The position numbers and the translations under genes are program-made. Shown piece after piece: positions 1 to 64,000 of a stretch of 64,000 nt of DNA. The DNA lies in contig NZ_JXOJ01000001.1 in assembly GCF_001017125.1 (NCBI RefSeq), positions 1 to 64,000 of the forward strand, given 5' to 3'. The DNA comes from Methanoculleus sediminis. GTDB taxonomy: Archaea > Halobacteriota > Methanomicrobia > Methanomicrobiales > Methanoculleaceae. Under the pieces are notes generated by a model. It was not told the DNA's origin. It ran no database searches and saw only the letters and a program-made list of their open reading frames with translations. Numbering within the stretch: position 1 is the first letter of the stretch; each line of letters starts with the position of its first letter.

Positions 1-459
1 CAGAAGATCTGAGACGTTACCTGATTTTTACTGCGGATGATAGGGTGCAGACAAGGGGGAGACCATTTCGATCGACCAGAGCGCTCAGCTTGTTCCCGTT
101 TACCTTTTTATAGCCATCATAGCCGGTCGATCCCCCTTTTTTGCCGGGATATCCTTCGTATCGGTAGAACAGTGCGAGAGATCGATTTTCTTGATCTCGT
201 ACCCGGATCGGAGCAGGTCGAGGAAGATCGCCTGATACACCCCTTTCTCACAGAGTTCGAGGTGGTACCGGTGAACCGTCGATTTCGTACCGTATTTCGT
301 CGGGACATCGAGCCAGGAACATCCGGTGGTCAGAACGTACAGGATACCGTTGAACAGCCTGCGGGGGTCACATCGGGGTCGGCCGATATGCGGCTTTGTT
401 GGGGGGAGGTATTTCTGGACAATCTCCCAGAGATCATCGTCAATTTCCCGGAATACCAT
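1..459 (-). pseudogene. IS5-family transposase, broken and cut by the window edge
   Basis: Leftward reading frame from an ATG at 459. The first 119 codons show the usual N-terminal region of IS5-type transposases (LWEIVQKYLPP, GRPRCDPRRLFNGILYVL, GCSWLDVP). This frame stops at 100-102, but the -1 frame carries on with transposase-like residues (STGYDGYKKVNGNKLSALV) to a stop at 28-30. The change of frame falls on an in-frame A AAA AAG heptamer (complement of 136-142), a classic -1 slippery site used by members of this family. Beyond 28 a further frame still looks transposase-like, so at least one true disabling indel is likely. The catalytic C-terminal half lies outside the window. The element borders the glycan cluster to its right. 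Family call is firm; activity is doubtful. Confidence 0.8.
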
Positions 460-550
460 GATTCCCGATTTTATCTGGGGAGTCTTATAATTTTAGGATC
501 ACCTCATCTGGAGGGTTAGAAGATGACCGCCGCTGATATTGATTTCCATG

Positions 551-1138
551 TCATCTTTTTTCCATTTCAATGTATCTCCCTTTTTTTATGATGTAGGTAT
601 TAGTGAGAGTGTAGGATATGCTATCAGCATCATTCCGGGAGATTATGATCCCGATTTGGTACATTTCATCTTGTATACGTTCAAGGGGAATGTTTGAATG
701 GAATCCAGATTTATCTAGATCTAATTGCAGGCTCGCAAAATGCTGAGTAATGTCAGGCCTCATTTCCATACTGGTATCAAATACATACTCTTTGGTATCT
801 GCTTTTAACAAAATATATGTGCTATAATTATAGGCGTCAACCCCCTCAATAAAGGCCCACCCATTTATTGCTATGATGCCCTTCCACTCAATTTGGCGTA
901 TCTGAATGGGGTCAATATAATATCTAATGTTGCCGGTTTCTTCTGGAATGTTGATATTATGTACCTCTGCCTCTCCATCGACAGTGAGCAGATGGCTGAA
1001 GATATAATTAGCTGACGCTAAATAGGCTAAGAAAACAAGCACTACAAAAATATGTATCAAATATCTTCGATAACGCTGATCCTGTAAATCCACTTCAATC
1101 ACCTGACTGTTGTACTGTCTTGTTAATGTAGTGCTCAA
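551..1138 (-). CDS. membrane-anchored protein of unknown function, glycan cluster
   Basis: 195 residues. A short cytoplasmic N terminus is followed by one strong membrane helix (about residues 26-46, IHIFVVLVFLAYLASANYIF) and an outside domain of about 150 residues. The domain has a beta-rich look with the segment IAINGWAFIEG (about 90-100), then YILLKADTKEYVFDT and RPDITQHF. I do not recognise a catalytic motif. It is the last gene of the leftward cluster and its start overlaps the 3' end of the sulfatase-like gene by 44 bases, so the two are probably translated together. Low GC like its neighbour. A role beside the sulfatase-like enzyme in surface-glycan modification is inference from position only. 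Confidence 0.75.
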   Translation of the reverse strand: MSTTLTRQYNSQVIEVDLQDQRYRRYLIHIFVVLVFLAYLASANYIFSHLLTVDGEAEVHNINIPEETGNIRYYIDPIQIRQIEWKGIIAINGWAFIEGVDAYNYSTYILLKADTKEYVFDTSMEMRPDITQHFASLQLDLDKSGFHSNIPLERIQDEMYQIGIIISRNDADSISYTLTNTYIIKKGRYIEMEKR

Positions 1139-2597
1139 TAACTAACGGTAACACTTCGATAGGTGGTATGTTATCATCCAAACCCTGATAGTCATAGTGC
1201 GACAGTAAAAATGCGTTTAGAACCTTATATGGTTCATCTTCTGGCATGTACTCCGATACTCCGTCATGATGTCTTAACCCGTGATCTGATTGGATAATTA
1301 TTATCGGCGGGTCATCTTCTGGGTACTGTTTGAGTAACGAATCTATTATGACTTCTATGTTCCGTGTTGTAAAAATCAGTTGCTCTAGGTAAATGTTCTT
1401 ATCTCGATAATTTGAGATATCGTTCCAGTCTATTTTATTCCCTTCGTTGTCAAAAATAAATGGCTCATGCGGAAGCAATATGTGCGCATACACAAATTTT
1501 GGTGACGGGACCTCAGATAACTCAGTTAATTTTTTTAAATCGTAAAGTCTTGAAATCCTTAATTTATCTATTCTATCAACTATTTGAGGTTCGAATATGT
1601 AGGAAAATGGTCTAATCGTAGTCATATCAACTAATATCCAATGAAATCCATCGATAAAGAGTTCATTATCTGAACAGTCTTGATAATCGAACCTATAATC
1701 CGAGAGTATATTAATATCTGGGCTAATAGTATGCATTCCAATTGCAACTGTTGTGTAGCCTTCTTTCGAAAGAGATTTCATCGCCTGATTATCATTTATC
1801 AATGAGATCAATTCCAGACGATCATTAACATGATGTAAATTAGTAATAGGTTTCATATTCAATATACTTGGGACAACGACGATTGTACTTGTATAATGTG
1901 TCCTGCTGTTTTCGGCTACGAAAAACCCTTTTGACTCCAAGAAATCCTTAAACTCACTGTTGTCATATCCCCATACCGTTTCGAGAGTTTCAAAACTAGA
2001 ATATTCGTCCAGTACAATGTAGTAAATGTCGGGGTAATCTGCTACTGAACCTGTCGTCCCGGGAGTTGATCCGGTAGAGTTACTGCTCTGGTGTATACTC
2101 ATCTGACTTTTCTGCAGTTCCGCGGGGATAATGGGCACAATGTTCACGACCAACAAAAACGCAACCGCTACGCATGACACCTTGAAGACGTTCTTGAGGA
2201 GCTCTGGCTTCTTTGCTATTGCAATGAAATAGCCAATGTATCCGGCGATAAAGAGAGTGATCGGGAGAAAATGTCTGTGTCGTAGATCAAGAGCACTGAC
2301 GGCTGTCACCCAATCGAACATGTGTCCGTATGCAAAGAAGAATACAACGAATACAGCGGAGATTACTCCTCCCTTTTTGGTATCTTTTGTGATCAGGCTA
2401 AATATTGCCCAGAGTATAAGGCTGCCCGCCCAGGCGATGCTCAACGGAAGAACGAGTTGCGAACAGGATACGATCTGAACGTTCTGCGAATAGAGATAGA
2501 CAATGGGGTAACTGGCGACCAGAACGGGGAGTATCCATCCAATGGGGATCCCCCTCAATAATTGTCCGAAGGCTTGAAATCTCTCTTTTATCGTCAT
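1095..2597 (-). CDS. sulfatase / alkaline-phosphatase-superfamily membrane enzyme
   Basis: 500 residues. The N-terminal third has about five membrane helices (residues 15-155); the C-terminal part is an outside domain of the alkaline phosphatase superfamily. Visible landmarks are the first metal-site strand DIYYIVLDEYSSF (about 190-202), a Thr/Ser-rich segment YTSTIVVVPSILNM (about 236-249) where the nucleophile would sit, HILLPHEPF (about 373-381), and the second metal site IIIIQSDHGLRHHDG (about 428-442). This arrangement is that of membrane sulfatase-like hydrolases/transferases in bacterial polysaccharide loci. Whether it removes sulfate or moves a phospho-group onto a glycan cannot be told from sequence. 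It follows the NoeA-like methyltransferase gene by 52 bases in one leftward unit. Confidence 0.85.
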   Translation of the reverse strand: MTIKERFQAFGQLLRGIPIGWILPVLVASYPIVYLYSQNVQIVSCSQLVLPLSIAWAGSLILWAIFSLITKDTKKGGVISAVFVVFFFAYGHMFDWVTAVSALDLRHRHFLPITLFIAGYIGYFIAIAKKPELLKNVFKVSCVAVAFLLVVNIVPIIPAELQKSQMSIHQSSNSTGSTPGTTGSVADYPDIYYIVLDEYSSFETLETVWGYDNSEFKDFLESKGFFVAENSRTHYTSTIVVVPSILNMKPITNLHHVNDRLELISLINDNQAMKSLSKEGYTTVAIGMHTISPDINILSDYRFDYQDCSDNELFIDGFHWILVDMTTIRPFSYIFEPQIVDRIDKLRISRLYDLKKLTELSEVPSPKFVYAHILLPHEPFIFDNEGNKIDWNDISNYRDKNIYLEQLIFTTRNIEVIIDSLLKQYPEDDPPIIIIQSDHGLRHHDGVSEYMPEDEPYKVLNAFLLSHYDYQGLDDNIPPIEVLPLVIEHYINKTVQQSGD

Positions 2598-2649
2598 CGA
2601 ATGTGCCTCATAAAGGGAGTAAGGAATTGTGCATCTCTGAGTCCCTGGA

Positions 2650-4029
2650 TTATTTGATCTTCATGAGATAGAGGACCCGCGACGAGTCCTCGATAGGCTC
2701 TTTCCTGATGATAGTGAACAGTTCCCCAAACCTCTCCTCGAACACGTCCTGTGAGTAATCGCCAAACACATCCTCGCGGTTCGCGAGCAGCTTCCTGACC
2801 TGCGAATCCTCCTTCGGCACGAACTCGATCACGAGATGGTCCGTGATCTCCGCGAAGAACCCGACAATTCTCTCGAACGGGACGTTGTTGGAGATGGCGA
2901 GGTGGTGGATCAGGGCAAGCGCGAAGACCATGTCCACGGGCCCGCGTCCGATCAACGAATCCCGTTCTGCATTCTGCCAGCCGATCCCCGGGCTTGGGTT
3001 CGTGAGATCGAGCATGAGGGGGAGAAGATTCTGCTCGTTGTTTTTCCGGATCTCGAGTGTGTTTAACTCCACGCAGGCCGGGTCGATGTCGAACGCAATG
3101 GTGGGGATGCCCCGCTCGCTTGCAAGGCGGGAGAAGACCCCGACGTTTGCTCCGAGGTCCCAGACCGACCGGGGTTGGGCAAGATCCAGGAACTCGCCGA
3201 CAAGTTTCTTCTTGTGCTCCAACCCGGCCGCCGAGTAATTTGTCTCGGTGTAGTAGTCGGCCCATTCGGTCCCGGCCGGCCTCCAGGAAAGACCCTTGAC
3301 GGCGTTGGAGAGACTGTCGAGCAGACCCAGCAGGGCGTTCCTGGCCAATTTCGGGCGCTCGATGGTCTCGTGGGTATCCGCGTGCTTTGCCTGGCTCTTT
3401 GCGTGCATGTGGATGTGCATGGCGATGCCCGGCTTGAGCCGGGTCCGCCCCGGCAGGAGAGAACTCGCGAGATCCAGGGGGACGCCGTCGATGTAGACCC
3501 TCAGCAACTGGCCGAGTCGGATATCCCGGTGGGCCATGAGCGCCAGCGGCGCAAGGAAGTGCTGGCAGAACTGCCGGTATGCTACCCAGGGGTCTCCTTC
3601 CCGGTAACGCTCGAATGAGAGGGTATCGATGAAGAGCGCTCTCCCCTTGTGGAACTGGATGTTGTAGGCGCTGGCGTCCTTGAGGGTCATCCCGTGCTCC
3701 AGCGCGATCCGCTCGACATCCAGGGTGACCAGTGCAGCCTCTTTGAGCTGGCCAAACGACCACTCGTAGGGATACGAGACGAAGGGTATCTCTTCGGGCT
3801 GGATGACGATGTACGCGTTTTCGGGCTGTTCTGGGGAGATATCGACCTCTTTGTGGGGGATCAGGCCCTGCCTGGAGACGAGTCTCTCATACAGGCCGGA
3901 CTGCATGAGGCAGTCATAGTCCTCTCGACAGGAGTCGTTGATCTGCCGGTACAGTACGCCCTCGCGTCGAAAGAGGAAGCCATCGGGATCTCTGAAGGAA
4001 CTGGGAAGAACCCCGGATTTAGTCTTCAT
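2650..4029 (-). CDS. NoeA-like class I SAM-dependent methyltransferase
   Basis: 459 residues. The N-terminal half resembles the lipopolysaccharide-kinase-like front part of NoeA-type proteins (FRDPDGFLFRREGVLYRQIN at about 12-31; DASAYNIQFHKGRALFIDTL at about 117-136). The C-terminal half is a Rossmann methyltransferase with motif I VWDLGANVGVFSRLAS (about 264-279), the acidic strand IAFDIDPACVE (about 288-298) and MVFALALIHHLAI (about 339-351). It would methylate an unknown, probably glycan-linked, acceptor with S-adenosylmethionine in the cytoplasm. GC content is visibly higher than in the sulfatase-like gene next to it. The start overlaps the end of the small membrane-protein gene by 11 bases. 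Confidence 0.85.
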   Translation of the reverse strand: MKTKSGVLPSSFRDPDGFLFRREGVLYRQINDSCREDYDCLMQSGLYERLVSRQGLIPHKEVDISPEQPENAYIVIQPEEIPFVSYPYEWSFGQLKEAALVTLDVERIALEHGMTLKDASAYNIQFHKGRALFIDTLSFERYREGDPWVAYRQFCQHFLAPLALMAHRDIRLGQLLRVYIDGVPLDLASSLLPGRTRLKPGIAMHIHMHAKSQAKHADTHETIERPKLARNALLGLLDSLSNAVKGLSWRPAGTEWADYYTETNYSAAGLEHKKKLVGEFLDLAQPRSVWDLGANVGVFSRLASERGIPTIAFDIDPACVELNTLEIRKNNEQNLLPLMLDLTNPSPGIGWQNAERDSLIGRGPVDMVFALALIHHLAISNNVPFERIVGFFAEITDHLVIEFVPKEDSQVRKLLANREDVFGDYSQDVFEERFGELFTIIRKEPIEDSSRVLYLMKIK

Positions 4030-4225
4030 GGTTAGCGGGGCTGGGTCTGAATCGGTCTTTGAGTTTCTGCCAGTACATCTTTAGTGTAAATGCTGCGCCC
4101 AACCCGACTGCGACCAGTAGCTGCCAGATCATACTCCCGACACCGGGGTCCAGGTACGCGGAAACCGATTGGGGAATGACGATCAGCGCAATGAGAATCA
4201 ATAAAATGTGCCGTAACTGCAACAT
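4019..4225 (-). CDS. small membrane protein with YLDPG motif
   Basis: 68 residues from the ATG at 4225; an in-frame GTG at 4231 is an alternative. An AGGTGA stretch just upstream of 4225 favours the ATG. The protein has an N-terminal signal-like hydrophobic helix ending at about residue 24, then AYLDPGVGSMIWQLLVAVGL, a second helix and a basic tail with KMYWQKLKDRF. The motif YLDPG(T/V)GS followed by a helix and a YW.K tail is one I know from very small proteins that sit beside sulfatases and NoeA-type methyltransferases in bacterial cell-surface loci. The gene overlaps the methyltransferase start, suggesting coupled translation. Function unknown; perhaps a scaffold for the membrane enzyme. 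Confidence 0.75.
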   Translation of the reverse strand: MLQLRHILLILIALIVIPQSVSAYLDPGVGSMIWQLLVAVGLGAAFTLKMYWQKLKDRFRPSPANHED

Positions 4226-4442
4226 GCTCACCTGATGATTAATTAGTTAAATTGTTGATGTTCCATGGTATTTACCGCTTGCGAATCGGCTGTTCTTCCT
4301 CAAAAAGAGGTCTGCGGTTGCAGTTCCCCTTATGTGTAGGGGAGTGGTACCCCTGGTGACTTTCCGTCCACTTGGCACGCGGCTCTGGGAATCCTCCTGG
4401 GTGTCTGTAAAAATTTCAGATACATAATATGAGTAGATGAAG
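4226..4442. other. intergenic gap, 217 bases
   Basis: Between the leftward 815-residue membrane protein and the YLDPG microprotein. A leftward frame of 81 codons covers much of it but has no family resemblance and no ribosome site, so I treat it as noncoding. A promoter for the microprotein/methyltransferase/sulfatase unit could lie here; the AT-rich stretch just before 4231 has no clear TATA box at a good distance. Confidence 0.4.
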
Positions 4443-6890
4443 TTACCATGCAATTTTTGGGTCTCCCCACCACGCCCAATCATAAGCGGCATTTCCGTTT
4501 GGTCGAGTTATGAACAGTACGCTGACATTCCCAGCAGGATACTCTTCTAACGGTATCGCAAAGTGGTGCCATCCTCGATCCTCTGTGACATGTACCGGGT
4601 CAAGTCTATAGAAAAAAACTTCCTGCGTGGTGTTGGCTATGGGGTCATGGAGATGTATCTCGAAGGTTACCCCGTCACTCTCCGGCTTATCCCAAACGCC
4701 CTCATCGATCCCTATGCTGAACTCGAGGCAGGATCCTTCGCGTATATCTATGTTCTCGTAGATTATGGTCGTCCCGGTGGGGCCCTGGGGATGTTCGAAT
4801 ATCGCCGGCATCGATTCTGAACCAAGTCTTATGTTCACATGCTTTCTATTATAAGAAGCCTCTAATGCTTTCCCTCCGCTTGCGGATTTCATATCTGGAG
4901 TGAGTCCATAAAAACTGACTGATTTAGAGTTTGGATCCATAAAGTCGCCCTGATCGGATTGTATAGGTAACCCGACAAAGTGAACCTGAATTGTATCTTC
5001 GTAGTATTCGGGATGATCGGTTCTGATTGTAATAGTATGAATGTCGTTTATCAGATGGCCCTGGAAAATCCATGCTAGAGTATCTGCGTCGCCCACATAC
5101 TGGGATAGGAAGAGTCCATTGACTGCATTATCTGGAATAAACCGGTACCACTGTGATGTTGTTCCGTCCTTTAAGTGGAACTGAACATAAACCGGTTCTG
5201 GCTTATATACTGTTTTCATAAGACTCCCAAAAAGAGTATATTGGACGTCGATATGCCCAAATACTTTGCCATTATATTCTGGGATGTCAATGGGTTCTCC
5301 CATCTTGACCGTTTTTAAATCTATGTCCTCTGCATCGTCCACGGGTCTCGGTGAGCGGTTCAGTAAGATAAACCCGTTAGATTGGTCTACGTATGAGTAA
5401 TTGTTGAGTATTGTTCGGAATGTTTTTGGTTCCTCAAAGAGGGGATATCTTCCATCGATTGAACTATAGAAGTAGAGGATATTCTCTGGCGATCCTTCAT
5501 CATCAACAAAATGCTGACTATTAATCGCGTCGAGGTATGGGGTGTATGCAGTGTATGATTGGAACACCGGCCTTGGGGACCAGTTGAGATCATATGCCCA
5601 GCACAATGCGACATCCCATGGAAAAATATCGACAGATTGGTTATTGATTCGATCGACCAATATGGTTTCTAAGGGATAAACATCCCTAATGCTTTCTTTT
5701 CGAGATGCCACCAGATTGTCAAAAAGCGTTTCATCGCTCATTAAACGGAGCGATAGTTCAGTTGACGGCGCATTTGAAATAACATTCGCTTGGGGTGCCC
5801 AGGGGGCAATAATACAAATGGAGGCCACGAAGCTCCCGATCATTGCCAGACAAAGAATTACACCAAAAGTCATGAATGGTTTTATTTTCGACGCTTTCAG
5901 CTCTCTCGTAAGTAAAACTAAAATAAATCCTAAAATCAATGCATAAACCGCAAGAAATATGAGAACATGGTGGTCATGGCGCACAAATCCGGATTTGAAT
6001 ACTGAAAATAATATGAACCCTATCATGATGAAAAATATTATGAGATCTGTTCTTTTGTGAACAAAGAAGTATATGCCTACCATTATTATGAATAGGATGG
6101 ATATGCATCCAGCGATCACGTTCCACAAAGAACCTGCTGTTGCCATCGCCTCCGAATATCCTCTTGTAAGTTCAAAACCTCCTATCAGATAAGGCAATAT
6201 ATTTTCAGGATGTTGCTGCATTGTGAGCCAGATGGCAAAAAATGAAAGTATAAAGGAAACTGTGAGGATTGCTCCTTGTTTTATGTTGCGCTTTGCAATA
6301 AAATCTATGCTGCAAAATGCTACAATAAGGTACAGCGAGTTCCATAACATATCAAACTTGATAAGCGAGTGTACGGCCAGACCGAACCCTATGGCGCTAA
6401 GATACAGTAAGTGAATTCTTGGTGTGCTTTTTTGAGCGAGGATCAAATAGAGGAACAAAGATAGCGATATTAGCATCTTCCATTGTGGTGCAGTAACCTG
6501 TAAGATGATGAGTAAAATTGGGATGAAGAAAACATAATGGTACCACCTTGCGCTAAATTCTCTTAGCAATAAATAGGATGAAAAAATCAATAAAAAATTT
6601 GCTAATACTGAGAAGATCATACTTACTTTCCATAGATTATACTCCAATATTAATGGATGCGCCAGAAATCCAAGTATACCATATGTAAAAACAATGTCTG
6701 TTCCAAATTGAAAATTATTTACATGTGCCCAGTTGTTGCCAATGAGCCATGACGGATCTAATCCGGAATTTGGTAAATACGAGGATAGTTGAAATGTCCA
6801 GACCCCTAACATCAAGTACAAAAAAAAATATTTATGCTCAATTAGCGCTGGCTTGATCTTAGAATATATCTCGACGACGCTTGTCTTCAT
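4443..6890 (-). CDS. large polytopic membrane protein, DPSW type, possibly a GT-C-like glycosyltransferase
   Basis: 815 residues. The first 370 or so hold about a dozen membrane helices. Near the N terminus, after helix 1, stands SGLDPSWLIGNNWAHV and then FGTDIVFTYGILGFL (about 42-74), a conserved signature of large uncharacterised membrane proteins in polysaccharide loci; an acidic residue in the first outside loop is also the hallmark of lipid-phosphate-sugar-using GT-C enzymes. The C-terminal 400 residues are an outside, beta-rich region (VYVQFHLKDGTTSQW, carbohydrate-binding-like end around 730-815). AT-rich, unlike the core genome. It lies 12 bases downstream of a methyltransferase gene in the same unit. 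Glycosyltransferase activity is inference. Confidence 0.75.
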   Translation of the reverse strand: MKTSVVEIYSKIKPALIEHKYFFLYLMLGVWTFQLSSYLPNSGLDPSWLIGNNWAHVNNFQFGTDIVFTYGILGFLAHPLILEYNLWKVSMIFSVLANFLLIFSSYLLLREFSARWYHYVFFIPILLIILQVTAPQWKMLISLSLFLYLILAQKSTPRIHLLYLSAIGFGLAVHSLIKFDMLWNSLYLIVAFCSIDFIAKRNIKQGAILTVSFILSFFAIWLTMQQHPENILPYLIGGFELTRGYSEAMATAGSLWNVIAGCISILFIIMVGIYFFVHKRTDLIIFFIMIGFILFSVFKSGFVRHDHHVLIFLAVYALILGFILVLLTRELKASKIKPFMTFGVILCLAMIGSFVASICIIAPWAPQANVISNAPSTELSLRLMSDETLFDNLVASRKESIRDVYPLETILVDRINNQSVDIFPWDVALCWAYDLNWSPRPVFQSYTAYTPYLDAINSQHFVDDEGSPENILYFYSSIDGRYPLFEEPKTFRTILNNYSYVDQSNGFILLNRSPRPVDDAEDIDLKTVKMGEPIDIPEYNGKVFGHIDVQYTLFGSLMKTVYKPEPVYVQFHLKDGTTSQWYRFIPDNAVNGLFLSQYVGDADTLAWIFQGHLINDIHTITIRTDHPEYYEDTIQVHFVGLPIQSDQGDFMDPNSKSVSFYGLTPDMKSASGGKALEASYNRKHVNIRLGSESMPAIFEHPQGPTGTTIIYENIDIREGSCLEFSIGIDEGVWDKPESDGVTFEIHLHDPIANTTQEVFFYRLDPVHVTEDRGWHHFAIPLEEYPAGNVSVLFITRPNGNAAYDWAWWGDPKIAW

Positions 6891-6902
6891 TCGGACTTCA
6901 CC

Positions 6903-7571
6903 CTAAATATCCTGTTTTTCTGCTCGTATAAACGCCTGTTTCCCTATCAACCTCCATAAACACGGAACGTTGAGATAAAACTTCAGCCCGAGCAGCGATT
7001 TCGGCAGTCTGGATTTGGTTGAATAGGGAAGAAAGCGCGGAATGCATTCCACTACTGAAAAGCCTGCAATTTCAAGTGCTTCCAACATACTCCGATCGTC
7101 AAGAGGAGTTATATGATCGAAAAACATCCAGTAGTCACCGGCACAATACCTGATATTAGGCTGCAAAACCAAGATCTCCCCCCCCGATTTCAGTATTCGG
7201 TGTACCTCTTGAAGTGTTTTAACGATATCCGGTTTTGTGATGTGTTCAAAAAAGTTATTCACAAATACCCTGTCGACGCTCTCGGAACCTATGAAATCTA
7301 ATTGGGTAGATTGAGTTATGACGACCTCTACCGAATCATCAGCGTATGTACGGGTGTCTGGATTAACATCGATGGCAATCTTGCGGTTCGCTTGTATTGC
7401 ATTGATGAATTCGCAGTAACCTGCACCTATCTCAAGGATTGTTGCATCGTGTGGAATATATTTCTGGAAAAAGTGTTTGCATAACACGTTGTACATCTCT
7501 ATTCTGAATTGTACATCCTCTTCAAACCGCCTGCGGTAGATTGTCTTATTGATGTCGTGACAAGAGTTCAT
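6903..7571 (-). CDS. class I SAM-dependent methyltransferase
   Basis: 222 residues, a single Rossmann methyltransferase domain of the UbiE/type-11 kind. Motif I is ATILEIGAGYCEFINAI (about 39-55), followed by IAIDVNPDTRTYAD (about 62-75) and DRVFVNNFFEHITKPDIVKT (about 99-118); then LKSGGEILVLQPNIRYC (about 127-143). The start ATG shares its first bases with the TAA stop of the upstream glycosyltransferase gene (TAATG), so translation is coupled. The likely substrate is a sugar or lipid-linked glycan given the cluster, but nothing in the sequence fixes it. Confidence 0.85.
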   Translation of the reverse strand: MNSCHDINKTIYRRRFEEDVQFRIEMYNVLCKHFFQKYIPHDATILEIGAGYCEFINAIQANRKIAIDVNPDTRTYADDSVEVVITQSTQLDFIGSESVDRVFVNNFFEHITKPDIVKTLQEVHRILKSGGEILVLQPNIRYCAGDYWMFFDHITPLDDRSMLEALEIAGFSVVECIPRFLPYSTKSRLPKSLLGLKFYLNVPCLWRLIGKQAFIRAEKQDI

Positions 7572-9322
7572 TATTCACCCTCAAATGTCGTTCTCTCTTG
7601 AACGTCCTGTTTTTCTTTGAAGAACCATCGCGATGCAAATCCGATATGCACCGTCGCAATCAATCCGAAGATGATGATGACCGCCCCCCGGGCGAAGTGA
7701 TCGATGAGGGCGATAGAGAGGCCTATTGCATTTGGGACCGAGAAAAGTAAGAGAATACCTACGATCGATGCCTCATGGATCCCAAGACCTGCGGGTGTCA
7801 CAGGCAGTGCCTGGGCTGTGAATGCCACTACACCTGCTATCGCAGCTGATGCGAAAGGCAGTTCGAAACCGACACTCTTTGCAGCAAAGAAAATGCTCAC
7901 AATTTCAAGGAACCACACTGGAATTGAAAGAGCGAAGCAGAGCACCATTGCCTGCGGGTTTCTGGAGATGTTGTCCAACCCGTCTTTCAGCAGGGCGACC
8001 GATTGCCGAATCGAGGGAATTCGGTGTTCAAATAGTGCAACAATCTTCTGGTCGTATTTGTAGATGACGAGCAGGAGGCAAAGAAGTGTTGCGACAATCA
8101 CAATAACTCCCGCTTCGATATACACAAAAGATTCATTGTAGAATAATCCTGAGGCAATCAGGAGGAACAGCGCGAGGGTTACCAGATCAAGGATCCGCTC
8201 GATAACGATAGTGGACAGCGTCATTCCTAGGGGCGCTTTGGCTGTCATTTTCAGGGCAACACCTCTGGCAACGTCACCTAGACGCGCTGGAACGATATAG
8301 TTGAGGAACCAGCTGAACATAAGGCATTTGAACAGGGTATCCCGGGGATAAACATACCCTGCACTTCGGAGGAGGACACTCCAGCGCCAGGTTCGCACAA
8401 AGAAGGATACAAGGATCGCACTGCAGCAGAGAAGGATCCAGGGCCCGGATGTATTGATCAGGAGATGGAATATCTCGGAAAATCCCGTCAGCGTAAAGAG
8501 GAATGCGAGGAGAAAGATACCGAGTATGACGGCGAGAAAGATTCCGATCCATGATCCCTTCACAAAGTAATGTAAAATGTCCTTTAGGGTTACCAGGTTC
8601 CCATAGAAGAATAACTTCAGGAACCGCTTGCCGTAAACCGTGCCGTTCCGGGACAATTTTAGCTTTGCTTCTCCGGCTGTCCGATCGGACCAGGACACCG
8701 GGACCTCGGAGCTCTGAAAGCCGAGAATATGTGCCTTGATCGGGGTTTCGACTGTGATGTCAAAACCACTGGATTCGAGGTTCTCGATACCGATTGCATC
8801 CAGCACTTCTTTCCGGTACGCCTTGAATGCATTTGTTATGTCACGGTAGGGTATTCCAAAGGAGAATCGAACCAGGTTGTTAAAGGCTCGATTGGCAATC
8901 ATCTTTGCCTGAGGGTAACCCCTGAGTTCTCCCCCCTCAACGAAACGCGAACCGTAGGCGATGTCGTATCCCTCGTGAATGCGTTCAACGAGGCGTGGGA
9001 TATCATGAGGGTCATCCGAGAGGTCCCCCATAAACGGGATTACGATATCGCCTCTTGCTGCTGCCATGCCCGCTTTAATTGCGTTGCCAAACCCGGGAGC
9101 GCTCGTCCGGTGAACAGGGCGAATATGTCTGTCTTTTTGTGCGAAAGCATCAATCAGCATGCCGGTAGTGTCGGTACTGTTGTCATCGACGACAACGATC
9201 TCATAATCGGCAATATTATGTGCACTACTCAGTACCGTAGACAGTGCATCAATTACCCCCGCTATGTTCCCCTCTTCATTCCTTGCAGGAACGACGCATG
9301 ATACGAAGTATTGATCGCTCAT
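7571..9322 (-). CDS. AglD-like fusion: GT2 glycosyltransferase plus LPG-synthase-type membrane region
   Basis: 583 residues. Residues 1-235 are a family-2 glycosyltransferase of the dolichol-phosphate-sugar synthase type (CVVPARNEEGNIAGVIDAL, IVVVDDNSTDTTG, catalytic-region IVIPFMGDLSDDPHDIP, ITNAFKAYRKEVLDAIG). Residues about 250-575 are the multi-helix region shared with lysylphosphatidylglycerol synthase (UPF0104), including YIVPARLGDVARGVAL and LPVTPAGLGIHEASIVGI. This exact order matches AglD of Haloferax, which loads the last mannose of the N-glycan onto dolichol phosphate. I infer a dolichol-phosphate-sugar synthase for N-glycosylation or another surface glycan. Coupled to the methyltransferase that follows. 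Confidence 0.9.
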   Translation of the reverse strand: MSDQYFVSCVVPARNEEGNIAGVIDALSTVLSSAHNIADYEIVVVDDNSTDTTGMLIDAFAQKDRHIRPVHRTSAPGFGNAIKAGMAAARGDIVIPFMGDLSDDPHDIPRLVERIHEGYDIAYGSRFVEGGELRGYPQAKMIANRAFNNLVRFSFGIPYRDITNAFKAYRKEVLDAIGIENLESSGFDITVETPIKAHILGFQSSEVPVSWSDRTAGEAKLKLSRNGTVYGKRFLKLFFYGNLVTLKDILHYFVKGSWIGIFLAVILGIFLLAFLFTLTGFSEIFHLLINTSGPWILLCCSAILVSFFVRTWRWSVLLRSAGYVYPRDTLFKCLMFSWFLNYIVPARLGDVARGVALKMTAKAPLGMTLSTIVIERILDLVTLALFLLIASGLFYNESFVYIEAGVIVIVATLLCLLLVIYKYDQKIVALFEHRIPSIRQSVALLKDGLDNISRNPQAMVLCFALSIPVWFLEIVSIFFAAKSVGFELPFASAAIAGVVAFTAQALPVTPAGLGIHEASIVGILLLFSVPNAIGLSIALIDHFARGAVIIIFGLIATVHIGFASRWFFKEKQDVQERTTFEGE

Positions 9323-9333
9323 TCAAAACCCAC

Positions 9334-10392
9334 TTAAACGATATTGTGCAACAGTTCTCTGTTGGAACAGATCCATTCCTTCGTATCTCTCATCGTCTCT
9401 CTCACAGTTCTCTTCGGCATCCAGTTGAAGAATCTGGAGACTTTCGAGTTGTCTGTGACATACCAGATCAGGTCGTTCGGGCGCGTTTGTGGATCCGATC
9501 CGAGAGGGATGGTTTCACCAGTTATCTCCCTGCATAATCCGGTCATCTCCTGGAGTGAGACGCTGTTATCCAGACCGCCCCCAACGTTGAAGATCTCCCC
9601 GTTAAATTCTTCCAGATGCTTACTCTGGAGTAGGATCAGATCACAGAGATCATCGATGTGCAGTACATCCCGAACCTGTTTTCCCTTACCCTCATACCCG
9701 ATATATGAGAGATCTTTCCCGAAAAGATGGCAGGCAACCCAGAGCATCACTACGCCCTGATCGACTTTCCCCATCTGCCAGGGCCCGGCAATCAGTCCGC
9801 ATCGATTGATAATCGCCTTGATTCCGTATGAATCGATGTACTCCTGGATGAGATACTCTGAACACAATTTTGTTGCCCCGTATATTGAGCGGGGCCCCTG
9901 GAGGGGGAAGTCTTCGCTAATTCCGGAAGTGCTAACTCCATCAAAGTGCGTATTTTCCGCGATACGAAAACGGGTGTCCTCTTCGATATATGTGAGACTA
10001 TTAATCCGCTGATAGGGGTACACTCTGCTGGTGGAGAGGAATATCATGGACGCATGACTCTTTCTGACTTCTTCAAGACAATTGATTGTGCCCATTAAAT
10101 TAGTGTTCAGAACGTACGAAGGAGACGAGTTGATGCCGGCGAGAACGGAGGGCTCTGCTGAGCATTCAATCATCAGGTCGAAGGACGGAATAGCCTGAAA
10201 GTCCTCGGCATTCCTCACGTCCCCGTGGATAAACTCTATCCCGGCCTCTTTTAGTCGGGAAAGGTTCAATTCGGAGCCTCTCCGCTTTAGATTGTCAAAG
10301 CAAATAACCGTCGACGAGGGGGAGTTTTTTTTCAAGGCAATTGCGAGATTCGAACCGACGAACCCTGCCCCTCCGGTTATCAGAACTCTCAT
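9334..10392 (-). CDS. NAD-dependent epimerase, CDP-paratose 2-epimerase-like
   Basis: 352 residues, extended short-chain dehydrogenase. The NAD-binding motif is VLITGGAGFVGSNLAIAL at the N terminus; NLKRRGSELNLSRLKEAGIE (about 39-58) and FIHGDVRN follow, a pattern typical of CDP-paratose/tyvelose 2-epimerases. The catalytic YxxxK appears as SIYGATKLCSEYL (about 168-180). It would convert or rearrange a nucleotide-activated deoxysugar for the surface glycan. It overlaps the upstream epimerase gene by four bases (ATGA). The two neighbouring genes are distant relatives, not close copies. Confidence 0.85.
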   Translation of the reverse strand: MRVLITGGAGFVGSNLAIALKKNSPSSTVICFDNLKRRGSELNLSRLKEAGIEFIHGDVRNAEDFQAIPSFDLMIECSAEPSVLAGINSSPSYVLNTNLMGTINCLEEVRKSHASMIFLSTSRVYPYQRINSLTYIEEDTRFRIAENTHFDGVSTSGISEDFPLQGPRSIYGATKLCSEYLIQEYIDSYGIKAIINRCGLIAGPWQMGKVDQGVVMLWVACHLFGKDLSYIGYEGKGKQVRDVLHIDDLCDLILLQSKHLEEFNGEIFNVGGGLDNSVSLQEMTGLCREITGETIPLGSDPQTRPNDLIWYVTDNSKVSRFFNWMPKRTVRETMRDTKEWICSNRELLHNIV

Positions 10393-11498
10393 TTACGGAG
10401 CTCCCTGAAATAATCGGGATTCTGAAGTTTTATATCAAGATGAAGTAGGTCGATCCAATTCTGGAGGAGTTCATTAAATATATCGTCTAGATTCTTTTTG
10501 GGTCCACTCCATTCGGGGTAGTCGTTTTTGAATCGCGACATATTACTGATCCACCAGAGATGATCGCTCTCCCGTTCGGGAGCTTCTTCGAAATCGGCTT
10601 TAAGTCCGGACTTCGCCTCTATTGCCGCAATGGTTTCGTAAATAGACACAGAGTTCTCACGCATCCCGCCGAGGTTATAAGTTTTCCCGAATTTTCCGGT
10701 CTGCGATGGTTCTGGTCTGGTTACCCAATGATAGAGGACATCCGCGACATCGCTGGAATGTATATTGTCCCGGACCCGGTATCCCCCACCGTAGACGAAC
10801 AACTTATTTTGGAGCAGGATCTGTTTCGTGAAAAATCCCAGGAATCCATGCATCTCAACTGCCTTCTGATGAGGTCCGATAAGGCATCCTCCGCGGAATG
10901 TTGCCGTAGTCATCCCGTAATTTATTGCGTATTCCTGGCAGTACAGATCTGCAGCAGCTTTTGACACCCCGAACGGCGTGTGGCCACAACCGTCAATTGG
11001 GAGATATTCATCGAATGAATCTAGTGCAGTGTTCTCGTATCGTTTATAGGCGTCATTTTCAATCTTAATGTAGTTATAGTAATTGGGATAGTCTCCGTAG
11101 ACCTTGTTTGAAGACATATATGCAAAGGGGATTTCCTGATTGTATTTACGGGTTAATTCAAGGAGGTTCAAGGTGCCGAATGCATTTATCTGAAAGTCTT
11201 CCATCGGGATTTCCAGAGAGCGTGGATGTGAAGGTTGCGCTGCCAGATGCACAATGGCATCTGCATCCTTGATCAGGGGAATGACAACTTCGTTGTTCCT
11301 TATATCCGCTTCAACGAGTGTAAAGTTTTTTTCATCTCTCAGGTGGTCTAAATTACCGTGAGTGTCGGCATCTGTCCCAAATAGTTTTTCCCGGGCAAAG
11401 TTGTCGATCCCGATTACACTCCACCCTTCCTTGAGGAATTTTTCGACACAAGCACTACCAATCAATCCACTGGAGCCGGTAATTATCACATTTTTCAT
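10389..11498 (-). CDS. NAD-dependent epimerase, CDP-tyvelose 2-epimerase-like
   Basis: 369 residues. Extended SDR with NVIITGSSGLIGSACVEKFL at the N terminus, DFQINAFGTLNLLELTRKYN (about 102-121) and FAYMSSNKVYGDYPNYYNY, features seen in the RfbE (CDP-tyvelose 2-epimerase) family; the active-site tyrosine and lysine may be replaced by the related TPFGVSKAAADLYCQEYA (about 173-190), where F stands at the usual Y position, so activity needs care. A TATA-like box at about 11541-11550 and a GTGAAGGGG ribosome site suggest an internal promoter for this gene and the distal cluster. Product presumably supplies a rare deoxysugar. Confidence 0.85.
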   Translation of the reverse strand: MKNVIITGSSGLIGSACVEKFLKEGWSVIGIDNFAREKLFGTDADTHGNLDHLRDEKNFTLVEADIRNNEVVIPLIKDADAIVHLAAQPSHPRSLEIPMEDFQINAFGTLNLLELTRKYNQEIPFAYMSSNKVYGDYPNYYNYIKIENDAYKRYENTALDSFDEYLPIDGCGHTPFGVSKAAADLYCQEYAINYGMTTATFRGGCLIGPHQKAVEMHGFLGFFTKQILLQNKLFVYGGGYRVRDNIHSSDVADVLYHWVTRPEPSQTGKFGKTYNLGGMRENSVSIYETIAAIEAKSGLKADFEEAPERESDHLWWISNMSRFKNDYPEWSGPKKNLDDIFNELLQNWIDLLHLDIKLQNPDYFRELRK

Positions 11499-11539
11499 AG
11501 TACCCCTTCACCACGAATTACTGTATCGAAACATCTAAC

Positions 11540-11552
11540 ATATGTATAAAGT
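11540..11552 (-). promoter_or_regulatory. candidate TATA-box promoter
   Basis: On the minus strand the AT-rich stretch reads CTTTATACATA, about 45-55 bases upstream of the epimerase ATG at 11498. A purine-rich ribosome site (GTGAAGGGG) lies just before that ATG. This would give the distal glycan genes their own transcript. Judged by eye only. Confidence 0.45.
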
Positions 11553-11748
11553 TATTAGAAATAATTGTGCTGTGACCATATATTTTTATGGAAAATGTGC
11601 TGCGTCGCATGTTTTGCTTTAAACCGATTCCCTCTATTAGCAACTGCTCTTGATATATTCACTACGACATTAGTGTGTGTTGTAAGCGCTTTTCCGTGCC
11701 GTGGTGAACAACTGGGCGCCGCAATTTTCCCCGGATGGTAAGTGCATG

Positions 11749-12771
11749 TTATACAACACAGCATCCCCTGTAGTAGGTATATACCGAATGCAGGCCGTCT
11801 TCCAGACTGACGCGTGGGTGCCATTGTAAGAGGGCCTGTGCTTTTGAGATGTCGGGGAATCTCCGTGTCGGATCGTCCTGTGGCAGAGGATGATACTCGA
11901 TCTGAGAATTGGAACCGGTCATTGTTATGATCAGGTTTGCCAGATCCAGCACTGAATACTCATGGGGATTGCCGATGTTGATCACCTCCCCCTTCAGGCT
12001 GTCTGCGGTGAGATATCTCAGCAGCCCCTCTACCTGATCGGTGATATAACAGAAACTTCTTGTCTGCGAACCATCTCCAAATATCGTTATCGGTTCGTTA
12101 TTCAGCGCCTGCGATATAAACCGTGGAATGACCCGGCCATATACCCCGTCTGCCCGCATCCTCGGGCCGTAGGTGTTGAATATTCTTACGATCCGGATAT
12201 CCAGATCGTACTGCCGGAGATAGGCCATACAGAGTGCCTCCCCTGCCCTCTTTGCCTCGTCATAACACCCGCGTATCCCCAGGGTATTGACATATCCACG
12301 GTATGTTTCCGGGGTGGGAAAAACCGTTGCCTCTCCGTAGATCTCGCTCGTCGAGGTGAAAAGCAGCCGGGCCTCGTCGCGGCGTGCAATTTCAAGCGCG
12401 TTCATCAGCCCAAGGGTGTTTGATTTTAGAATTTCCAGGGGGTACTTCTCAAATTCCAGGGGAGACGCACGAGAGGCGAGATGCATGACATAGTCGACTT
12501 TTGTTTCAATCCTGAGCGGTTCTGAAACATCATGATTTATAAAACAGAAGTTCTCCTTCCCAAGGAGATGCTTGGTGTTTTCTTTGAGGCCGCTTGAGAG
12601 GTTGTCAAGGCAGATAACCCGGGCGTTCTGTTTGATCAGGGTGTCGCAGAGCCAGGATCCGATGAATCCCGCTCCCCCTGTAATGAGAATGGTTCTGTCC
12701 TCAAGGGATCGATCTCCCAGGCGCTCCAATATTCCATCGACTTCGCTTTCAGCATTCCACAGCACCGGCAT
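11749..12771 (-). CDS. UDP-glucuronate decarboxylase-like NAD-dependent SDR
   Basis: 340 residues if started at the ATG at 12771, whose A is the last base of the galU TGA stop (TGATG); an in-frame ATG at 12861 would overlap galU by 91 bases and is less likely. The NAD site is ILITGGAGFIGSWLCDTL (about 28-45). Signature segments of the UXS/UDP-glucuronate decarboxylase group are clear: DYVMHLASRASPLEFEKYP, FTSTSEIYGEATVFPTPE, YDEAKRAGEAL (catalytic YxxxK) and RIFNTYGPRMRADGVYGRV. It would make UDP-xylose or a related sugar from UDP-glucuronate. The precursor route is complete in the window: galU makes UDP-glucose and the dehydrogenase at 15138-16403 makes UDP-glucuronate. Confidence 0.85.
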   Translation of the reverse strand: MPVLWNAESEVDGILERLGDRSLEDRTILITGGAGFIGSWLCDTLIKQNARVICLDNLSSGLKENTKHLLGKENFCFINHDVSEPLRIETKVDYVMHLASRASPLEFEKYPLEILKSNTLGLMNALEIARRDEARLLFTSTSEIYGEATVFPTPETYRGYVNTLGIRGCYDEAKRAGEALCMAYLRQYDLDIRIVRIFNTYGPRMRADGVYGRVIPRFISQALNNEPITIFGDGSQTRSFCYITDQVEGLLRYLTADSLKGEVINIGNPHEYSVLDLANLIITMTGSNSQIEYHPLPQDDPTRRFPDISKAQALLQWHPRVSLEDGLHSVYTYYRGCCVV

Positions 12772-13646
12772 CACTCCTCGAGAAGGGTTTTCAGGAACTC
12801 TTTTAGACTCTGGTTGAATTCTTTTCGCTCTAATGCTAACTCTATGCTTGATTTCATCCAACCGATCTTATCGCCGATATCGTACCGCCTGCAAGTGGTG
12901 ATCATGCCTATTGGCTCATTAAGAAGCCGCAGCGCATCGGTAAGCTGGATCTCATCCCCATAACCTGGTCTGACCTCTTTTAAGAGGTCAAAAATATCTG
13001 GGGTCAGTACATATCTGCCGATTGCTCCAAGGTCTGAGGGCGCCTGTTCTGGCTGTGGTTTTTCTATGATGTCCCGGATCGAATAGAGATCTTCTTCGAG
13101 AGGGGTGCCCTCAATTATGCCGTAACTGTGGATCTTCTCTCTCGGGACTTTTTCCACGGCGATAACACCCTTCTGATATTTCTGGAACACCTTACACATC
13201 TGAGCAGTACAGGGTTCTTTCCCTGCATGGGGGATGGTGATGGTATCGCCAAGTAACACAGCAAAAGGCTCACCGTCACAGTGTTTCTGCGCATGAAGTA
13301 TTGCATCCCCCAGACCTCGCTGCTCCTTCTGGCGAATATAGTGGATGTCCGGAACATTGGATATCTCATCGATCGATTGTATGAGATCTGTATCTCCTTT
13401 CTTCAGAAGGACCCTCTCTAGCTCAAGAGAATTATCAAAGTGATCCTCGATAGCCCGCTTGCTCCGTCCTGTTACAATTAAAATGTCATCAATTCCCGAA
13501 GAGAGGGCTTCTTCCACCACATACTGTATAACGGGCTTATCAACGACAGGCAGCATCTCTTTTGGTTGCGCTTTGGTTATTGGCAAAAAGCGTGTACCTA
13601 ATCCTGCTGCAGGGATTACAACCTTTCGTATTTCCTCCTGATTCAC
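12771..13646 (-). CDS. galU: UTP--glucose-1-phosphate uridylyltransferase
   Basis: 291 residues, full length for GalU. The nucleotide-binding signature VIPAAGLGTRFLPITKAQPK (about 10-29) is followed by EMLPVVDKPVIQYVVEEA, IVTGRSKRAIEDHFDNS (about 58-74), GLGDAILHAQ and FAVLLGDTI (about 127-135). It forms UDP-glucose in the cytoplasm, feeding the sugar dehydrogenase and decarboxylase encoded nearby. First gene of the leftward cluster; a likely promoter is the AT-rich stretch upstream (TAATTATTAATT, about 13654-13672). Its stop overlaps the next start as TGATG. Confidence 0.93.
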   Translation of the reverse strand: MNQEEIRKVVIPAAGLGTRFLPITKAQPKEMLPVVDKPVIQYVVEEALSSGIDDILIVTGRSKRAIEDHFDNSLELERVLLKKGDTDLIQSIDEISNVPDIHYIRQKEQRGLGDAILHAQKHCDGEPFAVLLGDTITIPHAGKEPCTAQMCKVFQKYQKGVIAVEKVPREKIHSYGIIEGTPLEEDLYSIRDIIEKPQPEQAPSDLGAIGRYVLTPDIFDLLKEVRPGYGDEIQLTDALRLLNEPIGMITTCRRYDIGDKIGWMKSSIELALERKEFNQSLKEFLKTLLEE

Positions 13647-13950
13647 GCGATCACGCCGTAATTATTAATTCGAGGAACAATTGCCATCCCCTTCCATTTT
13701 TGTCGATAATTTCCTCGTCCTGAGGATCAGCCCCTGCCTCACCGGCACGAGCCGCCCCGGAGAGGGAGAGGATCCGGTCGGCGGGCAGGGACGTGATCAT
13801 GGTTACTCACCAAGAATTTTGACTTCGGGCACTATTAACGGTTCTCTTTCGGCCGTGGGGGTAATCAAACGATTCCGGCGATATTCCGCGAGAGAAAGGG
13901 ACGGGGGGATAACGCGCAGCCGAAGGGACGCCGGGAGTATGCCCCGGCCG

Positions 13951-14010
13951 TCACTCCGGGAAGAGGCGGTCCCGGAGCAGCACCCGGTACCAGGTTACGG
14001 CCGATATGGC
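13951..14010 (-). pseudogene. fragment resembling a hepT 3' end
   Basis: On the minus strand this stretch decodes to YRVLLRDRLFPE and a TGA stop. The intact HepT gene at 17346-17780 ends RYRDLVRMILRDRLLPE with a TGA stop, and the DNA matches closely from the GGTACCGGG through the stop. About 60 bases are alike, with a short deletion; nothing upstream of that is recognisable. I read it as the last trace of a lost HepT-type gene. Confidence 0.55.
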
Positions 14011-14032
14011 ACAGGGATTTGCCCCGGGCAGT

Positions 14033-14127
14033 TCAAATGCGTCCATGCCTTCGATATGCTTTTTCGATAGACGTGATGGGTTATGAACCTGATCGCCGTC
14101 AGGATCGATGTTGTAGATTACGGTGAG
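14033..14127 (-). pseudogene. fragment resembling a relE 3' end
   Basis: The minus strand carries VIYNIDPDGDQV, then a small indel, then EKAYRRHGRI and a TGA stop. The intact RelE-type gene at 18211-18501 has VIYNINSDEKLV and ends EKAHRRYGRI, and the DNA of the two 3' ends, including about 20 bases past the stop, is clearly alike. The frame is broken between the two blocks and the N-terminal two thirds are gone, so this is a decayed copy of a related toxin gene. Confidence 0.7.
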
Positions 14128-14260
14128 TCAACTACCCCGCGTTTTCGGGCGCGGTTTGTAACAAACTTCTTTTCTCGATGGAGGAGAGGGGGGGATCGGG
14201 GAGCCGGGCGCAACAACGCTCATGGCCCGGGGGCAAGCGGTGCGGGATGGAGAGAGTACC

Positions 14261-14821
14261 TTAGACCTGGATGCCCGCCCGGGCAAGCGCATCCTTGATA
14301 GAGACGAGTTCCTTTCTGATCTCCCCAAACTCATCATCAAGGTGTTTTCTGGTGTCACTCCGGAGGCCGACAATCTCTTCCTTCGTCTCTCTCGCGATCT
14401 GGAGAGTCTGATCTTGTTTGTCCAGCATCTGGTCTTGCTTGCCCAGCATCTGGTCTTGCTTATCCAGCATCCGGTCTAACTTTGTATCCATGCTGTGCAG
14501 TGCATTTCCGGCGTAATCCATCCGCTCGAATGTTTCCTCCTGGATGTCCCCCCGGATGATCTCAAAATCGGCATACTCTCCCGTTGCTTCTTCCCATCTG
14601 ACGGCGAACGATTTGACTGCAATGGGTCTACGTATGATATTGATCTCGTTGATGAGGTCCCGGAGATCGCTTTCGCTCCCCTCTGCAACGATCTCGACCT
14701 CTCCGGTATCGAGATTCTTCACGTATCCCGAGATATTCCGTTCGAACGTCTCGTTGTATACGTGCTCTCGATACCCGACTCGCTGGACACGCCCTTGCGC
14801 GACGGCCACAAATCGTTTCAT
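14261..14821 (-). CDS. acylphosphatase-like domain with coiled-coil tail
   Basis: 186 residues. Residues 1-90 are an acylphosphatase domain: GRVQRVGYREHVY (about 10-22) holds the phosphate-loop arginine, and GYVKNLDTGEVEIVAEG (about 32-48) the asparagine strand. The central GVxFR of classic enzymes is here RVGYR, still compatible with activity. Residues about 108-140 are a coiled coil built of four seven-residue units of the form QDQML(D/G)K, encoded by 21-base tandem repeats, and a helical charged tail follows. Acylphosphatases cleave carboxyl-phosphate bonds; the coil suggests an oligomeric or partner-bound form. A TATA-like TATTTATG lies about 30 bases before the ATG. Confidence 0.8.
   Translation of the reverse strand: MKRFVAVAQGRVQRVGYREHVYNETFERNISGYVKNLDTGEVEIVAEGSESDLRDLINEINIIRRPIAVKSFAVRWEEATGEYADFEIIRGDIQEETFERMDYAGNALHSMDTKLDRMLDKQDQMLGKQDQMLDKQDQTLQIARETKEEIVGLRSDTRKHLDDEFGEIRKELVSIKDALARAGIQV
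14408..14478. repeat. 21-base tandem repeat inside the acylphosphatase gene
   Basis: Three to four head-to-tail copies of a 21-base unit around CCAGCATCTGGTCTTGCTT encode the QDQML(D/G)K heptads. Copies differ at few positions, so the coil length probably changes by slippage in seven-residue steps. Confidence 0.75.
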
Positions 14822-15137
14822 TCAATTTCACTCTGTATGGTGAACATAAATAGTTTCGCCGGACTGGCGCATCATCCGGCGAAGTTATCTCCGGATCCCC
14901 ACCTGCACCAGGAAGGGGTGGCAGAAAAGTATGCATGACGGTCATCCCGGGAGTGCGCTTTCGGAATACCCTTCCGCACCGTTAGGCACGAGGGTGCGGC
15001 TCCCGGTGGGAAGCCGCATCAGGAGTATGGCGCAGAACAGCGCTCGGTTTATCGAAAGTACGCATATGACTGTTCTAAGCAACGTAGATCTTTAATTGCG
15101 AGGCACTTTTGGGACGATTTGCGGTACATCTTCCCGC
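14822..15137. other. intergenic region, 316 bases
   Basis: Between the leftward acylphosphatase-like gene and the 3' end of the leftward sugar dehydrogenase. The left side carries the promoter of the acylphosphatase gene (TATTTATG at about 14848). Around 14976-15000 there is a stem-capable stretch with CGCACCGTTAGG and GGGTGCGG, which recalls the dispersed hairpin repeat found elsewhere in the window. No gene is supported. Confidence 0.5.
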
Positions 15138-16403
15138 TCACCAGCAGATCCCCTCCTTCCCGTCGCAGGAGAGGATCCGGCGCCCCTCGATGACGATCCG
15201 GGACTTCATCAGGTCGAACTCCCCGTTAAGATCGGAGAACTCCGGCCACTCCGTCATCACCAGGCAGGCGTCGGCCCCACGGAGGGCGCCTGCCGCCGAG
15301 GCGGCGTAGTCGATGCCGGGGAAGACCCGCCGCATTGAAGATACAGCAAGCGGGTCGTACGCCGCGACCGCCGACCCCCGCCGGAGGAGTTCGGCGATGA
15401 CCGGGATCGCCCGGGACTCCCGGATATCGTCGGTGTTGTCCTTGAAGGCGAGGCCGAGGACGGCGACCCGTTTCCCCGCGAGGTTGCCGATCCTCTCCTC
15501 AAGGAGCCCCACCAGACGGAGCGGCTGGCGGTCGTTGACGTCGAGCACCGACCGGAGGAGCGCGGGCTCTTCGCCGAGCGACTCCGCGAGGCTGACAAGG
15601 GCCGAGACATCTTTGGGGAAGCAGCTCCCCCCGAACCCGGCGCCGGCGGATAAAAAGTGCGGAGAGACCCGGTGATCCATCCCGACGCCCTCCATCACCT
15701 CGTAGACGTCGATCCCGAGGCGCTTGCAGACATTTCCCACCTCGTTTGAAAACGAGATCTTCGTCGCGAGGAGAGCGTTCGAGGCGTACTTGATCATCTC
15801 CGCGGCGGTGAGGCCGCACCGCACCACCGGGGCAGAAAGCCCACGGTAGACGGCGGCGACCATATCACCGGAACGGTCGTCCCGGCTCCCGATCACGATC
15901 CGGTCCGGGTGGAGGAAGTCCTCCATCGCACGCCCTTCCCTGAGGAACTCCGGATTCATCGCAAACCCGATCTCGTCCCGGCCGGAGTGTTCGAGTACCT
16001 CGGGAACGACGACGCTCTCGGTCGTCCCCGGCGGCACGGTGCTCTTCACCACGACGGTGTGCGAGCCCTTCCCGCCGCGGAGCGCCTCCCCGATCGACCG
16101 GCTCGCGGCGGCGACCATCGAGAGGTCGGCGCTCCCGTCGGCCGCCGGCGGGGTGCCGACGCAGACAAACGAGAGGTCTGCCTCCGTCACCGGACCATAG
16201 TCCGTCCCCGCACGGAGCCGCTCGCCGGCATGCTTTTCAAGAACCGCATCGAGCCCCCGCTCGTGGATCGGGGCACGCCCGGCGTTGATCGCCACCGCCT
16301 TCCTCGCATCGATCTCGACGATATCGACGGTATGCCCGAGTTCGGCAAAGCAGGCCCCCGTGACCAGGCCGACGTAGCCCCCGCCGACGACAGTTATCCG
16401 CAT
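15138..16403 (-). CDS. ugd: UDP-glucose 6-dehydrogenase (nucleotide-sugar dehydrogenase)
   Basis: 421 residues. The NAD-binding glycine loop VVGGGYVGLVTGACFAELGH sits at residues 5-24, FVCVGTPPAADGSADLS at about 79-95, AMNPEFLREGRAMEDF at about 148-163 and the catalytic cysteine in GFGGSCFPKD at about 256-265 (C261). It oxidises UDP-glucose to UDP-glucuronate, matching AglM of haloarchaea. With galU and the UDP-glucuronate-decarboxylase-like gene it completes a route for activated sugar acids and pentoses, although it is separated from them by the decayed region and is transcribed on its own. Confidence 0.92.
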   Translation of the reverse strand: MRITVVGGGYVGLVTGACFAELGHTVDIVEIDARKAVAINAGRAPIHERGLDAVLEKHAGERLRAGTDYGPVTEADLSFVCVGTPPAADGSADLSMVAAASRSIGEALRGGKGSHTVVVKSTVPPGTTESVVVPEVLEHSGRDEIGFAMNPEFLREGRAMEDFLHPDRIVIGSRDDRSGDMVAAVYRGLSAPVVRCGLTAAEMIKYASNALLATKISFSNEVGNVCKRLGIDVYEVMEGVGMDHRVSPHFLSAGAGFGGSCFPKDVSALVSLAESLGEEPALLRSVLDVNDRQPLRLVGLLEERIGNLAGKRVAVLGLAFKDNTDDIRESRAIPVIAELLRRGSAVAAYDPLAVSSMRRVFPGIDYAASAAGALRGADACLVMTEWPEFSDLNGEFDLMKSRIVIEGRRILSCDGKEGICW

Positions 16404-16618
16404 CTTCCTGTAATCCTCCGGTTCGTTACGTCAGAATTGGGCTCTGGGATGGTTAAAGATGACTCATTGTCGCCGGTCGGGAGCAGTGTGCCTATCAGGT
16501 GGATCGTTGCCGGGCGTCTCCCGTCCCGGTGTAGCGTTTGTGCCCTTCCCTCATCGCGACCGGCAAACCCGGGGAAAAGCGTTATCCTGATCGGCGGGTA
16601 ACAGAAATATGATCGGGT
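16404..16618. other. divergent intergenic region, 215 bases
   Basis: Lies between the leftward sugar dehydrogenase and the rightward toxin-antitoxin-type genes, so it should hold two promoters. GC is lower than in the genes. No ORF or RNA gene is evident. Confidence 0.4.
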
Positions 16619-16918
16619 ATGCGCGATGGTCCGGTAGGAACGACGCTTCGCGGAGCGGAGTTTGAGCAACCCGATGGGTTTCGAACAGAGCGCGAAGAGA
16701 GTGATATCGATATTCTCATCGAGTTCAAGGAAAGGGGGCGCTCGTTTGATGCGTATATGGACCTCAAGTTCTTCCTCGAAGATCTCTTCAGGAGGAGAGT
16801 TGACCGCGATACCGTCAAGCCGGCTCTCGCGCCGTACATCCTCCGGAGTGTCCGGTATGCCCCGGCAAATAAGCAGGAAAGAATGATATGCGATGCGGGA
16901 AGAGATACAATGCTATGA
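16619..16918 (+). pseudogene. truncated MNT-type nucleotidyltransferase
   Basis: Only the C-terminal two thirds look like a minimal nucleotidyltransferase: EESDIDILIEFKERGRSF (about 27-44) gives the D-x-D catalytic pair, then LKFFLEDLFRRRVDRDTVKP. The expected N-terminal helix and the GS motif (G-S-x8-12-D-x-D) are absent; in their place is sequence matching a dispersed hairpin repeat (constant part GCGGAGTTTGAG, hairpin AACCC-GAT-GGGTT). The frame stays open from an ATG at 16619, so a short protein could be made but it should not bind nucleotide normally. Its TGA overlaps the ATG of the next nucleotidyltransferase (ATGA). Confidence 0.65.
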
Positions 16919-17343
16919 GACGCCGCCACCTGCTAAAAGCCGGAGAGAAAGAAGAGGTTCTCCGCACCATCCGCATGATCCTCGCCGGGTTTGACGAGAT
17001 AGAGGTGGGGTATGTCTTCGGAACGTTTTGCAGAGGGGATTTCGGCGACGTGGACGTGGCAATCCTTGTCACCGGTGAGCCCGCCCCCTACCAGGCGATG
17101 CGGTTCGCGCGGCGGGTCGAGCGGGAGCTCGAACGGGGGTTTTGTTACCGCTTTGAGGCTGACGTGAAGGTTCTCAACACCGCCCCGGTCTCTTTCCAGT
17201 ACGAGGTCATCAAGAGCGGCAGACTCGTGCTCTCCCGCGACAGAGAGCGTAGGGTCCGGTACGAGGCAGGCGTGCTCTCCCGGTATCTCGACTATGCGGA
17301 GACGCTCGACTGGTTCGACCGGGTTCTGCTCACGAGGGCCTGA
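16915..17343 (+). CDS. mntA: MntA-type nucleotidyltransferase antitoxin
   Basis: 142 residues from the ATG at 16915, which overlaps the stop of the preceding fragment; an ATG at 16888 is possible but extends into that fragment. The MNT core is VGYVFGTFCRGDFGDVDVAI (about 34-53): the usual G-S is G-T here, and both catalytic aspartates (DVDV) remain. In the type VII toxin-antitoxin system MntA-HepT, this enzyme adds AMP units to a tyrosine of HepT and silences it. The HepT gene follows after two bases. Confidence 0.8.
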   Translation: MRRRHLLKAGEKEEVLRTIRMILAGFDEIEVGYVFGTFCRGDFGDVDVAILVTGEPAPYQAMRFARRVERELERGFCYRFEADVKVLNTAPVSFQYEVIKSGRLVLSRDRERRVRYEAGVLSRYLDYAETLDWFDRVLLTRA

Positions 17344-17345
17344 GA

Positions 17346-17780
17346 ATGATCATGGACGAAGGGGTTCTCGGTCACCTCCGGGAATTGGACGAGGCAGCTC
17401 TGGACTGGGAACGCTACCGGTCCATCACCCTCGAAGACCTCAGGATCGACCGGGACAAACGAAACATGGTGCTGCACGCACTCCTCGTCAGCATCCAGGC
17501 ATCGATCGATATCGCCAACCACCTGGTCGCGGCCTCCAGCTCCAGGCGGCCCGAGACCTACCGGGAGAGTTTCGCGATTTTATGTGACGAGGGGCTGATC
17601 CCGGAAGACCTCGCGGTCCGGCTCTCAGACCTCGCGGGCTTTCGGAATGTTCTGGTCCACCTCTACTGCCGGCTGAACCTGGACGAAGTCTACGGGGTGC
17701 TTCAGGACGACCTTCCGATCGTAAACCGGTACCGGGATCTGGTTCGGATGATACTCCGGGACCGCCTCCTCCCGGAGTGA
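17346..17780 (+). CDS. hepT: HepT-type (HEPN) ribonuclease toxin
   Basis: 144 residues, all-helical HEPN protein. The ribonuclease motif R-x4-6-H with the modified tyrosine is intact as FRNVLVHLYCRL (R100, H105, Y107). Other family features are RNMVLHALLVSIQASIDIAN (about 39-58) and ETYRESFAILCDEGLIPEDL. In the MntA-HepT system this RNase is inactivated by AMP transfer onto the tyrosine two residues after the histidine. Paired with mntA directly upstream; the order antitoxin-toxin is usual. Confidence 0.88.
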   Translation: MIMDEGVLGHLRELDEAALDWERYRSITLEDLRIDRDKRNMVLHALLVSIQASIDIANHLVAASSSRRPETYRESFAILCDEGLIPEDLAVRLSDLAGFRNVLVHLYCRLNLDEVYGVLQDDLPIVNRYRDLVRMILRDRLLPE

Positions 17781-18210
17781 CGACTGAGCGCTGGAGTGAA
17801 CCGGGAGGAGATCCTCCCATCGCTCCGGCCTCCCGGGCCACCACGTCTCCACGAGCAGATCGAGGTCGGTGATGCTTCCCTCGATGAATGTCGCCCGGGG
17901 GTGGTCGAGGAGATGCTCGATAGCGAACCTACCCGGTAACTCCTCTCTGACGGGGCTGCCTCTCCCCGGTTGAAGACGGGGTCTCCGCGCTATAATTGGA
18001 TGGGAACTGCAGTTCACGTTCCCGGTTCACAAAGGAACGTTGACCCATAAGTATACTACTTTCTAGTCAACGACCCACTTGAGGCCGTCGGTAAGCGCCG
18101 GTGGTCCGGTCTGGGCATCCGTCATCTTTACGTTTGTGGTCGGGTGACCGGACTTATTCAACACAACACTCGGGCTGTTCTACCTCGTGTCCCGGTTGCC
18201 GCCGGGGAGT
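17781..18210. other. region without a supported gene, 430 bases
   Basis: Lies between the convergent hepT and relE-type genes. A leftward open stretch (about 17781-17960, with FAIEHLLDHPRATFIEGSIT and LDLLVETWW) reads like protein but has no start context and no family I recognise; it may be a gene remnant. An AT-rich patch with TAAGTATACTACTTT lies at about 18046-18062. Confidence 0.4.
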
Positions 18211-18501
18211 TTAAATGCGCCCGTATCTTCGATGTGCCTTTTCAATGGGCATGATGTGGGTGATATAAACGAGTTTTTCGTCCGAATTGATATTGTAGAT
18301 TACGGTGAACGTACGTGCGATATGGAGTCGGTACGATTCATGCTTTTTATTGGTGTGGAGTTTCTCTTTGTCCCCATCCGAACCGGGATAGGGATTCTCC
18401 CGTAAGATTCTCGGTTTGGCTTTGATAACCCGTCGATCTCTGGCGTCGAGAGAATTTAAAAAATCAAGCGCACGCTTATCCACCATGAGGCGGAATGTCA
18501 C
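18211..18501 (-). CDS. RelE/ParE-type toxin
   Basis: 96 residues from a GTG at 18501 that overlaps the antitoxin stop (GTGA). It has the RelE plan: a helical hairpin (LDFLNSLDARDRRVIKAKPR), the central KLHTNKKHESYRLHIARTFT with conserved basic residues (about 47-66), the strand VIYNINSDEKLVYITHI and a C-terminal EKAHRRYGRI. RelE-type proteins cut mRNA on the ribosome; here the RLHIARTFTVIY core is well kept. A decayed relative of its 3' end lies at 14033-14127. Confidence 0.85.
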   Translation of the reverse strand: MTFRLMVDKRALDFLNSLDARDRRVIKAKPRILRENPYPGSDGDKEKLHTNKKHESYRLHIARTFTVIYNINSDEKLVYITHIMPIEKAHRRYGRI

Positions 18502-18683
18502 AGGTCTAACTCCACGAACTCATTGCGAGCCATGGCTTCTTCGATATCATCAGTGAGTCGTTGTTTTTTAACGCTCTCCACCAATCTCGCGAGCGTATCG
18601 TTGAGCGTCTCGTCCGGGCGCCTGAGATCCAGGATCTGATGATAGGTCTCTTCCGATACGGGTATGTTCTCCGTAGCAGACAT
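18498..18683 (-). CDS. antitoxin partner of the RelE-type toxin
   Basis: 61 residues from the ATG at 18683, which has AGGA just upstream; a longer frame starts at 18737 but adds nothing conserved. The sequence MSATENIPVSEETYHQIL, then LRRPDETLNDTLARLVES, is that of small ribbon-helix-helix-like antitoxins common in archaea. The C-terminal acidic, helical end (IEEAMARNEFVELDL) would bind the toxin. Start-stop overlap with the toxin gene supports the pairing. Confidence 0.8.
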   Translation of the reverse strand: MSATENIPVSEETYHQILDLRRPDETLNDTLARLVESVKKQRLTDDIEEAMARNEFVELDL

Positions 18684-18982
18684 TGAATCCTGATAGGTGC
18701 TGATCATACATAAAACTCTTTTCATCACCGGAAGCATGGAGCCGTCCGGTTGCGCTCAGGCTGCGATGGCTGGAACGGTAAAGGGAGCAAATGTTCCTCG
18801 GTCCGACGGGATGACAGTGTCGGCTCATGTCTCGACCGTGCCCGGTCCGGACAGTCCTTCGACGTGTGAAGGATCAGCAGTATCGGTCGAAAGCGCCCGG
18901 ATGGCGAAGGACGCCGACCCCCCAAACCCCACACCCCAATCGATACACTCTATACGGCGAAAGCCCGATACTATTCCAGAAA

Positions 18983-20119
18983 ATGGATACCCCCGCCCTC
19001 TCCGTCGTCCTCCCGGCCCTCAACGAAGAGGCCACCATCGGCGAGTGCATCACTAAGATCCGGACGGTCTTTGCCGATCTCGAGATCGACGGCGAGATCA
19101 TCATCGCCGACTCCTCCGACGACCGGACGGCGGCGATCGCCCGGGACCTCGGGGCCAGGGTCGTCCGGCCGGAGAAGCGGGGCTACGGCAACGCCTACCT
19201 CGCGGGGCTCGCGTGCGCCCGGGGGAGGTACATCGTCATCGGGGACGCGGACAACACCTACGACTTCCTCGAGATCCCGAAGCTCCTCGCCCTGCTCGAT
19301 GCCGGCGCCGACATGGCCCTCGGCTCCCGGCTCAGGGGGGAGATCCGGCCGGGGGCGATGCCCGCCCTCCACCGGTACGTGGGCAACCCCTTCCTCACCT
19401 GGCTCCTCAACCGGGTCTTTTCCATCCGGATATCGGATGCACACACCGGGTTTCGGGCGTTCCGGCGGGAGGCGCTCGAACGGATGAATGTGAAGACCGG
19501 GGGGATGGAGTTTGCAAGCGAGATGATCATCGAGGCGGCGAAGGCCAATCTCCGCATCGACGAAGTCCCGATCACCTACTCCGCCCGGGTCGCTCCCTCG
19601 AAACTGCAGAGCTTCTCCGACGGCTGGCGGCACGTCCGGTTCATGCTCCTCTACCGGCCGATCCCCTTCGTCACCGTTCCGGGGCTGCTCTTCACGATCT
19701 TCGGCTTCTTTTTGATGGTCATCTTCGCCTTCCGGGGAGAGGTCGAGACCTCGTTCATCCACTCCTTCATCCTCGCCGCCCTCTTCTTCGTCGGCGGGCT
19801 CCAGGCGCTCTTTGCCGGGATAAACATCGCCGTCTACTCGGCCGTCCAGGGCTACGGCGAGGCGGGGCCGTTCCTCTCCCGGCTCATGAACTACCACAAC
19901 CTCGAGCGGGAGCTCCTCGCCGGGATCCTGCTGATGGCCGGCGGCGGTCTCGTCGGGCTCGCCATCCTCCGGGACTGGGCCGCCTCCGGGTTCGGCCCGC
20001 TCTTCCAGATCGCAAACGCCGTCTGGGCGCTGGCACTCTTCCTTGCCGGAATGCAGGTCGTCTTCTCCGGGGTCTTCACGAGCATGATGCTCTTGAATCG
20101 CGGCGAAGAACAGGACTGA
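18983..20119 (+). CDS. dolichol-phosphate-mannose-synthase-like GT2 glycosyltransferase
   Basis: 378 residues from the ATG at 18983; the frame extends further upstream without family resemblance. The catalytic half shows SVVLPALNEEATIGECI (about 6-22), IIIADSSDDRTAAIARDLGA and IVIGDADNTYDFLEIPKL (the DxD region, about 81-98), and SDAHTGFRAFRREALERM. Four membrane helices follow (about 225-370). It should move a sugar from a nucleotide donor to dolichol phosphate at the cytoplasmic face. This is a different branch from the AglD-like fusion at 7571. Stands alone in its transcript. Confidence 0.88.
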   Translation: MDTPALSVVLPALNEEATIGECITKIRTVFADLEIDGEIIIADSSDDRTAAIARDLGARVVRPEKRGYGNAYLAGLACARGRYIVIGDADNTYDFLEIPKLLALLDAGADMALGSRLRGEIRPGAMPALHRYVGNPFLTWLLNRVFSIRISDAHTGFRAFRREALERMNVKTGGMEFASEMIIEAAKANLRIDEVPITYSARVAPSKLQSFSDGWRHVRFMLLYRPIPFVTVPGLLFTIFGFFLMVIFAFRGEVETSFIHSFILAALFFVGGLQALFAGINIAVYSAVQGYGEAGPFLSRLMNYHNLERELLAGILLMAGGGLVGLAILRDWAASGFGPLFQIANAVWALALFLAGMQVVFSGVFTSMMLLNRGEEQD

Positions 20120-20207
20120 CCTCCTCCGGTCCACGCTGCTCCGCCCATTGATCCTGATTTTTAGGGCACATTTTTGATTTCTGCGCATTTTACGGGGAGA
20201 TCGATCC

Positions 20208-20218
20208 TGTTATATATG
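20208..20218 (+). promoter_or_regulatory. candidate TATA box of ablA
   Basis: TGTTATATATG about 40 bases before the ATG at 20253, at a position suited to a short leader that carries a GGAGG ribosome site at about 20239. Confidence 0.5.
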
Positions 20219-20252
20219 ATTGGCGGTACAGTGTGACCCGGAGGAACTGCGA

Positions 20253-21566
20253 ATGGCCATTTTATCAACCAACCAGCAGGAGATAGCAGAAAGGATCGAT
20301 GCAGGTGCCGCCGCGGAAGTCTGGCGGGACTGGAGGTGGCATGTCCGGCACGCGATCACCGATATCTCCACGTTCGAGCGGCTGCTCGGCGTATCGTTCG
20401 GGCAGGACGAGCGGCGGGAGCTGGAAGAGACCGCGAGCAGGTTCCCCCTGAGGATAACCCCGTACTACCTCTCGCTCATCGATCCAAAGGATCTCTGGAA
20501 CGACCCGATCTTCATGCAGTGCTTTCCGTCACCGGCGGAGCTGCAGGTCGAGCCCGACGACATGGAAGACCCGCTTGCCGAGGACGCCGATCACCCGGCC
20601 CCCTGCATCACCCACCGCTACCCCGACCGGGTGCTGTTCCTGGTCAGCAACGTCTGCGCCATGTACTGCCGGCACTGCACCCGGAAGCGGAAGGTCGGGG
20701 ACGTCGACTCCGTCCCCTCGGAAACCGAGATCCTCGAGAGCCTCGACTACATCCGGGAGAACCCCGGTATCCGGGACGTCCTCCTCTCCGGGGGCGACCC
20801 GTTCATGCTCCCCGACGACCGCCTCGACTGGATCCTGACCGAACTCGACGACATCGAGCACGTCGAGGTGGTCCGGATCGGCAGCCGGGTTCCGGTCGTC
20901 CTCCCCTACCGGGTCACGGACGACCTCGCCAGGATGCTCGCCCGTCACCACCCGCTCTGGGTGAACACCCACTTCAACCACCCGGCGGAGATCACCACGT
21001 CCTCACAGAAAGCGCTCGCCCGGCTTGCCGATGCCGGCATACCGCTCGGCAACCAGACCGTCCTCCTGGCGGGGGTGAACGACTGCCCCCGGATCATGAA
21101 GACCCTGGTGCAGAAACTCGTCCGGAACCGGGTCCGCCCCTACTATCTCTACCAGTGCGACCTCTCCGAGGGGCTCACCCACTTCCGCACCCCGGTCTCG
21201 AAGGGGATCGAGATCGTCGAGAGCCTTATCGGGCATACCAGCGGGTTTGCCGTCCCGACCTACGTCATCGACGCTCCCGGCGGCGGCGGGAAGATCCCGG
21301 TGATGCCCCAGTACCTCATCTCCTGGGCAACGAACCGGGTGGTGCTCCGGAACTTCGAGGGGGTGATCACCACTTACCGCGAGCCCGACTCCTACGAACC
21401 GGTCTGGTGCGACCGCAAGTGCGCGACCTGCGGGCAGTACCTCAAACTCGAGGGCGCGGACGAGTCCAAGGCGGTCGGGATCGTCAAACTCCTCTCCGAC
21501 GAGGACCCGACGACTGCGCTCGTCCCGGAGAACACCGAGCGGTTCGAGCGGAGAAATGAGTCCTGA
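20253..21566 (+). CDS. ablA: lysine 2,3-aminomutase
   Basis: 437 residues from the ATG at 20253, chosen because a GGAGG lies seven bases upstream. Radical SAM cluster cysteines are in [14 protein letters not shown] (C135, C139, C142), the SAM-binding glycines in [10 protein letters not shown], the PLP lysine in APGGGGKIP (about 347-355), and the zinc cysteines in CDRKCATC near the C terminus. It turns L-alpha-lysine into beta-lysine. With the acetyltransferase that overlaps it by 11 bases it makes N-epsilon-acetyl-beta-lysine, the salt-stress solute of methanogens. The archaeal length and gene pairing are typical. Confidence 0.95.
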
Positions 21567-22395
21567 CACCGTCACGACGATCGGCGGCACTCTCGTCCAG
21601 CACGGGCGGTTGAGCGACCGCATCTACGTGATGCACCTCTCGCCCGCCGACCTCCCAGAAATCCTCGACGATCTGGATGCGCTCTCACAGAAGGAGGGTT
21701 ACTCGAAGATATTTGCAAAGGTGCCCGCCTCCGCCCTCCCGCTCTTCATCTCCCGGGGCTACGTCGTCGAGGCACGGGTTCCGGGATTCTTCCGGGGCAG
21801 GGAGGACGGGTATTTCGCGGCGAAGTTCTTTGATGCGGAACGCCGGCGGGAGTCGGGTGACGTCGCCGCGGTCCTCGCGGCCGTCCGGGAGAAGGCTGGC
21901 GATGCCCATCCGGCCGCCCTTCCGCCCGGCTGGACGTGCGCCCCTGCGGCGGAAGACGACGCCGACGACCTTGCCGCGCTCTACGGCGAGGTCTTTGCGA
22001 CCTACCCGTTCCCCATCGGTGATCCCGGCTACCTGCGGGAGACGATGGCCGGGGACTACCGCTACTTCCTCGTCCGCACCGAAGACGGCCGGCTTGCCGC
22101 GGCCTCCTCGGCGGAGATCTACCGCGAGGACGAGAACGTCGAGATGACCGACTTCGCCGTGCACCCGGATTTCCGGGGCAAAAGCCTCTCGGGCTTCCTC
22201 CTTTTGCGGATGGAGGAGGAGATGCGGGCGGCCGGGATGAAGACCGCCTTCACCATCGCCCGGGCTCTCTCCTACCCGATCAACGCCGTGTTTGCCCGGG
22301 CGGGGTACGCGTGGGGGGGCACCCTCGTCAATAACACCAACATCTGCGGCGGGTTCGAGAGCATGAACGTCTGGTCTCGGCCGCTGGAGAGGTGA
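21556..22395 (+). CDS. ablB: beta-lysine N6-acetyltransferase
   Basis: 279 residues, overlapping ablA. Residues about 25-110 form an N-terminal domain ([24 protein letters not shown]); the GNAT domain follows with the acetyl-CoA loop [20 protein letters not shown] (about 196-215) and a closing [16 protein letters not shown]. The protein ends [19 protein letters not shown], a tail typical of AblB. It acetylates the side-chain amine of beta-lysine to give the compatible solute. Confidence 0.93.
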
Positions 22396-22677
22396 GGAGA
22401 AGGTCCGCCGCCGGTGTAAGGACGGGCGTCGTGCCGGCTTTTGGGGCGCACGTTCACCCGCTGGCATATATGGGAAGCAAACAACAAAAGGGAGCATCGG
22501 TTTACGCCGGTTCATCCGTCGCGAGTGCGTCACATGAAATGTCCGAATCCCCGGCAGGTTTTCGGAGGTGCAGGTGACCCGGGTCAGGAGAGCAGCGATC
22601 TGGATGGACGCATTTTGTTCCACATGGAACACATTTGAACCAATACCTGGAAACGGACCTGTTCCCCCAGCCTGAAG
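22396..22677. other. intergenic region, 282 bases
   Basis: Between ablB and the leftward small gene. I see no gene, tRNA or strong terminator. It is convergent, so it should contain both transcript ends. Confidence 0.4.
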
Positions 22678-22908
22678 TTACCCGTCGCCGTGCACCGGTT
22701 CGGGGCGGTGCCGGGCAGCCTGGTGCATCCGGAGGTATTCGGACCGGGAAAGAGCGAAGTTTTCGGCATTCTCAAAGAACGCGTCGATCAGGTCGGCCTG
22801 CTCGCGGCTCCACACCTCGTTTGGGACCTCCCTGACCCGGAGGGCATGTCTCCGGACAAAGGCCAGCCGCTCCTGCCTGTTCTTCTCGCGGTCAAACTTC
22901 AATTCCAT
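22678..22908 (-). CDS. small charged partner of the adjacent nucleotidyltransferase
   Basis: 76 residues from the ATG at 22908, preceded by GGGGGG and overlapping the end of the nucleotidyltransferase gene by 17 bases. The protein is charged and mostly helical: MELKFDREKNRQERLAFVRR, then VPNEVWSREQADLIDAFFEN and ALSRSEYLRM. I do not know a named family. The overlap and size suggest a toxin-antitoxin-like pair with the upstream nucleotidyltransferase; that is inference. Confidence 0.7.
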   Translation of the reverse strand: MELKFDREKNRQERLAFVRRHALRVREVPNEVWSREQADLIDAFFENAENFALSRSEYLRMHQAARHRPEPVHGDG

Positions 22909-23494
22909 ACTGTTCCCCCCGGACCTGCAGGCGCTCCATGAACGATCGCAGGAGTTCGCTGTCCAGCATCTCCCGGAACAACACCCAGAGATAGACCGCA
23001 TCCTCGATATCCTTGTCGCTCCCAAGATAGAGTTTGTAGGGAATCTGCAGCTCGATGGGCGATACGAAGAACCGGATGTCGTCGAACTCTACCGTCTTCG
23101 CCCTGGACATCGCATAACGATCGAAGTCGTCTTTCTTGAACTTCATCTCGATATTCGGGATGATCCTTCCGGCTCCGGCAATCCGCACGGCAAGCCTGTC
23201 GCAGAGCATCGAGTAGATCTCCTCGATATCGTCGGAATTCAGGAAGTAAAACCCTTGCGCCAGAAGGTCTTCTGAAAATGGCCGGAACGTATCGTAATCC
23301 ATGTAATCGATGAAAATATCAATATCTTCCGTACCTCTGGCTCTTCCAAAAAGGATTGCAACGTACCCGCTGACGATCACGTAGCGGGTATACCACTCGA
23401 TGATGCTCGTCACCGAGGCCACAAAACGATCGAGTGAGGTCACAACCTTTCCGTCGATGCGGATGGTGCCGTCGGGAGCATTCGCGATCTGCAT
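22892..23494 (-). CDS. AbiEii-like nucleotidyltransferase
   Basis: 200 residues. The nucleotidyltransferase core is YVIVSGYVAILFGRARGTED (about 38-57) followed by IDIFIDYMDYD, giving the G..A..G.R.T.D.D pattern of the DUF6036/AbiEii-like group. The middle holds IPNIEMKFKKDDFDRYAMSR and FFVSPIELQIPYKLYLGSDK (about 141-160), which fit the second half of that fold. It has a good AGGAAG ribosome site before ATG 23494. Such enzymes often act as the enzyme half of two-gene defence or toxin-antitoxin units, and a small gene overlaps its 3' end. Confidence 0.8.
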   Translation of the reverse strand: MQIANAPDGTIRIDGKVVTSLDRFVASVTSIIEWYTRYVIVSGYVAILFGRARGTEDIDIFIDYMDYDTFRPFSEDLLAQGFYFLNSDDIEEIYSMLCDRLAVRIAGAGRIIPNIEMKFKKDDFDRYAMSRAKTVEFDDIRFFVSPIELQIPYKLYLGSDKDIEDAVYLWVLFREMLDSELLRSFMERLQVRGEQYGIEV

Positions 23495-23763
23495 TTCCCT
23501 TCCTCTGGTAGAGTCTTACCGGGCACAGCATTAATTGCATGCACCCCGGTCCCTCAGTATATCAATTGTCCCGTAGATGTTTGTCTTCTTTCAACAGCCG
23601 TTCCCGGTGACCGAAGCCTCCAGGAAACCCCGGCACGATCTCATCTCGTGTTCTGTACCGGTTACGGGGGATGTTTATGTCTCTTCTGTCCCTGTTCACC
23701 CTCCCCGGATCGCCGGAGACCATCTCGCCGGCGGCTGTCCGGGGTTACACCAAAAAGAGAGTA

Positions 23764-25227
23764 TTATGAAGATCCTTCCCGCTCCGCGTCCTTCTTCCGG
23801 TACCCCTCGAGCAGGATCGTCGTCAGGTTTTTGACGGGCACGTCCGTGCAGTCCGCGATATGGAACTCGCAGAACGGGCAGACCGTCACCACCACGTCCG
23901 CGCCGGTCGCCTTCACGCACTCGTCGCGCTTCGCCCCGAGGGCCTTTGCCTCCTCCGGCACCCCCGACCGGACGCCGCCGCCGGCGCCGCAGCACTGCGT
24001 CGGCATCTCCACGAACTCCCTGACGGCTTCGCGGAGGAGCGTCCGCGGCTGCTCGCTGATCCCCTGGCCGCGGAGGAGGTGGCAGGGGTCGTGGTAGGTC
24101 GCCCTGATATCGAGCTTCGCCGGGGGCTCGATCCCGTACTCGGTGAGGATCTCCGTGACGTCTTTCACCGTAAACGGCGTCTCGTAATCGTTCTTCAGCG
24201 TCGCCCCGCACCCGGCGCAGATCGTCATCACGGTCTTGATCCCGCGGCGGGCGAAGGCCTCGATGTTCTTCTTCTTCAGGTCGTCAAGGAACGACGTCTG
24301 CCCCGTCCGGATCAGCGGCGAGCCGCAGCAGACCTGGTCGTGGGGGACGATCACCCGGATGCCGTTGCGCTTCATCACTTCCATCGCGTCGAGCGCCGTC
24401 TGCGGCACCCGGCCGTTGAACATGCACCCGACGAAGAACCCCACCTCGCCGCGGACGGGGCCGTCGGGCTCGATCACCTCCGGCACCTCTTCGAGGAAGG
24501 TCGGCTGCGTCCGCTCGACGCTCCGGCCGGTCTCCTGCACCAGCCGCGCCACCTCCTGGTGGCGGGGGAGGGTCAGCCCGCGGCGGTTCGCGATCTCCCG
24601 GAGTTTCTCGATCGCCTTGCCCGGGATCTCGATATCTTTCGGGCAGACCTCCGTGCAGCGCTTGCAGGTCGTGCAGTAGAAGAGCCCCTTCTCGATGGCA
24701 TCGGTGATCCTGTCCCCCGAGTCGCGGGGATCGAGGGCGAGGCGCATCTCCTGCCGGAGCACTGTCGGCCCCGCGAAATCCGTCACCTGGAGCGCCGGGC
24801 AGGCCGATACGCAGCAGAGGCACTCGATGCAGTCCCGGAGCGGCTTGATCGCCTCGATCTCTTCACGTGCCGGGAGGGCTGCGTCCGGAGCCGGGCAGAT
24901 CCGGGCGATCTTTGCTATCACCGGCTCCAGGTCGACCATCAGGTCTTTCAAGACCGGGAGGGCCAGCGGCTCGACCGTCATCCCGTCGCGGGCCTCCTCC
25001 ATGCAGGCGAGGACGGGTTTCCCGTCCACCCGGACGGCGCAGCTCCCGCACTGCCCGGACCCGCAGCAGTAGCGGTAGGCGAGCGTCGGGTCGTGCTCGT
25101 CGCGGACGGCGTGGAGGGCGTGGAGCACCCGGGCGCCCTCGTTGACCCTGACGGTGTACTCCTCGAAGTGCGGCTCCGCGTCCACGGCGGGGTCGAAACG
25201 GGAGACCCGGAGGGTGATCGTCTTCAT
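23764..25227 (-). CDS. tfrB: CoM/CoB-dependent fumarate reductase, iron-sulfur subunit
   Basis: 487 residues from the ATG at 25227, which overlaps the tfrA stop as ATGA; the frame is open further upstream but only as a shadow of tfrA. Order of domains: a 2Fe-2S ferredoxin part (YCCGSGQCGSCAVRVDG, about 53-69), two 4Fe-4S motifs (CIECLCCVSACP at about 133-144; CTTCKRCTEVCP at about 187-198), and two heterodisulfide-reductase-like CCG domains (VCCGSPLI, TICAGCGAT, TQCCGAGGGVRSG). It passes electrons from coenzymes M and B to TfrA, giving succinate and CoM-S-S-CoB. Marks the organism as a methanogen. Confidence 0.93.
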   Translation of the reverse strand: MKTITLRVSRFDPAVDAEPHFEEYTVRVNEGARVLHALHAVRDEHDPTLAYRYCCGSGQCGSCAVRVDGKPVLACMEEARDGMTVEPLALPVLKDLMVDLEPVIAKIARICPAPDAALPAREEIEAIKPLRDCIECLCCVSACPALQVTDFAGPTVLRQEMRLALDPRDSGDRITDAIEKGLFYCTTCKRCTEVCPKDIEIPGKAIEKLREIANRRGLTLPRHQEVARLVQETGRSVERTQPTFLEEVPEVIEPDGPVRGEVGFFVGCMFNGRVPQTALDAMEVMKRNGIRVIVPHDQVCCGSPLIRTGQTSFLDDLKKKNIEAFARRGIKTVMTICAGCGATLKNDYETPFTVKDVTEILTEYGIEPPAKLDIRATYHDPCHLLRGQGISEQPRTLLREAVREFVEMPTQCCGAGGGVRSGVPEEAKALGAKRDECVKATGADVVVTVCPFCEFHIADCTDVPVKNLTTILLEGYRKKDAEREGSS

Positions 25228-26855
25228 GCCGCCACCTCCCGCCGCTCGATCCCCTCCCGGGTGAGCGAGACGTAGGTGTGGGAGAACGGCGACGTCGCCG
25301 GATCGGTCGCCACGTCGGCGTCCAGCCGGACGTGGGCTCCCCGGTTCTCCGGCCGCAGCAGGGCGCACCGGACGATCAGGGACGCCGTGGTGCACATGTT
25401 CCGGACGGTGCAGCATTCGAGCAGGTTCGCGGTCGAGGCGGCGCAGAGCCGCTTGTCCGCCAGCCGGCGAACGTGCCCGAGCGCCGTCCGGAGGTCGGGG
25501 GCGTTCCTGAAGATGCCGGCCTGGTTCCACATCGTGAGTTTCAGGTCTTTCCTGACGTCTACGGGACTTATCGCACCCTCGAAGAAACCGTCGAGCATCC
25601 GGGTCACCTCATCGATCCGGGCGGGATCGATCCGGCCGCTCCGTGCGGGCGCCTTCCCGGCGAACTCCCCGGCCCGCTTCCCGAAGACCTGCGTGTCCGC
25701 GAGCGCGTTCCCGCCGAGGCGGTTTGCGCCGTGCACTCCGCCGGCTACCTCCCCGCAGGCGAAGAGGCCGGGGATGGTCGTCCGGCACTCCGGGGTGATC
25801 CGGAGCCCTCCCATGATGTGGTGGGCGGTCGGAGCGACCTCCATCGGCTCCCGCCGGATATCCACGCCGTACGCGAGGAACTGCTCGAGCATCACCGGGA
25901 GCCGGGCTTCGATCGTCTCCGCCGGGAGGTGGGTCACGTCCAGGTAGACCCCGCCGCGGCTCGTCCCCCGGCCCTCCAGCACTTCGGTCGCGATCGCCCG
26001 CGCAACCACGTCCCGGGTGGAGAGTTCCATCCGCTCGGGATCGTAGCGCTTCATGAACCGCTCCCGCCGCGCGTTCAGGAGAAGCCCTCCCTCGCCCCGG
26101 ACCGCCTCCGTCACCAGGCGGCCGCGGGCGTCGTAGGGGTAGACGGCACCCGTCGGGTGGAACTGGACCATCTCCATATCGATCAGTTCAGCCCCCGCCC
26201 GGTAGGCCATGGCGAAGCCGTCCCCGGTCCCGGCGGCGGAGTTCGTGGATATATCGTAGACCTGCGTCCCTCCGCCGGTCGCGAGCACCGTCGCGTCGGA
26301 GCGGAAGAACACGACGTCCCCGTCCCGGTCGAGAGCAATCGCGCCGGCGACCGCCCCGTTCTCGTCTTTGATGAAGTCGACGACCGAGACCTCCTGGTAG
26401 AGGTGCGTATCGGTCGCGTCGAGCCGGTCGAGGAGGGTCATGATCATCTCGTGACCGGTCCTGTCCCCGGCGTAGCAGGTCCGGGGGAACCGCTGCCCGC
26501 CGAACGGCCGCTGCGCGACCTGCCGGTCCTCCGTGACGTCGAAGACGGCGCCCCACCGGACGAGGTCGGCCATCCGTTCCGGCGCCTCGCGGACCAGCGC
26601 GTCCGCGAGTGCCGGGTCGTTTAAGTACGCCCCGCCTTTCAGCGTATCCTCGCGGTGGACGTCGACCGAGTCCCGGTCGCGCAGCACGGCGTTGTAGCCG
26701 CCTTCCGCCATCGTCGTGCACCCGCCTTTGCCGGCGATGGTCTTGGAGACCATGACCACGTCGCCGTACCGGGAGGCCTCGATGGCGGCCCGCACCCCGG
26801 CGCCGCCGCTTCCGACAACCAGCACGTGCGCGTCCACAATCTCGTCTACATGCAT
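25224..26855 (-). CDS. tfrA: CoM/CoB-dependent fumarate reductase, flavoprotein subunit
   Basis: 543 residues from the ATG at 26855. An ATG ten codons upstream (26885) is open too, but a TATA-like GTATTATAC lies about 25 bases before 26855, which suits a leaderless transcript. The FAD site is VLVVGSGGAGVRAAIEASRY; GGCTTMAEGGYNAVL, MVQFHPTGAV and AHHIMGGLRI are the usual fumarate-reductase/succinate-dehydrogenase flavoprotein landmarks, including the active-site histidine and glycine loop. It reduces fumarate to succinate for biosynthesis. Divergent from aspartate kinase. Confidence 0.93.
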   Translation of the reverse strand: MHVDEIVDAHVLVVGSGGAGVRAAIEASRYGDVVMVSKTIAGKGGCTTMAEGGYNAVLRDRDSVDVHREDTLKGGAYLNDPALADALVREAPERMADLVRWGAVFDVTEDRQVAQRPFGGQRFPRTCYAGDRTGHEMIMTLLDRLDATDTHLYQEVSVVDFIKDENGAVAGAIALDRDGDVVFFRSDATVLATGGGTQVYDISTNSAAGTGDGFAMAYRAGAELIDMEMVQFHPTGAVYPYDARGRLVTEAVRGEGGLLLNARRERFMKRYDPERMELSTRDVVARAIATEVLEGRGTSRGGVYLDVTHLPAETIEARLPVMLEQFLAYGVDIRREPMEVAPTAHHIMGGLRITPECRTTIPGLFACGEVAGGVHGANRLGGNALADTQVFGKRAGEFAGKAPARSGRIDPARIDEVTRMLDGFFEGAISPVDVRKDLKLTMWNQAGIFRNAPDLRTALGHVRRLADKRLCAASTANLLECCTVRNMCTTASLIVRCALLRPENRGAHVRLDADVATDPATSPFSHTYVSLTREGIERREVAA

Positions 26856-26915
26856 CTTATTAGTCGGTGCGTTGTATAATACCATAAAGTAATTGCAGGG
26901 GACTAGTGAGCCAGA

Positions 26916-28319
26916 ATGAGGCTTTTAATGAAATTTGGCGGCACTTCCGTCGGAGAGGCGGACTGTATCAGAAGGGTCGCAGATATCGTGGAATCGCATC
27001 GTAGCGCAGGCGACGAGGTCGCGGTAGTCGTATCGGCATGCTCCGGGATCACCGACCGGATCATCGCGGTGGCCGATGAGGTCGTGTCGAGCAAGGAGCC
27101 GCCCCGGATCGGGACGCTTCTAGCGGCGATGCGGGAGCGGCACACCCGGCTCCTTGACGAGGTGGCTCCCGATCATGCCCGCGAGGTGACGGCTGTCATC
27201 GACGACCGGCTCACCCGGCTGCAGAACATCCTCACCGCGGTGCACACCTTAAAGGAACTGACTCCCCGGTCCCGGGACTACATCATCTCCTTCGGGGAAC
27301 GGCTCTCCGCCCCGATCGTCTGCGCCGCCCTGCGGCAGCGCGGGATCGCTTCGGTGGTTCTCGACGGTGCCGAGGCCGGGATCGTCACGACGGGGAATCA
27401 CGGGGACGCCCGCGCCCTCCCGGTCAGCGAAGGGAACATTCGTGCCCGGGTCGCCCCGCTGCTCGCCGGTTCCGTCCCGGTGATCATGGGCTTCATGGGG
27501 GCGACCGAGCAGGGCGTCATCACCACCCTCGGGCGGAGCGGTTCCGACTACTCCGCTGCCGTCGTCGGTGCCGGGATCGATGCCGACGAGATCTGGATCT
27601 GGACCGACGTCGACGGGGTGATGACCTCCGATCCCCGGATCATCAAGGAGGCCCGGGTGCTCGACGACATCTCGTATCTCGAGGTGATGGAACTCTCCTT
27701 CTTCGGCGCGAAAGTCCTCCACCCGCGTTCTATCGAGCCCGCGATGCAGAAGGACATCCCGATCCGGGTCAAGAACTCGTTTAAGCCCGAAGTCCCCGGC
27801 ACCCTCGTCCTCCGCGACGAGCACCGGGAGTTGCGGGTGGTCAAGGCCATCGCCCTGATCGAGAAGGTGGCGCTGGTCAACATCAACGGCGCCCAGATGG
27901 TCGGCCGCCCCGGCGTGGCGAAGACGATCTTCTCCGCGCTTGCCGAGCGGGAGGTGAACGTCATGATGATCTCACAGGGCTCGAGCGAGGCGAACATCTC
28001 CCTCATCATCGACGAGTCGCACCTGGACGCCGCGATCGCCGCCCTCAACCCTATAGCGAAGCAGGGCATCGTGCGGGAGGTCACCTACGACCGGGACGTC
28101 GCCGCGGTCGCGGTCGTCGGTGCGGGGATGGCCGGCACGCCCGGAACCGGGGGCCGGATCTTCTCGGCGATCGGCCGGGCCGGCATCAACATGATGATGA
28201 TCTCGCAGGGTTCAAGCGAGGTGAACGTCTCCTTCGTCGTGAAGGGCGGGGACGGGAAGCGCGCCCTGCAGGTGCTGCACGATGAATTCCGCTTATCGGA
28301 GAACTCGGATGACTGCTGA
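26916..28319 (+). CDS. lysC: aspartate kinase
   Basis: 467 residues. The kinase domain begins LLMKFGGTSVGEADCIRRVA, with TTLGRSGSDYSAAVVGAGI (about 208-226) and a conserved WTDVDGVMTSDPRI (about 233-246). Two ACT domains follow (about 315-465), each with the motif VMMISQGSSE or MMMISQGSSE, VNVSFVV, which usually bind lysine or threonine as feedback inhibitors. It makes aspartyl phosphate at the head of lysine, threonine and methionine synthesis. Its end overlaps the purM start by 11 bases. Confidence 0.95.
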   Translation: MRLLMKFGGTSVGEADCIRRVADIVESHRSAGDEVAVVVSACSGITDRIIAVADEVVSSKEPPRIGTLLAAMRERHTRLLDEVAPDHAREVTAVIDDRLTRLQNILTAVHTLKELTPRSRDYIISFGERLSAPIVCAALRQRGIASVVLDGAEAGIVTTGNHGDARALPVSEGNIRARVAPLLAGSVPVIMGFMGATEQGVITTLGRSGSDYSAAVVGAGIDADEIWIWTDVDGVMTSDPRIIKEARVLDDISYLEVMELSFFGAKVLHPRSIEPAMQKDIPIRVKNSFKPEVPGTLVLRDEHRELRVVKAIALIEKVALVNINGAQMVGRPGVAKTIFSALAEREVNVMMISQGSSEANISLIIDESHLDAAIAALNPIAKQGIVREVTYDRDVAAVAVVGAGMAGTPGTGGRIFSAIGRAGINMMMISQGSSEVNVSFVVKGGDGKRALQVLHDEFRLSENSDDC

Positions 28320-29307
28320 AGAACATACCTACCGCGAAGCCGGGGTCGATATCGACCTCGAGGCCCGGGCGGTCCGGGCGCTGATCGATTCCCTCACCTA
28401 CCGGAGATCCGGCGACTTTTCGATGCTCGGGAAGGTCGGGCACTTCGCCGGACTGATCGACTTCGGGCAGTACGTCCTCGCGCTCGCGGTCGACGGCGTC
28501 GGCACCAAGATGCTCGTCGCGGACGCCCTCCAGGACTGGCACACCGTCGGGATCGACTGCATCGCGATGAACGTCAACGACCTCTACGTGATGAACCTCG
28601 AGCCCGTGGCGTTCGTCGACTACATCGCGACCGACGCGCTCTCGCCGGAGAAGATGGCCCAGATCGGCGAAGGACTGAACGAGGGAGCGAGGCTTTCGAA
28701 CATGAACATCGTCGGCGGCGAGACCGCAACTCTCAGGGGGCTCGTGAACGGTCTCGATCTTGCGGGGACGTGTCTTGGGGTTCAGAAGAAGGAGAAGGTC
28801 GTCACCGGCGAGGGGATCGTCCCCGGCGACCTGATCGTCGGGGTTCCCTCGAGCGGCATCCACAGCAACGGCCTGACCCTCGCCCGCAAGGTCGTCGAGG
28901 ACTGCGGATCCTACGAGACCCGTCTCTCGAACAACAAGACCCTCGGTGAAGAACTCCTGACGCCGACCCGGATCTACGCCGAGGTGCTCCGGGTGACGGA
29001 GGCCTGCGAGGTTCACGGGATGTGCCACGTCACCGGCGGCGGCCTCCTGAACTTCAAGAGGCTCTCGGAGTACGGGTTCTCCTTCACCGACCCTCTCGAT
29101 GTCCCGGAGATCTTCTCCTGGCTGCAGGAGGCCGGCGGGATCAGCGATACGGAGATGTACCGCACCTTCAACATGGGCATGGGCTACGCCTTCGTTGTTC
29201 CGGAGAAAAGCGTCGCCGCAATCCGCGCAATCCTCCCCGGAGCCCGGGTTGTCGGCGAGGTGACGAAGGAACCCGGCGTGCGGCTGAAGGGTATGGAGAT
29301 GGTGTGA
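28309..29307 (+). CDS. purM: phosphoribosylformylglycinamidine cyclo-ligase
   Basis: 332 residues from the ATG at 28309 (an ATG at 28282 lies deeper inside aspartate kinase). AIR-synthase family: TYREAGVDIDLEARAV at the N terminus, VDGVGTKMLVADAL (about 62-75), IDCIAMNVNDLYVM, GGETATLRGL, LIVGVPSSGIHSNGLTLARK and CHVTGGGLLNFKRL (about 238-251). It closes the imidazole ring in purine synthesis using ATP. The purF gene lies 3.3 kb away on the other strand. Confidence 0.95.
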   Translation: MTAEEHTYREAGVDIDLEARAVRALIDSLTYRRSGDFSMLGKVGHFAGLIDFGQYVLALAVDGVGTKMLVADALQDWHTVGIDCIAMNVNDLYVMNLEPVAFVDYIATDALSPEKMAQIGEGLNEGARLSNMNIVGGETATLRGLVNGLDLAGTCLGVQKKEKVVTGEGIVPGDLIVGVPSSGIHSNGLTLARKVVEDCGSYETRLSNNKTLGEELLTPTRIYAEVLRVTEACEVHGMCHVTGGGLLNFKRLSEYGFSFTDPLDVPEIFSWLQEAGGISDTEMYRTFNMGMGYAFVVPEKSVAAIRAILPGARVVGEVTKEPGVRLKGMEMV

Positions 29308-29412
29308 GAGGTTCTTTCCTCTCCACCCTTTGAACTTTTATCGAAGCACCGAAACCCGGCGCAATTCTTATCCCCCGGCAGCCGGAGAGTACCCGTAAGG
29401 GAGCATGGATCG

Positions 29413-30516
29413 ATGGCAGACGTCTATTTTGCCGGTATCAGGGCACGGGGTCACCACGAGAGCAAAGCCGCGAAGATTCGCCGCCTCTTTGATGCGGCCG
29501 GGTTTGACGCGGCTATCCGGCCGGGGGACCTTGCGGCCGTCAAACTGCACGTCGGCGAGCGCGGGTGCGACACCTACGTCCACCCGCTCTTCGCCCGGCA
29601 GGTGGTCGATAAGATAAAAGAGCGCGGAGCGCACCCGTTCATCACCGATACCGCCACCCTCTATGCCGGGAGCCGGGCCGACGCCGTCCGGCACACCGTC
29701 ACCGCAATCGAGCACGGGTTCGCCTACGCGGTTTCCGGCGCCCCGGTCATCATCGCCGACGGCCTTTCCGGCGGTTACTGGAGGGAGGTCGCCGTCGGGG
29801 GGAAGCACTTCGAACGCGTCCGGATCGCCGGGAGCATCCTCGACGCCGACAGCATGATCGTTCTCTCGCACGTCAAGGGCCACGACCTCGCCGGGTTCGG
29901 CGGCGCGATCAAGAACCTGGCGATGGGCTGCGCCCCGCCGTCGGGGAAGGCGGAGCAGCATGCGGGCCGGCCGTTCGTGGAGATCGAGCGGTGCGGCGGG
30001 TGCGGGAAGTGCACCACGGTCTGCCCGCAGGCGGCGATGACCCTCGCCGACGGGCGGGCGGTGCTCAACCCGGAGCACTGCGTCGGGTGCGGCGACTGCA
30101 TGCGTGCCTGCCCGACGGGCGCGATCGAGTTCGACTGGACGACGGAGATCCGGCCGTTCATCGAGCGGCTCTGCGAGTACGCCCTCGGCGCCGTTCGCGG
30201 CAAATCCGGAAGGGTCGGCTACGTCAACTTCCTCCTCAACATCACCCCGGACTGCGACTGCGTCTCCTGGAGCGACGCGGCCGTCGTCCCCGATATCGGG
30301 ATCCTCGCCTCCACCGACCCGGTCGCGATCGACCACGCGAGTTTCGATCTGGTCAACAGCGAGCAGGGGTTCTCCCGGACGCAGCTTGCGGGGAACTTCG
30401 CTCCCGGGGAAGACAAGTTTAAGGGGATCTGGGACTACACGGACGGCAGGTACCAGTTCGAGTATGCGGCTGCCATTGGGCTCGGGGATGCCGATTACCG
30501 GCTGATCGAGGTGTGA
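29413..30516 (+). CDS. DUF362 protein with two 4Fe-4S clusters
   Basis: 367 residues. A DUF362 fold (VKLHVGERGCDTYVHPLFAR; MIVLSHVKGHDLAGFGGAIK; LASTDPVAIDHASFDLVN) surrounds an inserted ferredoxin domain with CGGCGKCTTVCP and CVGCGDCMRACP (about 196-207 and 222-233). These proteins are common in methanogens and are thought to take part in redox or corrinoid-related chemistry, but the substrate is unknown. It is followed one base later by an iron-sulfur flavoprotein gene, suggesting a joint redox role. Confidence 0.88.
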   Translation: MADVYFAGIRARGHHESKAAKIRRLFDAAGFDAAIRPGDLAAVKLHVGERGCDTYVHPLFARQVVDKIKERGAHPFITDTATLYAGSRADAVRHTVTAIEHGFAYAVSGAPVIIADGLSGGYWREVAVGGKHFERVRIAGSILDADSMIVLSHVKGHDLAGFGGAIKNLAMGCAPPSGKAEQHAGRPFVEIERCGGCGKCTTVCPQAAMTLADGRAVLNPEHCVGCGDCMRACPTGAIEFDWTTEIRPFIERLCEYALGAVRGKSGRVGYVNFLLNITPDCDCVSWSDAAVVPDIGILASTDPVAIDHASFDLVNSEQGFSRTQLAGNFAPGEDKFKGIWDYTDGRYQFEYAAAIGLGDADYRLIEV

Positions 30517-30517
30517 G

Positions 30518-31087
30518 ATGTCGACCGGAAGCGTTGTGCTGCTCTGCGGAAGCCCCCGGCCCGGGGGGAACACCGCACAGGTGCTCGGGGAGTGCGCAAA
30601 GGTCCTCGAGCGCGAGGGTATCGAGACCGAGACCATCCTGCTCGGGGAGAAGCATATCCTCTCCTGCACCGCCTGCGGGCTCTGCACCGAGGGGGAGTGC
30701 GCCCTCGACGACGGCTTGAACGAGATCATCGAGAAGATCCGGGAGGCCGACGGGTTCATCGTGGGAACCCCGGTCTACTTCGGCACCGCCCGCGGCGACG
30801 TCACGGCGGCCCTGCAGCGGATCGGGATGGTCTCGATGGCGTCCGACTCCTTCCTCTCGCGGAAGGTGGGCGGCCCGATCGCTGTGGCCCGGCGAGGCGG
30901 GCATACCGCCACGCTCCAGGAACTGCTGATGTTTTACCTCATCAACGACATGATCGTGCCGGGCTCGACCTACTGGAACATGGTCTTCGGGAGAACGCCG
31001 GGGGAAGCCCTGGGCGACGAAGAAGGGATGAGAACGGTCCGGCGGTTCGCCGAGAACGTTGCGTTCCTGATCAGGAAGTTGCGCTAG
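30518..31087 (+). CDS. iron-sulfur flavoprotein, Isf/NADPH-FMN reductase family
   Basis: 189 residues, flavodoxin-like. The FMN phosphate loop is CGSPRPGGNTAQVL (about 10-23), the compact cluster motif CTACGLCTEGEC (about 49-60) matches the Cx2Cx2Cx4-7C of methanogen iron-sulfur flavoproteins, and GTPVYFGTARGDV contacts the flavin. Isf proteins take electrons from ferredoxin and reduce oxygen species or unknown acceptors. Cotranscribed with the DUF362 ferredoxin gene. Confidence 0.88.
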   Translation: MSTGSVVLLCGSPRPGGNTAQVLGECAKVLEREGIETETILLGEKHILSCTACGLCTEGECALDDGLNEIIEKIREADGFIVGTPVYFGTARGDVTAALQRIGMVSMASDSFLSRKVGGPIAVARRGGHTATLQELLMFYLINDMIVPGSTYWNMVFGRTPGEALGDEEGMRTVRRFAENVAFLIRKLR

Positions 31088-31421
31088 TGCACCGTGTCAT
31101 CTTATTATAGAAATTTCTTGCATGTACCGGGACGGCAACCATGGTCTCACGCGAAGAGCGCGAAGCCGCGAAGTGCGACTGCCAGAATGGCAGGAGCATG
31201 AGCACCGTTAGGTGTGAAGGAGTGTAACTCTCAACCAACCGGGTCTTCGCGCTCTTCGCGGCTTCGCGTGAGTTATTAGTGTAGATGACGATACGGTCTT
31301 GCGCGAAGGACGCGCAGCCTTCGCGTTCTTCGCACCTATCGGTGCTCAAGCAACCTGAAAGTCTTCAAGCACCGGTGCTCCGGAGAATAACCTTTTTCGT
31401 CCTCTCCGATGAGGGATCAGT
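31088..31421. repeat. intergenic repeat patch with long inverted repeat and hairpins
   Basis: 334 bases without a gene. Imperfect inverted arms at 31146-31173 and 31243-31272 are built from CGCGAAGAG/CTTCGCG blocks. Between them lies a rightward copy of the dispersed repeat (GGCAGGAGCATGAG, then hairpin CACC-GTTA-GGTG, about 31188-31214). At about 31330-31360 an opposite-strand copy has hairpin CACC-TATC-GGTG, and CACCGGTG follows at about 31371-31378. A stem next to the flavoprotein stop could act as terminator. Related copies are at 16.63 kb and 36.4-36.8 kb. Confidence 0.7.
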
Positions 31422-31769
31422 ATGGATCTTTCGTCTGAAGCGATCGTCCCGGATGTCGCGGATACGGCACCGTTGACCCGGCGGGAGATCGCCGACCTCC
31501 TGCCGGAAGTCCCGGACTGGTCGCTCGAAGACGGGCGGCTTACCGCCCGGTTCGCCTGCAAAGGGTTCGATGAAGCGGTGACGTTCCTCAACGAGGTCGC
31601 CGGGTTTGCCGCGCGAGAGAACCATCTCCCGGATCTCGGCATCCACGCTGCAAGGTACGTGGACGTCGCCTGGTATACCTACGCCATCGGCGGACTCTCC
31701 CGCAACGACTTCATCATGGCCGCACGGCTCTCCGAGTGGCTCCGGTGCCGGCAGGGCGCGCTCCTTTAG
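31422..31769 (+). CDS. pterin-4a-carbinolamine-dehydratase-like protein
   Basis: 115 residues, close to the usual length. The family plan is visible: LTRREIADLLPEVPDWSLED, LTARFACKGFDEAVTFLNEV, and NHLPDLGIHAARYVDVAWYT followed by IGGLSRNDFIMAARL. The first catalytic block is changed (usual HHP is NHLP, with one extra residue) and the later TH of THxxGGLT is TY, so two of three catalytic histidines are missing. It may have lost dehydratase activity and serve another pterin-binding role. It converges on the thioredoxin gene, overlapping by four bases. Confidence 0.78.
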   Translation: MDLSSEAIVPDVADTAPLTRREIADLLPEVPDWSLEDGRLTARFACKGFDEAVTFLNEVAGFAARENHLPDLGIHAARYVDVAWYTYAIGGLSRNDFIMAARLSEWLRCRQGALL

Positions 31770-32182
31770 CCGGTGCCGAACGCCCGCATGACCCGTGCTT
31801 TGACGGCCTCTCTCGGGAGCGCGCCGACCACCCGGTCGACCAGCATCCCGTTCGCGAAGAACAGGAGCGTGGGTATCGCCGTTATGCTGAAACTCGACGC
31901 GATTCTGGGATTTTCGTCGACGTTGCACTTGCCGAAGGTAACCCTGCCGGCGAAGTCACGCGCAAGGTCTTCGACGACCGGGGCCACCATCCGGCAGGGG
32001 CCGCACCATTCCGCCCAGACGTCGACGACCAGGGCGCGGTGTTCCTGCAGGATCGTCTGGAACGTACCATCGGCGACCTCGATGACGCCGCCCGGCGTTC
32101 CCGTGAGCCGTTCTTCGAGTTTCCGGAGCCGTTCTTCCCGGAGACGCTGCAGTTCGTCGTCAAGCGGCCTCTCTCCTTCCAT
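31766..32182 (-). CDS. thioredoxin with N-terminal extension
   Basis: 138 residues. The thioredoxin domain covers about residues 33-138, with the redox motif VDVWAEWCGPCRMVAPVVED (about 53-72), the cis-proline strand ITAIPTLLFFANGM (about 100-113) and VDRVVGALPREAV. A charged helical extension of about 32 residues (DDELQRLREERLRKLEERL) precedes it. Reduces protein disulfides in the cytoplasm. Single-gene leftward transcript; the extension may be a dimer or docking helix. Confidence 0.93.
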   Translation of the reverse strand: MEGERPLDDELQRLREERLRKLEERLTGTPGGVIEVADGTFQTILQEHRALVVDVWAEWCGPCRMVAPVVEDLARDFAGRVTFGKCNVDENPRIASSFSITAIPTLLFFANGMLVDRVVGALPREAVKARVMRAFGTG

Positions 32183-32271
32183 ATGACGGAGGTATGCCGT
32201 TCGCTCATATTAAATAATTAGCCTCCCGCCGGGCACCGCCGCCCGGAACTCGCACCGGTCCGGCCCGCACA

Positions 32272-32286
32272 AAGATATATATCTCC
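32272..32286 (+). promoter_or_regulatory. candidate TATA box of the initiator tRNA gene
   Basis: AAGATATATATCTCC lies about 35-45 bases before the tRNA start, and GTATATAC closer in at 32299-32306; either could serve as TATA box of the tRNA promoter. Confidence 0.45.
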
Positions 32287-32318
32287 CGAAAAACAATGTA
32301 TATACCTCACAGGTCGGA

Positions 32319-32393
32319 AGCGAGGTGGGGTAGTCAGGAAATCCCGGCGGGCTCATAACCCGTAGATCGATGGTTCAAATCCATCCCTCGCTA
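32319..32393 (+). tRNA. tRNA-Met (CAT), initiator type
   Basis: A complete 75-base cloverleaf. The acceptor stem is AGCGAGG with CCTCGCT and discriminator A; the D arm is GTGGGGTAGTCAGGAAATCCC; the anticodon loop CTCATAA sits on a stem of three G-C pairs (GGG/CCC); the T arm has GGTTCAAATCC. The A1-U72 end pair and the three G-C pairs of the anticodon stem mark archaeal initiator tRNA. CCA is not encoded. A T-run follows (GCGTTTTTG at about 32409-32417). Confidence 0.95.
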
Positions 32394-32420
32394 TGAGAGA
32401 CTCTCTCGCGTTTTTGCATC
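32394..32420 (+). terminator. probable transcript end of the tRNA gene
   Basis: GAGAGACTCTCTC followed by GCGTTTTTGC directly after the tRNA. The run of T fits archaeal termination; the short palindrome may help. Confidence 0.5.
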
Positions 32421-32610
32421 TTTTTCTTCGTTATCCGTCTCCTGCACCATAAGGGTTCTTTTTCCGGGCCGGGACGCACATTTACACCCGATCCGCCCGG
32501 AATAGGGGCTGTAAACCGCGCAAAACGTGTACGGGCTCTTTTGAACCAGCAGGATACATATTATCCCCGCATGCCGGAAAAATAAGAGGACGGTGATCCG
32601 GAACAGTGGC

Positions 32611-34047
32611 TTACGTCTCTTCCTTCCCGGCCCTGAAGGTCGAGAGATCGGACTGGTGGGTGCCGGCCACGTAGTCCACGACACAGTGGCAGCTCTTCTC
32701 CCCGTTGATCTCCACCGGGTAGCACCCCGTCAGGCACCCGGTGCAGAGGTTCCGCTCGCCGCACCCGATCGCCTCCACCAGATCCTCAAGTGGAATGTAG
32801 GTGAGCGACGTCGCGCCGACGCTCCTACGGACCGCCTCGACCTCCTTGCCGCTTGCGATCAGCTCCGTGCGGGTGGGCATGTCCACCCCGAGGTAGCAGG
32901 GGGCGATGATCGGCGGGGAGCCGACCCGGAGGTGGATCTCTTCGGCCCCCGCGTCGCGGATCATGTTCACGATCCGGCGGGAGGTCGTCCCCCGGACGAT
33001 GCTGTCGTCGATGAGCACCACCCGTTTGTCCTTCAGGTTTCCCCGGACGGTGTTGAGTTTGATCCGGACCGCCCGCTCCCGTTGCTGCTGGGTCGGCATG
33101 ATGAACGTCCGGCCCATGTAACGGTTCTTCATCAGCCCCTCGAGGAACGGGATCCCGGACTGCTTGGCGTAGCCCGCGGCGTACGCGATCCCGGAGTCGG
33201 GGACCGGACAGACCGCGTCCGCCTCAATGGGCCTGGCATCGTAGAGTTTCTGCCCAATCCGGCGCCGCACATCGTAGACCAGCGTCCCGTCCATCACCGA
33301 GTCGGCGCGGGCGAAGTAGATGTACTCGAAGATGCAGTAGGCCCTCCGGTTCGCGGTCGCGACCTGAACGGAGGTGAGCCCGGACTCATCGATCCGGACG
33401 AGTTCGCCGGGACGCACGTCCCGGACGAACGTGCCGTCCAGCGCATCGATCGCCACGCTCTCCGACGCGACGATGTAACCGTTGTCGAGTTTTCCGATGC
33501 AGAGCGGCTTGATGCCGAGCGGGTCCCGGAAGGCGTAGACGGTATTGTTCAGGAGCGCTACGGTGGCGTAGGAGCCCCGCAGCCGCCGCATGCAGAGCAG
33601 GACGGCATCCTCCATACTTTTGGAGGTCCGGAGCGCATCGGCGATGATGTTGCCGATGATCTCGGTATCGGTCGTGGTGCAGAAGATCTGCCCCCGGCGC
33701 TCGTATTCCTCACGGAGTTCGACCGTATTGACCAGATTGCCGTTATGGGCGATCGAGAGATCGAGCCCCCGGTACCGGAAATTGAACGGCTGAACGTTTT
33801 CCGGGACCTTCGACCCGGTTGTCGGGTAGCGGACGTGTCCGATTCCGGCGTTGCCCCGCAGATCCTGCAGGGTCTGGCTGTTGAAGACCTCGGCAACGAG
33901 CCCCTGGGCTTTGTGGGTGTACAGGGTCGTGCCTTCAAAAGTAGAGATCCCTGCGCTCTCCTGCCCCCGGTGCTGGAGAGCATACAGGGCGTAGTACAGC
34001 GGAAACGAGACACCGCCAGCATCGACGATGCCAACGATACCACACAT
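32611..34047 (-). CDS. purF: amidophosphoribosyltransferase
   Basis: 478 residues. The nucleophile is Cys2 (MCGIVGIVDAGG) with no propeptide. The glutaminase domain shows ALQHRGQESAGIS and GIGHVRYPTTG; the phosphoribosyltransferase domain has VCPVPDSGIAYAAGYAKQS and the PRPP loop VVLIDDSIVRGTTSRRIVNM (about 345-364). Cysteines near the C terminus (CGERNLCTGCLTGCYP) fit the iron-sulfur-type enzymes. It starts purine synthesis by making phosphoribosylamine. Third gene of the Lsm-L37e-purF unit usual in euryarchaea. Confidence 0.96.
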   Translation of the reverse strand: MCGIVGIVDAGGVSFPLYYALYALQHRGQESAGISTFEGTTLYTHKAQGLVAEVFNSQTLQDLRGNAGIGHVRYPTTGSKVPENVQPFNFRYRGLDLSIAHNGNLVNTVELREEYERRGQIFCTTTDTEIIGNIIADALRTSKSMEDAVLLCMRRLRGSYATVALLNNTVYAFRDPLGIKPLCIGKLDNGYIVASESVAIDALDGTFVRDVRPGELVRIDESGLTSVQVATANRRAYCIFEYIYFARADSVMDGTLVYDVRRRIGQKLYDARPIEADAVCPVPDSGIAYAAGYAKQSGIPFLEGLMKNRYMGRTFIMPTQQQRERAVRIKLNTVRGNLKDKRVVLIDDSIVRGTTSRRIVNMIRDAGAEEIHLRVGSPPIIAPCYLGVDMPTRTELIASGKEVEAVRRSVGATSLTYIPLEDLVEAIGCGERNLCTGCLTGCYPVEINGEKSCHCVVDYVAGTHQSDLSTFRAGKEET

Positions 34048-34056
34048 GATGCAACT

Positions 34057-34239
34057 CTAATGCGTCGGTACCTTTGCCTTCTTCTCCGTCCAGCGGTAAC
34101 TGCGGATCCTCCGGCTTCTGCCGAACCCACAGGCCGCACAGACTTTGTGCTGTGCGTGGAACGAGATCTTGCCGCATCGCCTGCAGGCGATGTGAGTGCG
34201 TTTCTGCCGCTTGCCCATCGATGGTGTGCCTTTTGACAT
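34057..34239 (-). CDS. rpl37e: 50S ribosomal protein L37e
   Basis: 60 residues, full length. It begins [20 protein letters not shown] and has the zinc-ribbon cysteines CRRCGK and [15 protein letters not shown]. Binds 23S rRNA in the large subunit. Located between the Lsm and purF genes in the usual archaeal order. Confidence 0.97.
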
Positions 34240-34255
34240 TCTCTCTCACCTAATG

Positions 34256-34483
34256 TTATTCGACTGAAGGGGTAATGTAAATCACATTGTCACCGCGGAC
34301 GATCAACGTGCCGAGTTTCTGCGCCGCGCCGTCCACTTCTTCTTCTGCCTTGTCCAGTACCAGATTCATGTGAACGTCGTATCCCTGGAGGATCCCCCGG
34401 ATCTCTCTCCCACCTTTCAGGCTGATGATGACGGGCTGACGATTCAGTACCTGATCTAAAATATCCAACGGTCTTGGCGTCAT
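34256..34483 (-). CDS. Sm-like (Lsm) RNA-binding protein
   Basis: 75 residues. Sm1 motif: [20 protein letters not shown], then [12 protein letters not shown] (about 35-46); Sm2 motif: [14 protein letters not shown]. Forms a ring that binds U-rich RNA. First gene of the operon with L37e and purF. A TATA-like AAATATAT lies upstream in the divergent region. Confidence 0.96.
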
Positions 34484-34592
34484 ATGATTACCCTTTGCCG
34501 TCCATTCTGGAGTAATATATTTGAGTGAGGAAGCTACTTAAATATAACCGCGTTGCTGCGCGAGAGTCAGCGCCACCTCGAGGTTTCGACAC
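34484..34592. promoter_or_regulatory. divergent promoter region, Lsm operon and PUA gene
   Basis: AT-rich for this genome. AGTAATATATTTGAG (34511-34525) can serve the leftward Lsm unit, and ACTTAAATATAACC (34536-34549) the rightward PUA gene at a suitable 45 bases from its ATG. Confidence 0.55.
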
Positions 34593-35090
34593 ATGCCAAA
34601 GATTACCGTAAAGAAGCGCCACGTCATCCGGAAATCACAGATAAGCGAACTTCTCGAGCGACTCACGGACGAGATCGGGGCATCGGCCGACCTCTTCCGG
34701 TCGGACAGGATCGAGCGGGTGGAGACGGATGCTCCCGTCGGGATCTATCTCATCGATAAAAAGCCCCTCCTGATGGGGGCCGAAGACTGGGCGTTCCCGA
34801 CCCTGCGGGGGCTCGTCGAGCACCCGATCCCCGAGCGGCGGGTGGTGGTCGATTCCGGCGCGGTCAGGTTCGTCGCAAACGGCGCGGATGCCATGCGCCC
34901 CGGGATCGTATCGATCTCGGCGGACATCCGTGCGGGGCACCCGGTGCAGGTCGTCGAGGAGCGGCACGGAAAACCGCTTGCCGTGGGGATTGCGCTCTTC
35001 GATGCAGCCGATATGGAGCGGCAGGAGAAGGGCAAGTCCGTTAAAAGCATCCACTATGTCGGGGACGATCTCTGGAATCTGGAGGTCTGA
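34593..35090 (+). CDS. PUA-domain RNA-binding protein (MCT-1/Tma20-like)
   Basis: 165 residues. An N-terminal domain (VKKRHVIRKSQISELLERL; RVETDAPVGIYLIDKKPLLM) precedes a PUA domain: RRVVVDSGAVRFVANGADAM (about 89-108) and RPGIVSISADIRAGHPVQVV. This layout is that of archaeal relatives of eukaryotic MCT-1/Tma20, which bind the small ribosomal subunit or tRNA. Exact role in archaea is not settled. Confidence 0.9.
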   Translation: MPKITVKKRHVIRKSQISELLERLTDEIGASADLFRSDRIERVETDAPVGIYLIDKKPLLMGAEDWAFPTLRGLVEHPIPERRVVVDSGAVRFVANGADAMRPGIVSISADIRAGHPVQVVEERHGKPLAVGIALFDAADMERQEKGKSVKSIHYVGDDLWNLEV

Positions 35091-35108
35091 CGGAGAAAAT
35101 AATGGATA

Positions 35109-35120
35109 CTATTAAATAAA
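35109..35120 (+). promoter_or_regulatory. TATA box of sepF, leaderless start
   Basis: CTATTAAATAAA is centred about 26 bases before the sepF ATG at 35141. At that distance transcription would start at or next to the ATG, and no ribosome site is seen, so sepF is probably leaderless. Confidence 0.6.
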
Positions 35121-35140
35121 ATTCATTCCTCAATTTTTCT

Positions 35141-35518
35141 ATGGTTAAAAAACTCTTTGACAGCATCCTCGGCAAAAGTCCGGCAAGAAACGAAGAGGAC
35201 TACATGGAACTCGATCTCGCCTCCTACGAGGGATCGAGCGACGAAGAACCGGCATCCATGTACATCAAGATCGCCACCATCGCCGACCTCAAAGATACCC
35301 CGCGCGTCAAAGACGAGGTCTATAACGGCAATATCGTCATCGTCGATATCGGGCGGCTGAAGATGGACAAGGTGACGTTCGAGCGGGTCTTGAAGGACCT
35401 CCGCGACGTCGCAAAGGACGTGAACGGCGACATCGTCGGCCTTGGGGAGCAGAAGTACGTCCTCATCACCCCGATGTCCGTCAAGGTCTCCCGCGAGAAG
35501 ATCGGCGGGGGCCTCTAG
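35141..35518 (+). CDS. sepF: cell division protein SepF
   Basis: 125 residues. A short N-terminal amphipathic, membrane-binding stretch (MVKKLFDSILGK) and an acidic linker (EEDYMELDLASYE) are followed by the SepF core (about 42-120) with YIKIATIADLKDTPRVKDEV, GNIVIVDIGRLK and DIVGLGEQKYVLITPMSVKV. In archaea with FtsZ, SepF ties the Z-ring to the membrane. The next gene starts inside its stop (TAGTG). Confidence 0.95.
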   Translation: MVKKLFDSILGKSPARNEEDYMELDLASYEGSSDEEPASMYIKIATIADLKDTPRVKDEVYNGNIVIVDIGRLKMDKVTFERVLKDLRDVAKDVNGDIVGLGEQKYVLITPMSVKVSREKIGGGL

Positions 35519-36045
35519 TGCGGGAGTCCCATCCGGGAACCTGTCCCGCCTGCGGGGGCGAGATCCGGATCGTCCATCACCGCCTTGACATCCCCCACTT
35601 TCCCGACCTCCTGCTCGTCTCCATCGCCTGCGAAGCCTGCGGCTACCGGCACACCGACACCATCATCCTCGGGGAGGGCGACCCGGTCCGGTGGACGGTG
35701 CGGGTGGAGGAGCCCGGCGACCTCGCCATCCGGGTGGCGCGGAGCACGACGGGGAAGATCGAGATCCCGGAACTCGGCCTCGCGGTCGAACCCGGCACCG
35801 CCTGCGAGGGTTTCGTCACCAATATCGAGGGAATTCTCTACCGCTTCGAGCAGGCGGTGGAGACGATCCTCGCGAACCCCGAGAGCGAAGACGAGCGGGC
35901 GGCCGCAATCAGGATGATGGAGACGATAGCCGCCGCACGGGAGGTGGCCTTCCCGTTCACGGTCATCCTCGAGGACCCTGCCGGGAACAGCGCCCTCGCC
36001 AGTGAGAAAGCCGAAAAGATGCTCCTCGATCAGGAAGAAGCCTGA
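35518..36045 (+). CDS. ZPR1-type zinc finger protein
   Basis: 175 residues from a GTG whose first base is the last of the sepF stop. A four-cysteine zinc ribbon (CPACGGEIRIV ... CEACGYRH, about 9-44) precedes a ZPR1 beta domain: VRWTVRVEEPGDLAIRVARS, then TGKIEIPELGLAVEPGTACE, GFVTNIEGILYRFEQAV. Archaeal single-unit ZPR1 proteins are known but not well understood. The eukaryotic relative binds elongation factor 1A. Coupled to sepF. Confidence 0.92.
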   Translation: MRESHPGTCPACGGEIRIVHHRLDIPHFPDLLLVSIACEACGYRHTDTIILGEGDPVRWTVRVEEPGDLAIRVARSTTGKIEIPELGLAVEPGTACEGFVTNIEGILYRFEQAVETILANPESEDERAAAIRMMETIAAAREVAFPFTVILEDPAGNSALASEKAEKMLLDQEEA

Positions 36046-36124
36046 CCACTTTTTTCAACCCTCCCGGGGGGTTAACCTGAAATAGAACCTCCCCCCATAC
36101 GGCAGCGCCGTGAGGTGAAGAGCG

Positions 36125-36361
36125 ATGGCACGAACGATATCGGTGCTGAAATGGGAGAGCGAAGAGGAGGTCGAGAACGCCGTCCACGACATAAGAGCGG
36201 AGATGGGCCGGGCAGGCGGGCTTTCCAAGGAGACGGAGCGGGCGATGCAGCACTCGTTCTGGGTGGCCGACCCTGACCTTGCGAACCACTTCCTGCGGCG
36301 GGTTCGCGAACAGGTTCCCGAGGCGCTGCACTACTTCGAGGAGGAAGGCGGCGGGGCGTGA
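36125..36361 (+). CDS. small hypothetical protein
   Basis: 78 residues, ATG with a good GAGGTGA ribosome site. Charged and helical: ISVLKWESEEEVENAVHDIR, then LSKETERAMQHSFWVADPDL, FLRRVREQVPEALHYFEEE. I do not recognise the family. It ends exactly where the hairpin repeat array begins, so its last residues may have been shaped by the repeat. Confidence 0.65.
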   Translation: MARTISVLKWESEEEVENAVHDIRAEMGRAGGLSKETERAMQHSFWVADPDLANHFLRRVREQVPEALHYFEEEGGGA

Positions 36362-36600
36362 GTGGCGACTTCCGGAACGGCAGGAGTTCGAGAAGATGCG
36401 AAGCATCTTCGAATGGCGACTGTCCGCAGGATGCGACTTCCGGAACGGCAGGAGTTCGAGAAGATGCGAAGCATCTTCGAATGGCGACTGTCCGCAGGAA
36501 GATGCGAAGCATCTTCGAATGGCGACTGTCCGCAGGATGCGACTGCCGGAACGGCAGGAGTTCGAGAAGATGCGAAGCATCTTCGAATGCGACGGGCCAG
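36362..36600. repeat. tandem array of a 68/38-base unit with a perfect hairpin
   Basis: The palindrome GAAGATGC-GAA-GCATCTTC occurs four times, starting at 36392, 36460, 36498 and 36566, i.e. at steps of 68, 38 and 68 bases. The 68-base unit is hairpin, GAATGGCGACTGTCCGCAG, then GATGCGACTTCCGGAACGG and CAGGAGTTCGA; the 38-base unit lacks the second half. All three rightward frames are open across it, a by-product of the repeat. It is not CRISPR: the spacers are copies of each other. Confidence 0.9.
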
Positions 36601-36852
36601 AGGGCCGGAGCCTGGGCCCCGGAGGTGTGACTTACGACGTTTCGTCAGGAACGGAGTTTGAGCACCGTTAGGTGCGATGAATGTCGTTCTTCGCGTGAAT
36701 TACTTGCCGGGGATAACGATACAGTCTCAGTACTTCGCTGAAATGGCTGAGGTCGTTCTCAAAAGGTCAACCAGTCGACTTCCCTTTTCTCGAAGGGAAC
36801 GGAGCTTGAGCACCGGAGGTGCGAGTGCGGTGGAAGTTCACGAGGTGCCGGG
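36601..36852. repeat. two further dispersed hairpin repeats, no gene
   Basis: Copies of the same family: GGAACGGAGTTTGAG with hairpin CACC-GTTA-GGTG and CGA at about 36651-36678, and GGAACGGAGCTTGAG with CACC-GGA-GGTG and CGA at about 36797-36823. The rest (36679-36790) is AT-richer and featureless, with no supported ORF. Confidence 0.7.
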
Positions 36853-37332
36853 TTACAGCCCGGCTCTCCTGAACATCGGCCGGACTTCGGCGCCCTCCAT
36901 GTTCCCCGCGGCCCAGGTGTAACGCTCCCGGATTCGGGGAGGGAGGTTGCGTTCCGGTATCGAGATGAACCCGAACTCCGAGTAAAACCCGGCGAGGCTC
37001 TCGACCGCGTACATATGGAGGTCGTCGTTGTGGCAGGCGGTGACCAGAGCGGCCATCGTCGTGCGGGCATACCCCTTGTTGCGGCAGCCCTCGGGGGTGA
37101 AGACGCCGTCGACCTCCAGGCCGCCGGGATGCCTCCTGCACCGGGCGAGAGAGACGATCTGCCCTGCAAGGAAGGTCGCGAAGATCCGATCCCGTCCGGG
37201 ATCGCCGGCCGTGCCGTGGTACTCGCGCCAGACCTCGTCCGCGGCGGAGAACTCCGCGCTTGTCAGTTCACGGACCTCCGTTCGGATTCCGGTCGATTTC
37301 GTGTCCAGTTCCGGAAGAACAGCGGTTATCAT
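36853..37332 (-). CDS. GNAT-family N-acetyltransferase
   Basis: 159 residues from the ATG at 37332; upstream in the same frame is only a shadow of the histidine kinase. The acetyl-CoA site is LEVDGVFTPEGCRNKGYART (about 72-91), with SLARCRRHPGG before it and a C-terminal AVESLAGFYSEFGFISIPER. Acceptor unknown. It starts ten bases after the stop of the kinase gene, so it is the last gene of the leftward signalling block. Confidence 0.88.
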   Translation of the reverse strand: MITAVLPELDTKSTGIRTEVRELTSAEFSAADEVWREYHGTAGDPGRDRIFATFLAGQIVSLARCRRHPGGLEVDGVFTPEGCRNKGYARTTMAALVTACHNDDLHMYAVESLAGFYSEFGFISIPERNLPPRIRERYTWAAGNMEGAEVRPMFRRAGL

Positions 37333-37342
37333 TCCCTTCACC

Positions 37343-38749
37343 TCAGACGATCCTGTAACCCTCGGACGGCACCAGGATCTCGAATTTCGCCCCCGTCCCG
37401 AACGTCCCGGTCTCGCGGATCGCGATCCCGGTGATGGCAAGTATTTCGTGGGCGAGGAAGAGCCCGTGCCCGTAGCTTTCCGCCTTCTGCGCAAAGAGAT
37501 CTTCTTTCTCCGCGTCGGGGATGCCGGTCCCGTCGTCCTCGACGATGATTGCACACCCCTCCGGGCGCAACTGGTAGGTGACGACGATCCTGCTCGCTTT
37601 CGCCCCCGGAGCGAGCGAGTTCTCGAAGAGGTGCGTGAAGACCGTCGCGAGATGGGGGTCAGCGAAGATCTCAAGCCGCTCCGTCCACGGATCGAGGGAG
37701 ACGTCCCCGAAGGAGAGGGTGGCGGCTGCCTTCCCGATGGCCTGCTGCACGGGGATCCATGCCGGCGGCGACGTCCCGAGATCCCGGAACTCGCGGGAGA
37801 TCTCGATCTGTCGCCGGATCCCGTTTGCGGCATCGTTCAGGTCGTCGATGAAGGAGAGGATCTCGGGATCGTCGAACTTCATCACGCCCACCGAGAGATG
37901 CCCGTACAGGACCGCAAGCCGGTTCGCGAGGTCGGTGCGCAGGATCCCCGTAAGGGTGTTGAGCTGGCGGCCGGCGTTCTGCAGCGCGGCCTCCGTCATG
38001 ACCTCGTCGCTGACGTCCCGGATGGACTCGATCGCCCCGGTGACACGTCCGCTCCGGTCGAGAAGCGCGGTCGCCGCGAACCTGATGTGCGCTCCCCGTC
38101 CGCCCCTGAGCAGAGGGGTGTGGATCTCCGCGACAAGGACGTCGCCGCTCCTCCTGACCGACGGATACCCTGCCTCGGGATCGCCCTGGAGGATCCGGTC
38201 CGCAAGCAGCGGCCGCGCCTCGCCGTAGAAGGGCACGGCGTACTCGTAGTCCCCCCGGCCGAGCATGGCCTCTTTCTTCACCCCGGTCATCTCCTCGATC
38301 GCGCGGTTCCAGGCGATGACCTTCCCCTCGCGGTCGATGGCGAAGGTCGCGTCGGGCAGGAACTCGATGATCTGGTTCATCTGCTGCTCGGACTCACGGA
38401 GTTTCGTTGCGAGGAACGCAACCACGCCGCCGATGAGGACGAGGAGGATCGCACGGGGAAGGATGGCGTAAGCCAGCAGGGGGGCCGGCGGGGAGAGGAA
38501 GTAGGTCGTGACGGCGTAGATGGATGCGAAGCAGACGGAGAAGAGGATGCCCCGCCGCGGGTACCAGTAACTCGCGAGGATGATCGGGATGGTGAGCGGG
38601 AGGGAAGGAAGGGGGAGAAGCCCTTCCGGTGCGCCGAGGACCATGGCAAGCAGGTTCCCGCCGAGGGTCAGCACGGCTAGCCCGGCGATGATGGCGATGC
38701 GGTTTCGCGTATCGGATACGAACGTGGTCTGAATGTCGGTGACGTTCAT
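37343..38749 (-). CDS. membrane PAS histidine-kinase-like protein lacking the H-box histidine
   Basis: 468 residues: about four membrane helices (residues 18-112), a PAS domain (IIEFLPDATFAIDREGKVIA, then WNRAIEEMTGV; about 125-245), a dimerisation region and a HATPase (IVVTYQLRPEGCAIIVEDDG, TGIPDAEKEDLFAQ, GHGLFLAHEILAITGI). At the place where the sister kinase at 38778 has TRHDLLNQLAALWGYL this protein has LRTDLANRLAVLYGHL, so the phospho-accepting histidine is threonine (ACC codon). It may be a pseudokinase that only senses and binds ATP, or may pass a signal by partner contact. Confidence 0.85.
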   Translation of the reverse strand: MNVTDIQTTFVSDTRNRIAIIAGLAVLTLGGNLLAMVLGAPEGLLPLPSLPLTIPIILASYWYPRRGILFSVCFASIYAVTTYFLSPPAPLLAYAILPRAILLVLIGGVVAFLATKLRESEQQMNQIIEFLPDATFAIDREGKVIAWNRAIEEMTGVKKEAMLGRGDYEYAVPFYGEARPLLADRILQGDPEAGYPSVRRSGDVLVAEIHTPLLRGGRGAHIRFAATALLDRSGRVTGAIESIRDVSDEVMTEAALQNAGRQLNTLTGILRTDLANRLAVLYGHLSVGVMKFDDPEILSFIDDLNDAANGIRRQIEISREFRDLGTSPPAWIPVQQAIGKAAATLSFGDVSLDPWTERLEIFADPHLATVFTHLFENSLAPGAKASRIVVTYQLRPEGCAIIVEDDGTGIPDAEKEDLFAQKAESYGHGLFLAHEILAITGIAIRETGTFGTGAKFEILVPSEGYRIV

Positions 38750-38777
38750 GAGGGGAGCCTGCGGTTATGATCTCGGT

Positions 38778-40100
38778 TCATCCGGTCTGCCGGTCGGGAG
38801 CACGGATCACTTTTGCCGGGCAGAGAAGTTCGAATCGGGCTCCGCTCCCGGGGATTCCCGTTTCCTGGATGGTGATCCCGGTGATGGCCAGGATCTCCCG
38901 AGCGAGGAAGAGGCCGAGTCCGGTATTCATGCCGTGCGCGTAGGTGAATATCTTCTCCTTATCGCCGGCTGGAACTCCCACGCCGTCGTCCTCACAGAGG
39001 ATGGTGTAGGTCTCTCCATCCTGCCTGAGGCTGAAGGTGATGGTGGTGACCGTCTCCCCGTAACGCAGCGCGTTCTCGATGAGGTTCGAGAACACCTTCT
39101 CGATGAGCGGATCGGCGAATATCTCCACCCCCGCCGGAATGGCGTTCTCAAGGGTTACCTTGCCTGTCGAGACGTATTTCTCCGACCGCCCCACGAGCGA
39201 CCTGATCTCCTGCCAGGTTGGAGCCGTTGCCCCCACCTTCTGGTATTCGGCCGTGAACCGGACGGTGTTGTTGATCCGGTTGACCATCTCGGCAGCGCTC
39301 TCGACGTGGCGCCATGCGTTTGCCGGTTCCCGCTCGCGCATTACCTGGGCCAGGTCGAGATACCCCCAGAGCGCCGCGAGCTGGTTCAAGAGGTCATGGC
39401 GGGTGATGCTTGCCATGAGCTGGAGTTTCCTGTTGGCTTCCGCAAGCGCTTTCTCCACGCGTCGCCGTTCCTGGTTTTCGGCGGCAAGGCTCTCGTTGCT
39501 GCGCGAGAGATCCGCGACGGCTTCCTGGAGTTGTTCGTTCAAGGAGTGCAGCTGCTCCTGCGCCTCCTGGAGTTCGGTGTTCTTCGTCACCGCGACGGTA
39601 TACGTCGAAAGCAGGGTGTTTAAAATCTTGAGCCGGCCTGCGGCGATGGTATAGGTGCTGCCGGCGAAGGGGATCTCCAGTTGGGCGGGAGAATCTTTGG
39701 GTTCGGGCATCTCCCGCGTCCGCATGACGGCCTCGATCTGGGAACGGACATGTTCCGGGTCGACGGGTTTGACGATGAAACTGTCCGCGCCCGATGCAAG
39801 TCCTTTCAGCACGTCGGCGGGATCGAAGAGGTTGGTGACCAGAATAACGGGCATATCCGGGAAATCCCGCTTGACCCGGCGACAGAGATCGTACCCGTCC
39901 ATCCCGGGCATCATGATGTCGGTCAGGACGATATCGGGCATACCGGCCTCCATCCGCCGTATCGCCTCGGTGCCGTCGGCGGCCAGGGTGACGTCGTATC
40001 CCTCCGTCTCAAGAACGTGGCGGATGAATTCGGCCTGCGTCCTGCTATCCTCTACCACCAGAACGCTCAGTTTCGTTCCTCCTTCGTGCTTTCCTTCCAT
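38778..40100 (-). CDS. hybrid: receiver domain plus histidine kinase
   Basis: 440 residues. Receiver domain at about 10-130 (VLVVEDSRTQAEFIRHVLET; phospho-acceptor in IVLTDIMMPGMDGYDL; GADSFIVKPVD), a coiled coil (about 170-235, ELQEAQEQLHSLNEQLQEAV), an H-box with intact histidine (SITRHDLLNQLAALWGYLD, about 243) and a HATPase (FSNLIENALRYGE; CEDDGVGVPAGDKEKIF; GLGLFLAREILAITGI). No membrane segment. Likely takes phosphate from the CheA-type kinase encoded one base upstream or acts on its own. Confidence 0.9.
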   Translation of the reverse strand: MEGKHEGGTKLSVLVVEDSRTQAEFIRHVLETEGYDVTLAADGTEAIRRMEAGMPDIVLTDIMMPGMDGYDLCRRVKRDFPDMPVILVTNLFDPADVLKGLASGADSFIVKPVDPEHVRSQIEAVMRTREMPEPKDSPAQLEIPFAGSTYTIAAGRLKILNTLLSTYTVAVTKNTELQEAQEQLHSLNEQLQEAVADLSRSNESLAAENQERRRVEKALAEANRKLQLMASITRHDLLNQLAALWGYLDLAQVMREREPANAWRHVESAAEMVNRINNTVRFTAEYQKVGATAPTWQEIRSLVGRSEKYVSTGKVTLENAIPAGVEIFADPLIEKVFSNLIENALRYGETVTTITFSLRQDGETYTILCEDDGVGVPAGDKEKIFTYAHGMNTGLGLFLAREILAITGITIQETGIPGSGARFELLCPAKVIRAPDRQTG

Positions 40101-40101
40101 A

Positions 40102-42411
40102 TCATCGCTCCTGGATCTCTCCGTCGCGGCGACGCATCAGGCGCCGGATTATCCTGAGAAATTCTTCTGCCTCGAAGCTCTTCTTGACGATATATGCATC
40201 CGCCCCGACCGCCTTTCCCCGTTCCCGGTCTTCGGGCGAATCGAGCGAAGTGACCAGCACCACCCGGATCCCGGCAAGCTGCCCACCTTCGGCCCGTATC
40301 TTCTCAGTGAGCGTAAAACCGTTCATCCGAGGCATATCAACATCTGAAACGACCATATCAAACTCATGCTGCTTAAGCCTTGCGAATGCGTCGATCCCGT
40401 TGGCAGCGGTCTCCACCTGATATCCGGCCCCCTCGAGAACCGCCTGCAGCAGGGCACGCGACGTAACCGAGTCCTCAACGACCATGACCCGCCGATCCGC
40501 CTCCTGTGGGAGTGTGGATGCCGATACCGACCGCTCCGTCTGCATCGCGTCCTGGATCAGTTCGAGGGGATCGAGCACGAGTGCCAGGCGTCCGTCCCCG
40601 AGGATCACGGCCCCGTCGATCCGTCGCACGGAGGTGAGCTGGCTGCCGAGCGGCCGGACGACGATCTCCTGCACCCGGATCACTTCGTCGACCAGACACG
40701 CGATCTGCCCGGCCCCGTATGCGATGATGACGAGGGGTTTCGGTCGCTCCTCCTCCGTGTGGGGACTGGACGGGTGGATGCCCAGGGCGTCGGTGAGCCG
40801 GATGACCTCGATCGCCTCTCCCGATAGAAGGATCGTCGGCCGGCCCCTGGAGACGGCCAGGGAGTCCGGGCGAACCCGGAGAACCTGCTTCACCTGCTGC
40901 ATCGGGAGGACGTAGACCTGCCGCTCGGAGCGGACGAGCAGCCCGCGGAGGGTGGCCATACTCACCGGGACGGTCAGGGTGACCGCCGTCCCCCTGCCGA
41001 CGGCCGAGGAGACCGTCACCTCCCCCCCGAGACGGGAGACGGTGTCTTCCACGATTGCAAGCCCGAGCCCTCTCCCCGAGAGGTCGGTGACGATCCGGCT
41101 CGTGGTCATCCCCGACCGGAAGATGAGCCAGATCGCCTCGCTGTCGGTGAGGGTTGCGTCCTCTTCGGCCGTGATCACCCCGTTTTCGACGGCGGTTCTC
41201 CGGATCGCGCTGCTGTCGATGCCGGCGCCGTCGTCGGCCACCTCGATGCCGACCCTGCTCCCCGACCGGGGGAAGACCCGGATCCGCACGGAGCCCGTGG
41301 GAGATTTTTGCCGGGCTCTCCTGGCCTCCGGGCTCTCGATGCCGTGATCGATGCTGTTCCTGATGAGGTGCATGATGGGGTCTTTCAACGCATCGAGGAT
41401 ACGGCGGTCGACTTCGATCTCCCCGCCCTCGATCGTGAGGTCGACCGATTTCCCCGAGGTGCGGGAGAACTCTCTTACGAACGCGGAGAACGGGATAAGT
41501 ATGGTCGAAGCCGGGAGCAGTGCGGCGTCGTGAATAAGGTCGGATATCTCGGAGGTGCTCGTCTCGAGCGCCGACCGGTCGAACTCCATGGAACGCAGGT
41601 GGGTGGCGAGATCGTGTTGCAGGTTGGTCACGAACTCGCGGTTGTACTCCTGGAATCCGACCGCCCGCTGGAGCGGCAGAACGAGATCGGGAGGAATCGC
41701 TGCCTTCTCTTCCCCGAAGGCCCTCCTGTGGATCATCTGCAGGTCGTTGAACGCCTGGGAGTGGTTCCACTGCCAGAGAGAGAAACGGGTCATCATCTCC
41801 TCGAGCTCGCGTATCCGCTGCGTGATGAAGAGCCGGGTCGTGAGGAGACTGTCGGCTCCGGCGGTGAGTTTGTCGAGTTTGTGGGCGGCAATCCGGACCG
41901 TGCCCCGGTCAGCTCCCTGCTCGCTGCTGCTATAACCTCCTGGCGCATCGTAAGCGTGGTTCTCCCGGGAGGCCGGACCCGGTTCGGCCCGGGGCACTCC
42001 CGGAGAACCGATCCCGGCCGTCTCCTTCCAGCCGGGGATGGCCCGGAGCGCCCCGTTGATCTCCGCCGGCGAGGCGTCGGGCCTCTCTCTCCGGAGAAGG
42101 CTCCTGATTACCGCAATCGTCCGGTGGAAGAGGTCGAAGTCGTCCACTCCCGGAACGTACTCGCCCCGCTTCACGAGGGAGAAGACAGTCTCGAGGTTCT
42201 GGCAGATCGACTCGATCTCCCGGAGGTTGACCGCGCGCGACGCTCCTTTCAGGCTGTGGACCGTCCGGTAAACCCGCTCGACCAGGTCGGGCGTCGGCCC
42301 GGCCTTCTCGAGCGTGATCAGCCCCTCGGTGATTGCTTCAAGGTACTCGTCCGCCTCCTCGCGGAACGTCTCGAGGAGACGGGCACGAAATACGTCGTCC
42401 GGTCCGGTCAT
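40102..42411 (-). CDS. cheA: CheA-type histidine kinase with C-terminal receiver
   Basis: 769 residues. P1 phosphotransfer domain with intact histidine (VYRTVHSLKGASRAVNL, about 46-62), no CheY-binding P2, a dimerisation part, the CheA ATPase (DPIMHLIRNSIDHGIESPEA; VADDGAGIDSSAIRRTA; LSGRGLGLAIVEDTVSRLGG), a CheW-like P5 domain (VYVLPMQQVKQVLRV) and a receiver (VMVVEDSVTSRALLQAVLEG; MVVSDVDMPRMNGFTLTEKI). CheA fused to a receiver and without P2 is typical of FrzE/WspE-like systems that control functions other than swimming. Upstream gene is the chemoreceptor. Confidence 0.92.
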   Translation of the reverse strand: MTGPDDVFRARLLETFREEADEYLEAITEGLITLEKAGPTPDLVERVYRTVHSLKGASRAVNLREIESICQNLETVFSLVKRGEYVPGVDDFDLFHRTIAVIRSLLRRERPDASPAEINGALRAIPGWKETAGIGSPGVPRAEPGPASRENHAYDAPGGYSSSEQGADRGTVRIAAHKLDKLTAGADSLLTTRLFITQRIRELEEMMTRFSLWQWNHSQAFNDLQMIHRRAFGEEKAAIPPDLVLPLQRAVGFQEYNREFVTNLQHDLATHLRSMEFDRSALETSTSEISDLIHDAALLPASTILIPFSAFVREFSRTSGKSVDLTIEGGEIEVDRRILDALKDPIMHLIRNSIDHGIESPEARRARQKSPTGSVRIRVFPRSGSRVGIEVADDGAGIDSSAIRRTAVENGVITAEEDATLTDSEAIWLIFRSGMTTSRIVTDLSGRGLGLAIVEDTVSRLGGEVTVSSAVGRGTAVTLTVPVSMATLRGLLVRSERQVYVLPMQQVKQVLRVRPDSLAVSRGRPTILLSGEAIEVIRLTDALGIHPSSPHTEEERPKPLVIIAYGAGQIACLVDEVIRVQEIVVRPLGSQLTSVRRIDGAVILGDGRLALVLDPLELIQDAMQTERSVSASTLPQEADRRVMVVEDSVTSRALLQAVLEGAGYQVETAANGIDAFARLKQHEFDMVVSDVDMPRMNGFTLTEKIRAEGGQLAGIRVVLVTSLDSPEDRERGKAVGADAYIVKKSFEAEEFLRIIRRLMRRRDGEIQER

Positions 42412-42422
42412 GGAAGGTCGTG

Positions 42423-44804
42423 CTAGACCCGGTACTGCTGGGTGATCCTCTTCAAGCGGGCACCGAGCTCGTGCAGGTCCTCGGCGGTCTTCTCCGCCTT
42501 ATGAGTGGTTTCGAGGTTCTTCTGCGCCGCGTCCCGGATATTCTCCATCGCGCGCGAGATCTGGTCTATTCCTGAGGCCTGCGTCTGGATCGAGGTGGCG
42601 ATCTCGATGACCTCCTGCGAGGTGTCCGCTATCGACTGGGCGAGCACCTCGATAACCTCCTGTGCGTTGCTCGTCAGCTGGGCCGCATCCGCGACGGATC
42701 GTATCCCCTGTTCGGTCGAGGCCGCGGTCGAGGAGACCCCCTGCTGGATGTCGGTGAGGATCGCCCGGATGTTCGAGGTCGCTTTCTTCGACTGTTCGGC
42801 AAGGTTGTGGATCTCGTTTGCGACGACGGCGAACCCTTTCCCGAACTCCCCGACCTTCGCGGCTTCGATGGAAGCGTTTACCGCAAGCAGGTTGGACTGC
42901 TCGGAGATGTCGTTCACGGTCGCGATGATCTCGCCGACGGCCTGGCTCTGCTCGGAGAGCCGGATGACGCTCATCCGGACGATATCCATCTGCCGCTGGA
43001 TCTGGTTCATACCTTCGAGGGTCTCGCGCACGGACTTCTGGCCGCCCTTCGAGACCTCCAGCGCCCGCATGGCCTTCTCCGAGACACCTTTCGTCTTCAG
43101 GTTCACGAGTTCGGTCTTCTTCCTGACGCTCTCGACCGAGTCCGAGGTCTCGTTCACCGTCGCGGCCGTCTGGGAACTGGCTGCGGCGAGCTGGCTCGTG
43201 ACCGCCAGGATCTCGTTTGAAGCGAGCGAGAGAACCGAGACGCCCTCGTAGAGTTCCTCGCTGATCAGTTTCATCAGCCGCGAGAGTTCGATTCCGATGG
43301 TGTTGAGGGCGTCGCGGTAGGCGACGAACTCCCCGGCGACCGGGATCTTCTCGTCGAACCGGGCGGTGAAGTCGCCGGAAGCGTAGAATCGCGCAAGCCG
43401 CATCGCTTCGTTCACCGGCTCGGTGATCGACTCGAGGGTCTTGTTGAACCCGGCGATGATCATCCGGTAGCCGCCGCGGAACGCCTTCTCATCCCCGCGG
43501 ATGGAGAGATCGCCTGCACGGGCGGCGTCGGTGAGTTTGAGCGTCTCCTTGTGGAGGTGGTCGAGCGACTGGACCATCATCGCGAGCGCGGGCCGGATCT
43601 CGTCGCCCTCGTCGGCGACCGGGAACTCCTGGACGTACTCGCCGAGAGCGATCTTTTTGAGGTTCCCGACGACGTTCGTCTGGAGATCGCCGGCGAACTC
43701 GTCCATCGTTTTGGCCATGACGCCGATCTCGTCCTGCCGCCTGATGTTGAGCCGGGCGGAGAGGTGCCCGCTGCGGAGCTCTTTGAGCATCAGCACGACC
43801 TGCTGCAGGGGATCGGAGATCGAGCGGCCGAAGAGGATGGCGATCGCGACGCCGATGGCGATGGATGCGAGGACGACGACGACGATCGTGTTCCTGATGG
43901 TGTCTATCGGCCCGGTGAAGTCGGAGAGTTCGGCACGCGAGACGATGTGCCAGTCGAGCGGTTCGTAGTAGGTGTAGGCATCGATGATATCCGTCCCGTC
44001 GACCTGGTGGCGGATGATGCCGACCTTATTCTCGATCATCTCCTGAATATACTCCTCGTCGGCCGTGTTCTCCCCTTCCCGGGAGGGGTGCACGAGCAGC
44101 TGGCCGTTGCTGTCGACAACGAACATGTAGCCGTGTCTGCCGATGACCGTCTCTTTAAGGCTCGACTTGACGACGTCGAGCGTCTCCTGCTCCTCCGTTC
44201 CGACGAAGAGAACGCCGACGATGTTTCCCCGGCTGTCTTTTATCGGCTCGTACGCGGTGACGTAGCGCTTGCCGAAGAGGTCCCTGCTTCCGTAGTAGGT
44301 CTCCCCCTGGTTCACCACGACGTCGTAGACGTTCTGGGTCAGCTCCGTCCCGACCGCCCTCGTCCCGTCGGTCCCGATGACGTTTGTGGAGATCCTGACG
44401 GCATTGTCGTCGTAGACCTGGAAGACCGTCGCCGCGCCGCCGACCAGCGACTGGACCTGGTCGACGATCTCGAAGTTGTCGTTGATGATATACGGGTTGC
44501 CGGTGCCGTCCACCAGGGCCAGTTTGCCGTCGATGATCTCCGGAGTGCCCCGGGCGTAAAAGTTCTCGTGGAGCACGTTGAGGTCGCTGTTCACCTTATT
44601 GCGCGTGAGTTTGTAGACGTCGTTGGTCCACCCCCGCGCGTCGTGTACCTGCGTCTCGAGCAGCGTCTCGATCTGCTCGTTGATCACACCGCTCGAGCTG
44701 GTATACGCCACTATGCCGAGCATAAGCGTCGGGATGATCGCCAGAAATAGGCAGATGACGAGGATCTTCGTCCCGACTTTCATGTCTGAAAAAAATGTGA
44801 ACAT
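42423..44804 (-). CDS. methyl-accepting chemotaxis protein with Cache sensor
   Basis: 793 residues: one membrane helix (about 13-35), an extracellular Cache domain (about 40-290; [51 protein letters not shown]), a second helix (about 305-328), two or more HAMP-like segments and a long coiled-coil signalling domain. The hairpin tip is [40 protein letters not shown]. It should bind a small ligand outside and control the CheA-type kinase whose gene follows. No CheR or CheB gene is in view to adapt it. Confidence 0.93.
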
Positions 44805-44933
44805 GTTACTTCCGTTCCACTCGCTCTTTTACGACGACTTAATAGATTGATGCACACCCGGGGTTAAATAATGATCTGTCCTATGAATAACGTCCCAGGG
44901 CTCTCGTTACCCATAATGGGCGGATAAAACCGC

Positions 44934-45905
44934 TTATTTTCTGGTCTGGTCTATCACCAGTGCGGGGTCGGCGAGGATCGCCGCCGCATCGAGGACGAGC
45001 ACCGATCCGTCCGTGACGCCCAGAAGGTACCGCTGTTCGATGGGGGTCGTTTCAGGCTCTACGGGGGAGAACTGATCGGTCGGCCTGATGTAGATGTCCG
45101 TGATGTAGTCCGCAAGAATTCCGAAGGTTACCGTCCCGTCGGAGAGAACGATGACCCGGTTGAGGTCGGTCAGGCCGCGCTTCGGGATCGAGAAGAGCGC
45201 GCGGAGATCGACGACGGAGATGATCTCTCCCCTGACGGCACAGATCCCGGCGATGAAGCCGGGCACTCCGGGAACCGGGGTGATCTCGTGCATGATGAAG
45301 ACTTCGCGGATGTACTGCGTTTTGATGGCGTACTCCTGGTCCGCGAGCCTGAACGTGAGGAGTTCCGTGAACGGGGTCTCGCCGCCTGTCTCCTCTTCCG
45401 GCCGCGCGAACGCCCGCGCCCGTTCTGCGAGGATCTCACCGGCCTTTCCGGCGTCGTAAGGCGGCGTCAACTCCCCGGTTCCGGCCGGCAGAGGGTACTG
45501 CGCGGCCTCTTCCGCTGCAAGGAACGCGTCGAGATCGTAGATGATGATCTCCCCGTCTTCGGTCAGCAGCATGCCGGGAGGAGAGGTGCCGTCGGTTTCG
45601 GGCGGTAGTTCGGCCGGGCTCTCCTGCACCCCGCGCACCCGGTCCGCCCAGAGCGCCACGCATTCCCGGGAGGGGTACGCGATGATGAGGACGTCGGTGG
45701 GGAGAGGAGGGCGGTCGGCGAGCCCGAGAAGTCTCCGGAGCGAGTAGACCGGGACGGTTCTGCCGTGCAGGTTCATGGTCCCCGCTCCCCCGCGGCGGCT
45801 CCCGGTCTCCGGCCGGAGTTCCACCATGCCGATAACCTGCCGGGTCTCGGCAAGAGGGAGAGCGCAGGTTATCCCCTCAACGGTAAAGGACAGAAGATGT
45901 GTCAT
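44934..45905 (-). CDS. cheW: double CheW adaptor
   Basis: 323 residues made of two CheW domains. The first (about 1-150) has LLSFTVEGITCALPLAETRQ and TMNLHGRTVPVYSLRRLLGL; the second (about 175-318) has LLTFRLADQEYAIKTQYIRE, then PGVPGFIAGICAVRGEIISV, VDLRALF. CheW links receptor and CheA; a tandem version could bridge two rings of the array. First gene of the leftward signalling block, separated from the receptor gene by 129 bases. Confidence 0.9.
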   Translation of the reverse strand: MTHLLSFTVEGITCALPLAETRQVIGMVELRPETGSRRGGAGTMNLHGRTVPVYSLRRLLGLADRPPLPTDVLIIAYPSRECVALWADRVRGVQESPAELPPETDGTSPPGMLLTEDGEIIIYDLDAFLAAEEAAQYPLPAGTGELTPPYDAGKAGEILAERARAFARPEEETGGETPFTELLTFRLADQEYAIKTQYIREVFIMHEITPVPGVPGFIAGICAVRGEIISVVDLRALFSIPKRGLTDLNRVIVLSDGTVTFGILADYITDIYIRPTDQFSPVEPETTPIEQRYLLGVTDGSVLVLDAAAILADPALVIDQTRK

Positions 45906-45969
45906 GGCGGATCATCGGATGTTCGAAGATTTGTCCCGGGCAAATAAAAGGTTACGGGGGGTGCGCCGG

Positions 45970-46836
45970 TCAGGGCCCGAAGAGGTCGATGCCGGCGTTC
46001 GAGGTTTTGACGGTGACGGTCGGCCCTCCGCTGCCGAGCGTTCCCGAGACCGAGGTTCCCGTCGACTCTCCGAGCTGGAGCAGAAGATCGTGAACCGCTA
46101 TCCTGCCGTTCGAGGTGGTGGCGACCACCCGGGCGTCCAGATCTTCTGCGAACCGGATCGTGATGCCGGCGTTGCTCGACGATACCGTCACGTCTCCCCG
46201 GATGGCTGAAATTTCGGCGGATATTGCTCCGTTCGAGGTCGCGAGACCTGCAATGCCCCCGCAGTCCTCTACGGTGATGCCGGCGTTGCTGGTCGTCGCG
46301 GTGACGTATCCTTCGGCCCCGCGGATCTCGATCCGGCCGTTCGAGGAGGTTGCCGTGAGATCGCCGCCGGGCGCGCCGTCGACGATCACCCGGCCGTTTG
46401 AAGTCCGGATCACCGTCTCGTCCACCCGCACTCCCGAGAGTTCGATCCTGCCGTTCGAACTCTCGACCCGCTGCAGGACGACGGTCGGGGGCAGAGATAT
46501 CGTGTAGTCGACACTCACCTGCGGGTTGAACCCGGTGTGCACCGTCTCTACCCTGAGGGGATCGCCCTCCGTCACCTCGATTCCGACCCTGTTGAGTTCG
46601 CCCCGGCCGTAGGCGGATCGCTTGACCGCCGTGATGCCGACGTCCTCTCCCTCGCGGACGTTCACGGCGACGTTCCCGTTGTGATTGATCACGACGAGAT
46701 CGCTCTCCGGCTCCACCGCGACCGTCCGGTCGAACTGCTCCGTCTGCTCGACGCCCGGCACCCCGGTGCATCCGGCGAGAGCGGTGGTGAGGACGGCGAG
46801 GGCCAGCACCGCGTATACGGTTCCCCGCATGCTCAT
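45970..46836 (-). CDS. DUF4097-like beta-helix lipoprotein
   Basis: 288 residues from the ATG at 46836; a longer frame exists upstream without signal. The lipobox is ALAGCTG at about 20-25 after a clear signal helix, so it is probably a lipid-anchored outside protein. The body (about 120-288) is a stack of short strands with repeated SNGRI or SNAGI turns (ESSNGRIELSG, RTSNGRVIVDG, TSSNGRIEIRG, TTSNAGITVED, SSSNAGITIRF, TTSNGRIAVHD, KTSNAGIDLFG), the DUF4097 pattern. Role unknown; adhesion or envelope sensing has been guessed for relatives. It lies downstream of an ABC-2 exporter pair. Confidence 0.85.
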   Translation of the reverse strand: MSMRGTVYAVLALAVLTTALAGCTGVPGVEQTEQFDRTVAVEPESDLVVINHNGNVAVNVREGEDVGITAVKRSAYGRGELNRVGIEVTEGDPLRVETVHTGFNPQVSVDYTISLPPTVVLQRVESSNGRIELSGVRVDETVIRTSNGRVIVDGAPGGDLTATSSNGRIEIRGAEGYVTATTSNAGITVEDCGGIAGLATSNGAISAEISAIRGDVTVSSSNAGITIRFAEDLDARVVATTSNGRIAVHDLLLQLGESTGTSVSGTLGSGGPTVTVKTSNAGIDLFGP

Positions 46837-47067
46837 CCTCTCGGCTTCATAGGAGATTACCCTTATGTCGGCTTTGCTGAAACCCTCTCCCGGAGGACGA
46901 ATCATCTCCGGATAATCCATGCCGACGCACGCGAAGAACGCGAAGTCTGGATGGGTATTGACAGTCTCCCTTCGCGCCTTCGCGCCTTCGCGTGAGACCC
47001 ACATCACCCGCCTCTATCGGCAACCGAGTGTTATCCGGAGGTTGTGGAAAGCATTTCGACAGGGCCC
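46837..47067. other. intergenic region with repeat-like patch, 231 bases
   Basis: At about 46925-47000 the words CGCGAAGAACGCGAAG and CCTTCGCGCCTTCGCG face each other, matching the arms of the 31.1-31.4 kb repeat patch. They can pair into a stem and probably lie at the end of the ABC transporter transcript or in the lipoprotein promoter region. No gene. Confidence 0.55.
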
Positions 47068-47904
47068 TTACGTCACGACCGCCCTCTCAAACGTCCGCCG
47101 GGCAAGGAGGTACATCACCGCCGCAAAGACGGCCAGGTACGCGAACGATCCGAGGACGTCGACCGTGGAGGTGGTGTAGCGGGCGCCGACGGCGAAGAAA
47201 TCCCCTCCGAGAGCGAAGTAGCGGATTCCGTTGACCAGGTGGGTCAGCGGATTGAAGATCGAGAGCGTCTGCAAAAACGCCGGGAACGCCTGGATCGGGT
47301 AGAGGGCGTTCGAGACGAAGAAGAGCGGCAGGGTGAGGAGCGTGATGATTCCCTGCAGCCCTTCTGGGCTTTCGAGGCGCATCGAGATGGTGGAGGAGAA
47401 GAGGAGGAACCCGAGCGAGAAGGCGCCGACGAACGCGAATATCCCGAGGATCGAGAGAGCGATCCGGGCGGCGGAATACCCCGGGAAGAACTGCACCCCG
47501 AGGAGGAGGCCGAAGCCCATGATGATGGACGCCTGGATGAACGACTTCGTCATCCCCGAGAGGCTGACCCCGAGCATGATGTGCGTCCGGGGCATGGGGC
47601 TTGCAAGCATCTCCCGCATCAGCCCCCAGTTCTTATCGAAGAGGAGGCTCATCCCTCCAAAAAGACTCGTAAAGAGGGTCGTCATCGCGATCACCCCGGC
47701 GGCCATGAAGGTGAGGTAGTCGAGGGGGATGACTCCCGCAGGGGCCGGGATCGACGACGTGAACCGGTCGAAGTTCGAGGACATCGCGATGCCGAAGAAG
47801 GCCATCCAGAGCGCCGGCTGCAGAAGCGACGAGAAGAGCTGCGTCCTGAACCTGACGTACCTGATCATCTCCCGCCAGTAGACGGTAAGGAACCCCCATG
47901 CCAT
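47068..47904 (-). CDS. ABC-2 type transporter permease
   Basis: 278 residues with six predicted membrane helices. The family features are FRTQLFSSLLQPALWMAFFG at the N terminus, FDKNWGLMREMLASPMPRTH (about 86-105), the coupling segment with the ABC ATPase, and LPLFFVSNALYPIQAFPAFL, NPLTHLVNGIRYFALGG. It exports an unknown substrate such as lipid, drug or glycan. Follows its ATPase gene by four bases. Confidence 0.9.
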   Translation of the reverse strand: MAWGFLTVYWREMIRYVRFRTQLFSSLLQPALWMAFFGIAMSSNFDRFTSSIPAPAGVIPLDYLTFMAAGVIAMTTLFTSLFGGMSLLFDKNWGLMREMLASPMPRTHIMLGVSLSGMTKSFIQASIIMGFGLLLGVQFFPGYSAARIALSILGIFAFVGAFSLGFLLFSSTISMRLESPEGLQGIITLLTLPLFFVSNALYPIQAFPAFLQTLSIFNPLTHLVNGIRYFALGGDFFAVGARYTTSTVDVLGSFAYLAVFAAVMYLLARRTFERAVVT

Positions 47905-47908
47905 CCGT

Positions 47909-48859
47909 TCACGCCCCCGTATCGCGCAGTTCTCTCCCCGTGTAGTGGACGAAGACGTCGTCCATCGTCGGCTTTTTCAGGTTCACGTTCGAGATCCCGA
48001 TCCCGGCGCCGCGCACCCGCTCTATGATTCGCGGGAGGCAGTGGCTCCCGTCGGCCGAGATCGTGACCGAGAGGCCGCGGGGCGACTCCGTGACCGACCG
48101 GATCTCTTCGATCCCAGAAAGGGCGTCCCTGGCCTTCCCGTCGTCTTCGGTCTCCAGGTAGACGACGTCCTCGCCGAGGGCGTTCTTCAGTCCGGCCGGG
48201 GTTCCGGAGACGACGAGCCTGCCGTGGTCGATGATGCTGATCCGGTCGGAGAGCATATCGGCCTCCTCCATGTAGTGCGTCGTTAAAAATATCGTCGTCC
48301 CGGCCCCGTTCACCTGCCGGATATAGTCCCAGATCCGCATCCGTGTCTGGGGGTCGAGTCCCTGCGTCGGCTCGTCCAGGAAGAGCACCTCCGGCTGGGT
48401 CATCAGGCCGCGTGCGATCTGGAGCCGTCGTTTCATACCCCCGGAGAGGTTCTTCGTCCGTTCGTCCCGTTTGGAGTCAAGCTCGACGATCCGGAGCAGG
48501 TCGTCGATACGCCGCCGCCGTTCTTCCCGGGGGATGCCGTAGAGCCGGCCGTGGAACTCCATCGTCTCCCCAACAGTGAGGTCGCGATCGAGCACGTCCT
48601 CCTGGAAAACGATCCCGATCGCCTCCCGGACCTTCCCGGGCTCCCGTGCGACGTCGTAACCGGCCACCCGCACCGTGCCCTTCTGGAGGGGGAGGAGGGT
48701 CGTCAGGATGTTGATGGTGGTGCTCTTGCCGGCGCCGTTCGGGCCGAGAAAAGAGAAGATTTCGCCCTTTTTGACGGTGAAACTGATGCCGCGAACCGCG
48801 GTGAAGTTGCCGAACGCATGTTCGAGGTCGCGTACCTCGATGATATCGTCCCCACCCAT
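47909..48859 (-). CDS. ABC transporter ATP-binding protein, DrrA type
   Basis: 316 residues from the ATG at 48859; the frame is open further upstream but without resemblance. Walker A is GPNGAGKSTT (about 39-48), Q-loop IVFQEDVLDRDLTV, signature LSGGMKRRLQIARGL (about 138-152), Walker B VLFLDEPTQGLDP and H-loop TTHYMEE. The C-terminal 80 residues are the DrrA-like extension ending KKPTMDDVFVHYTGREL. Powers the ABC-2 permease encoded next. Confidence 0.93.
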   Translation of the reverse strand: MGGDDIIEVRDLEHAFGNFTAVRGISFTVKKGEIFSFLGPNGAGKSTTINILTTLLPLQKGTVRVAGYDVAREPGKVREAIGIVFQEDVLDRDLTVGETMEFHGRLYGIPREERRRRIDDLLRIVELDSKRDERTKNLSGGMKRRLQIARGLMTQPEVLFLDEPTQGLDPQTRMRIWDYIRQVNGAGTTIFLTTHYMEEADMLSDRISIIDHGRLVVSGTPAGLKNALGEDVVYLETEDDGKARDALSGIEEIRSVTESPRGLSVTISADGSHCLPRIIERVRGAGIGISNVNLKKPTMDDVFVHYTGRELRDTGA

Positions 48860-49205
48860 CGATCGCCATCCGCTCCCGCGCCTTGACACTCCATGCACGG
48901 TGCCGCCATATCTCCTTTTCCCTTCCGGGATGCGTGAGCCCGCCCGTGGACTCGCGCAAATCATCCTCACCTCTCCCCGCCGTGTCTCCGGGATACTGCC
49001 CGGGGCGGCAAATGCATCCCGGACCCCTCCGGCAGCCGGACCGGATGGATATCCTGAAATACCAGAACCAGCCATCCATCCTCGGAGACGGCATGTGCGG
49101 CAGCAATTTGCTGACCTATAAAGGCGACGAGCGGGCCCGTTCCGCGTACAGCACTGCTCCCCGGGCCGGCGCACCGGAGCGCGAAGAGCGGGCGGGAGGA
49201 GGACG
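48860..49205. other. divergent intergenic region, 346 bases
   Basis: Separates the leftward ABC transporter genes from the rightward secreted-protein gene. A TATA-like CTATAAAGG at about 49116-49124 can serve the rightward gene. No supported ORF; the open rightward frame here lacks resemblance and its own start context. Confidence 0.45.
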
Positions 49206-49700
49206 GTGACCCCGCGCCTCCGGACGATCTTCGTCCTTCTCCTCGCGGCGCTGGCTCTCACCGCCCCGGCGGGGGGACTCGTGGTCGAGAACGCCGACCT
49301 GACCCCCGCGGAAGTGAAGCTCCTCTTCGCGATGCGGGAGTATACCCTGACCTACAACGAGTATGCCGACCGGCTGCCGGGGTGGGTGACCGGGCCGTTT
49401 GCGGACGAGAAGGTCAACCTCTACGTCACGTCTCCCGACGGCGTGCTGGTCATCGGTATCACGTTTCACGACAAAAAAGTCATCCAGTTCGACGCAAAGG
49501 GCTTCCCGGATCCGATCGCCACGGTGACCACCGACGTTGCGACGGTGGAGGAGGTCATGGTCTCCGACCGGCCGTTCGACACCTTCAGGGCGGCGATGCG
49601 GAACGGCACGGCTACGGTCGAAGGAAACAACCTCCTCGGGGTGTTGCGGACGGGGATGGTGCTCTTCGGGTTTCGGGTGATGGACATCCTCGGGCTGTGA
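49206..49700 (+). CDS. secreted protein of unknown function
   Basis: 164 residues from a GTG with GGAGGAGG just upstream. A signal peptide (about 1-24, TIFVLLLAALALTAPAGG) is followed by a compact domain: VENADLTPAEVKLLFAMREY, VNLYVTSPDGVLVIGITFHD, VEEVMVSDRPFDTFRAAMRN. Not recognised; the shape recalls sterol-carrier-like folds, which is only an impression. Single-gene transcript. Confidence 0.7.
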   Translation: MTPRLRTIFVLLLAALALTAPAGGLVVENADLTPAEVKLLFAMREYTLTYNEYADRLPGWVTGPFADEKVNLYVTSPDGVLVIGITFHDKKVIQFDAKGFPDPIATVTTDVATVEEVMVSDRPFDTFRAAMRNGTATVEGNNLLGVLRTGMVLFGFRVMDILGL

Positions 49701-49737
49701 CACCCTCCAAAAAACGGTTTTAATGAATTTGTCTCTT

Positions 49738-49938
49738 TTAGAAGCCTGCGAGGCGCATACAGGCCCCGATGGTCAGTCCCGACATTGAGGACGTCGCCGA
49801 GAGGGCCGCGAGCACGGCGGCGTTCATCACCGGACCGATCCTGATCGGGGTGTAGGTAGGGTTGCGTTGCAGTCTCCGCACCACTCTGAACGGTTTCGCG
49901 GTCGTCGAGATAGGGGGTTTATACCGTCTGATCCTCAC
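49738..49938 (-). CDS. possible small protein
   Basis: 66 residues from a GTG at 49938 that has a strong GGGAGGTG ribosome site five bases upstream. Basic N-terminal half (RIRRYKPPISTTAKPFRVVR) and a small-residue hydrophobic C-terminal half (VMNAAVLAALSATSSMSGLT) that could insert in the membrane. No family known. The ribosome site is the main support. Confidence 0.5.
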   Translation of the reverse strand: MRIRRYKPPISTTAKPFRVVRRLQRNPTYTPIRIGPVMNAAVLAALSATSSMSGLTIGACMRLAGF

Positions 49939-50133
49939 ATGAACACCTCCCTGTGCCGGATAGGGTTGAGTGTTGGTTGTTTCCCCCAAAGATAATTTTT
50001 GTGGTTTTGTTTCCCGGCCGGCCGGGTATGGCCGCTTGCGAAACCCAAACACCGGGTTTTTTGCTCCGGTTTCCGGATCCGGGACCCGGCCCGCGACAGG
50101 TTTATCCGTTCTCCGGGAGAGGAGACTCTTCCG

Positions 50134-50298
50134 ATGCATCGGTATGCAAAACTCCTTCTCTACGGCATGCTCGCGTTCGCCGTCTTCGCCGGCATCAGTT
50201 TCACCCTCGGCGGCCGGGTGAACTGGGCGCTCGCGGCGGCGACGGCGGTCGGGGTGATGATCGCTTACTTCTTCGCCGCTCTCCGGGGGGAGAAATGA
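50134..50298 (+). CDS. small two-helix membrane protein
   Basis: 54 residues, ATG with GAGAGGAG upstream. Two hydrophobic helices (about 6-24 and 30-48) with a short basic end. Its TGA overlaps the ATG of the arginine deiminase gene (ATGA), so the two are coupled. Function unknown; it may be a small partner in arginine handling, which is inference. Confidence 0.7.
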   Translation: MHRYAKLLLYGMLAFAVFAGISFTLGGRVNWALAAATAVGVMIAYFFAALRGEK

Positions 50299-51602
50299 GC
50301 CGGATGGCGACGGGAGTGCGGGCGGAGTGGGAGCGGCTCCGGACGGTGGTCGTTCACCGGCCGGGGATCGAGATGTTCTTCGGGCTGCTTGAGCCGTATG
50401 CAGCGCTCTACGAACGGGCGTTCAGCCGCTACGAGGCGCGGCGCGAGCACGACACTCTCCAGCGCACGCTCCGGGACGAGTTCGGGGTTCGGGTGCTCCG
50501 GCTCAAAGAGACGGTTCTCGATGCAGCCGATCGCGACCCGGCGGTGCGTCGGCGGCTCGTCGACTGGGCGCACGAGACCGTCGCCGTCCGGGGGGGCAGG
50601 AGGGAGGTGGCAGAGGCCCGGCGGAGCATGGAGCAGAACGCCGATGCCCTGGACTCGCTGCACTTCTTCACTCTCCTGCTCCTGAATCCGGTCATCGACG
50701 TGGGCAGGGGGGGTTCCGGCGGCGGGGTGGACGTCCATATCCTCGAGCAGACGCCTCTTGCAAACCTCTATTTCATGCGCGACCAGCAGGCGGCGACCGC
50801 CCGCGGTCTCGTCGTCGGCCGGCCGGCAAAGCGGCAGCGGGCCCGGGAGCCCGAGATCACCCGGTTCCTCTGGGAGATCCTCGGCATCCCGATTGCCGGG
50901 ACGGTGCAGGCGCCGGGGACGTTCGAGGGCGGCGATTTCATGCCGATGGGGGAGTTCGCCCTCGTCGGCACCGGGGATCGGACGAACCGTGACGGCGTCT
51001 TCCAGTTTCTCAATTTCGCCCCGGGGTTCGACGAGATCGGCATCGTTCACCAGCCGGGCCACCCGCTCATCCCGGGCGACCGGCCCGACCCGATGATCGA
51101 CATGCACCTCGACACCTACTTCAACGTCGCGGGAAGCGGGGTGGTGCTCGCCTCGGAGCTCCTCCTCCGGAGGGCGCAGGTCGAGGTCCGGCACCGGTCG
51201 GACGGTGGCTACGAGCCGTCCGGCGAGACGACGACCCTCTACGACTACATCCGGTCGAAGGGGTTCTCCGTGATCGATCTCTCGATCCTGGAGCAACTCT
51301 CTTATGCCGCAAACGTCCTCTGCGTCCGGGACGGGAGCATCCTCGCGGTGGAAGGGGAACGGGTGATGCGGACGGTGCTCTCGAACCTGGAGCGGAAGGC
51401 AGCCCGCGACCCGCGGCGCTACGGGCGGCTTTTACGCCACGCCGAGGAAGACTATCGCCGGATAAAGAACGGGGGGCACGTCTTTCCGCACAAGCCGGAA
51501 TTCTCCCGGCACGGCATCGAGGTCTGCCCGCTGCACCTCGAGAACCTGACGGGGGGCTACGGTGGCCCCCACTGCATGACCTGCACGCTGGAGCGGGGGT
51601 GA
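50295..51602 (+). CDS. arcA: arginine deiminase
   Basis: 435 residues from the ATG at 50295. Guanidine-modifying family: VVVHRPGIEMFFGLLEPYAA at the N terminus, NLYFMRDQQA (usual FTRDPF, changed at three places), FEGGDFMPMGE, IDMHLDTYFNVAG with the catalytic His region, and the nucleophile cysteine in GGYGGPHCMTC near the C terminus. It hydrolyses arginine to citrulline and ammonia. Carbamate kinase follows four bases later. The ornithine carbamoyltransferase that would link them is not in the window. Deviation in the FTRDP motif leaves room for a related substrate. Confidence 0.85.
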   Translation: MSRMATGVRAEWERLRTVVVHRPGIEMFFGLLEPYAALYERAFSRYEARREHDTLQRTLRDEFGVRVLRLKETVLDAADRDPAVRRRLVDWAHETVAVRGGRREVAEARRSMEQNADALDSLHFFTLLLLNPVIDVGRGGSGGGVDVHILEQTPLANLYFMRDQQAATARGLVVGRPAKRQRAREPEITRFLWEILGIPIAGTVQAPGTFEGGDFMPMGEFALVGTGDRTNRDGVFQFLNFAPGFDEIGIVHQPGHPLIPGDRPDPMIDMHLDTYFNVAGSGVVLASELLLRRAQVEVRHRSDGGYEPSGETTTLYDYIRSKGFSVIDLSILEQLSYAANVLCVRDGSILAVEGERVMRTVLSNLERKAARDPRRYGRLLRHAEEDYRRIKNGGHVFPHKPEFSRHGIEVCPLHLENLTGGYGGPHCMTCTLERG

Positions 51603-51606
51603 CGGG

Positions 51607-52551
51607 GTGCCGGGGAACATTGTGGTGATCGCGCTCGGCGGCAACGCCATCCTGCAGCACCGGGAGACGGGCACGGCCGAGGATCAGTTCGAAAACGTCC
51701 GGAAGGCGTCGCGCCACATCGCAGAGATCGCAGCCGAAGGCTACGCCGTCGCCGTCACCCACGGGAACGGGCCCCAGGTGGGAGACATCCTCCTCCGGAA
51801 CGAGCTCGCGAAGGAGATCCTCCCGCCGATGCCGCTCGACGTCTGCGGGGCGGAGAGCCAGGGGATGATCGGCTACATGCTCCAGCAGTCGCTGCAGGAG
51901 GCGCTCCGGGAGGCCGGGCTCGACCGTCCGGTCGCTACGGTGCTCACCCAGACCCTGGTTGACGGCGACGATCCTGCTTTTGAAAGCCCGGAAAAACCCA
52001 TCGGCCCGTTCTACACGCCGATGCAGGCGAAGAAGCTGCAGGAGGAGAAGGGCTGGCGGATGGTCCGGATCCCGGGGCAGGGCTACCGGCGTGTCGTCCC
52101 CTCGCCGCGCCCGATCGCCCTCGTGGAGGAGCGGGCGATAGTCCGGCTCGTCTCCGCCGGGGCTATCGTGATCGCCGCGGGCGGGGGCGGCGTCCCGGTG
52201 GTCTCGGACGGTCGAGGCGCCCTCCGGGGCGTCGAGGCGGTCGTGGACAAGGACTACACCGCGGCGATCCTCGCCCGGCTCGTCGGTGCAGAAGACCTCC
52301 TGATCCTGACCGACGTCGAGCGTGTTGCCCTGAACTACGGGCGGCCGGACCGGCAGGAGATCGGCGAGATGACGGTCCGCGAAGCACGGAGCCACCTCGC
52401 GGCGGGGCAGTTCCCTCCCGGGACGATGGGGCCGAAGATCGAGGCGGCCGTCGGGTTCCTCGAGGCCGGAGGGGAGCGGGCGATCATCGCATCGCTTGAA
52501 GAGGCATCGACGGCGCTTGCCGGACGGGCCGGAACCCGGATCCGCCCGTAA
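51607..52551 (+). CDS. arcC: carbamate kinase
   Basis: 314 residues from a GTG. Amino-acid-kinase fold: IVVIALGGNAILQHRETGTA at the N terminus, VTHGNGPQVGDILLRNELA (about 57-75), CGAESQGMIGYMLQQ, GWRMVRIPGQGYRRVVPSPR, IAAGGGGVPVV and DKDYTAAILARLVGAEDLLI, LTDVERV. In the arginine deiminase route it makes ATP from carbamoyl phosphate; the reverse reaction can also supply carbamoyl phosphate. Coupled to arcA. Confidence 0.94.
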   Translation: MPGNIVVIALGGNAILQHRETGTAEDQFENVRKASRHIAEIAAEGYAVAVTHGNGPQVGDILLRNELAKEILPPMPLDVCGAESQGMIGYMLQQSLQEALREAGLDRPVATVLTQTLVDGDDPAFESPEKPIGPFYTPMQAKKLQEEKGWRMVRIPGQGYRRVVPSPRPIALVEERAIVRLVSAGAIVIAAGGGGVPVVSDGRGALRGVEAVVDKDYTAAILARLVGAEDLLILTDVERVALNYGRPDRQEIGEMTVREARSHLAAGQFPPGTMGPKIEAAVGFLEAGGERAIIASLEEASTALAGRAGTRIRP

Positions 52552-52613
52552 CCGGTCACCCGCCCCAACACTTATATACCACGTTCCCGAATTCCCGGCG
52601 GTGATGAAAGGTT

Positions 52614-52952
52614 ATGGCGGATAACTTCTGGACTGGAGTCATCGTCGGGTGGCTCGTGGGGCTTATTCTCGGCTTCCTGCTGCCGGTCATCGGACCGCTG
52701 ATCGGCGGGTTCGTCGCCGGCTGGATGGTCAGGGGCGGGATAGGGAACGGTGCAAAGGCCGGGCTGTTTGCCGGCATCCTCGGTGCCATCGTCATCGCGG
52801 TACTGCTCCTCGTCGGCGGCACGGTTCTCCTCGGGGCGTTCGGGTTCATCGCGGGCCTCGGGACGTCGCTCGTCATCATCGTGATGGCGTTCGTCTACCA
52901 GGGTCTTCTCTCCCTGATCGGCGGCGTCATCGCCGGGGCGATCCGGCGGTAA
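52614..52952 (+). CDS. DUF5518-like membrane protein
   Basis: 112 residues with three to four glycine-rich membrane helices (WTGVIVGWLVGLILGFLLPV; GLFAGILGAIVIAVLLLVGG; GLLSLIGGVIAGAIRR). This is the pattern of the archaeal DUF5518 family, whose role is unknown. A related gene follows, so the two are probably a duplicated pair. Confidence 0.75.
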   Translation: MADNFWTGVIVGWLVGLILGFLLPVIGPLIGGFVAGWMVRGGIGNGAKAGLFAGILGAIVIAVLLLVGGTVLLGAFGFIAGLGTSLVIIVMAFVYQGLLSLIGGVIAGAIRR

Positions 52953-53009
52953 TTAGAGGTCGAACGCCGGGGGGTCTTCTCCCCGGCTCTTCTCGTTTCG
53001 GAGGTGCGA

Positions 53010-53384
53010 TTGGCGGAAACTAGTGGTCCCTTCTGGCTCTCCACGCTTGTAGGCCTCGTATTCATGCTCTTCATCAGCCCGTTCTTTCCGGTAGGGGGCC
53101 CGATCGTCGGAGGGATCATCGGCGGTTACCTCGGGTCCCCGGGAGCGGTCAGGGGTGCGCTCGGCGGACTCTTAGGCGGGCTCATCGTCGCCGCGATCTT
53201 CTCGGTCGTCGCCGTCGTCGGCGGGACGGCGTTCCTCGGCCCTGTCGGGACCCTCATCGGCCTCGGGATCGCCGTCCTCCTCTTTGCCCTCGCCCTCTAC
53301 TTCGGTATTCTCGGCGCCGTCGGCGGTGCGATCGGCGGGGCGCTGAAAGCATGGATGGTATCGCGCCGCAGGGTTACGGGATGA
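53010..53384 (+). CDS. second DUF5518-like membrane protein
   Basis: 124 residues from the TTG at 53010, which has GGAGGT six bases upstream and then matches the paralogue's first residues (MAETSGPFW against MADNFW); a GTG at 53004 lies inside that ribosome site. Glycine-rich helices as in its neighbour: GGPIVGGIIGGYLGSPGAVR, ALGGLLGGLIVAAIFSVVAV, ILGAVGGAIGGALKAWM. Function unknown. Overlaps the end of the leftward MFS gene by 11 bases. Confidence 0.72.
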   Translation: MAETSGPFWLSTLVGLVFMLFISPFFPVGGPIVGGIIGGYLGSPGAVRGALGGLLGGLIVAAIFSVVAVVGGTAFLGPVGTLIGLGIAVLLFALALYFGILGAVGGAIGGALKAWMVSRRRVTG

Positions 53385-54588
53385 TCTCCCCGAGCCCCTC
53401 CTGGAGCCTCACCACGATCCGGGAACGGTACATCCAGAGGTAGGCAGCGACCGCCGCAGCCTCGACAGTGACGACGTACGCGACGATATGCCCGATCGAT
53501 ACGTCGTAGAGGACGCCCATCACGGCGCTTCCCACGAACCACGCCGTCCCGAAGATCGCGCTCACGCTCCCGTAGACCCTCCCCCTCCGGTCGAGTGCCG
53601 TGGACTCCGCGATCGACGCCCGGAGGACAGGCTCGAAGATGCCGATCCCGGCCCCCCAGACGAGCGATCCCGCGACGGCTGCGCCCGGTTCGGTCGAGAA
53701 GGCGAGCGCGACCGTCGCGATGCTGAGAGCCGGGATGGCGAGGAGGATATGGGTGCCGATGCGGTCGAAGGCCCGCCCGACAAGCAGCGCCACGGCGACC
53801 GAGACCGTCATCGCGCCGGCGTAGAAGAGGGGAATGGCGGCGTCGGGGACGATCGATTGGGCTTTCAGGTGAAAGGAGATGAGTGGAAAGCTGACGAATC
53901 CGGCCATCCCGAGGAATATGAACGCGGCATACGGCACGATCCCGGGCAGATTGTCCCTGTCCCCCTCCTCCTCTCTCTCCAGGCGTCCCGGTCTCGGCAC
54001 CTCCGATTGCGCGAGGAAGAGAGCGACCGCAACACCGGCGAGCGGTATCCCGAGCAGGAGGAATCCCATGCCGTAGCCGCCGGTGACGGCCAGGGCGGCG
54101 GCCATGACCAGCGGCCCGGCGACCGCACCGATCTGGTCGAGCGCCTTGTGGACACCGAACCCCCATCCCCGCCCGACGGCCGTCGTCGCGTAGGAAAGGA
54201 TCGTATCCCGGGCCGGTGTCCGGACGGCCTTTCCTATCCGCTCGGCGATGATGAGGACGGCGGCAGTCTCCCACCGTCCGGCGACGGCGAGGAGCGGGAT
54301 GGCAGCGAGCAGGCCGTAGCCGGCCGTCGCCGCCCTCCAGTAACGGTGGTTTTTGCCGACGTAGATGCCGGTGGCCGACCGCAGTGCGTACCCGATGAAC
54401 TCGCCGGACCCGGCGACCAGCCCGACGATTGCCGCGCTCCCCCCGAGGAGGAGGATATAGGGGCCGGTGACGCTCCTGGCACCGTTCGAGACCAGGCTCC
54501 CGCAGAGGCTTGCCGCGCCGAGGAGCAGAATGAGCCGGATAGAGAGGTCGCGGAGATCCTGCCGGGTCTCCGGGGGATGATCGGGCAT
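53374..54588 (-). CDS. MFS transporter
   Basis: 404 residues, twelve helices. The loop 2-3 signature is GYALRSATGIYVGKNHRYWR (about 66-85), and the fourth helix region AERIGKAVRTPARDTILSYA (about 115-134) resembles MFS proteins near the RhtX/tetracycline-exporter side. A central acidic loop (RPGRLEREEEGDRDNLPG) splits the halves. Substrate unknown. ATG preceded by GGAGAGG. Confidence 0.88.
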   Translation of the reverse strand: MPDHPPETRQDLRDLSIRLILLLGAASLCGSLVSNGARSVTGPYILLLGGSAAIVGLVAGSGEFIGYALRSATGIYVGKNHRYWRAATAGYGLLAAIPLLAVAGRWETAAVLIIAERIGKAVRTPARDTILSYATTAVGRGWGFGVHKALDQIGAVAGPLVMAAALAVTGGYGMGFLLLGIPLAGVAVALFLAQSEVPRPGRLEREEEGDRDNLPGIVPYAAFIFLGMAGFVSFPLISFHLKAQSIVPDAAIPLFYAGAMTVSVAVALLVGRAFDRIGTHILLAIPALSIATVALAFSTEPGAAVAGSLVWGAGIGIFEPVLRASIAESTALDRRGRVYGSVSAIFGTAWFVGSAVMGVLYDVSIGHIVAYVVTVEAAAVAAYLWMYRSRIVVRLQEGLGEIIP

Positions 54589-54721
54589 ATCCTCTCCGGT
54601 GCCGTTCTCATTAAAGTAATTCGCGGGCGGCGGCAGTGCTCTTATCTGCGCTCGCCGCGAATATTCTTATCACGCATACCCGGAGCGGGATCAGGATGCT
54701 CCGGGGGCACGAGGGGTATCC

Positions 54722-56098
54722 GTGGAGCAGGAAGACAACAAGCCGTATTCGCGAAGGTTCATCCTCATACTGGTCACCGTCGCCACATTCTTAAACCCCT
54801 TCACGGGCTCCGCGATCAACCTCGCCCTCCCCGCCATCGGCGGGGAGTTCTCCGCCGACGCCGCCACGCTTGCCTGGGTCACGAGCGCCTATCTCCTCGC
54901 GTCGGTCATCTTCCTCCTCCCGGCGGGGAGGCTTGGGGACTCGCAGGGAAAGGTCAGGGTCTTTTTAGCCGGGATCGTGGTCTACACCGCCGGCTCCCTC
55001 CTCACCATCTTCACGCCCACGATGGATCTCCTCCTGGTCTTCCGGTTCATCCAGGGGATGGGCGGCGCCATGATATACGCAAACAGCGTGGCCCTGATCA
55101 CCCACCTCTACCCGCCCGGCGAGCGGGGCTACGCGATCGGGCTGAATACGACGGCGGTCTACGCCGGGCTCTCGCTCGGGCCGTTCCTCGGGGGCGCCCT
55201 GACCCAGTTCCTCGGCTGGCGGAGCATCTTCATCGTGACCGCGCTCCTCGCCGTCCCCGTCCTCTTCTACGCCGGGAAGTTCCCGGCGTTCTTAAACGAG
55301 CGGCAGCGGGAGCAGTTCGACGTCGCGGGCCTGATTCTCTCCTCCGCCCTGATCCTCTGCCTCTTCCTGGGCCTGGCCTGGGTGACCACCCCCGCGGGCG
55401 CAACGCTCCTCGCGGTAGCCGTGGTGCTCGGGGCGGTCTTCTTCCGGGTGGAGCGCGGCCGCCAGAACCCGCTCCTCCCGGTGACGCTGCTTGAGAAGAA
55501 CCGGGTCTTTGCCGCCTCGAACGCCGCCGCCCTGATCAACTACAGCGCAACGTTCGCGGTCGGGTTCCTCCTCTCCCTCTACCTCCAGTACATCCGGGGC
55601 TACGAACCCGTCGCCGCGGGCACCCTGCTCCTCCTCCAGCCGGTCGTCCAGGTCTTCGTCGCCCCGGCGGCGGGCCGCCTGGCCGACCGGCTGCAGCCCG
55701 GGCTCGTCGCTTCGGTGGGGATGGGGGTTACGGCCGTGGGCCTCTTCGGCTTCTCCCTGCTCGGCGAGACGACGCCGATCGCCGCGATCCTCGCCCTCCT
55801 GGTGCTGCTGGGCGTGGGGCTCGGGATCTTCTCGTCCCCGAACACCACCGCCATCATGGGCTGCGTGGAGAAACGCTACTACGGGAGCGCGTCGGCGATG
55901 GTGGCGATGATGCGGTCGCTCGGAATGATGCTGAGCATGGGGGCGGTTCTTGTGGTCTTTGCGGTCATCATGGGATCGACGACCGTTACCCCGGCGATAT
56001 TCCCGGAGTTCCTCGCGAGCCTGCGGCTGATCTTCCTCGCATTTGCGGTTCTCTCGGCCTTCGGGGTCATCCTCTCGCTCCGCAGGAATAAATGCTGA
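54722..56098 (+). CDS. MFS drug-efflux transporter, DHA2 (EmrB/QacA) type
   Basis: 458 residues from a GTG with GAGGGG upstream, fourteen helices expected. Motifs: NPFTGSAINLALPAIGGEFS (the D/N1 pattern of DHA2 in helix 1), LPAGRLGDSQGKVRVFLAGI (motif A, about 64-83), FIQGMGGAMIYANSVALITH (about 107-126) and motif C-like GLSLGPFLGGALTQFLGWRS. Would export drugs or metabolites in exchange for protons. Starts 133 bases from the divergent MFS gene. Confidence 0.92.
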   Translation: MEQEDNKPYSRRFILILVTVATFLNPFTGSAINLALPAIGGEFSADAATLAWVTSAYLLASVIFLLPAGRLGDSQGKVRVFLAGIVVYTAGSLLTIFTPTMDLLLVFRFIQGMGGAMIYANSVALITHLYPPGERGYAIGLNTTAVYAGLSLGPFLGGALTQFLGWRSIFIVTALLAVPVLFYAGKFPAFLNERQREQFDVAGLILSSALILCLFLGLAWVTTPAGATLLAVAVVLGAVFFRVERGRQNPLLPVTLLEKNRVFAASNAAALINYSATFAVGFLLSLYLQYIRGYEPVAAGTLLLLQPVVQVFVAPAAGRLADRLQPGLVASVGMGVTAVGLFGFSLLGETTPIAAILALLVLLGVGLGIFSSPNTTAIMGCVEKRYYGSASAMVAMMRSLGMMLSMGAVLVVFAVIMGSTTVTPAIFPEFLASLRLIFLAFAVLSAFGVILSLRRNKC

Positions 56099-56104
56099 TG
56101 AAGA

Positions 56105-57802
56105 ATGACAGGCTTCCGGAACAAATCCCCCTGGAACGAAGAGGAAGCGTTAAAACTCCCGGCATCCTGTTATCTCTTTGAACGGATGGAACTGGTTATC
56201 GGAAAGGACGGCGACCGCGACGTTGCCATTGACGCCCAGGAACTCGTGACGGGAAGGACCTGCGTCATCGCGCAGTCGGGTGCCGGGAAGAGCTGGGGTA
56301 TCGCGGTTCTCTGCGAGCAGCTCCTGCAGGCACGGGTGGGGTTCTGCCTCATCGATACGGAGGGGGAATACTTCTCGCTCAGGGACCGGTTCCCCCTCCT
56401 CTGGATCGGTTCCAGTGACGACTGCGACGTGGATATCGGGCAGGTGAACCTCCGGGAACTGATGCAGAACGCGATCTGCTCCCGGACGGCGGTGATCTTC
56501 GACGTTTCGGAGACCGATATGCAGGAGCGTGTCTCCTACCTCGCGGAAGTTCTCTACGACCTTGAGAGCGAGTTAAAGCAGCCGTTCCTGCTGATTGTGG
56601 AGGAGGCGGACAAGTTCATTCCCCAGTCGGGGGAATCCATCAAAAAGATCGAGGAGATCTCCCGCCGGGGGCGCAAACGCGGACTCGGCCTCCTGGTCGC
56701 GACCCAGCGGCCGTCGCTCGTGACGAAGAACGTCCTCTCGCAGTGCAACAGCCAGATCCTCGGGAAGCTCTCGATCGAGAACGACTTGAAAGCGGTCAGC
56801 CTCTTCTTCCCGTCCCGGAAAGAGGCCGGGGAGCTCGCGGATCTCGAGCCCGGGGAGTTCTTTGTGATGGGCAAACTCTCGAGGGAAAATGCGACGAAGA
56901 TGCGCTTTGGGGCCCGGCTGTGCGAACACCGGGGGCTGACGCCCCGGCTCGTGCCCGCGCGGCCAATCGAGCCTGCCAGGCCTGCCAGGCCTCCCCGGGC
57001 GGAACCGGCCCGCGCCGAACCCTGTGGTCCCGAGGATATCCCCCGGGAAGAGCCGGTAGAAGCGCCGACCGCAGCCGCAAATGCAGTGATCCCGGTGCTG
57101 CTCCGCGAGGAAGCGCTCGATATCGCGAAGGGGAAACGGAAACGCCGGTTCCGGATCCTTGAGCCGGAAGAGCGGATCGTCTCTGGAGAACGGGTCTACC
57201 GGCCGCTCCACCGGGTGGAGGTCCGCTACATCGGCGGGCTTCTCCGCAAAGCGACGAAAACGGCTTCATTCGTCATTGATGGACCTACCGGCTGCATCGT
57301 CGAGGTGGATAGGGGGATGAAGGTCAGGCCGGGTTTCTCGGAGCTTCTCGGGCTCGACGAGGCCGCGGTGAAGATCGTTGCCGGGCTCGCGAACGGCGGC
57401 TCGACCCTGACCGAGATCGAGGCCGATACCCATCTTGCGCCCGGCGTGGTGAAGAAGGCGATAAAGAGCCTTGCTGATGTGAAACTCATCACGGAGGTGA
57501 AGACGGTGGGCGACACGAAGGTCTACGTGCCCCTGCTTGCAGCGGATGTCCCGGCGCTCTCCTCTCTCCGGCGGGGAGCGGACCTCCCGATGGAGTCGCT
57601 CCGGGAGGAGCCCCTCGAGGCGAAGGTCACGGAGTCGTTGCTCCGGACGATTCTCAAAGGGCTCGAACCCACGGCGGAGATCGTCGAGTTCGAGACGATT
57701 TATTACCCGGTCTACCTGATCCGGTTCGCCTCGGAGCGGGGAGAACGCTCGATCGTTCTGGACGGCTGCACGGGGAAAGAACTTCTCTTCCCGGTGTCGT
57801 GA
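56105..57802 (+). CDS. HerA-like (DUF87) P-loop ATPase with winged-helix tail
   Basis: 565 residues; an ATG at 56186 could also be the start. ATPase domain (about 28-290): Walker [21 protein letters not shown] (about 52-71), Walker [12 protein letters not shown] (about 159-169), the sensor stretch [21 protein letters not shown] proline- and alanine-rich linker (about 285-330) leads to a C-terminal region with [20 protein letters not shown] and a helix-turn-helix-like part ([20 protein letters not shown]). HerA relatives pump DNA at repair sites or in defence systems; no NurA gene is adjacent. Function is open. Confidence 0.85.
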
Positions 57803-57885
57803 CCGGAGTGCTTATCCTTGCGCGGTGTATAGGAGATCGTATGCCCTGCCGCCCTCGCGGCCGGTGGGGGAGAGGTGAAGAAGGA

Positions 57886-58044
57886 ATGGATTCATACCGG
57901 TGCACTCTGTGCGGCTACGTCTACTTCCCGGCAATTGGCGACACCGACCACGGCGTCAAGCCCGGCACTGCTTTTGACGACCTGCCCGAGACCTGGAAAT
58001 GCCCCCGGTGCGGTGCGCCGAAGAGCCGGTTCAAGAAGGTGTAA
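57886..58044 (+). CDS. rubredoxin
   Basis: 52 residues from the ATG at 57886, preceded by GAGGTGAAG. Iron ligands are in [10 protein letters not shown] and [13 protein letters not shown]; the fold markers [20 protein letters not shown] are complete. Carries single electrons to flavoproteins or oxygen-defence enzymes. First of two tandem copies. Confidence 0.95.
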
Positions 58045-58326
58045 GGAGAGAGCCGTTCCTGACCGGATCCGGTCTTTTCTTCTGGTGATTCGCGCCGGTT
58101 AGCATATCGCTCTCTCGCCTGAACCGGAGGGCCCCGCGTCTCCCGCCTCGAAGAGCGATTCGTCCCGGGAGAACAGTCCGCCGGCCGTCCGCCGCATCGG
58201 CGTCGTTCGTCCTCGATGGGCTTCCCGACAGAGAACTTCATCTCCCGCTCTCCTGACCGGAGTACTTATCACTCAGAGGGTACATGGGTGCCGTGCCCCG
58301 GTCGGGGCGGTGAGGTGAAGGAGATG
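58045..58326. other. region between the rubredoxins, 282 bases
   Basis: No gene. The last 80 bases repeat the promoter side of the first rubredoxin (58254-58275 against about 57796-57815). The middle part shows nothing recognisable. Confidence 0.5.
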
Positions 58327-58485
58327 ATGGATTCATACCGGTGCGGACTCTGCGGCTATGTCTACAACCCCAGGGCCGGCGAGCCCGGCCAGGGGATCGA
58401 GGCCCGCACGGAGTTTGGAGACCTGCCCGAAACCTGGGCATGCTCCCGGTGCGGTGCGGAGAAGAACCTGTTTCGGAAGGTGTAA
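58327..58485 (+). CDS. rubredoxin, second copy
   Basis: 52 residues from the ATG at 58327 (an adjacent ATG at 58324 is possible); GAGGTGAAGGAG precedes it. Iron ligands in YRCGLCGYVY and WACSRCGAEKNLF. About 70% alike to the first copy by eye, and the upstream DNA (TGACCGGAGT then CTTATC) is also repeated, so gene and promoter were duplicated together. Confidence 0.95.
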   Translation: MDSYRCGLCGYVYNPRAGEPGQGIEARTEFGDLPETWACSRCGAEKNLFRKV

Positions 58486-58590
58486 GGGGCGGTTCGGGGC
58501 CGGCCTCCCCACAACAAATCTTCCCTTTTAGGGGTGTGGTCTTACGAGAGCGTTGTATAGTGTTCTATTCTCCCGGTTGCACAAACTTCC

Positions 58591-59112
58591 TCACCCGAAC
58601 CGGAAGGTCCGGAGCCCCTCCCCGCGGATCTCGCGCCCGGCGAGGTGCTCCATCTCGTGATCGATCCCGTAGGCGGTGGAGCCTGTAAACGTCATCTCCG
58701 CGGCACCGAGGTCTTCGGCCCGGATCGTTCTCTCGAGCGGGTGAACGGTCGCCCTGATGATCCGGCGAGCGCCGAGCCGCAACCGGTAGGGCCGTTTTAC
58801 GAGCAGCCGCGCGGGAGCGCTGCCGCACTTCTCCAGCCGGTAGACGGTTCCCTCCCTGTGCAGGAGTACCGGGTCGACGAAGAGGTAGGTCTCCTCAAGC
58901 GAGTAGCCGATCAGCCGTTCGTCATCGTAGACCGTAGTCTTCTTCACCGCCGATATGGCGGTGAGCCCCTCCGCGGCGTAGCTCCAGTCGCCCCCGTAGC
59001 GGAGGGAGAAGAGGAGGGGGACGAGCGCATCGGGGGGTATCCCGAACCGGTCGGCGAGGGCGGCCTCTTGAGCGGCAAAGACGAGTTCTTCCCGGATATC
59101 ATCGGCATCCAT
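58591..59112 (-). CDS. peptide-deformylase-like metalloprotein
   Basis: 173 residues from the ATG at 59112; an ATG at 59190 would overlap the ABC ATPase gene. The middle and end follow the deformylase order: YLFVDPVLLHREGTVYRLEK with CGS (usual NP.. then EGCLS, the cysteine ligand), VKRPYRLRLGARRI (usual .RP..V.V.A), and AYGIDHEMEHLAGREI (usual QHExDHLxG, two histidine ligands and the glutamate). The first motif GxGxAAxQ is not evident. Archaea do not formylate initiator Met-tRNA, so another amide substrate is likely. Last gene behind the molybdate ABC operon, 34 bases away. Confidence 0.7.
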   Translation of the reverse strand: MDADDIREELVFAAQEAALADRFGIPPDALVPLLFSLRYGGDWSYAAEGLTAISAVKKTTVYDDERLIGYSLEETYLFVDPVLLHREGTVYRLEKCGSAPARLLVKRPYRLRLGARRIIRATVHPLERTIRAEDLGAAEMTFTGSTAYGIDHEMEHLAGREIRGEGLRTFRFG

Positions 59113-59146
59113 CGGTTCGCCCCTGCGCCGGGTGACCGGATAAATG

Positions 59147-60196
59147 CTACCGCCTGAAGACGTGGACCGCAGAAGCCTTGAAGGTGACATTCGCCGGCTC
59201 CCCCTCGACGAGGCCCAGGCGGGCGACGCTCTGCCGGGTCAGGACGGCGACGAAAGGCAGCCCCGTATCCACGACGACCCGCGAAAACATGCCGTTCTGC
59301 CGGATCTCAGCAACCGTGCCCGGGAAGGTGTTTGCGGCGCTCGACTCGAACGGCCGGCGGGAGAGGATCACCTCCTCAGGCCGGATGCCGACGCAGACGT
59401 CGCCCTCGATCGCGGTGACAGTCCGGACGACGATCTCCCCGAGGTCGATCGTCGCCTCCCCGTTTTGGACCCTCGATACCCCGCAGTAGACGTTTTCCAT
59501 GCCGGTGAAGGCGGCGACGAACTCGGTGGCAGGTTTCCGGAAGACCTCATCAGGCGTGCCCGTCTGGACGATCCTGCCGTCCTGCATCACCGCTACCCGG
59601 TCGGCGAGGGCGAATATGTCCTCGAAGTGGTGGGTGATGTGGACGACCGTCGTGCCGGTCGCCCGGTGGATCGCCTTCAGTTCCCTCCGGAGCCGTTCCC
59701 GGGTGACGGTGTCGAGCGCCGAGAGCGGTTCGTCGAGGAGCAGGACGCGGGGCCGGAGGACGAGCGCCCGGGCGATCGCCGCCCGCTGCTGCTCCCCGCC
59801 GGAGAGTGTCCCTGTCGTCCGTTCCAGGAGGTGCCCGATCCCGAGGAGGGCCGCGGTCTCCCGCACGCTCTCTCCGATGCGGGCGGCTTCGGCCTTCCGC
59901 TGCAGGAGGCCGAACCCGATGTTCTCCCCGACGGTGAGGTGGGGGAAGAGCATGTAGTCCTGGTAGACCATGCCGATCCCCCGGTCTTTCGGGTCGGTGC
60001 GGGTGATGTCGCGGCCTTCAAGGGCGATCGTCCCGGCGTCCGGGGAGTATATCCCTGCCAGGGTCTCGAGGAGGATGGTCTTTCCCGCGCCGGTCGGCCC
60101 GAGGACGATGAAGTACTCGCCGTCGGCGACGGTCAGGTCCACGCAATCAAGGGTGAAGTCCCCGAGGCGTTTGGCGAGCCCGGCGATCCTGAGCAC
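59147..60196 (-). CDS. modC: molybdate/tungstate ABC transporter ATPase
   Basis: 349 residues. Walker A GPTGAGKTILLETLAGIY (about 33-50), Q-loop GMVYQDYMLFPHLTVGENIG, signature GTLSGGEQQRAAIARALVLR (about 127-146), Walker B VLLLDEPLSALD, H-loop VVHITHHFED. A C-terminal TOBE-type domain (about 235-349; VCVGIRPEEVILS) may bind the anion and stop uptake. Works with the permease whose gene ends one base upstream. Confidence 0.92.
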   Translation of the reverse strand: MLRIAGLAKRLGDFTLDCVDLTVADGEYFIVLGPTGAGKTILLETLAGIYSPDAGTIALEGRDITRTDPKDRGIGMVYQDYMLFPHLTVGENIGFGLLQRKAEAARIGESVRETAALLGIGHLLERTTGTLSGGEQQRAAIARALVLRPRVLLLDEPLSALDTVTRERLRRELKAIHRATGTTVVHITHHFEDIFALADRVAVMQDGRIVQTGTPDEVFRKPATEFVAAFTGMENVYCGVSRVQNGEATIDLGEIVVRTVTAIEGDVCVGIRPEEVILSRRPFESSAANTFPGTVAEIRQNGMFSRVVVDTGLPFVAVLTRQSVARLGLVEGEPANVTFKASAVHVFRR

Positions 60197-61009
60197 CTAG
60201 AACACCCCCCGCCCGCCGGTGTAGCGCTCGAAGACCGCGAGCGAGATGACCGATATGACGATCAGGATGACGGACGCGGCGACGGCGAGGTCGAGATCCC
60301 CCGTCGACATGTTCAGGAAGAGCGCGATGGGCAGGGTCTCGGTCTTCATCCGGGTGGCCCCCGCGAGCATGAGGACGGCGCCGAACTCGCCGATGGACTT
60401 CGACCAGGTGATGACCAGGCCCGCGATGAGGCCGCTCTTTGCGAGAGGGAGGGTGATCTGGCGGAAGGCTCCCCACTCGGTGCACCCGAGCGTTCGGGCA
60501 ACGTGCTCGTAGCGGGGGTTGATCGTCTCGAAGGCCGACCGGGCGACCCTGACCATGTAGGGCAGGTTGACGAAGAACTGGGCGACGACGATCCCGAGCG
60601 GGGTGTAGATGACGTCGAGCCCCGAGGCTGATAGCATCTTCCCGAACGTCGAGGGACCGTAGAAGATGAGCAGCGCCACGCCCGCAACGAGCGGCGGAAG
60701 GGCGAGCGGAATGTTGAAGAGGGTGTTTGCCAGGTTCCTGCCGGGAAACGAGAGCCGGGCGAGCGAGTAGGCGACCGGCACGGCGGCGACGACGCAGAAA
60801 GCGGTGGAGACCGCCGAGGTGACGAGCGAGAGTTCGACGGCAAAGACGATCTCGGGGGAGAACAGGCTCTCAATGAGGGCCGGGAGCGGCGGGTAGACCA
60901 CGAGGCCGCCGATGACGACGAGCGTGTAGGCGATCAGGCAAAACGTGACGGCGAGAAAGAGCGCCTTGAACGGGGTGGGGCGGGGGAGGGCGGCCCGGTT
61001 CCGGAACAC
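60197..61009 (-). CDS. modB: molybdate/tungstate ABC transporter permease
   Basis: 270 residues from a GTG at 61009 just after the trmO stop; a longer frame would begin inside trmO. Six helices; the conserved EAA loop that contacts the ATPase is ARTLGCTEWGAFRQITLPLA (about 172-191), and VAAVPVAYSLARLSFPGRNL, then NIPLALPPLVAGVALLIFYG, are typical of ModB/WtpB. Imports molybdate or tungstate. Confidence 0.9.
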   Translation of the reverse strand: MFRNRAALPRPTPFKALFLAVTFCLIAYTLVVIGGLVVYPPLPALIESLFSPEIVFAVELSLVTSAVSTAFCVVAAVPVAYSLARLSFPGRNLANTLFNIPLALPPLVAGVALLIFYGPSTFGKMLSASGLDVIYTPLGIVVAQFFVNLPYMVRVARSAFETINPRYEHVARTLGCTEWGAFRQITLPLAKSGLIAGLVITWSKSIGEFGAVLMLAGATRMKTETLPIALFLNMSTGDLDLAVAASVILIVISVISLAVFERYTGGRGVF

Positions 61010-61011
61010 AA

Positions 61012-61503
61012 CTACTCTACCCTGAAGGACGCGCTCTGCTGTTTGATCCGCTCGACGTGCTGCGGCGTCACCCACCCGGAGGAAGCGCCCCCGATGCAGT
61101 CGAACGCCGGGATATAGGGCTTGATGTCGAGGATCGGCGTCCCGTCCAGGAGGTCGACGCCCTCGATGGCGATCGTTCCCCCGTCGATACCGGCCAGCCG
61201 GACGACCGATATCCCGAGCATGTTCGGGCGGTTGAAGTGCCGGGTGGCGAAGATGCCGTGCGCCTTGGCGCCGTCGATGAGCGGCCGCTCGGTTAGTTCC
61301 TCACCGGCGGCGTGGTGAAACCGGTAAATAAGGATGAGGTGGGAGAACCCCGCGAGCGCCGAAAGGCCGTCCCGGAATCCGGGGTGGACCTCCACCGTCC
61401 CGCGGGCGGCGGAGAAGGCAGCCTGGATGGGAGTGGCGGCCGGGTCGGTGAACGGCGTCCGGGCGACTCCGATGGCCCTGCAGGAGTACTCCGTGCCGCT
61501 CAT
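61012..61503 (-). CDS. trmO: tRNA m6t6A37 methyltransferase TrmO (TsaA)
   Basis: 163 residues. YrbD/TsaA fold: AIGVARTPFTDPAATPIQAA (about 10-29), GTVEVHPGFRDGLSALAGFS, HLILIYRFHHA, ATRHFNRPNMLGISVVRLAG (about 85-104) and LDGTPILDIKPYIPAFDC. Uses S-adenosylmethionine to methylate the threonylcarbamoyl group at A37 of tRNA-Thr. Its ATG overlaps the modA stop and it lies between modA and modB, an unusual place for a tRNA enzyme. Confidence 0.92.
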   Translation of the reverse strand: MSGTEYSCRAIGVARTPFTDPAATPIQAAFSAARGTVEVHPGFRDGLSALAGFSHLILIYRFHHAAGEELTERPLIDGAKAHGIFATRHFNRPNMLGISVVRLAGIDGGTIAIEGVDLLDGTPILDIKPYIPAFDCIGGASSGWVTPQHVERIKQQSASFRVE

Positions 61504-62315
61504 GGCTCCACCCCTGCGTACGCCGGGTCGGGGTAGGCAGGGAACCCGTGGTCGACAAAGATCGCCTTCCCCTCGTCGGAAGTGACGAACTCGACGAACT
61601 GCCGGGCGGTGTCAGGCTGCTCCGTGAAGGTGGTCGGCCCTACCGGGACGATGAGGGTGAGGCCGTCTTCCTGCGCCAGATCGATCCTGTCCATCGTCTC
61701 GGGATTCACCATATCGAGCGTGATGAGCGCGGCGTCGGCGGTGCCCATGTTCATCGCCACCACCACCTCGTTGATCGTCGGTGCCCGGAGGACGACATTC
61801 TTCTCGACGGTGTCGAGGATGCCGTGTTTCTCAAAGAGTTTGTCGCCGGCTCTGCCGATCGCGGTGGTGTTCGCGCCGCCGAGCGCGATCTTCAGCCCGG
61901 GCCGGGCGAAGTCGTCGACCGAGGTGATATTCTTCGGGTTCCCCTTTGTGACGACGATCACCGGGACGTGGTAGGCGACGTAGCCGGGCTCTCCGACCAG
62001 TCCTTTATCCTGCGCGATCCGGTAGTCGGGCGTCCCACCGGGTATGAAAGCGTCGCCTTTCCGGGAGAGTTCCATCTGGGTGATGAGCGCGCCCGAACCG
62101 GCGAAGGTGTACTCGACGCCGATGCCGTACTTCTCGGTGAACGCCTCTCCGATCGCGGTCATCGGCTTTTTGAGGCCGGCGCCGGAGTAGACAAGCAGAG
62201 TGGCGTCTTCGGCGGTGGCGTTATCCCCGGCGACGGTGGTGCATCCCGCCGCGCAGAAGAGGAGAAAGGCGGCAAAGAGAGCGAGCGTGGTCAGTGCGAT
62301 GGCATTCCGTGTCAT
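61500..62315 (-). CDS. modA: molybdate/tungstate-binding lipoprotein
   Basis: 271 residues. Signal peptide with lipobox LLFCAAGCTT (about 18-27). The binding protein shows LLVYSGAGLKKPMTAIGEAF (about 40-59), AGSGALITQMELSRKGDAFI, then VVTKGNPKNITSVDDFARPG, LKIALGG and TADAALITLDMV, as in ModA-type proteins. Captures the oxyanion outside and hands it to ModB. First gene of the leftward operon modA-trmO-modB-modC. Confidence 0.92.
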   Translation of the reverse strand: MTRNAIALTTLALFAAFLLFCAAGCTTVAGDNATAEDATLLVYSGAGLKKPMTAIGEAFTEKYGIGVEYTFAGSGALITQMELSRKGDAFIPGGTPDYRIAQDKGLVGEPGYVAYHVPVIVVTKGNPKNITSVDDFARPGLKIALGGANTTAIGRAGDKLFEKHGILDTVEKNVVLRAPTINEVVVAMNMGTADAALITLDMVNPETMDRIDLAQEDGLTLIVPVGPTTFTEQPDTARQFVEFVTSDEGKAIFVDHGFPAYPDPAYAGVEP

Positions 62316-62343
62316 GATCCTATTCAGTACCCGCCGTACTGAT

Positions 62344-62386
62344 ATTAAAGTGATTTCTTTTACTTTTGAGTTACTTTAAAGTGTTT
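62344..62386 (-). promoter_or_regulatory. candidate operator/promoter of the molybdate operon
   Basis: 30-70 bases upstream of the modA ATG. It contains the perfect ten-base palindrome ACTTTAAAGT (62373-62382) and a related word ATTAAAGTGATTT at 62344-62356, about 31 bases or three helical turns away from TTTAAAGTGTTTT. The spacing fits a dimeric repressor binding twice on one face. AT-rich core can also hold the TATA box. Confidence 0.5.
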
Positions 62387-62479
62387 TACTTGACGGACTC
62401 CCTGTTTAATCTTGCTGTTCCCCGGGCATGCGGAACCCGGGAAACGATTATTACCAGTCCGTGCGTTCACGTGCTCTTT

Positions 62480-62848
62480 ATGGAAGACCGGTTAGCGGTT
62501 CTGCTGGATATCGAGAAGCGGGCCTGGGAGGCTGCCGACACCCGGGACGTGGAGTTCTACCGTGATTATCTCGCGCCGGAAGCCCTTGTCGTCAGCCCCT
62601 GGGGCATCCTGGACAGGGAAGGGATCCTCCGTGATCTCGTGGAGAACCCCAACGAGTTTCCGAAGTACGCCATCACGGACCCGAAGATCGTGCCTCTCGG
62701 GGAGGAGGGTGCCGTCCTCGCGTATACCGTCTCCTTCGGCGGGCAGACGCTCTACGTATCGACGGTATATGTCCAGGCCGGGGGCCGGTGGCGGGCGGCC
62801 GTCCACCAGCGGACGCCTGCTTCCCCGCCGACCTGCCCGGCGGATTAA
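62480..62848 (+). CDS. SnoaL/NTF2-like protein
   Basis: 122 residues from the ATG at 62480; the frame is open upstream without resemblance. Cone-shaped NTF2 fold of the DUF4440 type: LDIEKRAWEAADTRDVEFYR at the N terminus, YLAPEALVVSPWGILDREGI (about 29-48), then VLAYTVSFGGQTLYVSTVYV and GGRWRAAVHQRTP. Such proteins bind small molecules or act as simple enzymes; substrate unknown. Confidence 0.82.
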   Translation: MEDRLAVLLDIEKRAWEAADTRDVEFYRDYLAPEALVVSPWGILDREGILRDLVENPNEFPKYAITDPKIVPLGEEGAVLAYTVSFGGQTLYVSTVYVQAGGRWRAAVHQRTPASPPTCPAD

Positions 62849-63480
62849 CGGCTTCCCGCTTTTGCGGCGACGATCCGGGCGCGGAGGTTCCGTGCGGCGG
62901 CGGTGACGTCGTCCTCCCCCACGACCGCCGAGATCACCGCGACGCCGTCCGCACCCGCGGCGATGACGTCGGAGACGTTCCCGGCGGTGATCCCCCCGAT
63001 GGCAACGAGCGGGAGAGAGACCGCGCTCCTGATCTCCGAGAGCGCGGCAAGCCCGTGGCCCGGCCCCGCATCGTCCTTGGATCCGGTCGAAAACGTCGGG
63101 CTGAGCGCCACATAGTCGGCCCCTTCCGCCGCGGCCCGGACCGCCGCGGCGACGGACCCGACCGAGGCCCCGATGACGAACCCCGGCGGGGCGATGCGCC
63201 GCGCTTCCCTGACGGGCAGATCGCTTGCGCCGAGGTGGACGCCGTCGGCACCGGCCGCAAGGGCGACGTCAAGGCGGTCGTTCACGATGAGGAGCGCGCC
63301 GGCATCCCGGGTGATCTCGCGTATGACAACGGCCGCCGCGAAGAGTTCGCGGCCCGGGAGCCTCTTGTCACGGAGCTGGATCACGTCCGCGCCGCCGGCG
63401 ACGGCGAGGCGGGCGAGATCCGCGTGGGATCGCCCGCGCCCGATCGTCTCGTCGGTGACCACGTAGAGGTCGTAATCCAT
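62845..63480 (-). CDS. thiE: thiamine-phosphate synthase
   Basis: 211 residues from the ATG at 63480, which overlaps the thiM stop as TGATG. TIM barrel with IQLRDKRLPGRELFAAAVVI (about 34-53), LLIVNDRLDVALAAGADGVH, LGASDLP, IGASVGSVAAAVRAAAEGAD, YVALSPTFSTGSKDDAG and LPLVAIGGITAGNVSDVIAA. Joins the pyrimidine and thiazole halves to thiamine phosphate. Paired with the thiazole kinase that supplies its substrate. Confidence 0.95.
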   Translation of the reverse strand: MDYDLYVVTDETIGRGRSHADLARLAVAGGADVIQLRDKRLPGRELFAAAVVIREITRDAGALLIVNDRLDVALAAGADGVHLGASDLPVREARRIAPPGFVIGASVGSVAAAVRAAAEGADYVALSPTFSTGSKDDAGPGHGLAALSEIRSAVSLPLVAIGGITAGNVSDVIAAGADGVAVISAVVGEDDVTAAARNLRARIVAAKAGSR

Positions 63481-64000
63481 CAGCGCTCCTCGATCCGCGC
63501 TTCCCGGGCAAGGTCGTCGGGGGCGAGCCCGGCAAGTTCGTCGAAGAGAGCAGTCCGAAACGAGTAGGGTCCGCGTGCCCCGCAAGCCGCCCGCTCCCCG
63601 GCCAGGCCGAACGCCGCGAGCGCTGCTGCCGACGCAACCGCGAAATCGTCCGCGACCGCGGCGAACGCCGCGGTGACCGAAGATGCCATGCACCCCGTCC
63701 CGGAGAGGCGGTCCATCATCGGGTTGCCGTTCCCGACGAGATAGATCCGGCTTCCGTCGGTGACGACGTCGACCGCCCCCGTCATCGACACCACCGTCCC
63801 GGTCGAGCGTGCGCACTCACGTGCCGTCTCGACGGGATCGCCCATGATCCCGCCGGAATCCACGCCCCGGACGCTCCCGCCGGTCCCGGCAAGGACGCCG
63901 ATCTCCCCGGCGTTTCCCTTCACGACAGCGATAGCGAGGGCATCGAGGAGTCTATGGGCGGTCTCTGTCCGGAACCGGGTCGCCCCCACGCCGACAGGGT
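63480..64000 (-). CDS. thiM: hydroxyethylthiazole kinase, 5' part outside the window
   Basis: The last 173 codons of ThiM, entering from the right edge in the middle of [19 protein letters not shown]. Then [14 protein letters not shown] (about the middle of the protein), [40 protein letters not shown] (anion hole and catalytic GTGC). Phosphorylates 4-methyl-5-hydroxyethylthiazole. Translationally coupled to thiE. Confidence 0.94.

Follow-up and report, generated by a model that had tools for sequence, protein, structure and literature searches.

The noeA and noeB genes of Sinorhizobium meliloti have been on record since 1995 as nodulation genes that affect host range (Ardourel 1995, cited in PMC9048898 and PMC9758233); a nodulation-poor strain with a truncated noeA has also been described (PMC4053727). 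In the S. meliloti operon nodL-noeA-noeB (nod box n5), a 71-residue open reading frame with the motif YLDPGTGS, noeA and noeB follow one another in the same order and on the same strand as their counterparts here, and nodL, the 71-residue YLDPGTGS protein (annotated as hypothetical), NoeA and NoeB are arranged alike in Rhizobium T1470. In PMC9758233, NoeA-type proteins are recognised as fusions of a kinase and a methyltransferase whose genomic neighbours are conserved, Methanoculleus included, and NoeB is given an alkaline-phosphatase-superfamily (AlkP) fold. The paper also describes the Lani_1194 family of Legionella anisa, again a kinase-methyltransferase with an AlkP-fold neighbour; among 816 neighbourhoods its neighbours, Lani_1193 and Lani_1195, are retained in 65% and 38%. 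The discussion there is of Legionella effectors, and the main text is silent on Lani_1193 being the microprotein. A further kinase-methyltransferase, WbdD of Escherichia coli O9a, makes a methyl-phosphate cap (PMC3482155), and PMC9758233 relates WbdD no more than remotely to another kinase-methyltransferase family (Lcin_0519).

We have found that a unit of the noeA-noeB kind lies at the start of a contig of the methane-making archaeon Methanoculleus sediminis. Within the window (the whole stretch of 64,000 nucleotides that was analysed), all four genes of the preliminary description are present where it placed them, on the minus strand: a microprotein gene with the motif YLDPGVGS (4019-4231), a gene for a NoeA-like protein with kinase-like and methyltransferase parts (2650-4029; 459 residues, ATG start), a gene for a NoeB-like membrane AlkP enzyme (1095-2597; 500 residues) and a fourth gene for a membrane-anchored protein (551-1138; 195 residues from an uncertain TTG start). 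The microprotein would have 70 residues from a GTG; because a Shine-Dalgarno-like AGGTGA stands just 5′ of the ATG at 4225, we take that ATG as its start, giving 68 residues. The microprotein and methyltransferase genes overlap by 11 nt, 52 nt separate the methyltransferase gene from the AlkP gene, and the fourth open reading frame overlaps the end of the AlkP gene by 44 nt. A partial IS5-type transposase (window 100-459) adjoins the unit, and upstream of it are genes for an 815-residue membrane protein, a methyltransferase, a GT2/flippase-like fusion and several epimerases. Compared with the S. meliloti operon, the host is archaeal, there is no plant host and no nodL, and the fourth gene is extra. 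The unit had been put forward as undescribed, a claim that must be withdrawn: it is homologous to S. meliloti noeA-noeB, and both neighbourhood and fusion are already reported in PMC9758233, so that its kind was known. New here are the all-or-none inheritance of the three families, the pairing of one methyltransferase locus with one to six AlkPs, the constant core beside exchangeable AlkPs, and the conservation of the fourth gene. Our preferred reading, to which we assign a probability of about 0.5, is that the three genes form a three-part machine of the noeA-noeB type that modifies a surface glycan or glycolipid. We also note two unrelated gene pairs elsewhere in the window. At 20220-22395, a lysine-2,3-aminomutase-type radical SAM gene is followed by a GNAT acetyltransferase gene, which we take to be the usual N-acetyl-beta-lysine osmolyte pair, and at 23764-26885 an iron-sulfur/cysteine-rich protein and a flavoprotein resemble subunits of thiol:fumarate (succinate) reductase.

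The NoeA-like protein earns its name, being homologous to Rhizobium and Sinorhizobium NoeA along its full length (35-36% identity at 99% query coverage by tblastn and alignment; 35% for the S. meliloti protein). It consists of a kinase-like N-terminal half, for which Pfam and NCBIfam hold no model, fused to a class I SAM methyltransferase (DLGANVG), and all of 53 relatives share R28, D118, N123 and D135 of the kinase as well as the SAM-binding motif. Its AF2 model (pLDDT 90.9) shows a kinase-like order of elements and then a methyltransferase domain, and from the sequence we would predict ATP-dependent phosphorylation and methyl transfer. The top Foldseek match of the model is WbdD, over 218 columns that we take to be the methyltransferase part. 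WbdD likewise unites a kinase and a class I methyltransferase in one protein, one that makes a methyl-phosphate cap (PMC3482155), and this match, together with the glycan genes around the window locus, raises the possibility of WbdD-like capping, in which NoeA would phosphorylate and methylate the end of a growing lipid-linked glycan and so halt its growth, with the AlkP later trimming or replacing the cap outside. We nevertheless consider this unlikely. WbdD runs methyltransferase, kinase, coiled coil (PMC3482155), whereas the window protein has the opposite order and no coiled-coil ruler is seen in it, and one NoeA locus beside many AlkPs in a genome, as described below, is easier to reconcile with a common supply step than with the capping of a single polymer. 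A further difference is that WbdD has neither a microprotein nor an AlkP partner. In a tree of the methyltransferases the archaeal proteins are placed among bacterial ones, which is consistent with transfer from bacteria to archaea, a direction that we infer only, because most of the deep forks are weak.

The AlkP enzyme had been called sulfatase-like, and that part of the naming does not hold. Its active-site residues are D197, T238 (the predicted nucleophile), H372 and D438-H439; the nucleophile position carries threonine in 54 of 56 relatives and serine in the other 2, and the formylglycine site C/S-x-P-x-R is absent, with no C-x-P-x-R in any of the 56 sequences. This active site speaks against a formylglycine sulfatase, and we rejected that identity. 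PF00884 ("Sulfatase") is matched by 41 of 52 relatives, the window AlkP itself matching no model in Pfam or NCBIfam, and there are some sequence matches to solved sulfatases; that the AlkP is nevertheless a true sulfatase which desulfates glycans beside unrelated tailoring genes is, given the active site and the co-inheritance of the three families, hardly credible. In the AF2 model (pLDDT 89.5), N-terminal helices precede the AlkP domain, and the nearest solved folds by Foldseek are MCR-1, EptC, EptA and LtaS. With the phosphoethanolamine transferases EptA, EptC and MCR-1 and with LtaS the enzyme shares N-terminal membrane helices, the AlkP domain, a threonine nucleophile and D-H metal ligands, although identity to them is only 10-15% and the profile matches to EptA and EptC are weak (E 0.002-0.003). 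From fold and active site we would predict an EptA/LtaS-like action, transfer or cleavage of a phospho-group. The window AlkP is very divergent from S. meliloti NoeB, which belongs to the AlkP family all the same: aligned with a family alignment that lacks it, NoeB gives an hhalign probability of 98.6 (E 1e-15, 280 columns).

By hydropathy, the microprotein consists of a hydrophobic signal-like stretch, YLDPGVGSxxxQ, one transmembrane stretch and a charged tail. Y26, D28, S33 and Q37 are invariant in an alignment of 26 rows, and the window copy fits the family pattern of Y-[LIV]-D-P-G-x-G-S-x3-Q, one following transmembrane stretch and adjacency to noeA. Pfam and NCBIfam hold no model for it, and a text search of the literature for YLDPG returned nothing specific. 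Of 88 microproteins, 61 have a signal-like stretch that includes a small residue ahead of the motif tyrosine, and others (L058, L051, L068) start with the motif or very shortly before it; the functional part is therefore probably Y(L/I)DPGxGSxxxQ with one transmembrane stretch and the charged tail, and the predicted topology would have the motif face outside. The idea that the microprotein occurs only with NoeA was rejected, because relatives with YIDPN(T/A)G stand beside threonine-type AlkPs and sulfotransferases where NoeA is missing (L147, L164, L199). At L147:5980-6189 and L164:5974-6165, the AlkP protein directly after a YIDPNTGG variant is of the type I phosphodiesterase family, and sulfotransferases and more threonine-type AlkPs are close by where NoeA is absent, an arrangement that is possibly a sister system; at L199:4953-5207, in a pseudomonadotal genome, the microprotein adjoins a threonine-type AlkP and a sulfotransferase (PF13469). 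A weak match in G462 was set aside, as it belongs to a different family with YIGPG. Next to another sulfotransferase (L200:1458-1655) is a different small protein with a signal-like stretch, AYIGPGLGVG, a transmembrane stretch and a basic tail, which is another microprotein family with the same layout.

To assess how tightly the genes are linked, we assembled 92 full-length methyltransferase loci; their sources were the host's order, plasmids and 80 contigs of genomes that span many bacterial phyla. In 88 of these the microprotein adjoins the methyltransferase or is separated from it by a single gene; the other four have at most about 200 nt of contig upstream, so that every testable locus (88/88) is positive, and in all 88 the two genes share a strand. 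The microprotein usually overlaps the methyltransferase start or sits within a few bases of it; two loci (L063, L073) have an AlkP gene between the two, and four have the microprotein 3′ of the methyltransferase. An AlkP gene is found within 600 nt in 66 of the 92. Some of the other loci are on truncated contigs, and most of the rest come from Anaerolineae, in which the core adjoins genes for DprA, mannose-1-phosphate guanylyltransferase (these two named by eye from sequence) and TopA. That the Anaerolineae core stands beside TopA and DprA, which are not glycan genes, counts against the reading as a surface-modifying machine. A search around the core for any one conserved pathway gave none. 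The proposal that the genes always form one operon was also rejected, core and AlkP being separate in Anaerolineae. All the same, AlkP matches were present in 20 of 20 genomes tested, 16 of them with no adjacent AlkP, weak matches being the only ones in a few (e.g. G070). The preliminary claim of a conserved unit that includes the microprotein is thus borne out: the linkage is far beyond chance, and the families also co-occur across genomes. In Leptolinea (L048:6862-9789) the microprotein-methyltransferase pair comes after genes for a short-chain dehydrogenase, a cytidylyltransferase and NeuB, a context that links it to nonulosonic-acid-type sugars. In S. meliloti RCAM1115 (L212:3947-5385), noeA is broken into two frames, and the microprotein gene and noeB are intact.

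Whole genomes give the same picture of joint presence. Among 148 genomes of the host's archaeal phylum, microprotein, methyltransferase and AlkP (E<=1e-15) all occur in the same 4 and none occurs in the other 144. The methyltransferase is present in 19 of 151 Chloroflexota genomes, and so is the microprotein, 18 of these being shared and one having the microprotein only; besides these microprotein genomes, G349 (L198) has a weak copy of the microprotein adjacent to its methyltransferase. The AlkP subfamily (E<=1e-40) is found in 16 Chloroflexota genomes, all within the 19 methyltransferase carriers, and in 0 of 132 others (Fisher 6e-19, kinship not corrected). The AlkP profile derives from genes beside noeA, so that the definition of the subfamily is biased. 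In Pseudomonadota, 5 of 299 genomes have the methyltransferase, all with the microprotein, and 2 more have microprotein-like matches. Acquired and lost jointly in very distant microbes, the three genes very probably form one machine, which would decorate the cell surface. One Chloroflexota genome (G284, L163:5003-6080) has a decayed methyltransferase gene, a frame-broken microprotein gene and no strong AlkP match, a pattern that is joint loss of the unit.

The 16 Chloroflexota genomes hold 40 AlkP matches (a few of them partial) against one methyltransferase each, so that a single methyltransferase locus coexists with one to six AlkPs. This suggests that one core serves several AlkPs, either by supplying them with a common donor or by activating them in a common step. 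In the latter case NoeA and the microprotein would act as a maturase, modifying or assisting AlkPs during or after export much as one sulfatase-maturing enzyme serves many sulfatases; the ratio of one locus to one to six AlkPs would be explained, as would the absence of the AlkP subfamily where the pair is absent and the occurrence of microprotein relatives beside other threonine-type AlkPs in loci that lack NoeA. Such a role is, in our view, quite improbable, as an EptA/LtaS-type threonine nucleophile needs no known maturation and a kinase-methyltransferase has no known precedent in it. The preferred reading of a glycan- or glycolipid-modifying machine accommodates the same ratio if, as is probable, the core makes a shared donor or intermediate. 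Stand-alone AlkPs lie near glycosyltransferases, cytidylyltransferases, NeuB and 2-hydroxyacid dehydrogenases, surroundings that point to surface sugars. In Chloroflexota they repeatedly stand beside a D-2-hydroxyacid dehydrogenase (L226, L228, L229, L230, L234, L235, L240), often also with a short-chain dehydrogenase or cytidylyltransferase, in what is a putative sugar-acid pathway.

Comparison with three congeners shows which part of the unit is constant. By blastn (L205, L206, L207), DNA identity of about 90% at the locus is limited to window positions 2648-4293 of the minus strand, that is, the microprotein and methyltransferase genes and some 60 nt upstream, and the DNA flanking this block is unrelated. 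The congeners' AlkPs are of a 757-765-residue type (stop-to-stop) that is 41-45% identical to a Pelotomaculum AlkP and only about 17% identical to that of the window, the closest relatives of which are instead AlkPs of Thermincola (39%) and two Chloroflexota. The earlier suggestion that the fourth gene at 551 may belong to the unit is borne out: we find its homologues directly after the AlkP genes of exactly these closest relatives (L092, with three domain copies, L066 and L034). Its membrane-anchored product has a domain with GWAFxxG...FDT..RPDVT and no Pfam family; by its distribution it appears to be an accessory specific to the window's AlkP subtype. Since the same core has different AlkPs in congeners and the fourth gene tracks the AlkP subtype, the sequences indicate a constant core of microprotein and methyltransferase beside an exchangeable AlkP that is swapped with its accessory. 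Unrelated flanking DNA and a patchy distribution would also be expected of mobile surface-locus cargo, three genes that travel jointly and have no joint function. We find this highly improbable, because the unit is conserved for homologues of about 60% identity across many phyla and the AlkP co-occurs in Anaerolineae even when unlinked.

In the three-part machine that we favour, the NoeA-like protein would phosphorylate and methylate a membrane-bound carrier or glycan in the cytoplasm, as its conserved active sites and the precedent of WbdD suggest. That precedent is imperfect, which counts against this reading: the two domains of WbdD stand in reverse order, and the alignment covered the methyltransferase part of WbdD alone. 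The one-pass microprotein, with its YLDPGxGS end outside, may hold this step at the membrane and couple it to the outer face, a role proposed from its topology and from translational coupling. Outside, the AlkP threonine would transfer or cleave a phospho-group of a surface glycan, as in EptA and LtaS, if fold and active site are a guide. What the core supplies would be a donor or intermediate common to the AlkPs; the choice of acceptor would lie with the exchangeable AlkP and the accessory that goes with it, of which the fourth gene is an example. The preliminary description of the module as glycan-modifying is plausible only, on the basis of locus context, fold and the nodulation phenotype of noeAB in the literature.

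More tentatively, and as a possibility rather than an expectation, the unit may exemplify an envelope system that is widespread in bacteria and archaea and has gone unrecognised. In it, a single cytosolic kinase-methyltransferase would work with its microprotein to produce a new methylated phospho-donor for interchangeable AlkP-fold surface transferases (or to activate these enzymes), and S. meliloti noeA-noeB would be one specialised copy. A strict three-family unit across many bacterial phyla and some methanogens makes the question of what noeA and noeB do testable in a laboratory symbiont. It would also recast this gene pair as a defined envelope-modification machine, the microprotein of which has been annotated as hypothetical at best. 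A methane-making archaeon thus shares the three-gene set by which alfalfa symbionts choose their host plants.

Follow-up and report, generated by a model that had tools for sequence, protein, structure and literature searches.

The window, a 64,000-nucleotide stretch of the Methanoculleus sediminis genome (contig NZ_JXOJ01000001.1, positions 1 to 64,000), carries complete, truncated and decayed copies of a short structured DNA repeat, which we refer to as the Methanoculleus repeat. The unit is 41-48 nt long and reads NNC-GA-(hairpin 1)-GA-GNN-N-GA-(hairpin 2). Its structural parts are an outer stem, an internal loop of tandem G.A/A.G pairs and a 6-pair hairpin 1 with a GNA or GNNA loop, followed by a short linker and hairpin 2, which also has a GNA or GNNA loop. 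The left end of the unit is NNC, the right end is the closing base of hairpin 2, and the flanks are mostly GRR. The tandem G.A pairs and the three-base linker suggested a kink-turn, a reading that was given up since the linker is base-paired to the left flank. The loop of hairpin 2 is closed by C:G in 353 of 368 cases, and its tetraloops are predominantly GNYA (123, versus 27 GNRA). GNA and GNNA loops closed by C:G are stable single-stranded DNA loops; the RNA-type GNRA loops are in the minority.

One copy (16639..16682, plus strand), AACGA-CGCTTCGCGGAGCG-GAGTTTGA-GCAACCC-GAT-GGGTTTC, lies inside a gene for an MNT-type nucleotidyltransferase (mntA-like) and is a deleted derivative of a longer array. 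A complete unit on the plus strand, TGCGA-CTGCCA-GAA-TGGCAG-GAGCATGA-GCACC-GTTA-GGTGT (31174..31215), directly follows the GCGAAG of an inverted repeat, CTCACGCGAAG..CTTCGCGTGAG. On the minus strand, a truncated unit (31329..31353) retains hairpin 2, GCACC-GATA-GGTGC, and part of the linker, and has lost hairpin 1. The array at 36.4-36.6 kb, on the plus strand, holds four copies with the hairpin 2 GAAGATGC-GAA-GCATCTTC, compared with about eight in genome G020. The copy at 36364..36410 is complete, with a mutated 5' arm of hairpin 1 (CTTCCG), and the complete unit at 36432..36478 is a tandem copy of the same kind; at 36498..36516 hairpin 2 stands alone, the remainder of the unit having been deleted (a 30-base gap relative to G020), and the complete unit at 36538..36584 has CTGCCG-GAA-CGGCAG as hairpin 1. 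Further along the plus strand follow a decayed unit, as read from the sequence (36588..36628; hairpin 1 CGGGCC-AGA-GGGCCG, hairpin 2 imperfect), and a complete one, TACGA-CGTTTC-GTCA-GGAACG-GAGTTTGA-GCACC-GTTA-GGTGC (36633..36675), which occurs with identical sequence at the equivalent place in G020, G006 and G015. Another unit on this strand (36774..36822) has GCACC-GGA-GGTGC as hairpin 2 and an imperfect hairpin 1, and a different hairpin 1 occupies this site in G003 and G011.

A preliminary description of this DNA had reported a changing hairpin between constant flanks. All of the hairpins that it named are present: CACC-GTTA-GGTG (31.2 and 36.66 kb), CACC-GATA-GGTG (31.34 kb, minus strand), CACC-GGA-GGTG (36.81 kb), AACCC-GAT-GGGTT (16.67 kb) and four copies of AAGATGC-GAA-GCATCTT (36.39-36.59 kb). 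The left flank, in turn, is not constant: the 31.2 kb copy has GGAGCATGAG, the 31.34 kb copy GTTGCTTGAG, the 36.81 kb copy GGAGCTTGAG and three of the AAGATGC copies GGAGTTCGAG; the fourth lacks a flank. It is the second arm of the outer stem, and its variants covary with bases further left. Hairpin 1, just upstream of this flank, had been missed. The flank is also more than a common coding word, a reading that was rejected: matches to GGAG-N3-GAG exist in genes by chance, but without the hairpins.

The repeat family to which the copies of the window belong is present in most genomes of the archaeal genus Methanoculleus; the phenomenon exceeds what the preliminary description had reported. Units are abundant in G000, G004, G006, G012 and G020, and scarce or missing in G014, G018, G019, G021, G024 and G026. 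In the 2.49 Mb genome studied here, the pattern TGAGCACC-N2-8-GGTGCGA, which covers a single stem variant, has 92 exact matches and the reversed pattern has none. When stems were not preselected, 208 hairpins of at least 5 pairs that have a G..A loop and are flanked by GA at either side were counted in 591 kb, versus 1 in shuffled sequence, so that the repeat greatly exceeds chance. The counts given here derive from pattern and model searches and from about 1 Mb of sequence stretches, and they do not represent independent events, since distinct copies include orthologues and tandem duplicates. Most units lie in unaligned stretches between conserved blocks, and one array splits a gene. Because arrays create long spurious ORFs in this G+C-rich genome, ORF-based statistics of gene context are unusable. 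Carriage by viruses was considered and discarded: a 17-base pattern has 9 exact matches in IMG/VR, approximately the number expected by chance, and none of them contains a whole unit.

The units follow an orientation rule. Directly after GCGAAG we found 61 units, with none in the reverse orientation, and relatives provide pairs of empty and filled sites, both at GCGAAG and in the mntA-like gene. That gene is uninterrupted in G029, G006, G017 and G030, and contains arrays of differing length in G020, G015, G033 and G016; G016 keeps hairpin 1 intact, and in G033 an insert with GAA at either edge splits it. The idea, taken from this gene, that the stem is copied from the target sequence was set aside, as there is one example only. 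Units also insert into hairpin 1 of other units, 0-4 nt 3' of its loop, which gives rise to nested copies. Among 350 units, 35 are inside a split hairpin 1, all on the same strand and none on the opposite strand, compared with a mean of 2.7 and a maximum of 7 in the control. Removal of 3 or 4 bases restores the split hairpin, the three flanking bases are identical in 12 of the 35 nested cases (5.4 by shuffling), and the nested junctions carry short purine repeats (GAA, GAG, GGA and GGG). A short duplication at insertion is suggested, although the pattern is untidy. Tandem expansion is common: a 47-bp unit is present about 22 times in G020, once in G006 and not at all here. On the evidence of these sequence comparisons, the units are insertions in one orientation that also expand in tandem.

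The arms covary across copies, as the preliminary description had claimed: hairpin 1 and its outer stem covary, and hairpin 2 keeps its pairing through many alternative stems. In hairpin 1, 90.4% of cells are paired (64.5% when shuffled), and the covariation score of 0.655 (0.214 when shuffled) is reached in 0 of 500 shuffles, while slid versions fail. At the two variable positions of the outer stem, 87 and 61 of 97 pairs are Watson-Crick, versus 55 and 31.5 after shuffling. In hairpin 1 and the outer stem G.T outnumbers A.C (59 versus 15), which indicates the structured strand, whereas hairpin 2 shows no such bias (18 versus 14). The diversity of stems is consistent with numerous lineages of a mobile unit that needs pairing when moving, together with a swapping of hairpins 1 and 2 among units. 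The G.T pairs and the tandem G.A pairs are compatible with RNA as well.

We propose, with a probability of about 0.58, that the Methanoculleus repeat is a non-autonomous, REP-like mobile DNA element, 41-48 nt in length, which moves through the genus in a folded, single-stranded form. Exposed hairpins would be acted on by an enzyme or a repair route, which would recognize them by shape, loop and G.A mismatches rather than by stem sequence. The strand may be opened just 3' of the c-GNA-g loop and the unit joined there. Since pairing of any sequence would suffice, stems would be free to diverge from copy to copy, and copies would decay once settled. Counting against this reading, neither excision nor circles nor fresh insertions were observed. 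More tentatively, we speculate that the repeat is an archaeal parasite in the form of a single-stranded DNA hairpin, which nests within itself by targeting the loop junction of its own folded hairpin, and that its mover, be it an enzyme or a hairpin-cleavage repair route, lies outside the known REP and IS families. The element has a new structural signature in its tandem G.A pairs, its GNA/GNNA loops and its outer stem, and its insertion follows a clear rule. Given the fixed orientation, simple assays with oligonucleotides could test the single-strand hypothesis. Nested copies record the order of insertion events, and the genomes amount to a natural experiment in the selection of stable DNA mini-hairpins. 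Should the mover prove to be a nuclease or recombinase of a new kind that recognizes hairpins by shape, it would be a useful tool too.

Searches for a mover returned no Y1 transposase (PF01797) in this genome, and such genes in 7 of 35 genomes of the genus; reverse transcriptase (PF00078) is absent here and in 32 of the 35. Both RAYT/Y1 enzymes and reverse transcriptases were therefore rejected as movers in this genome. The same absence favours a route with no dedicated enzyme, in which a host nuclease such as Mre11-Rad50 cuts hairpins extruded on single strands 3' of the loop and template switching at short homologies copies a unit from elsewhere. Hairpin cleavage with template-switch repair would account for the nested copies, for arrays that grow in tandem and for the GRR found at either junction, and the short purine repeats at junctions and the frequency of tandem expansion are in line with it; polymerase theta, although a human enzyme, is able to initiate stem-loop synthesis on two terminal base pairs (PMC11292364). 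However, inserts often end exactly at the unit ends (in a search that required whole units), whereas repair copying would be expected often to yield partial or longer pieces. Junctions with GGG/GGG match the target, unlike the usual GA flank of the units. We regard this repair route as rather unlikely. Alternatively, the unit could be a classical REP or a repeat derived from IS200/IS605, its Y1 transposase having disappeared from most genomes or being supplied in trans by an outside source. The design of short, folded, strand-specific units with a mismatch inside the stem is shared (PMC8266576), and a few genomes of the genus do possess Y1 transposases. Yet most Y1-bearing genomes carry few or no units (G024, G002, G014, G021 and G023, with G010 as the exception), the units have no GTAG tag, and RAYT-type enzymes have not been reported from Archaea (PMC6006769), so that we give this origin little credence.

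If the unit acted as RNA (a processing site, an attenuator or a protein-binding element), selection on transcripts would keep the pairing; covariation with tolerance of G.T on one strand, and the tandem G.A internal loops, which are common in RNA, agree with this. The predominance of GNYA tetraloops does not, and between species stems decay singly and are not restored, while copies come and go among close relatives and lie inside a split gene. The unit has no match in Rfam, the sole Rfam match in the window being a tRNA. We regard a role as RNA as improbable. The preliminary description had also raised a mechanism that rewrites palindromes. Such a process, by template-switch correction of imperfect hairpins, would alter both arms together. 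Many different perfect stems do occur in identical surroundings, and one orthologous pair differs in both arms (GGTCC/GGACC versus GGGCC/GGGCC); this pair belongs to a tandem array, within which recombination is another explanation of the change. In orthologous copies of close relatives, by contrast, the arms are mostly identical or have decayed singly, the remaining differences affect either the loop or a single arm, and tandem copies repeat such one-arm changes uncorrected. Rewriting in place is not supported by these alignments, and we consider it very improbable.

In the folded single-strand reading that we prefer, the systems that resemble the unit include the bacterial REP/BIME elements tied to Y1 transposases through TnpA_REP (RAYT), such as the E. 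coli REPs and the GTAG repeats of Stenotrophomonas, which form single-stranded DNA hairpins in families with different stems (PMC3733652, PMC8266576). The Methanoculleus repeat is likewise short, present in many copies, strand-specific and folded as single-stranded DNA, with a mismatch bulge in the stem and varied stem families. In this archaeal genus, elements built in the same style reach high copy numbers without such a transposase. It differs in having no GTAG (or CGTC) tag at its ends and no Y1/RAYT gene in this genome, and in its tandem G.A internal loop, its covarying outer stem and its nesting insertion beside hairpin loops. CGTC-tagged REPs are also short palindromes without a known dedicated transposase (PMC3733652), but the unit has no constant CGTC end, contains two hairpins and varies widely in its stems within one genome. 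Non-autonomous IS200/IS605 derivatives resemble it in their one-orientation insertion beside a short fixed target and in the single-strand hairpins at their ends; the unit differs in that tnpA is absent from the genome and that it inserts 3' of a hairpin loop, apparently with about three repeated bases. IS200/IS605 insertion is not known to produce a target duplication. Group IIC introns insert just after DNA hairpins in one orientation, as does the unit, which is far too small for such an intron; like retrons and DGRs, group II introns further differ by their reverse transcriptase, a gene that this genome lacks. Integron attC sites are recombination sites formed by folded single strands that preserve their structure while their sequence varies, a property shared by the unit, although it has no cassettes and is itself the insert. 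MITEs differ in possessing terminal inverted repeats (absent from the unit, as judged by eye from its ends) and a parent transposon, of which none was found; the unit resembles them in being short and non-coding, in its presence or absence between relatives, and in its tandem and nested copies.

The hairpins with changing stems in the window belong to a real, abundant, genus-level family of mobile hairpin units with strong structural covariation. Read 5' to 3' on the strand that carries GA, a unit has the layout NNC-GA-[hairpin 1]-GA-GNN-N-GA-[hairpin 2], and is usually 41-48 nt long. Upon re-reading of the window, every hairpin of the preliminary description (16622-36823) was located at its position; its constant flank did not hold, as three variable linker bases that it took for flank make up the 3' arm of an outer stem. 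An exact search of the 2.49 Mb M. sediminis genome for TGAGCACC-N2-8-GGTGCGA gave 92 matches, compared with 0 for the reversed pattern. In an unselected scan for perfect hairpins, with no stem sequence preset, GNA- or GNNA-loop hairpins carried GA on both sides far more often than expected (146 + 62 with a stem of at least 5 in 591 kb, versus 1 + 0 in a Markov shuffle). Hairpins with other loop types were not enriched in GA flanks to that degree in the same 591-kb scan.

The two arms of hairpin 1 vary together. Among 45 distinct sequences of equal length, 90.4% of the cells are paired (64.5% with the 3' letters shuffled) and 65 cells are altered on both sides (22 shuffled). The covariation score is 0.655 versus 0.214 in the control, with the observed value reached by 0 of 500 shuffles, and the signal is lost when the partner is slid by 1-3 columns. 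At left position -2 and the first linker base, which face each other in the outer stem, 97 units have G-C 62 times, A-T 25 times, G.T 8 times and A.C once; at the next pair, 61 of these units have A-T, C-G or T-A, versus 31.5 upon shuffling. A tandem G.A/A.G mismatch separates the outer from the inner stem. Across the collected copies, hairpin 1 has 91 distinct stems and hairpin 2 has 44 (imperfect ones included); those of hairpin 2 form two groups, GCACC and GAA...C. Because the same hairpin 1 stem occurs together with several different hairpin 2 stems, and vice versa, the data indicate exchange of hairpins between units.

A search for copies in related genomes, suggested earlier as a check, revealed the CACC-stem repeat (hairpin 2 stem GCACC/GGTGC) in 29 of 35 Methanoculleus genomes, with 1 to 95 copies, and in one other genus of the same family; there were none in 24 sampled genomes from other families of the order. 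A covariance model bore this out: it gave, at the least, many copies throughout Methanoculleus as well as in one related genus, and, among the matches listed, a few elsewhere in the order, weak or isolated. Among the matches listed for 247 genomes of the phylum (E 1e-4), none lies outside the genus. Exact pattern matches sit in Methanoculleus and Methanomicrobiales records.

Close relatives share gene order and differ in these repeats. One site is empty in this genome (CTCACGCGAAGAGCGCGAAG) and filled in G020 (CTCACGCGAAG-[TGCGAC...TTCTTC]-GAGAGCGCGAAG; G-numbers denote other Methanoculleus genomes). At 46.99 kb there are 0 units in this genome, one 47-bp composite in G006 and about 22 in G020. 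An mntA-like gene is unbroken in G029, G006, G017 and G030 (..GGCGAAGAGCGCGAAGAG..), holds one unit in G016, and longer unit arrays in G015, G033 and G020. In the window, the remnant of this mntA-like nucleotidyltransferase gene (16630-17040), with a deleted unit remnant at 16.64 kb, was broken by a repeat array and afterwards shortened, apparently when two linker copies recombined. The word GCGAAG stands directly 5' of 61 distinct units, and of 0 in reverse orientation. At 31143-31273 and in many intergenic places lie CTCACGCGAAG..CTTCGCGTGAG inverted repeats that include the d(GCGAAG) mini-hairpin word and tandem CGCGAAG words, of which the sampled part of this genome has 292. Units commonly land in these repeats.

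Many right halves of units lack an adjoining left arm, which often lies upstream with a whole unit in between. Of 350 complete units, 35 sit within another unit's hairpin 1 and split it 0-4 nt 3' of the loop, all on the same strand and with 0 opposite-strand cases; random pairing of left and right flanks gives a mean of 2.7 and a maximum of 7. The outer hairpin is restored when the nested unit and three (sometimes four) bases are taken out, and three bases are identical on both sides in 12 of the 35 cases (expected 5.4, p 0.0002). Nesting is also seen as a polymorphism in the mntA-like gene, where CGCTCT-GAA-AGAGCG is whole in G016 and split in G033 and G020. The insertion rule of the units is new.

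Most unit loops are of the type GNA or GNNA. Of the hairpin 2 loops, 87% have G first and A last, the closing pair is C:G in 353 of 368, and the third place of tetraloops is a pyrimidine in 123 versus a purine in 27. The loop preference of RNA is GNRA; c-GNA-g and c-GNNA-g are reportedly unusually stable as DNA loops (Hirao 1994, which PMC11292364 cites; Bevilacqua's DNA tetraloop selections). Counted over hairpin 1 plus the outer stem, there are 59 G.T versus 15 A.C, and therefore the folding strand is the one with GA. The loop types and this bias point to, rather than prove, folding of the unit as single-stranded DNA. We infer that units move as a folded single strand, with a putative enzyme reading the shape.

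Rewriting of palindromes in place had been offered as a source of the changing stems. Orthologous hairpins have identical stems in 34 comparisons, and their differences are mostly one-arm changes, gaps or loop changes, with a single two-arm change, within an array; in-place rewriting is thus not the main source of stem diversity. Since orthologous stems are identical or changed mostly in one arm, pairing seems to be important while units spread, and not for long afterwards. Long tandem arrays of whole units with 46-base spacing are present in G033 (contig C15:383514-383879), G020 (C1:1429837-1430388) and G006 (C5:54196-54331), and several arrays of this kind in this genome are partly masked as N.

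No Y1_Tnp gene (PF01797) was found in this genome; such genes occur in 7 of 35 genomes of the genus, mostly unit-poor or unit-free ones. In G021 there are 22 matches to Y1 transposase, many of which are fragments, and 0 copies of the CACC form. Reverse transcriptase is absent from this genome and from 32 of the 35. Only IS200-type Y1 proteins have been reported in Archaea (PMC6006769). The closest functional parallel is the REP of E. coli, which is read in single-stranded form and likewise requires a mismatch bulge in the stem (PMC8266576). The unit works like a REP element, yet membership tests led us to reject it as one. The literature searched, a limited library, held no description of this repeat.

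The window also contains a MITE, separate from these units and about 196 bp long (46869-47065; ends GGCTTTGCTG / GACAGGG). It is flanked by CCCTTATGTC and CCCTTACGTC, and has a relative at C1 371 kb with ends GGCTTTGTTGA / TCAACAGGGCC; in G033, G003 and G011 the site is empty. At 14407-14469, a 21-bp repeat is present in three tandem copies, with one copy fewer in G020.
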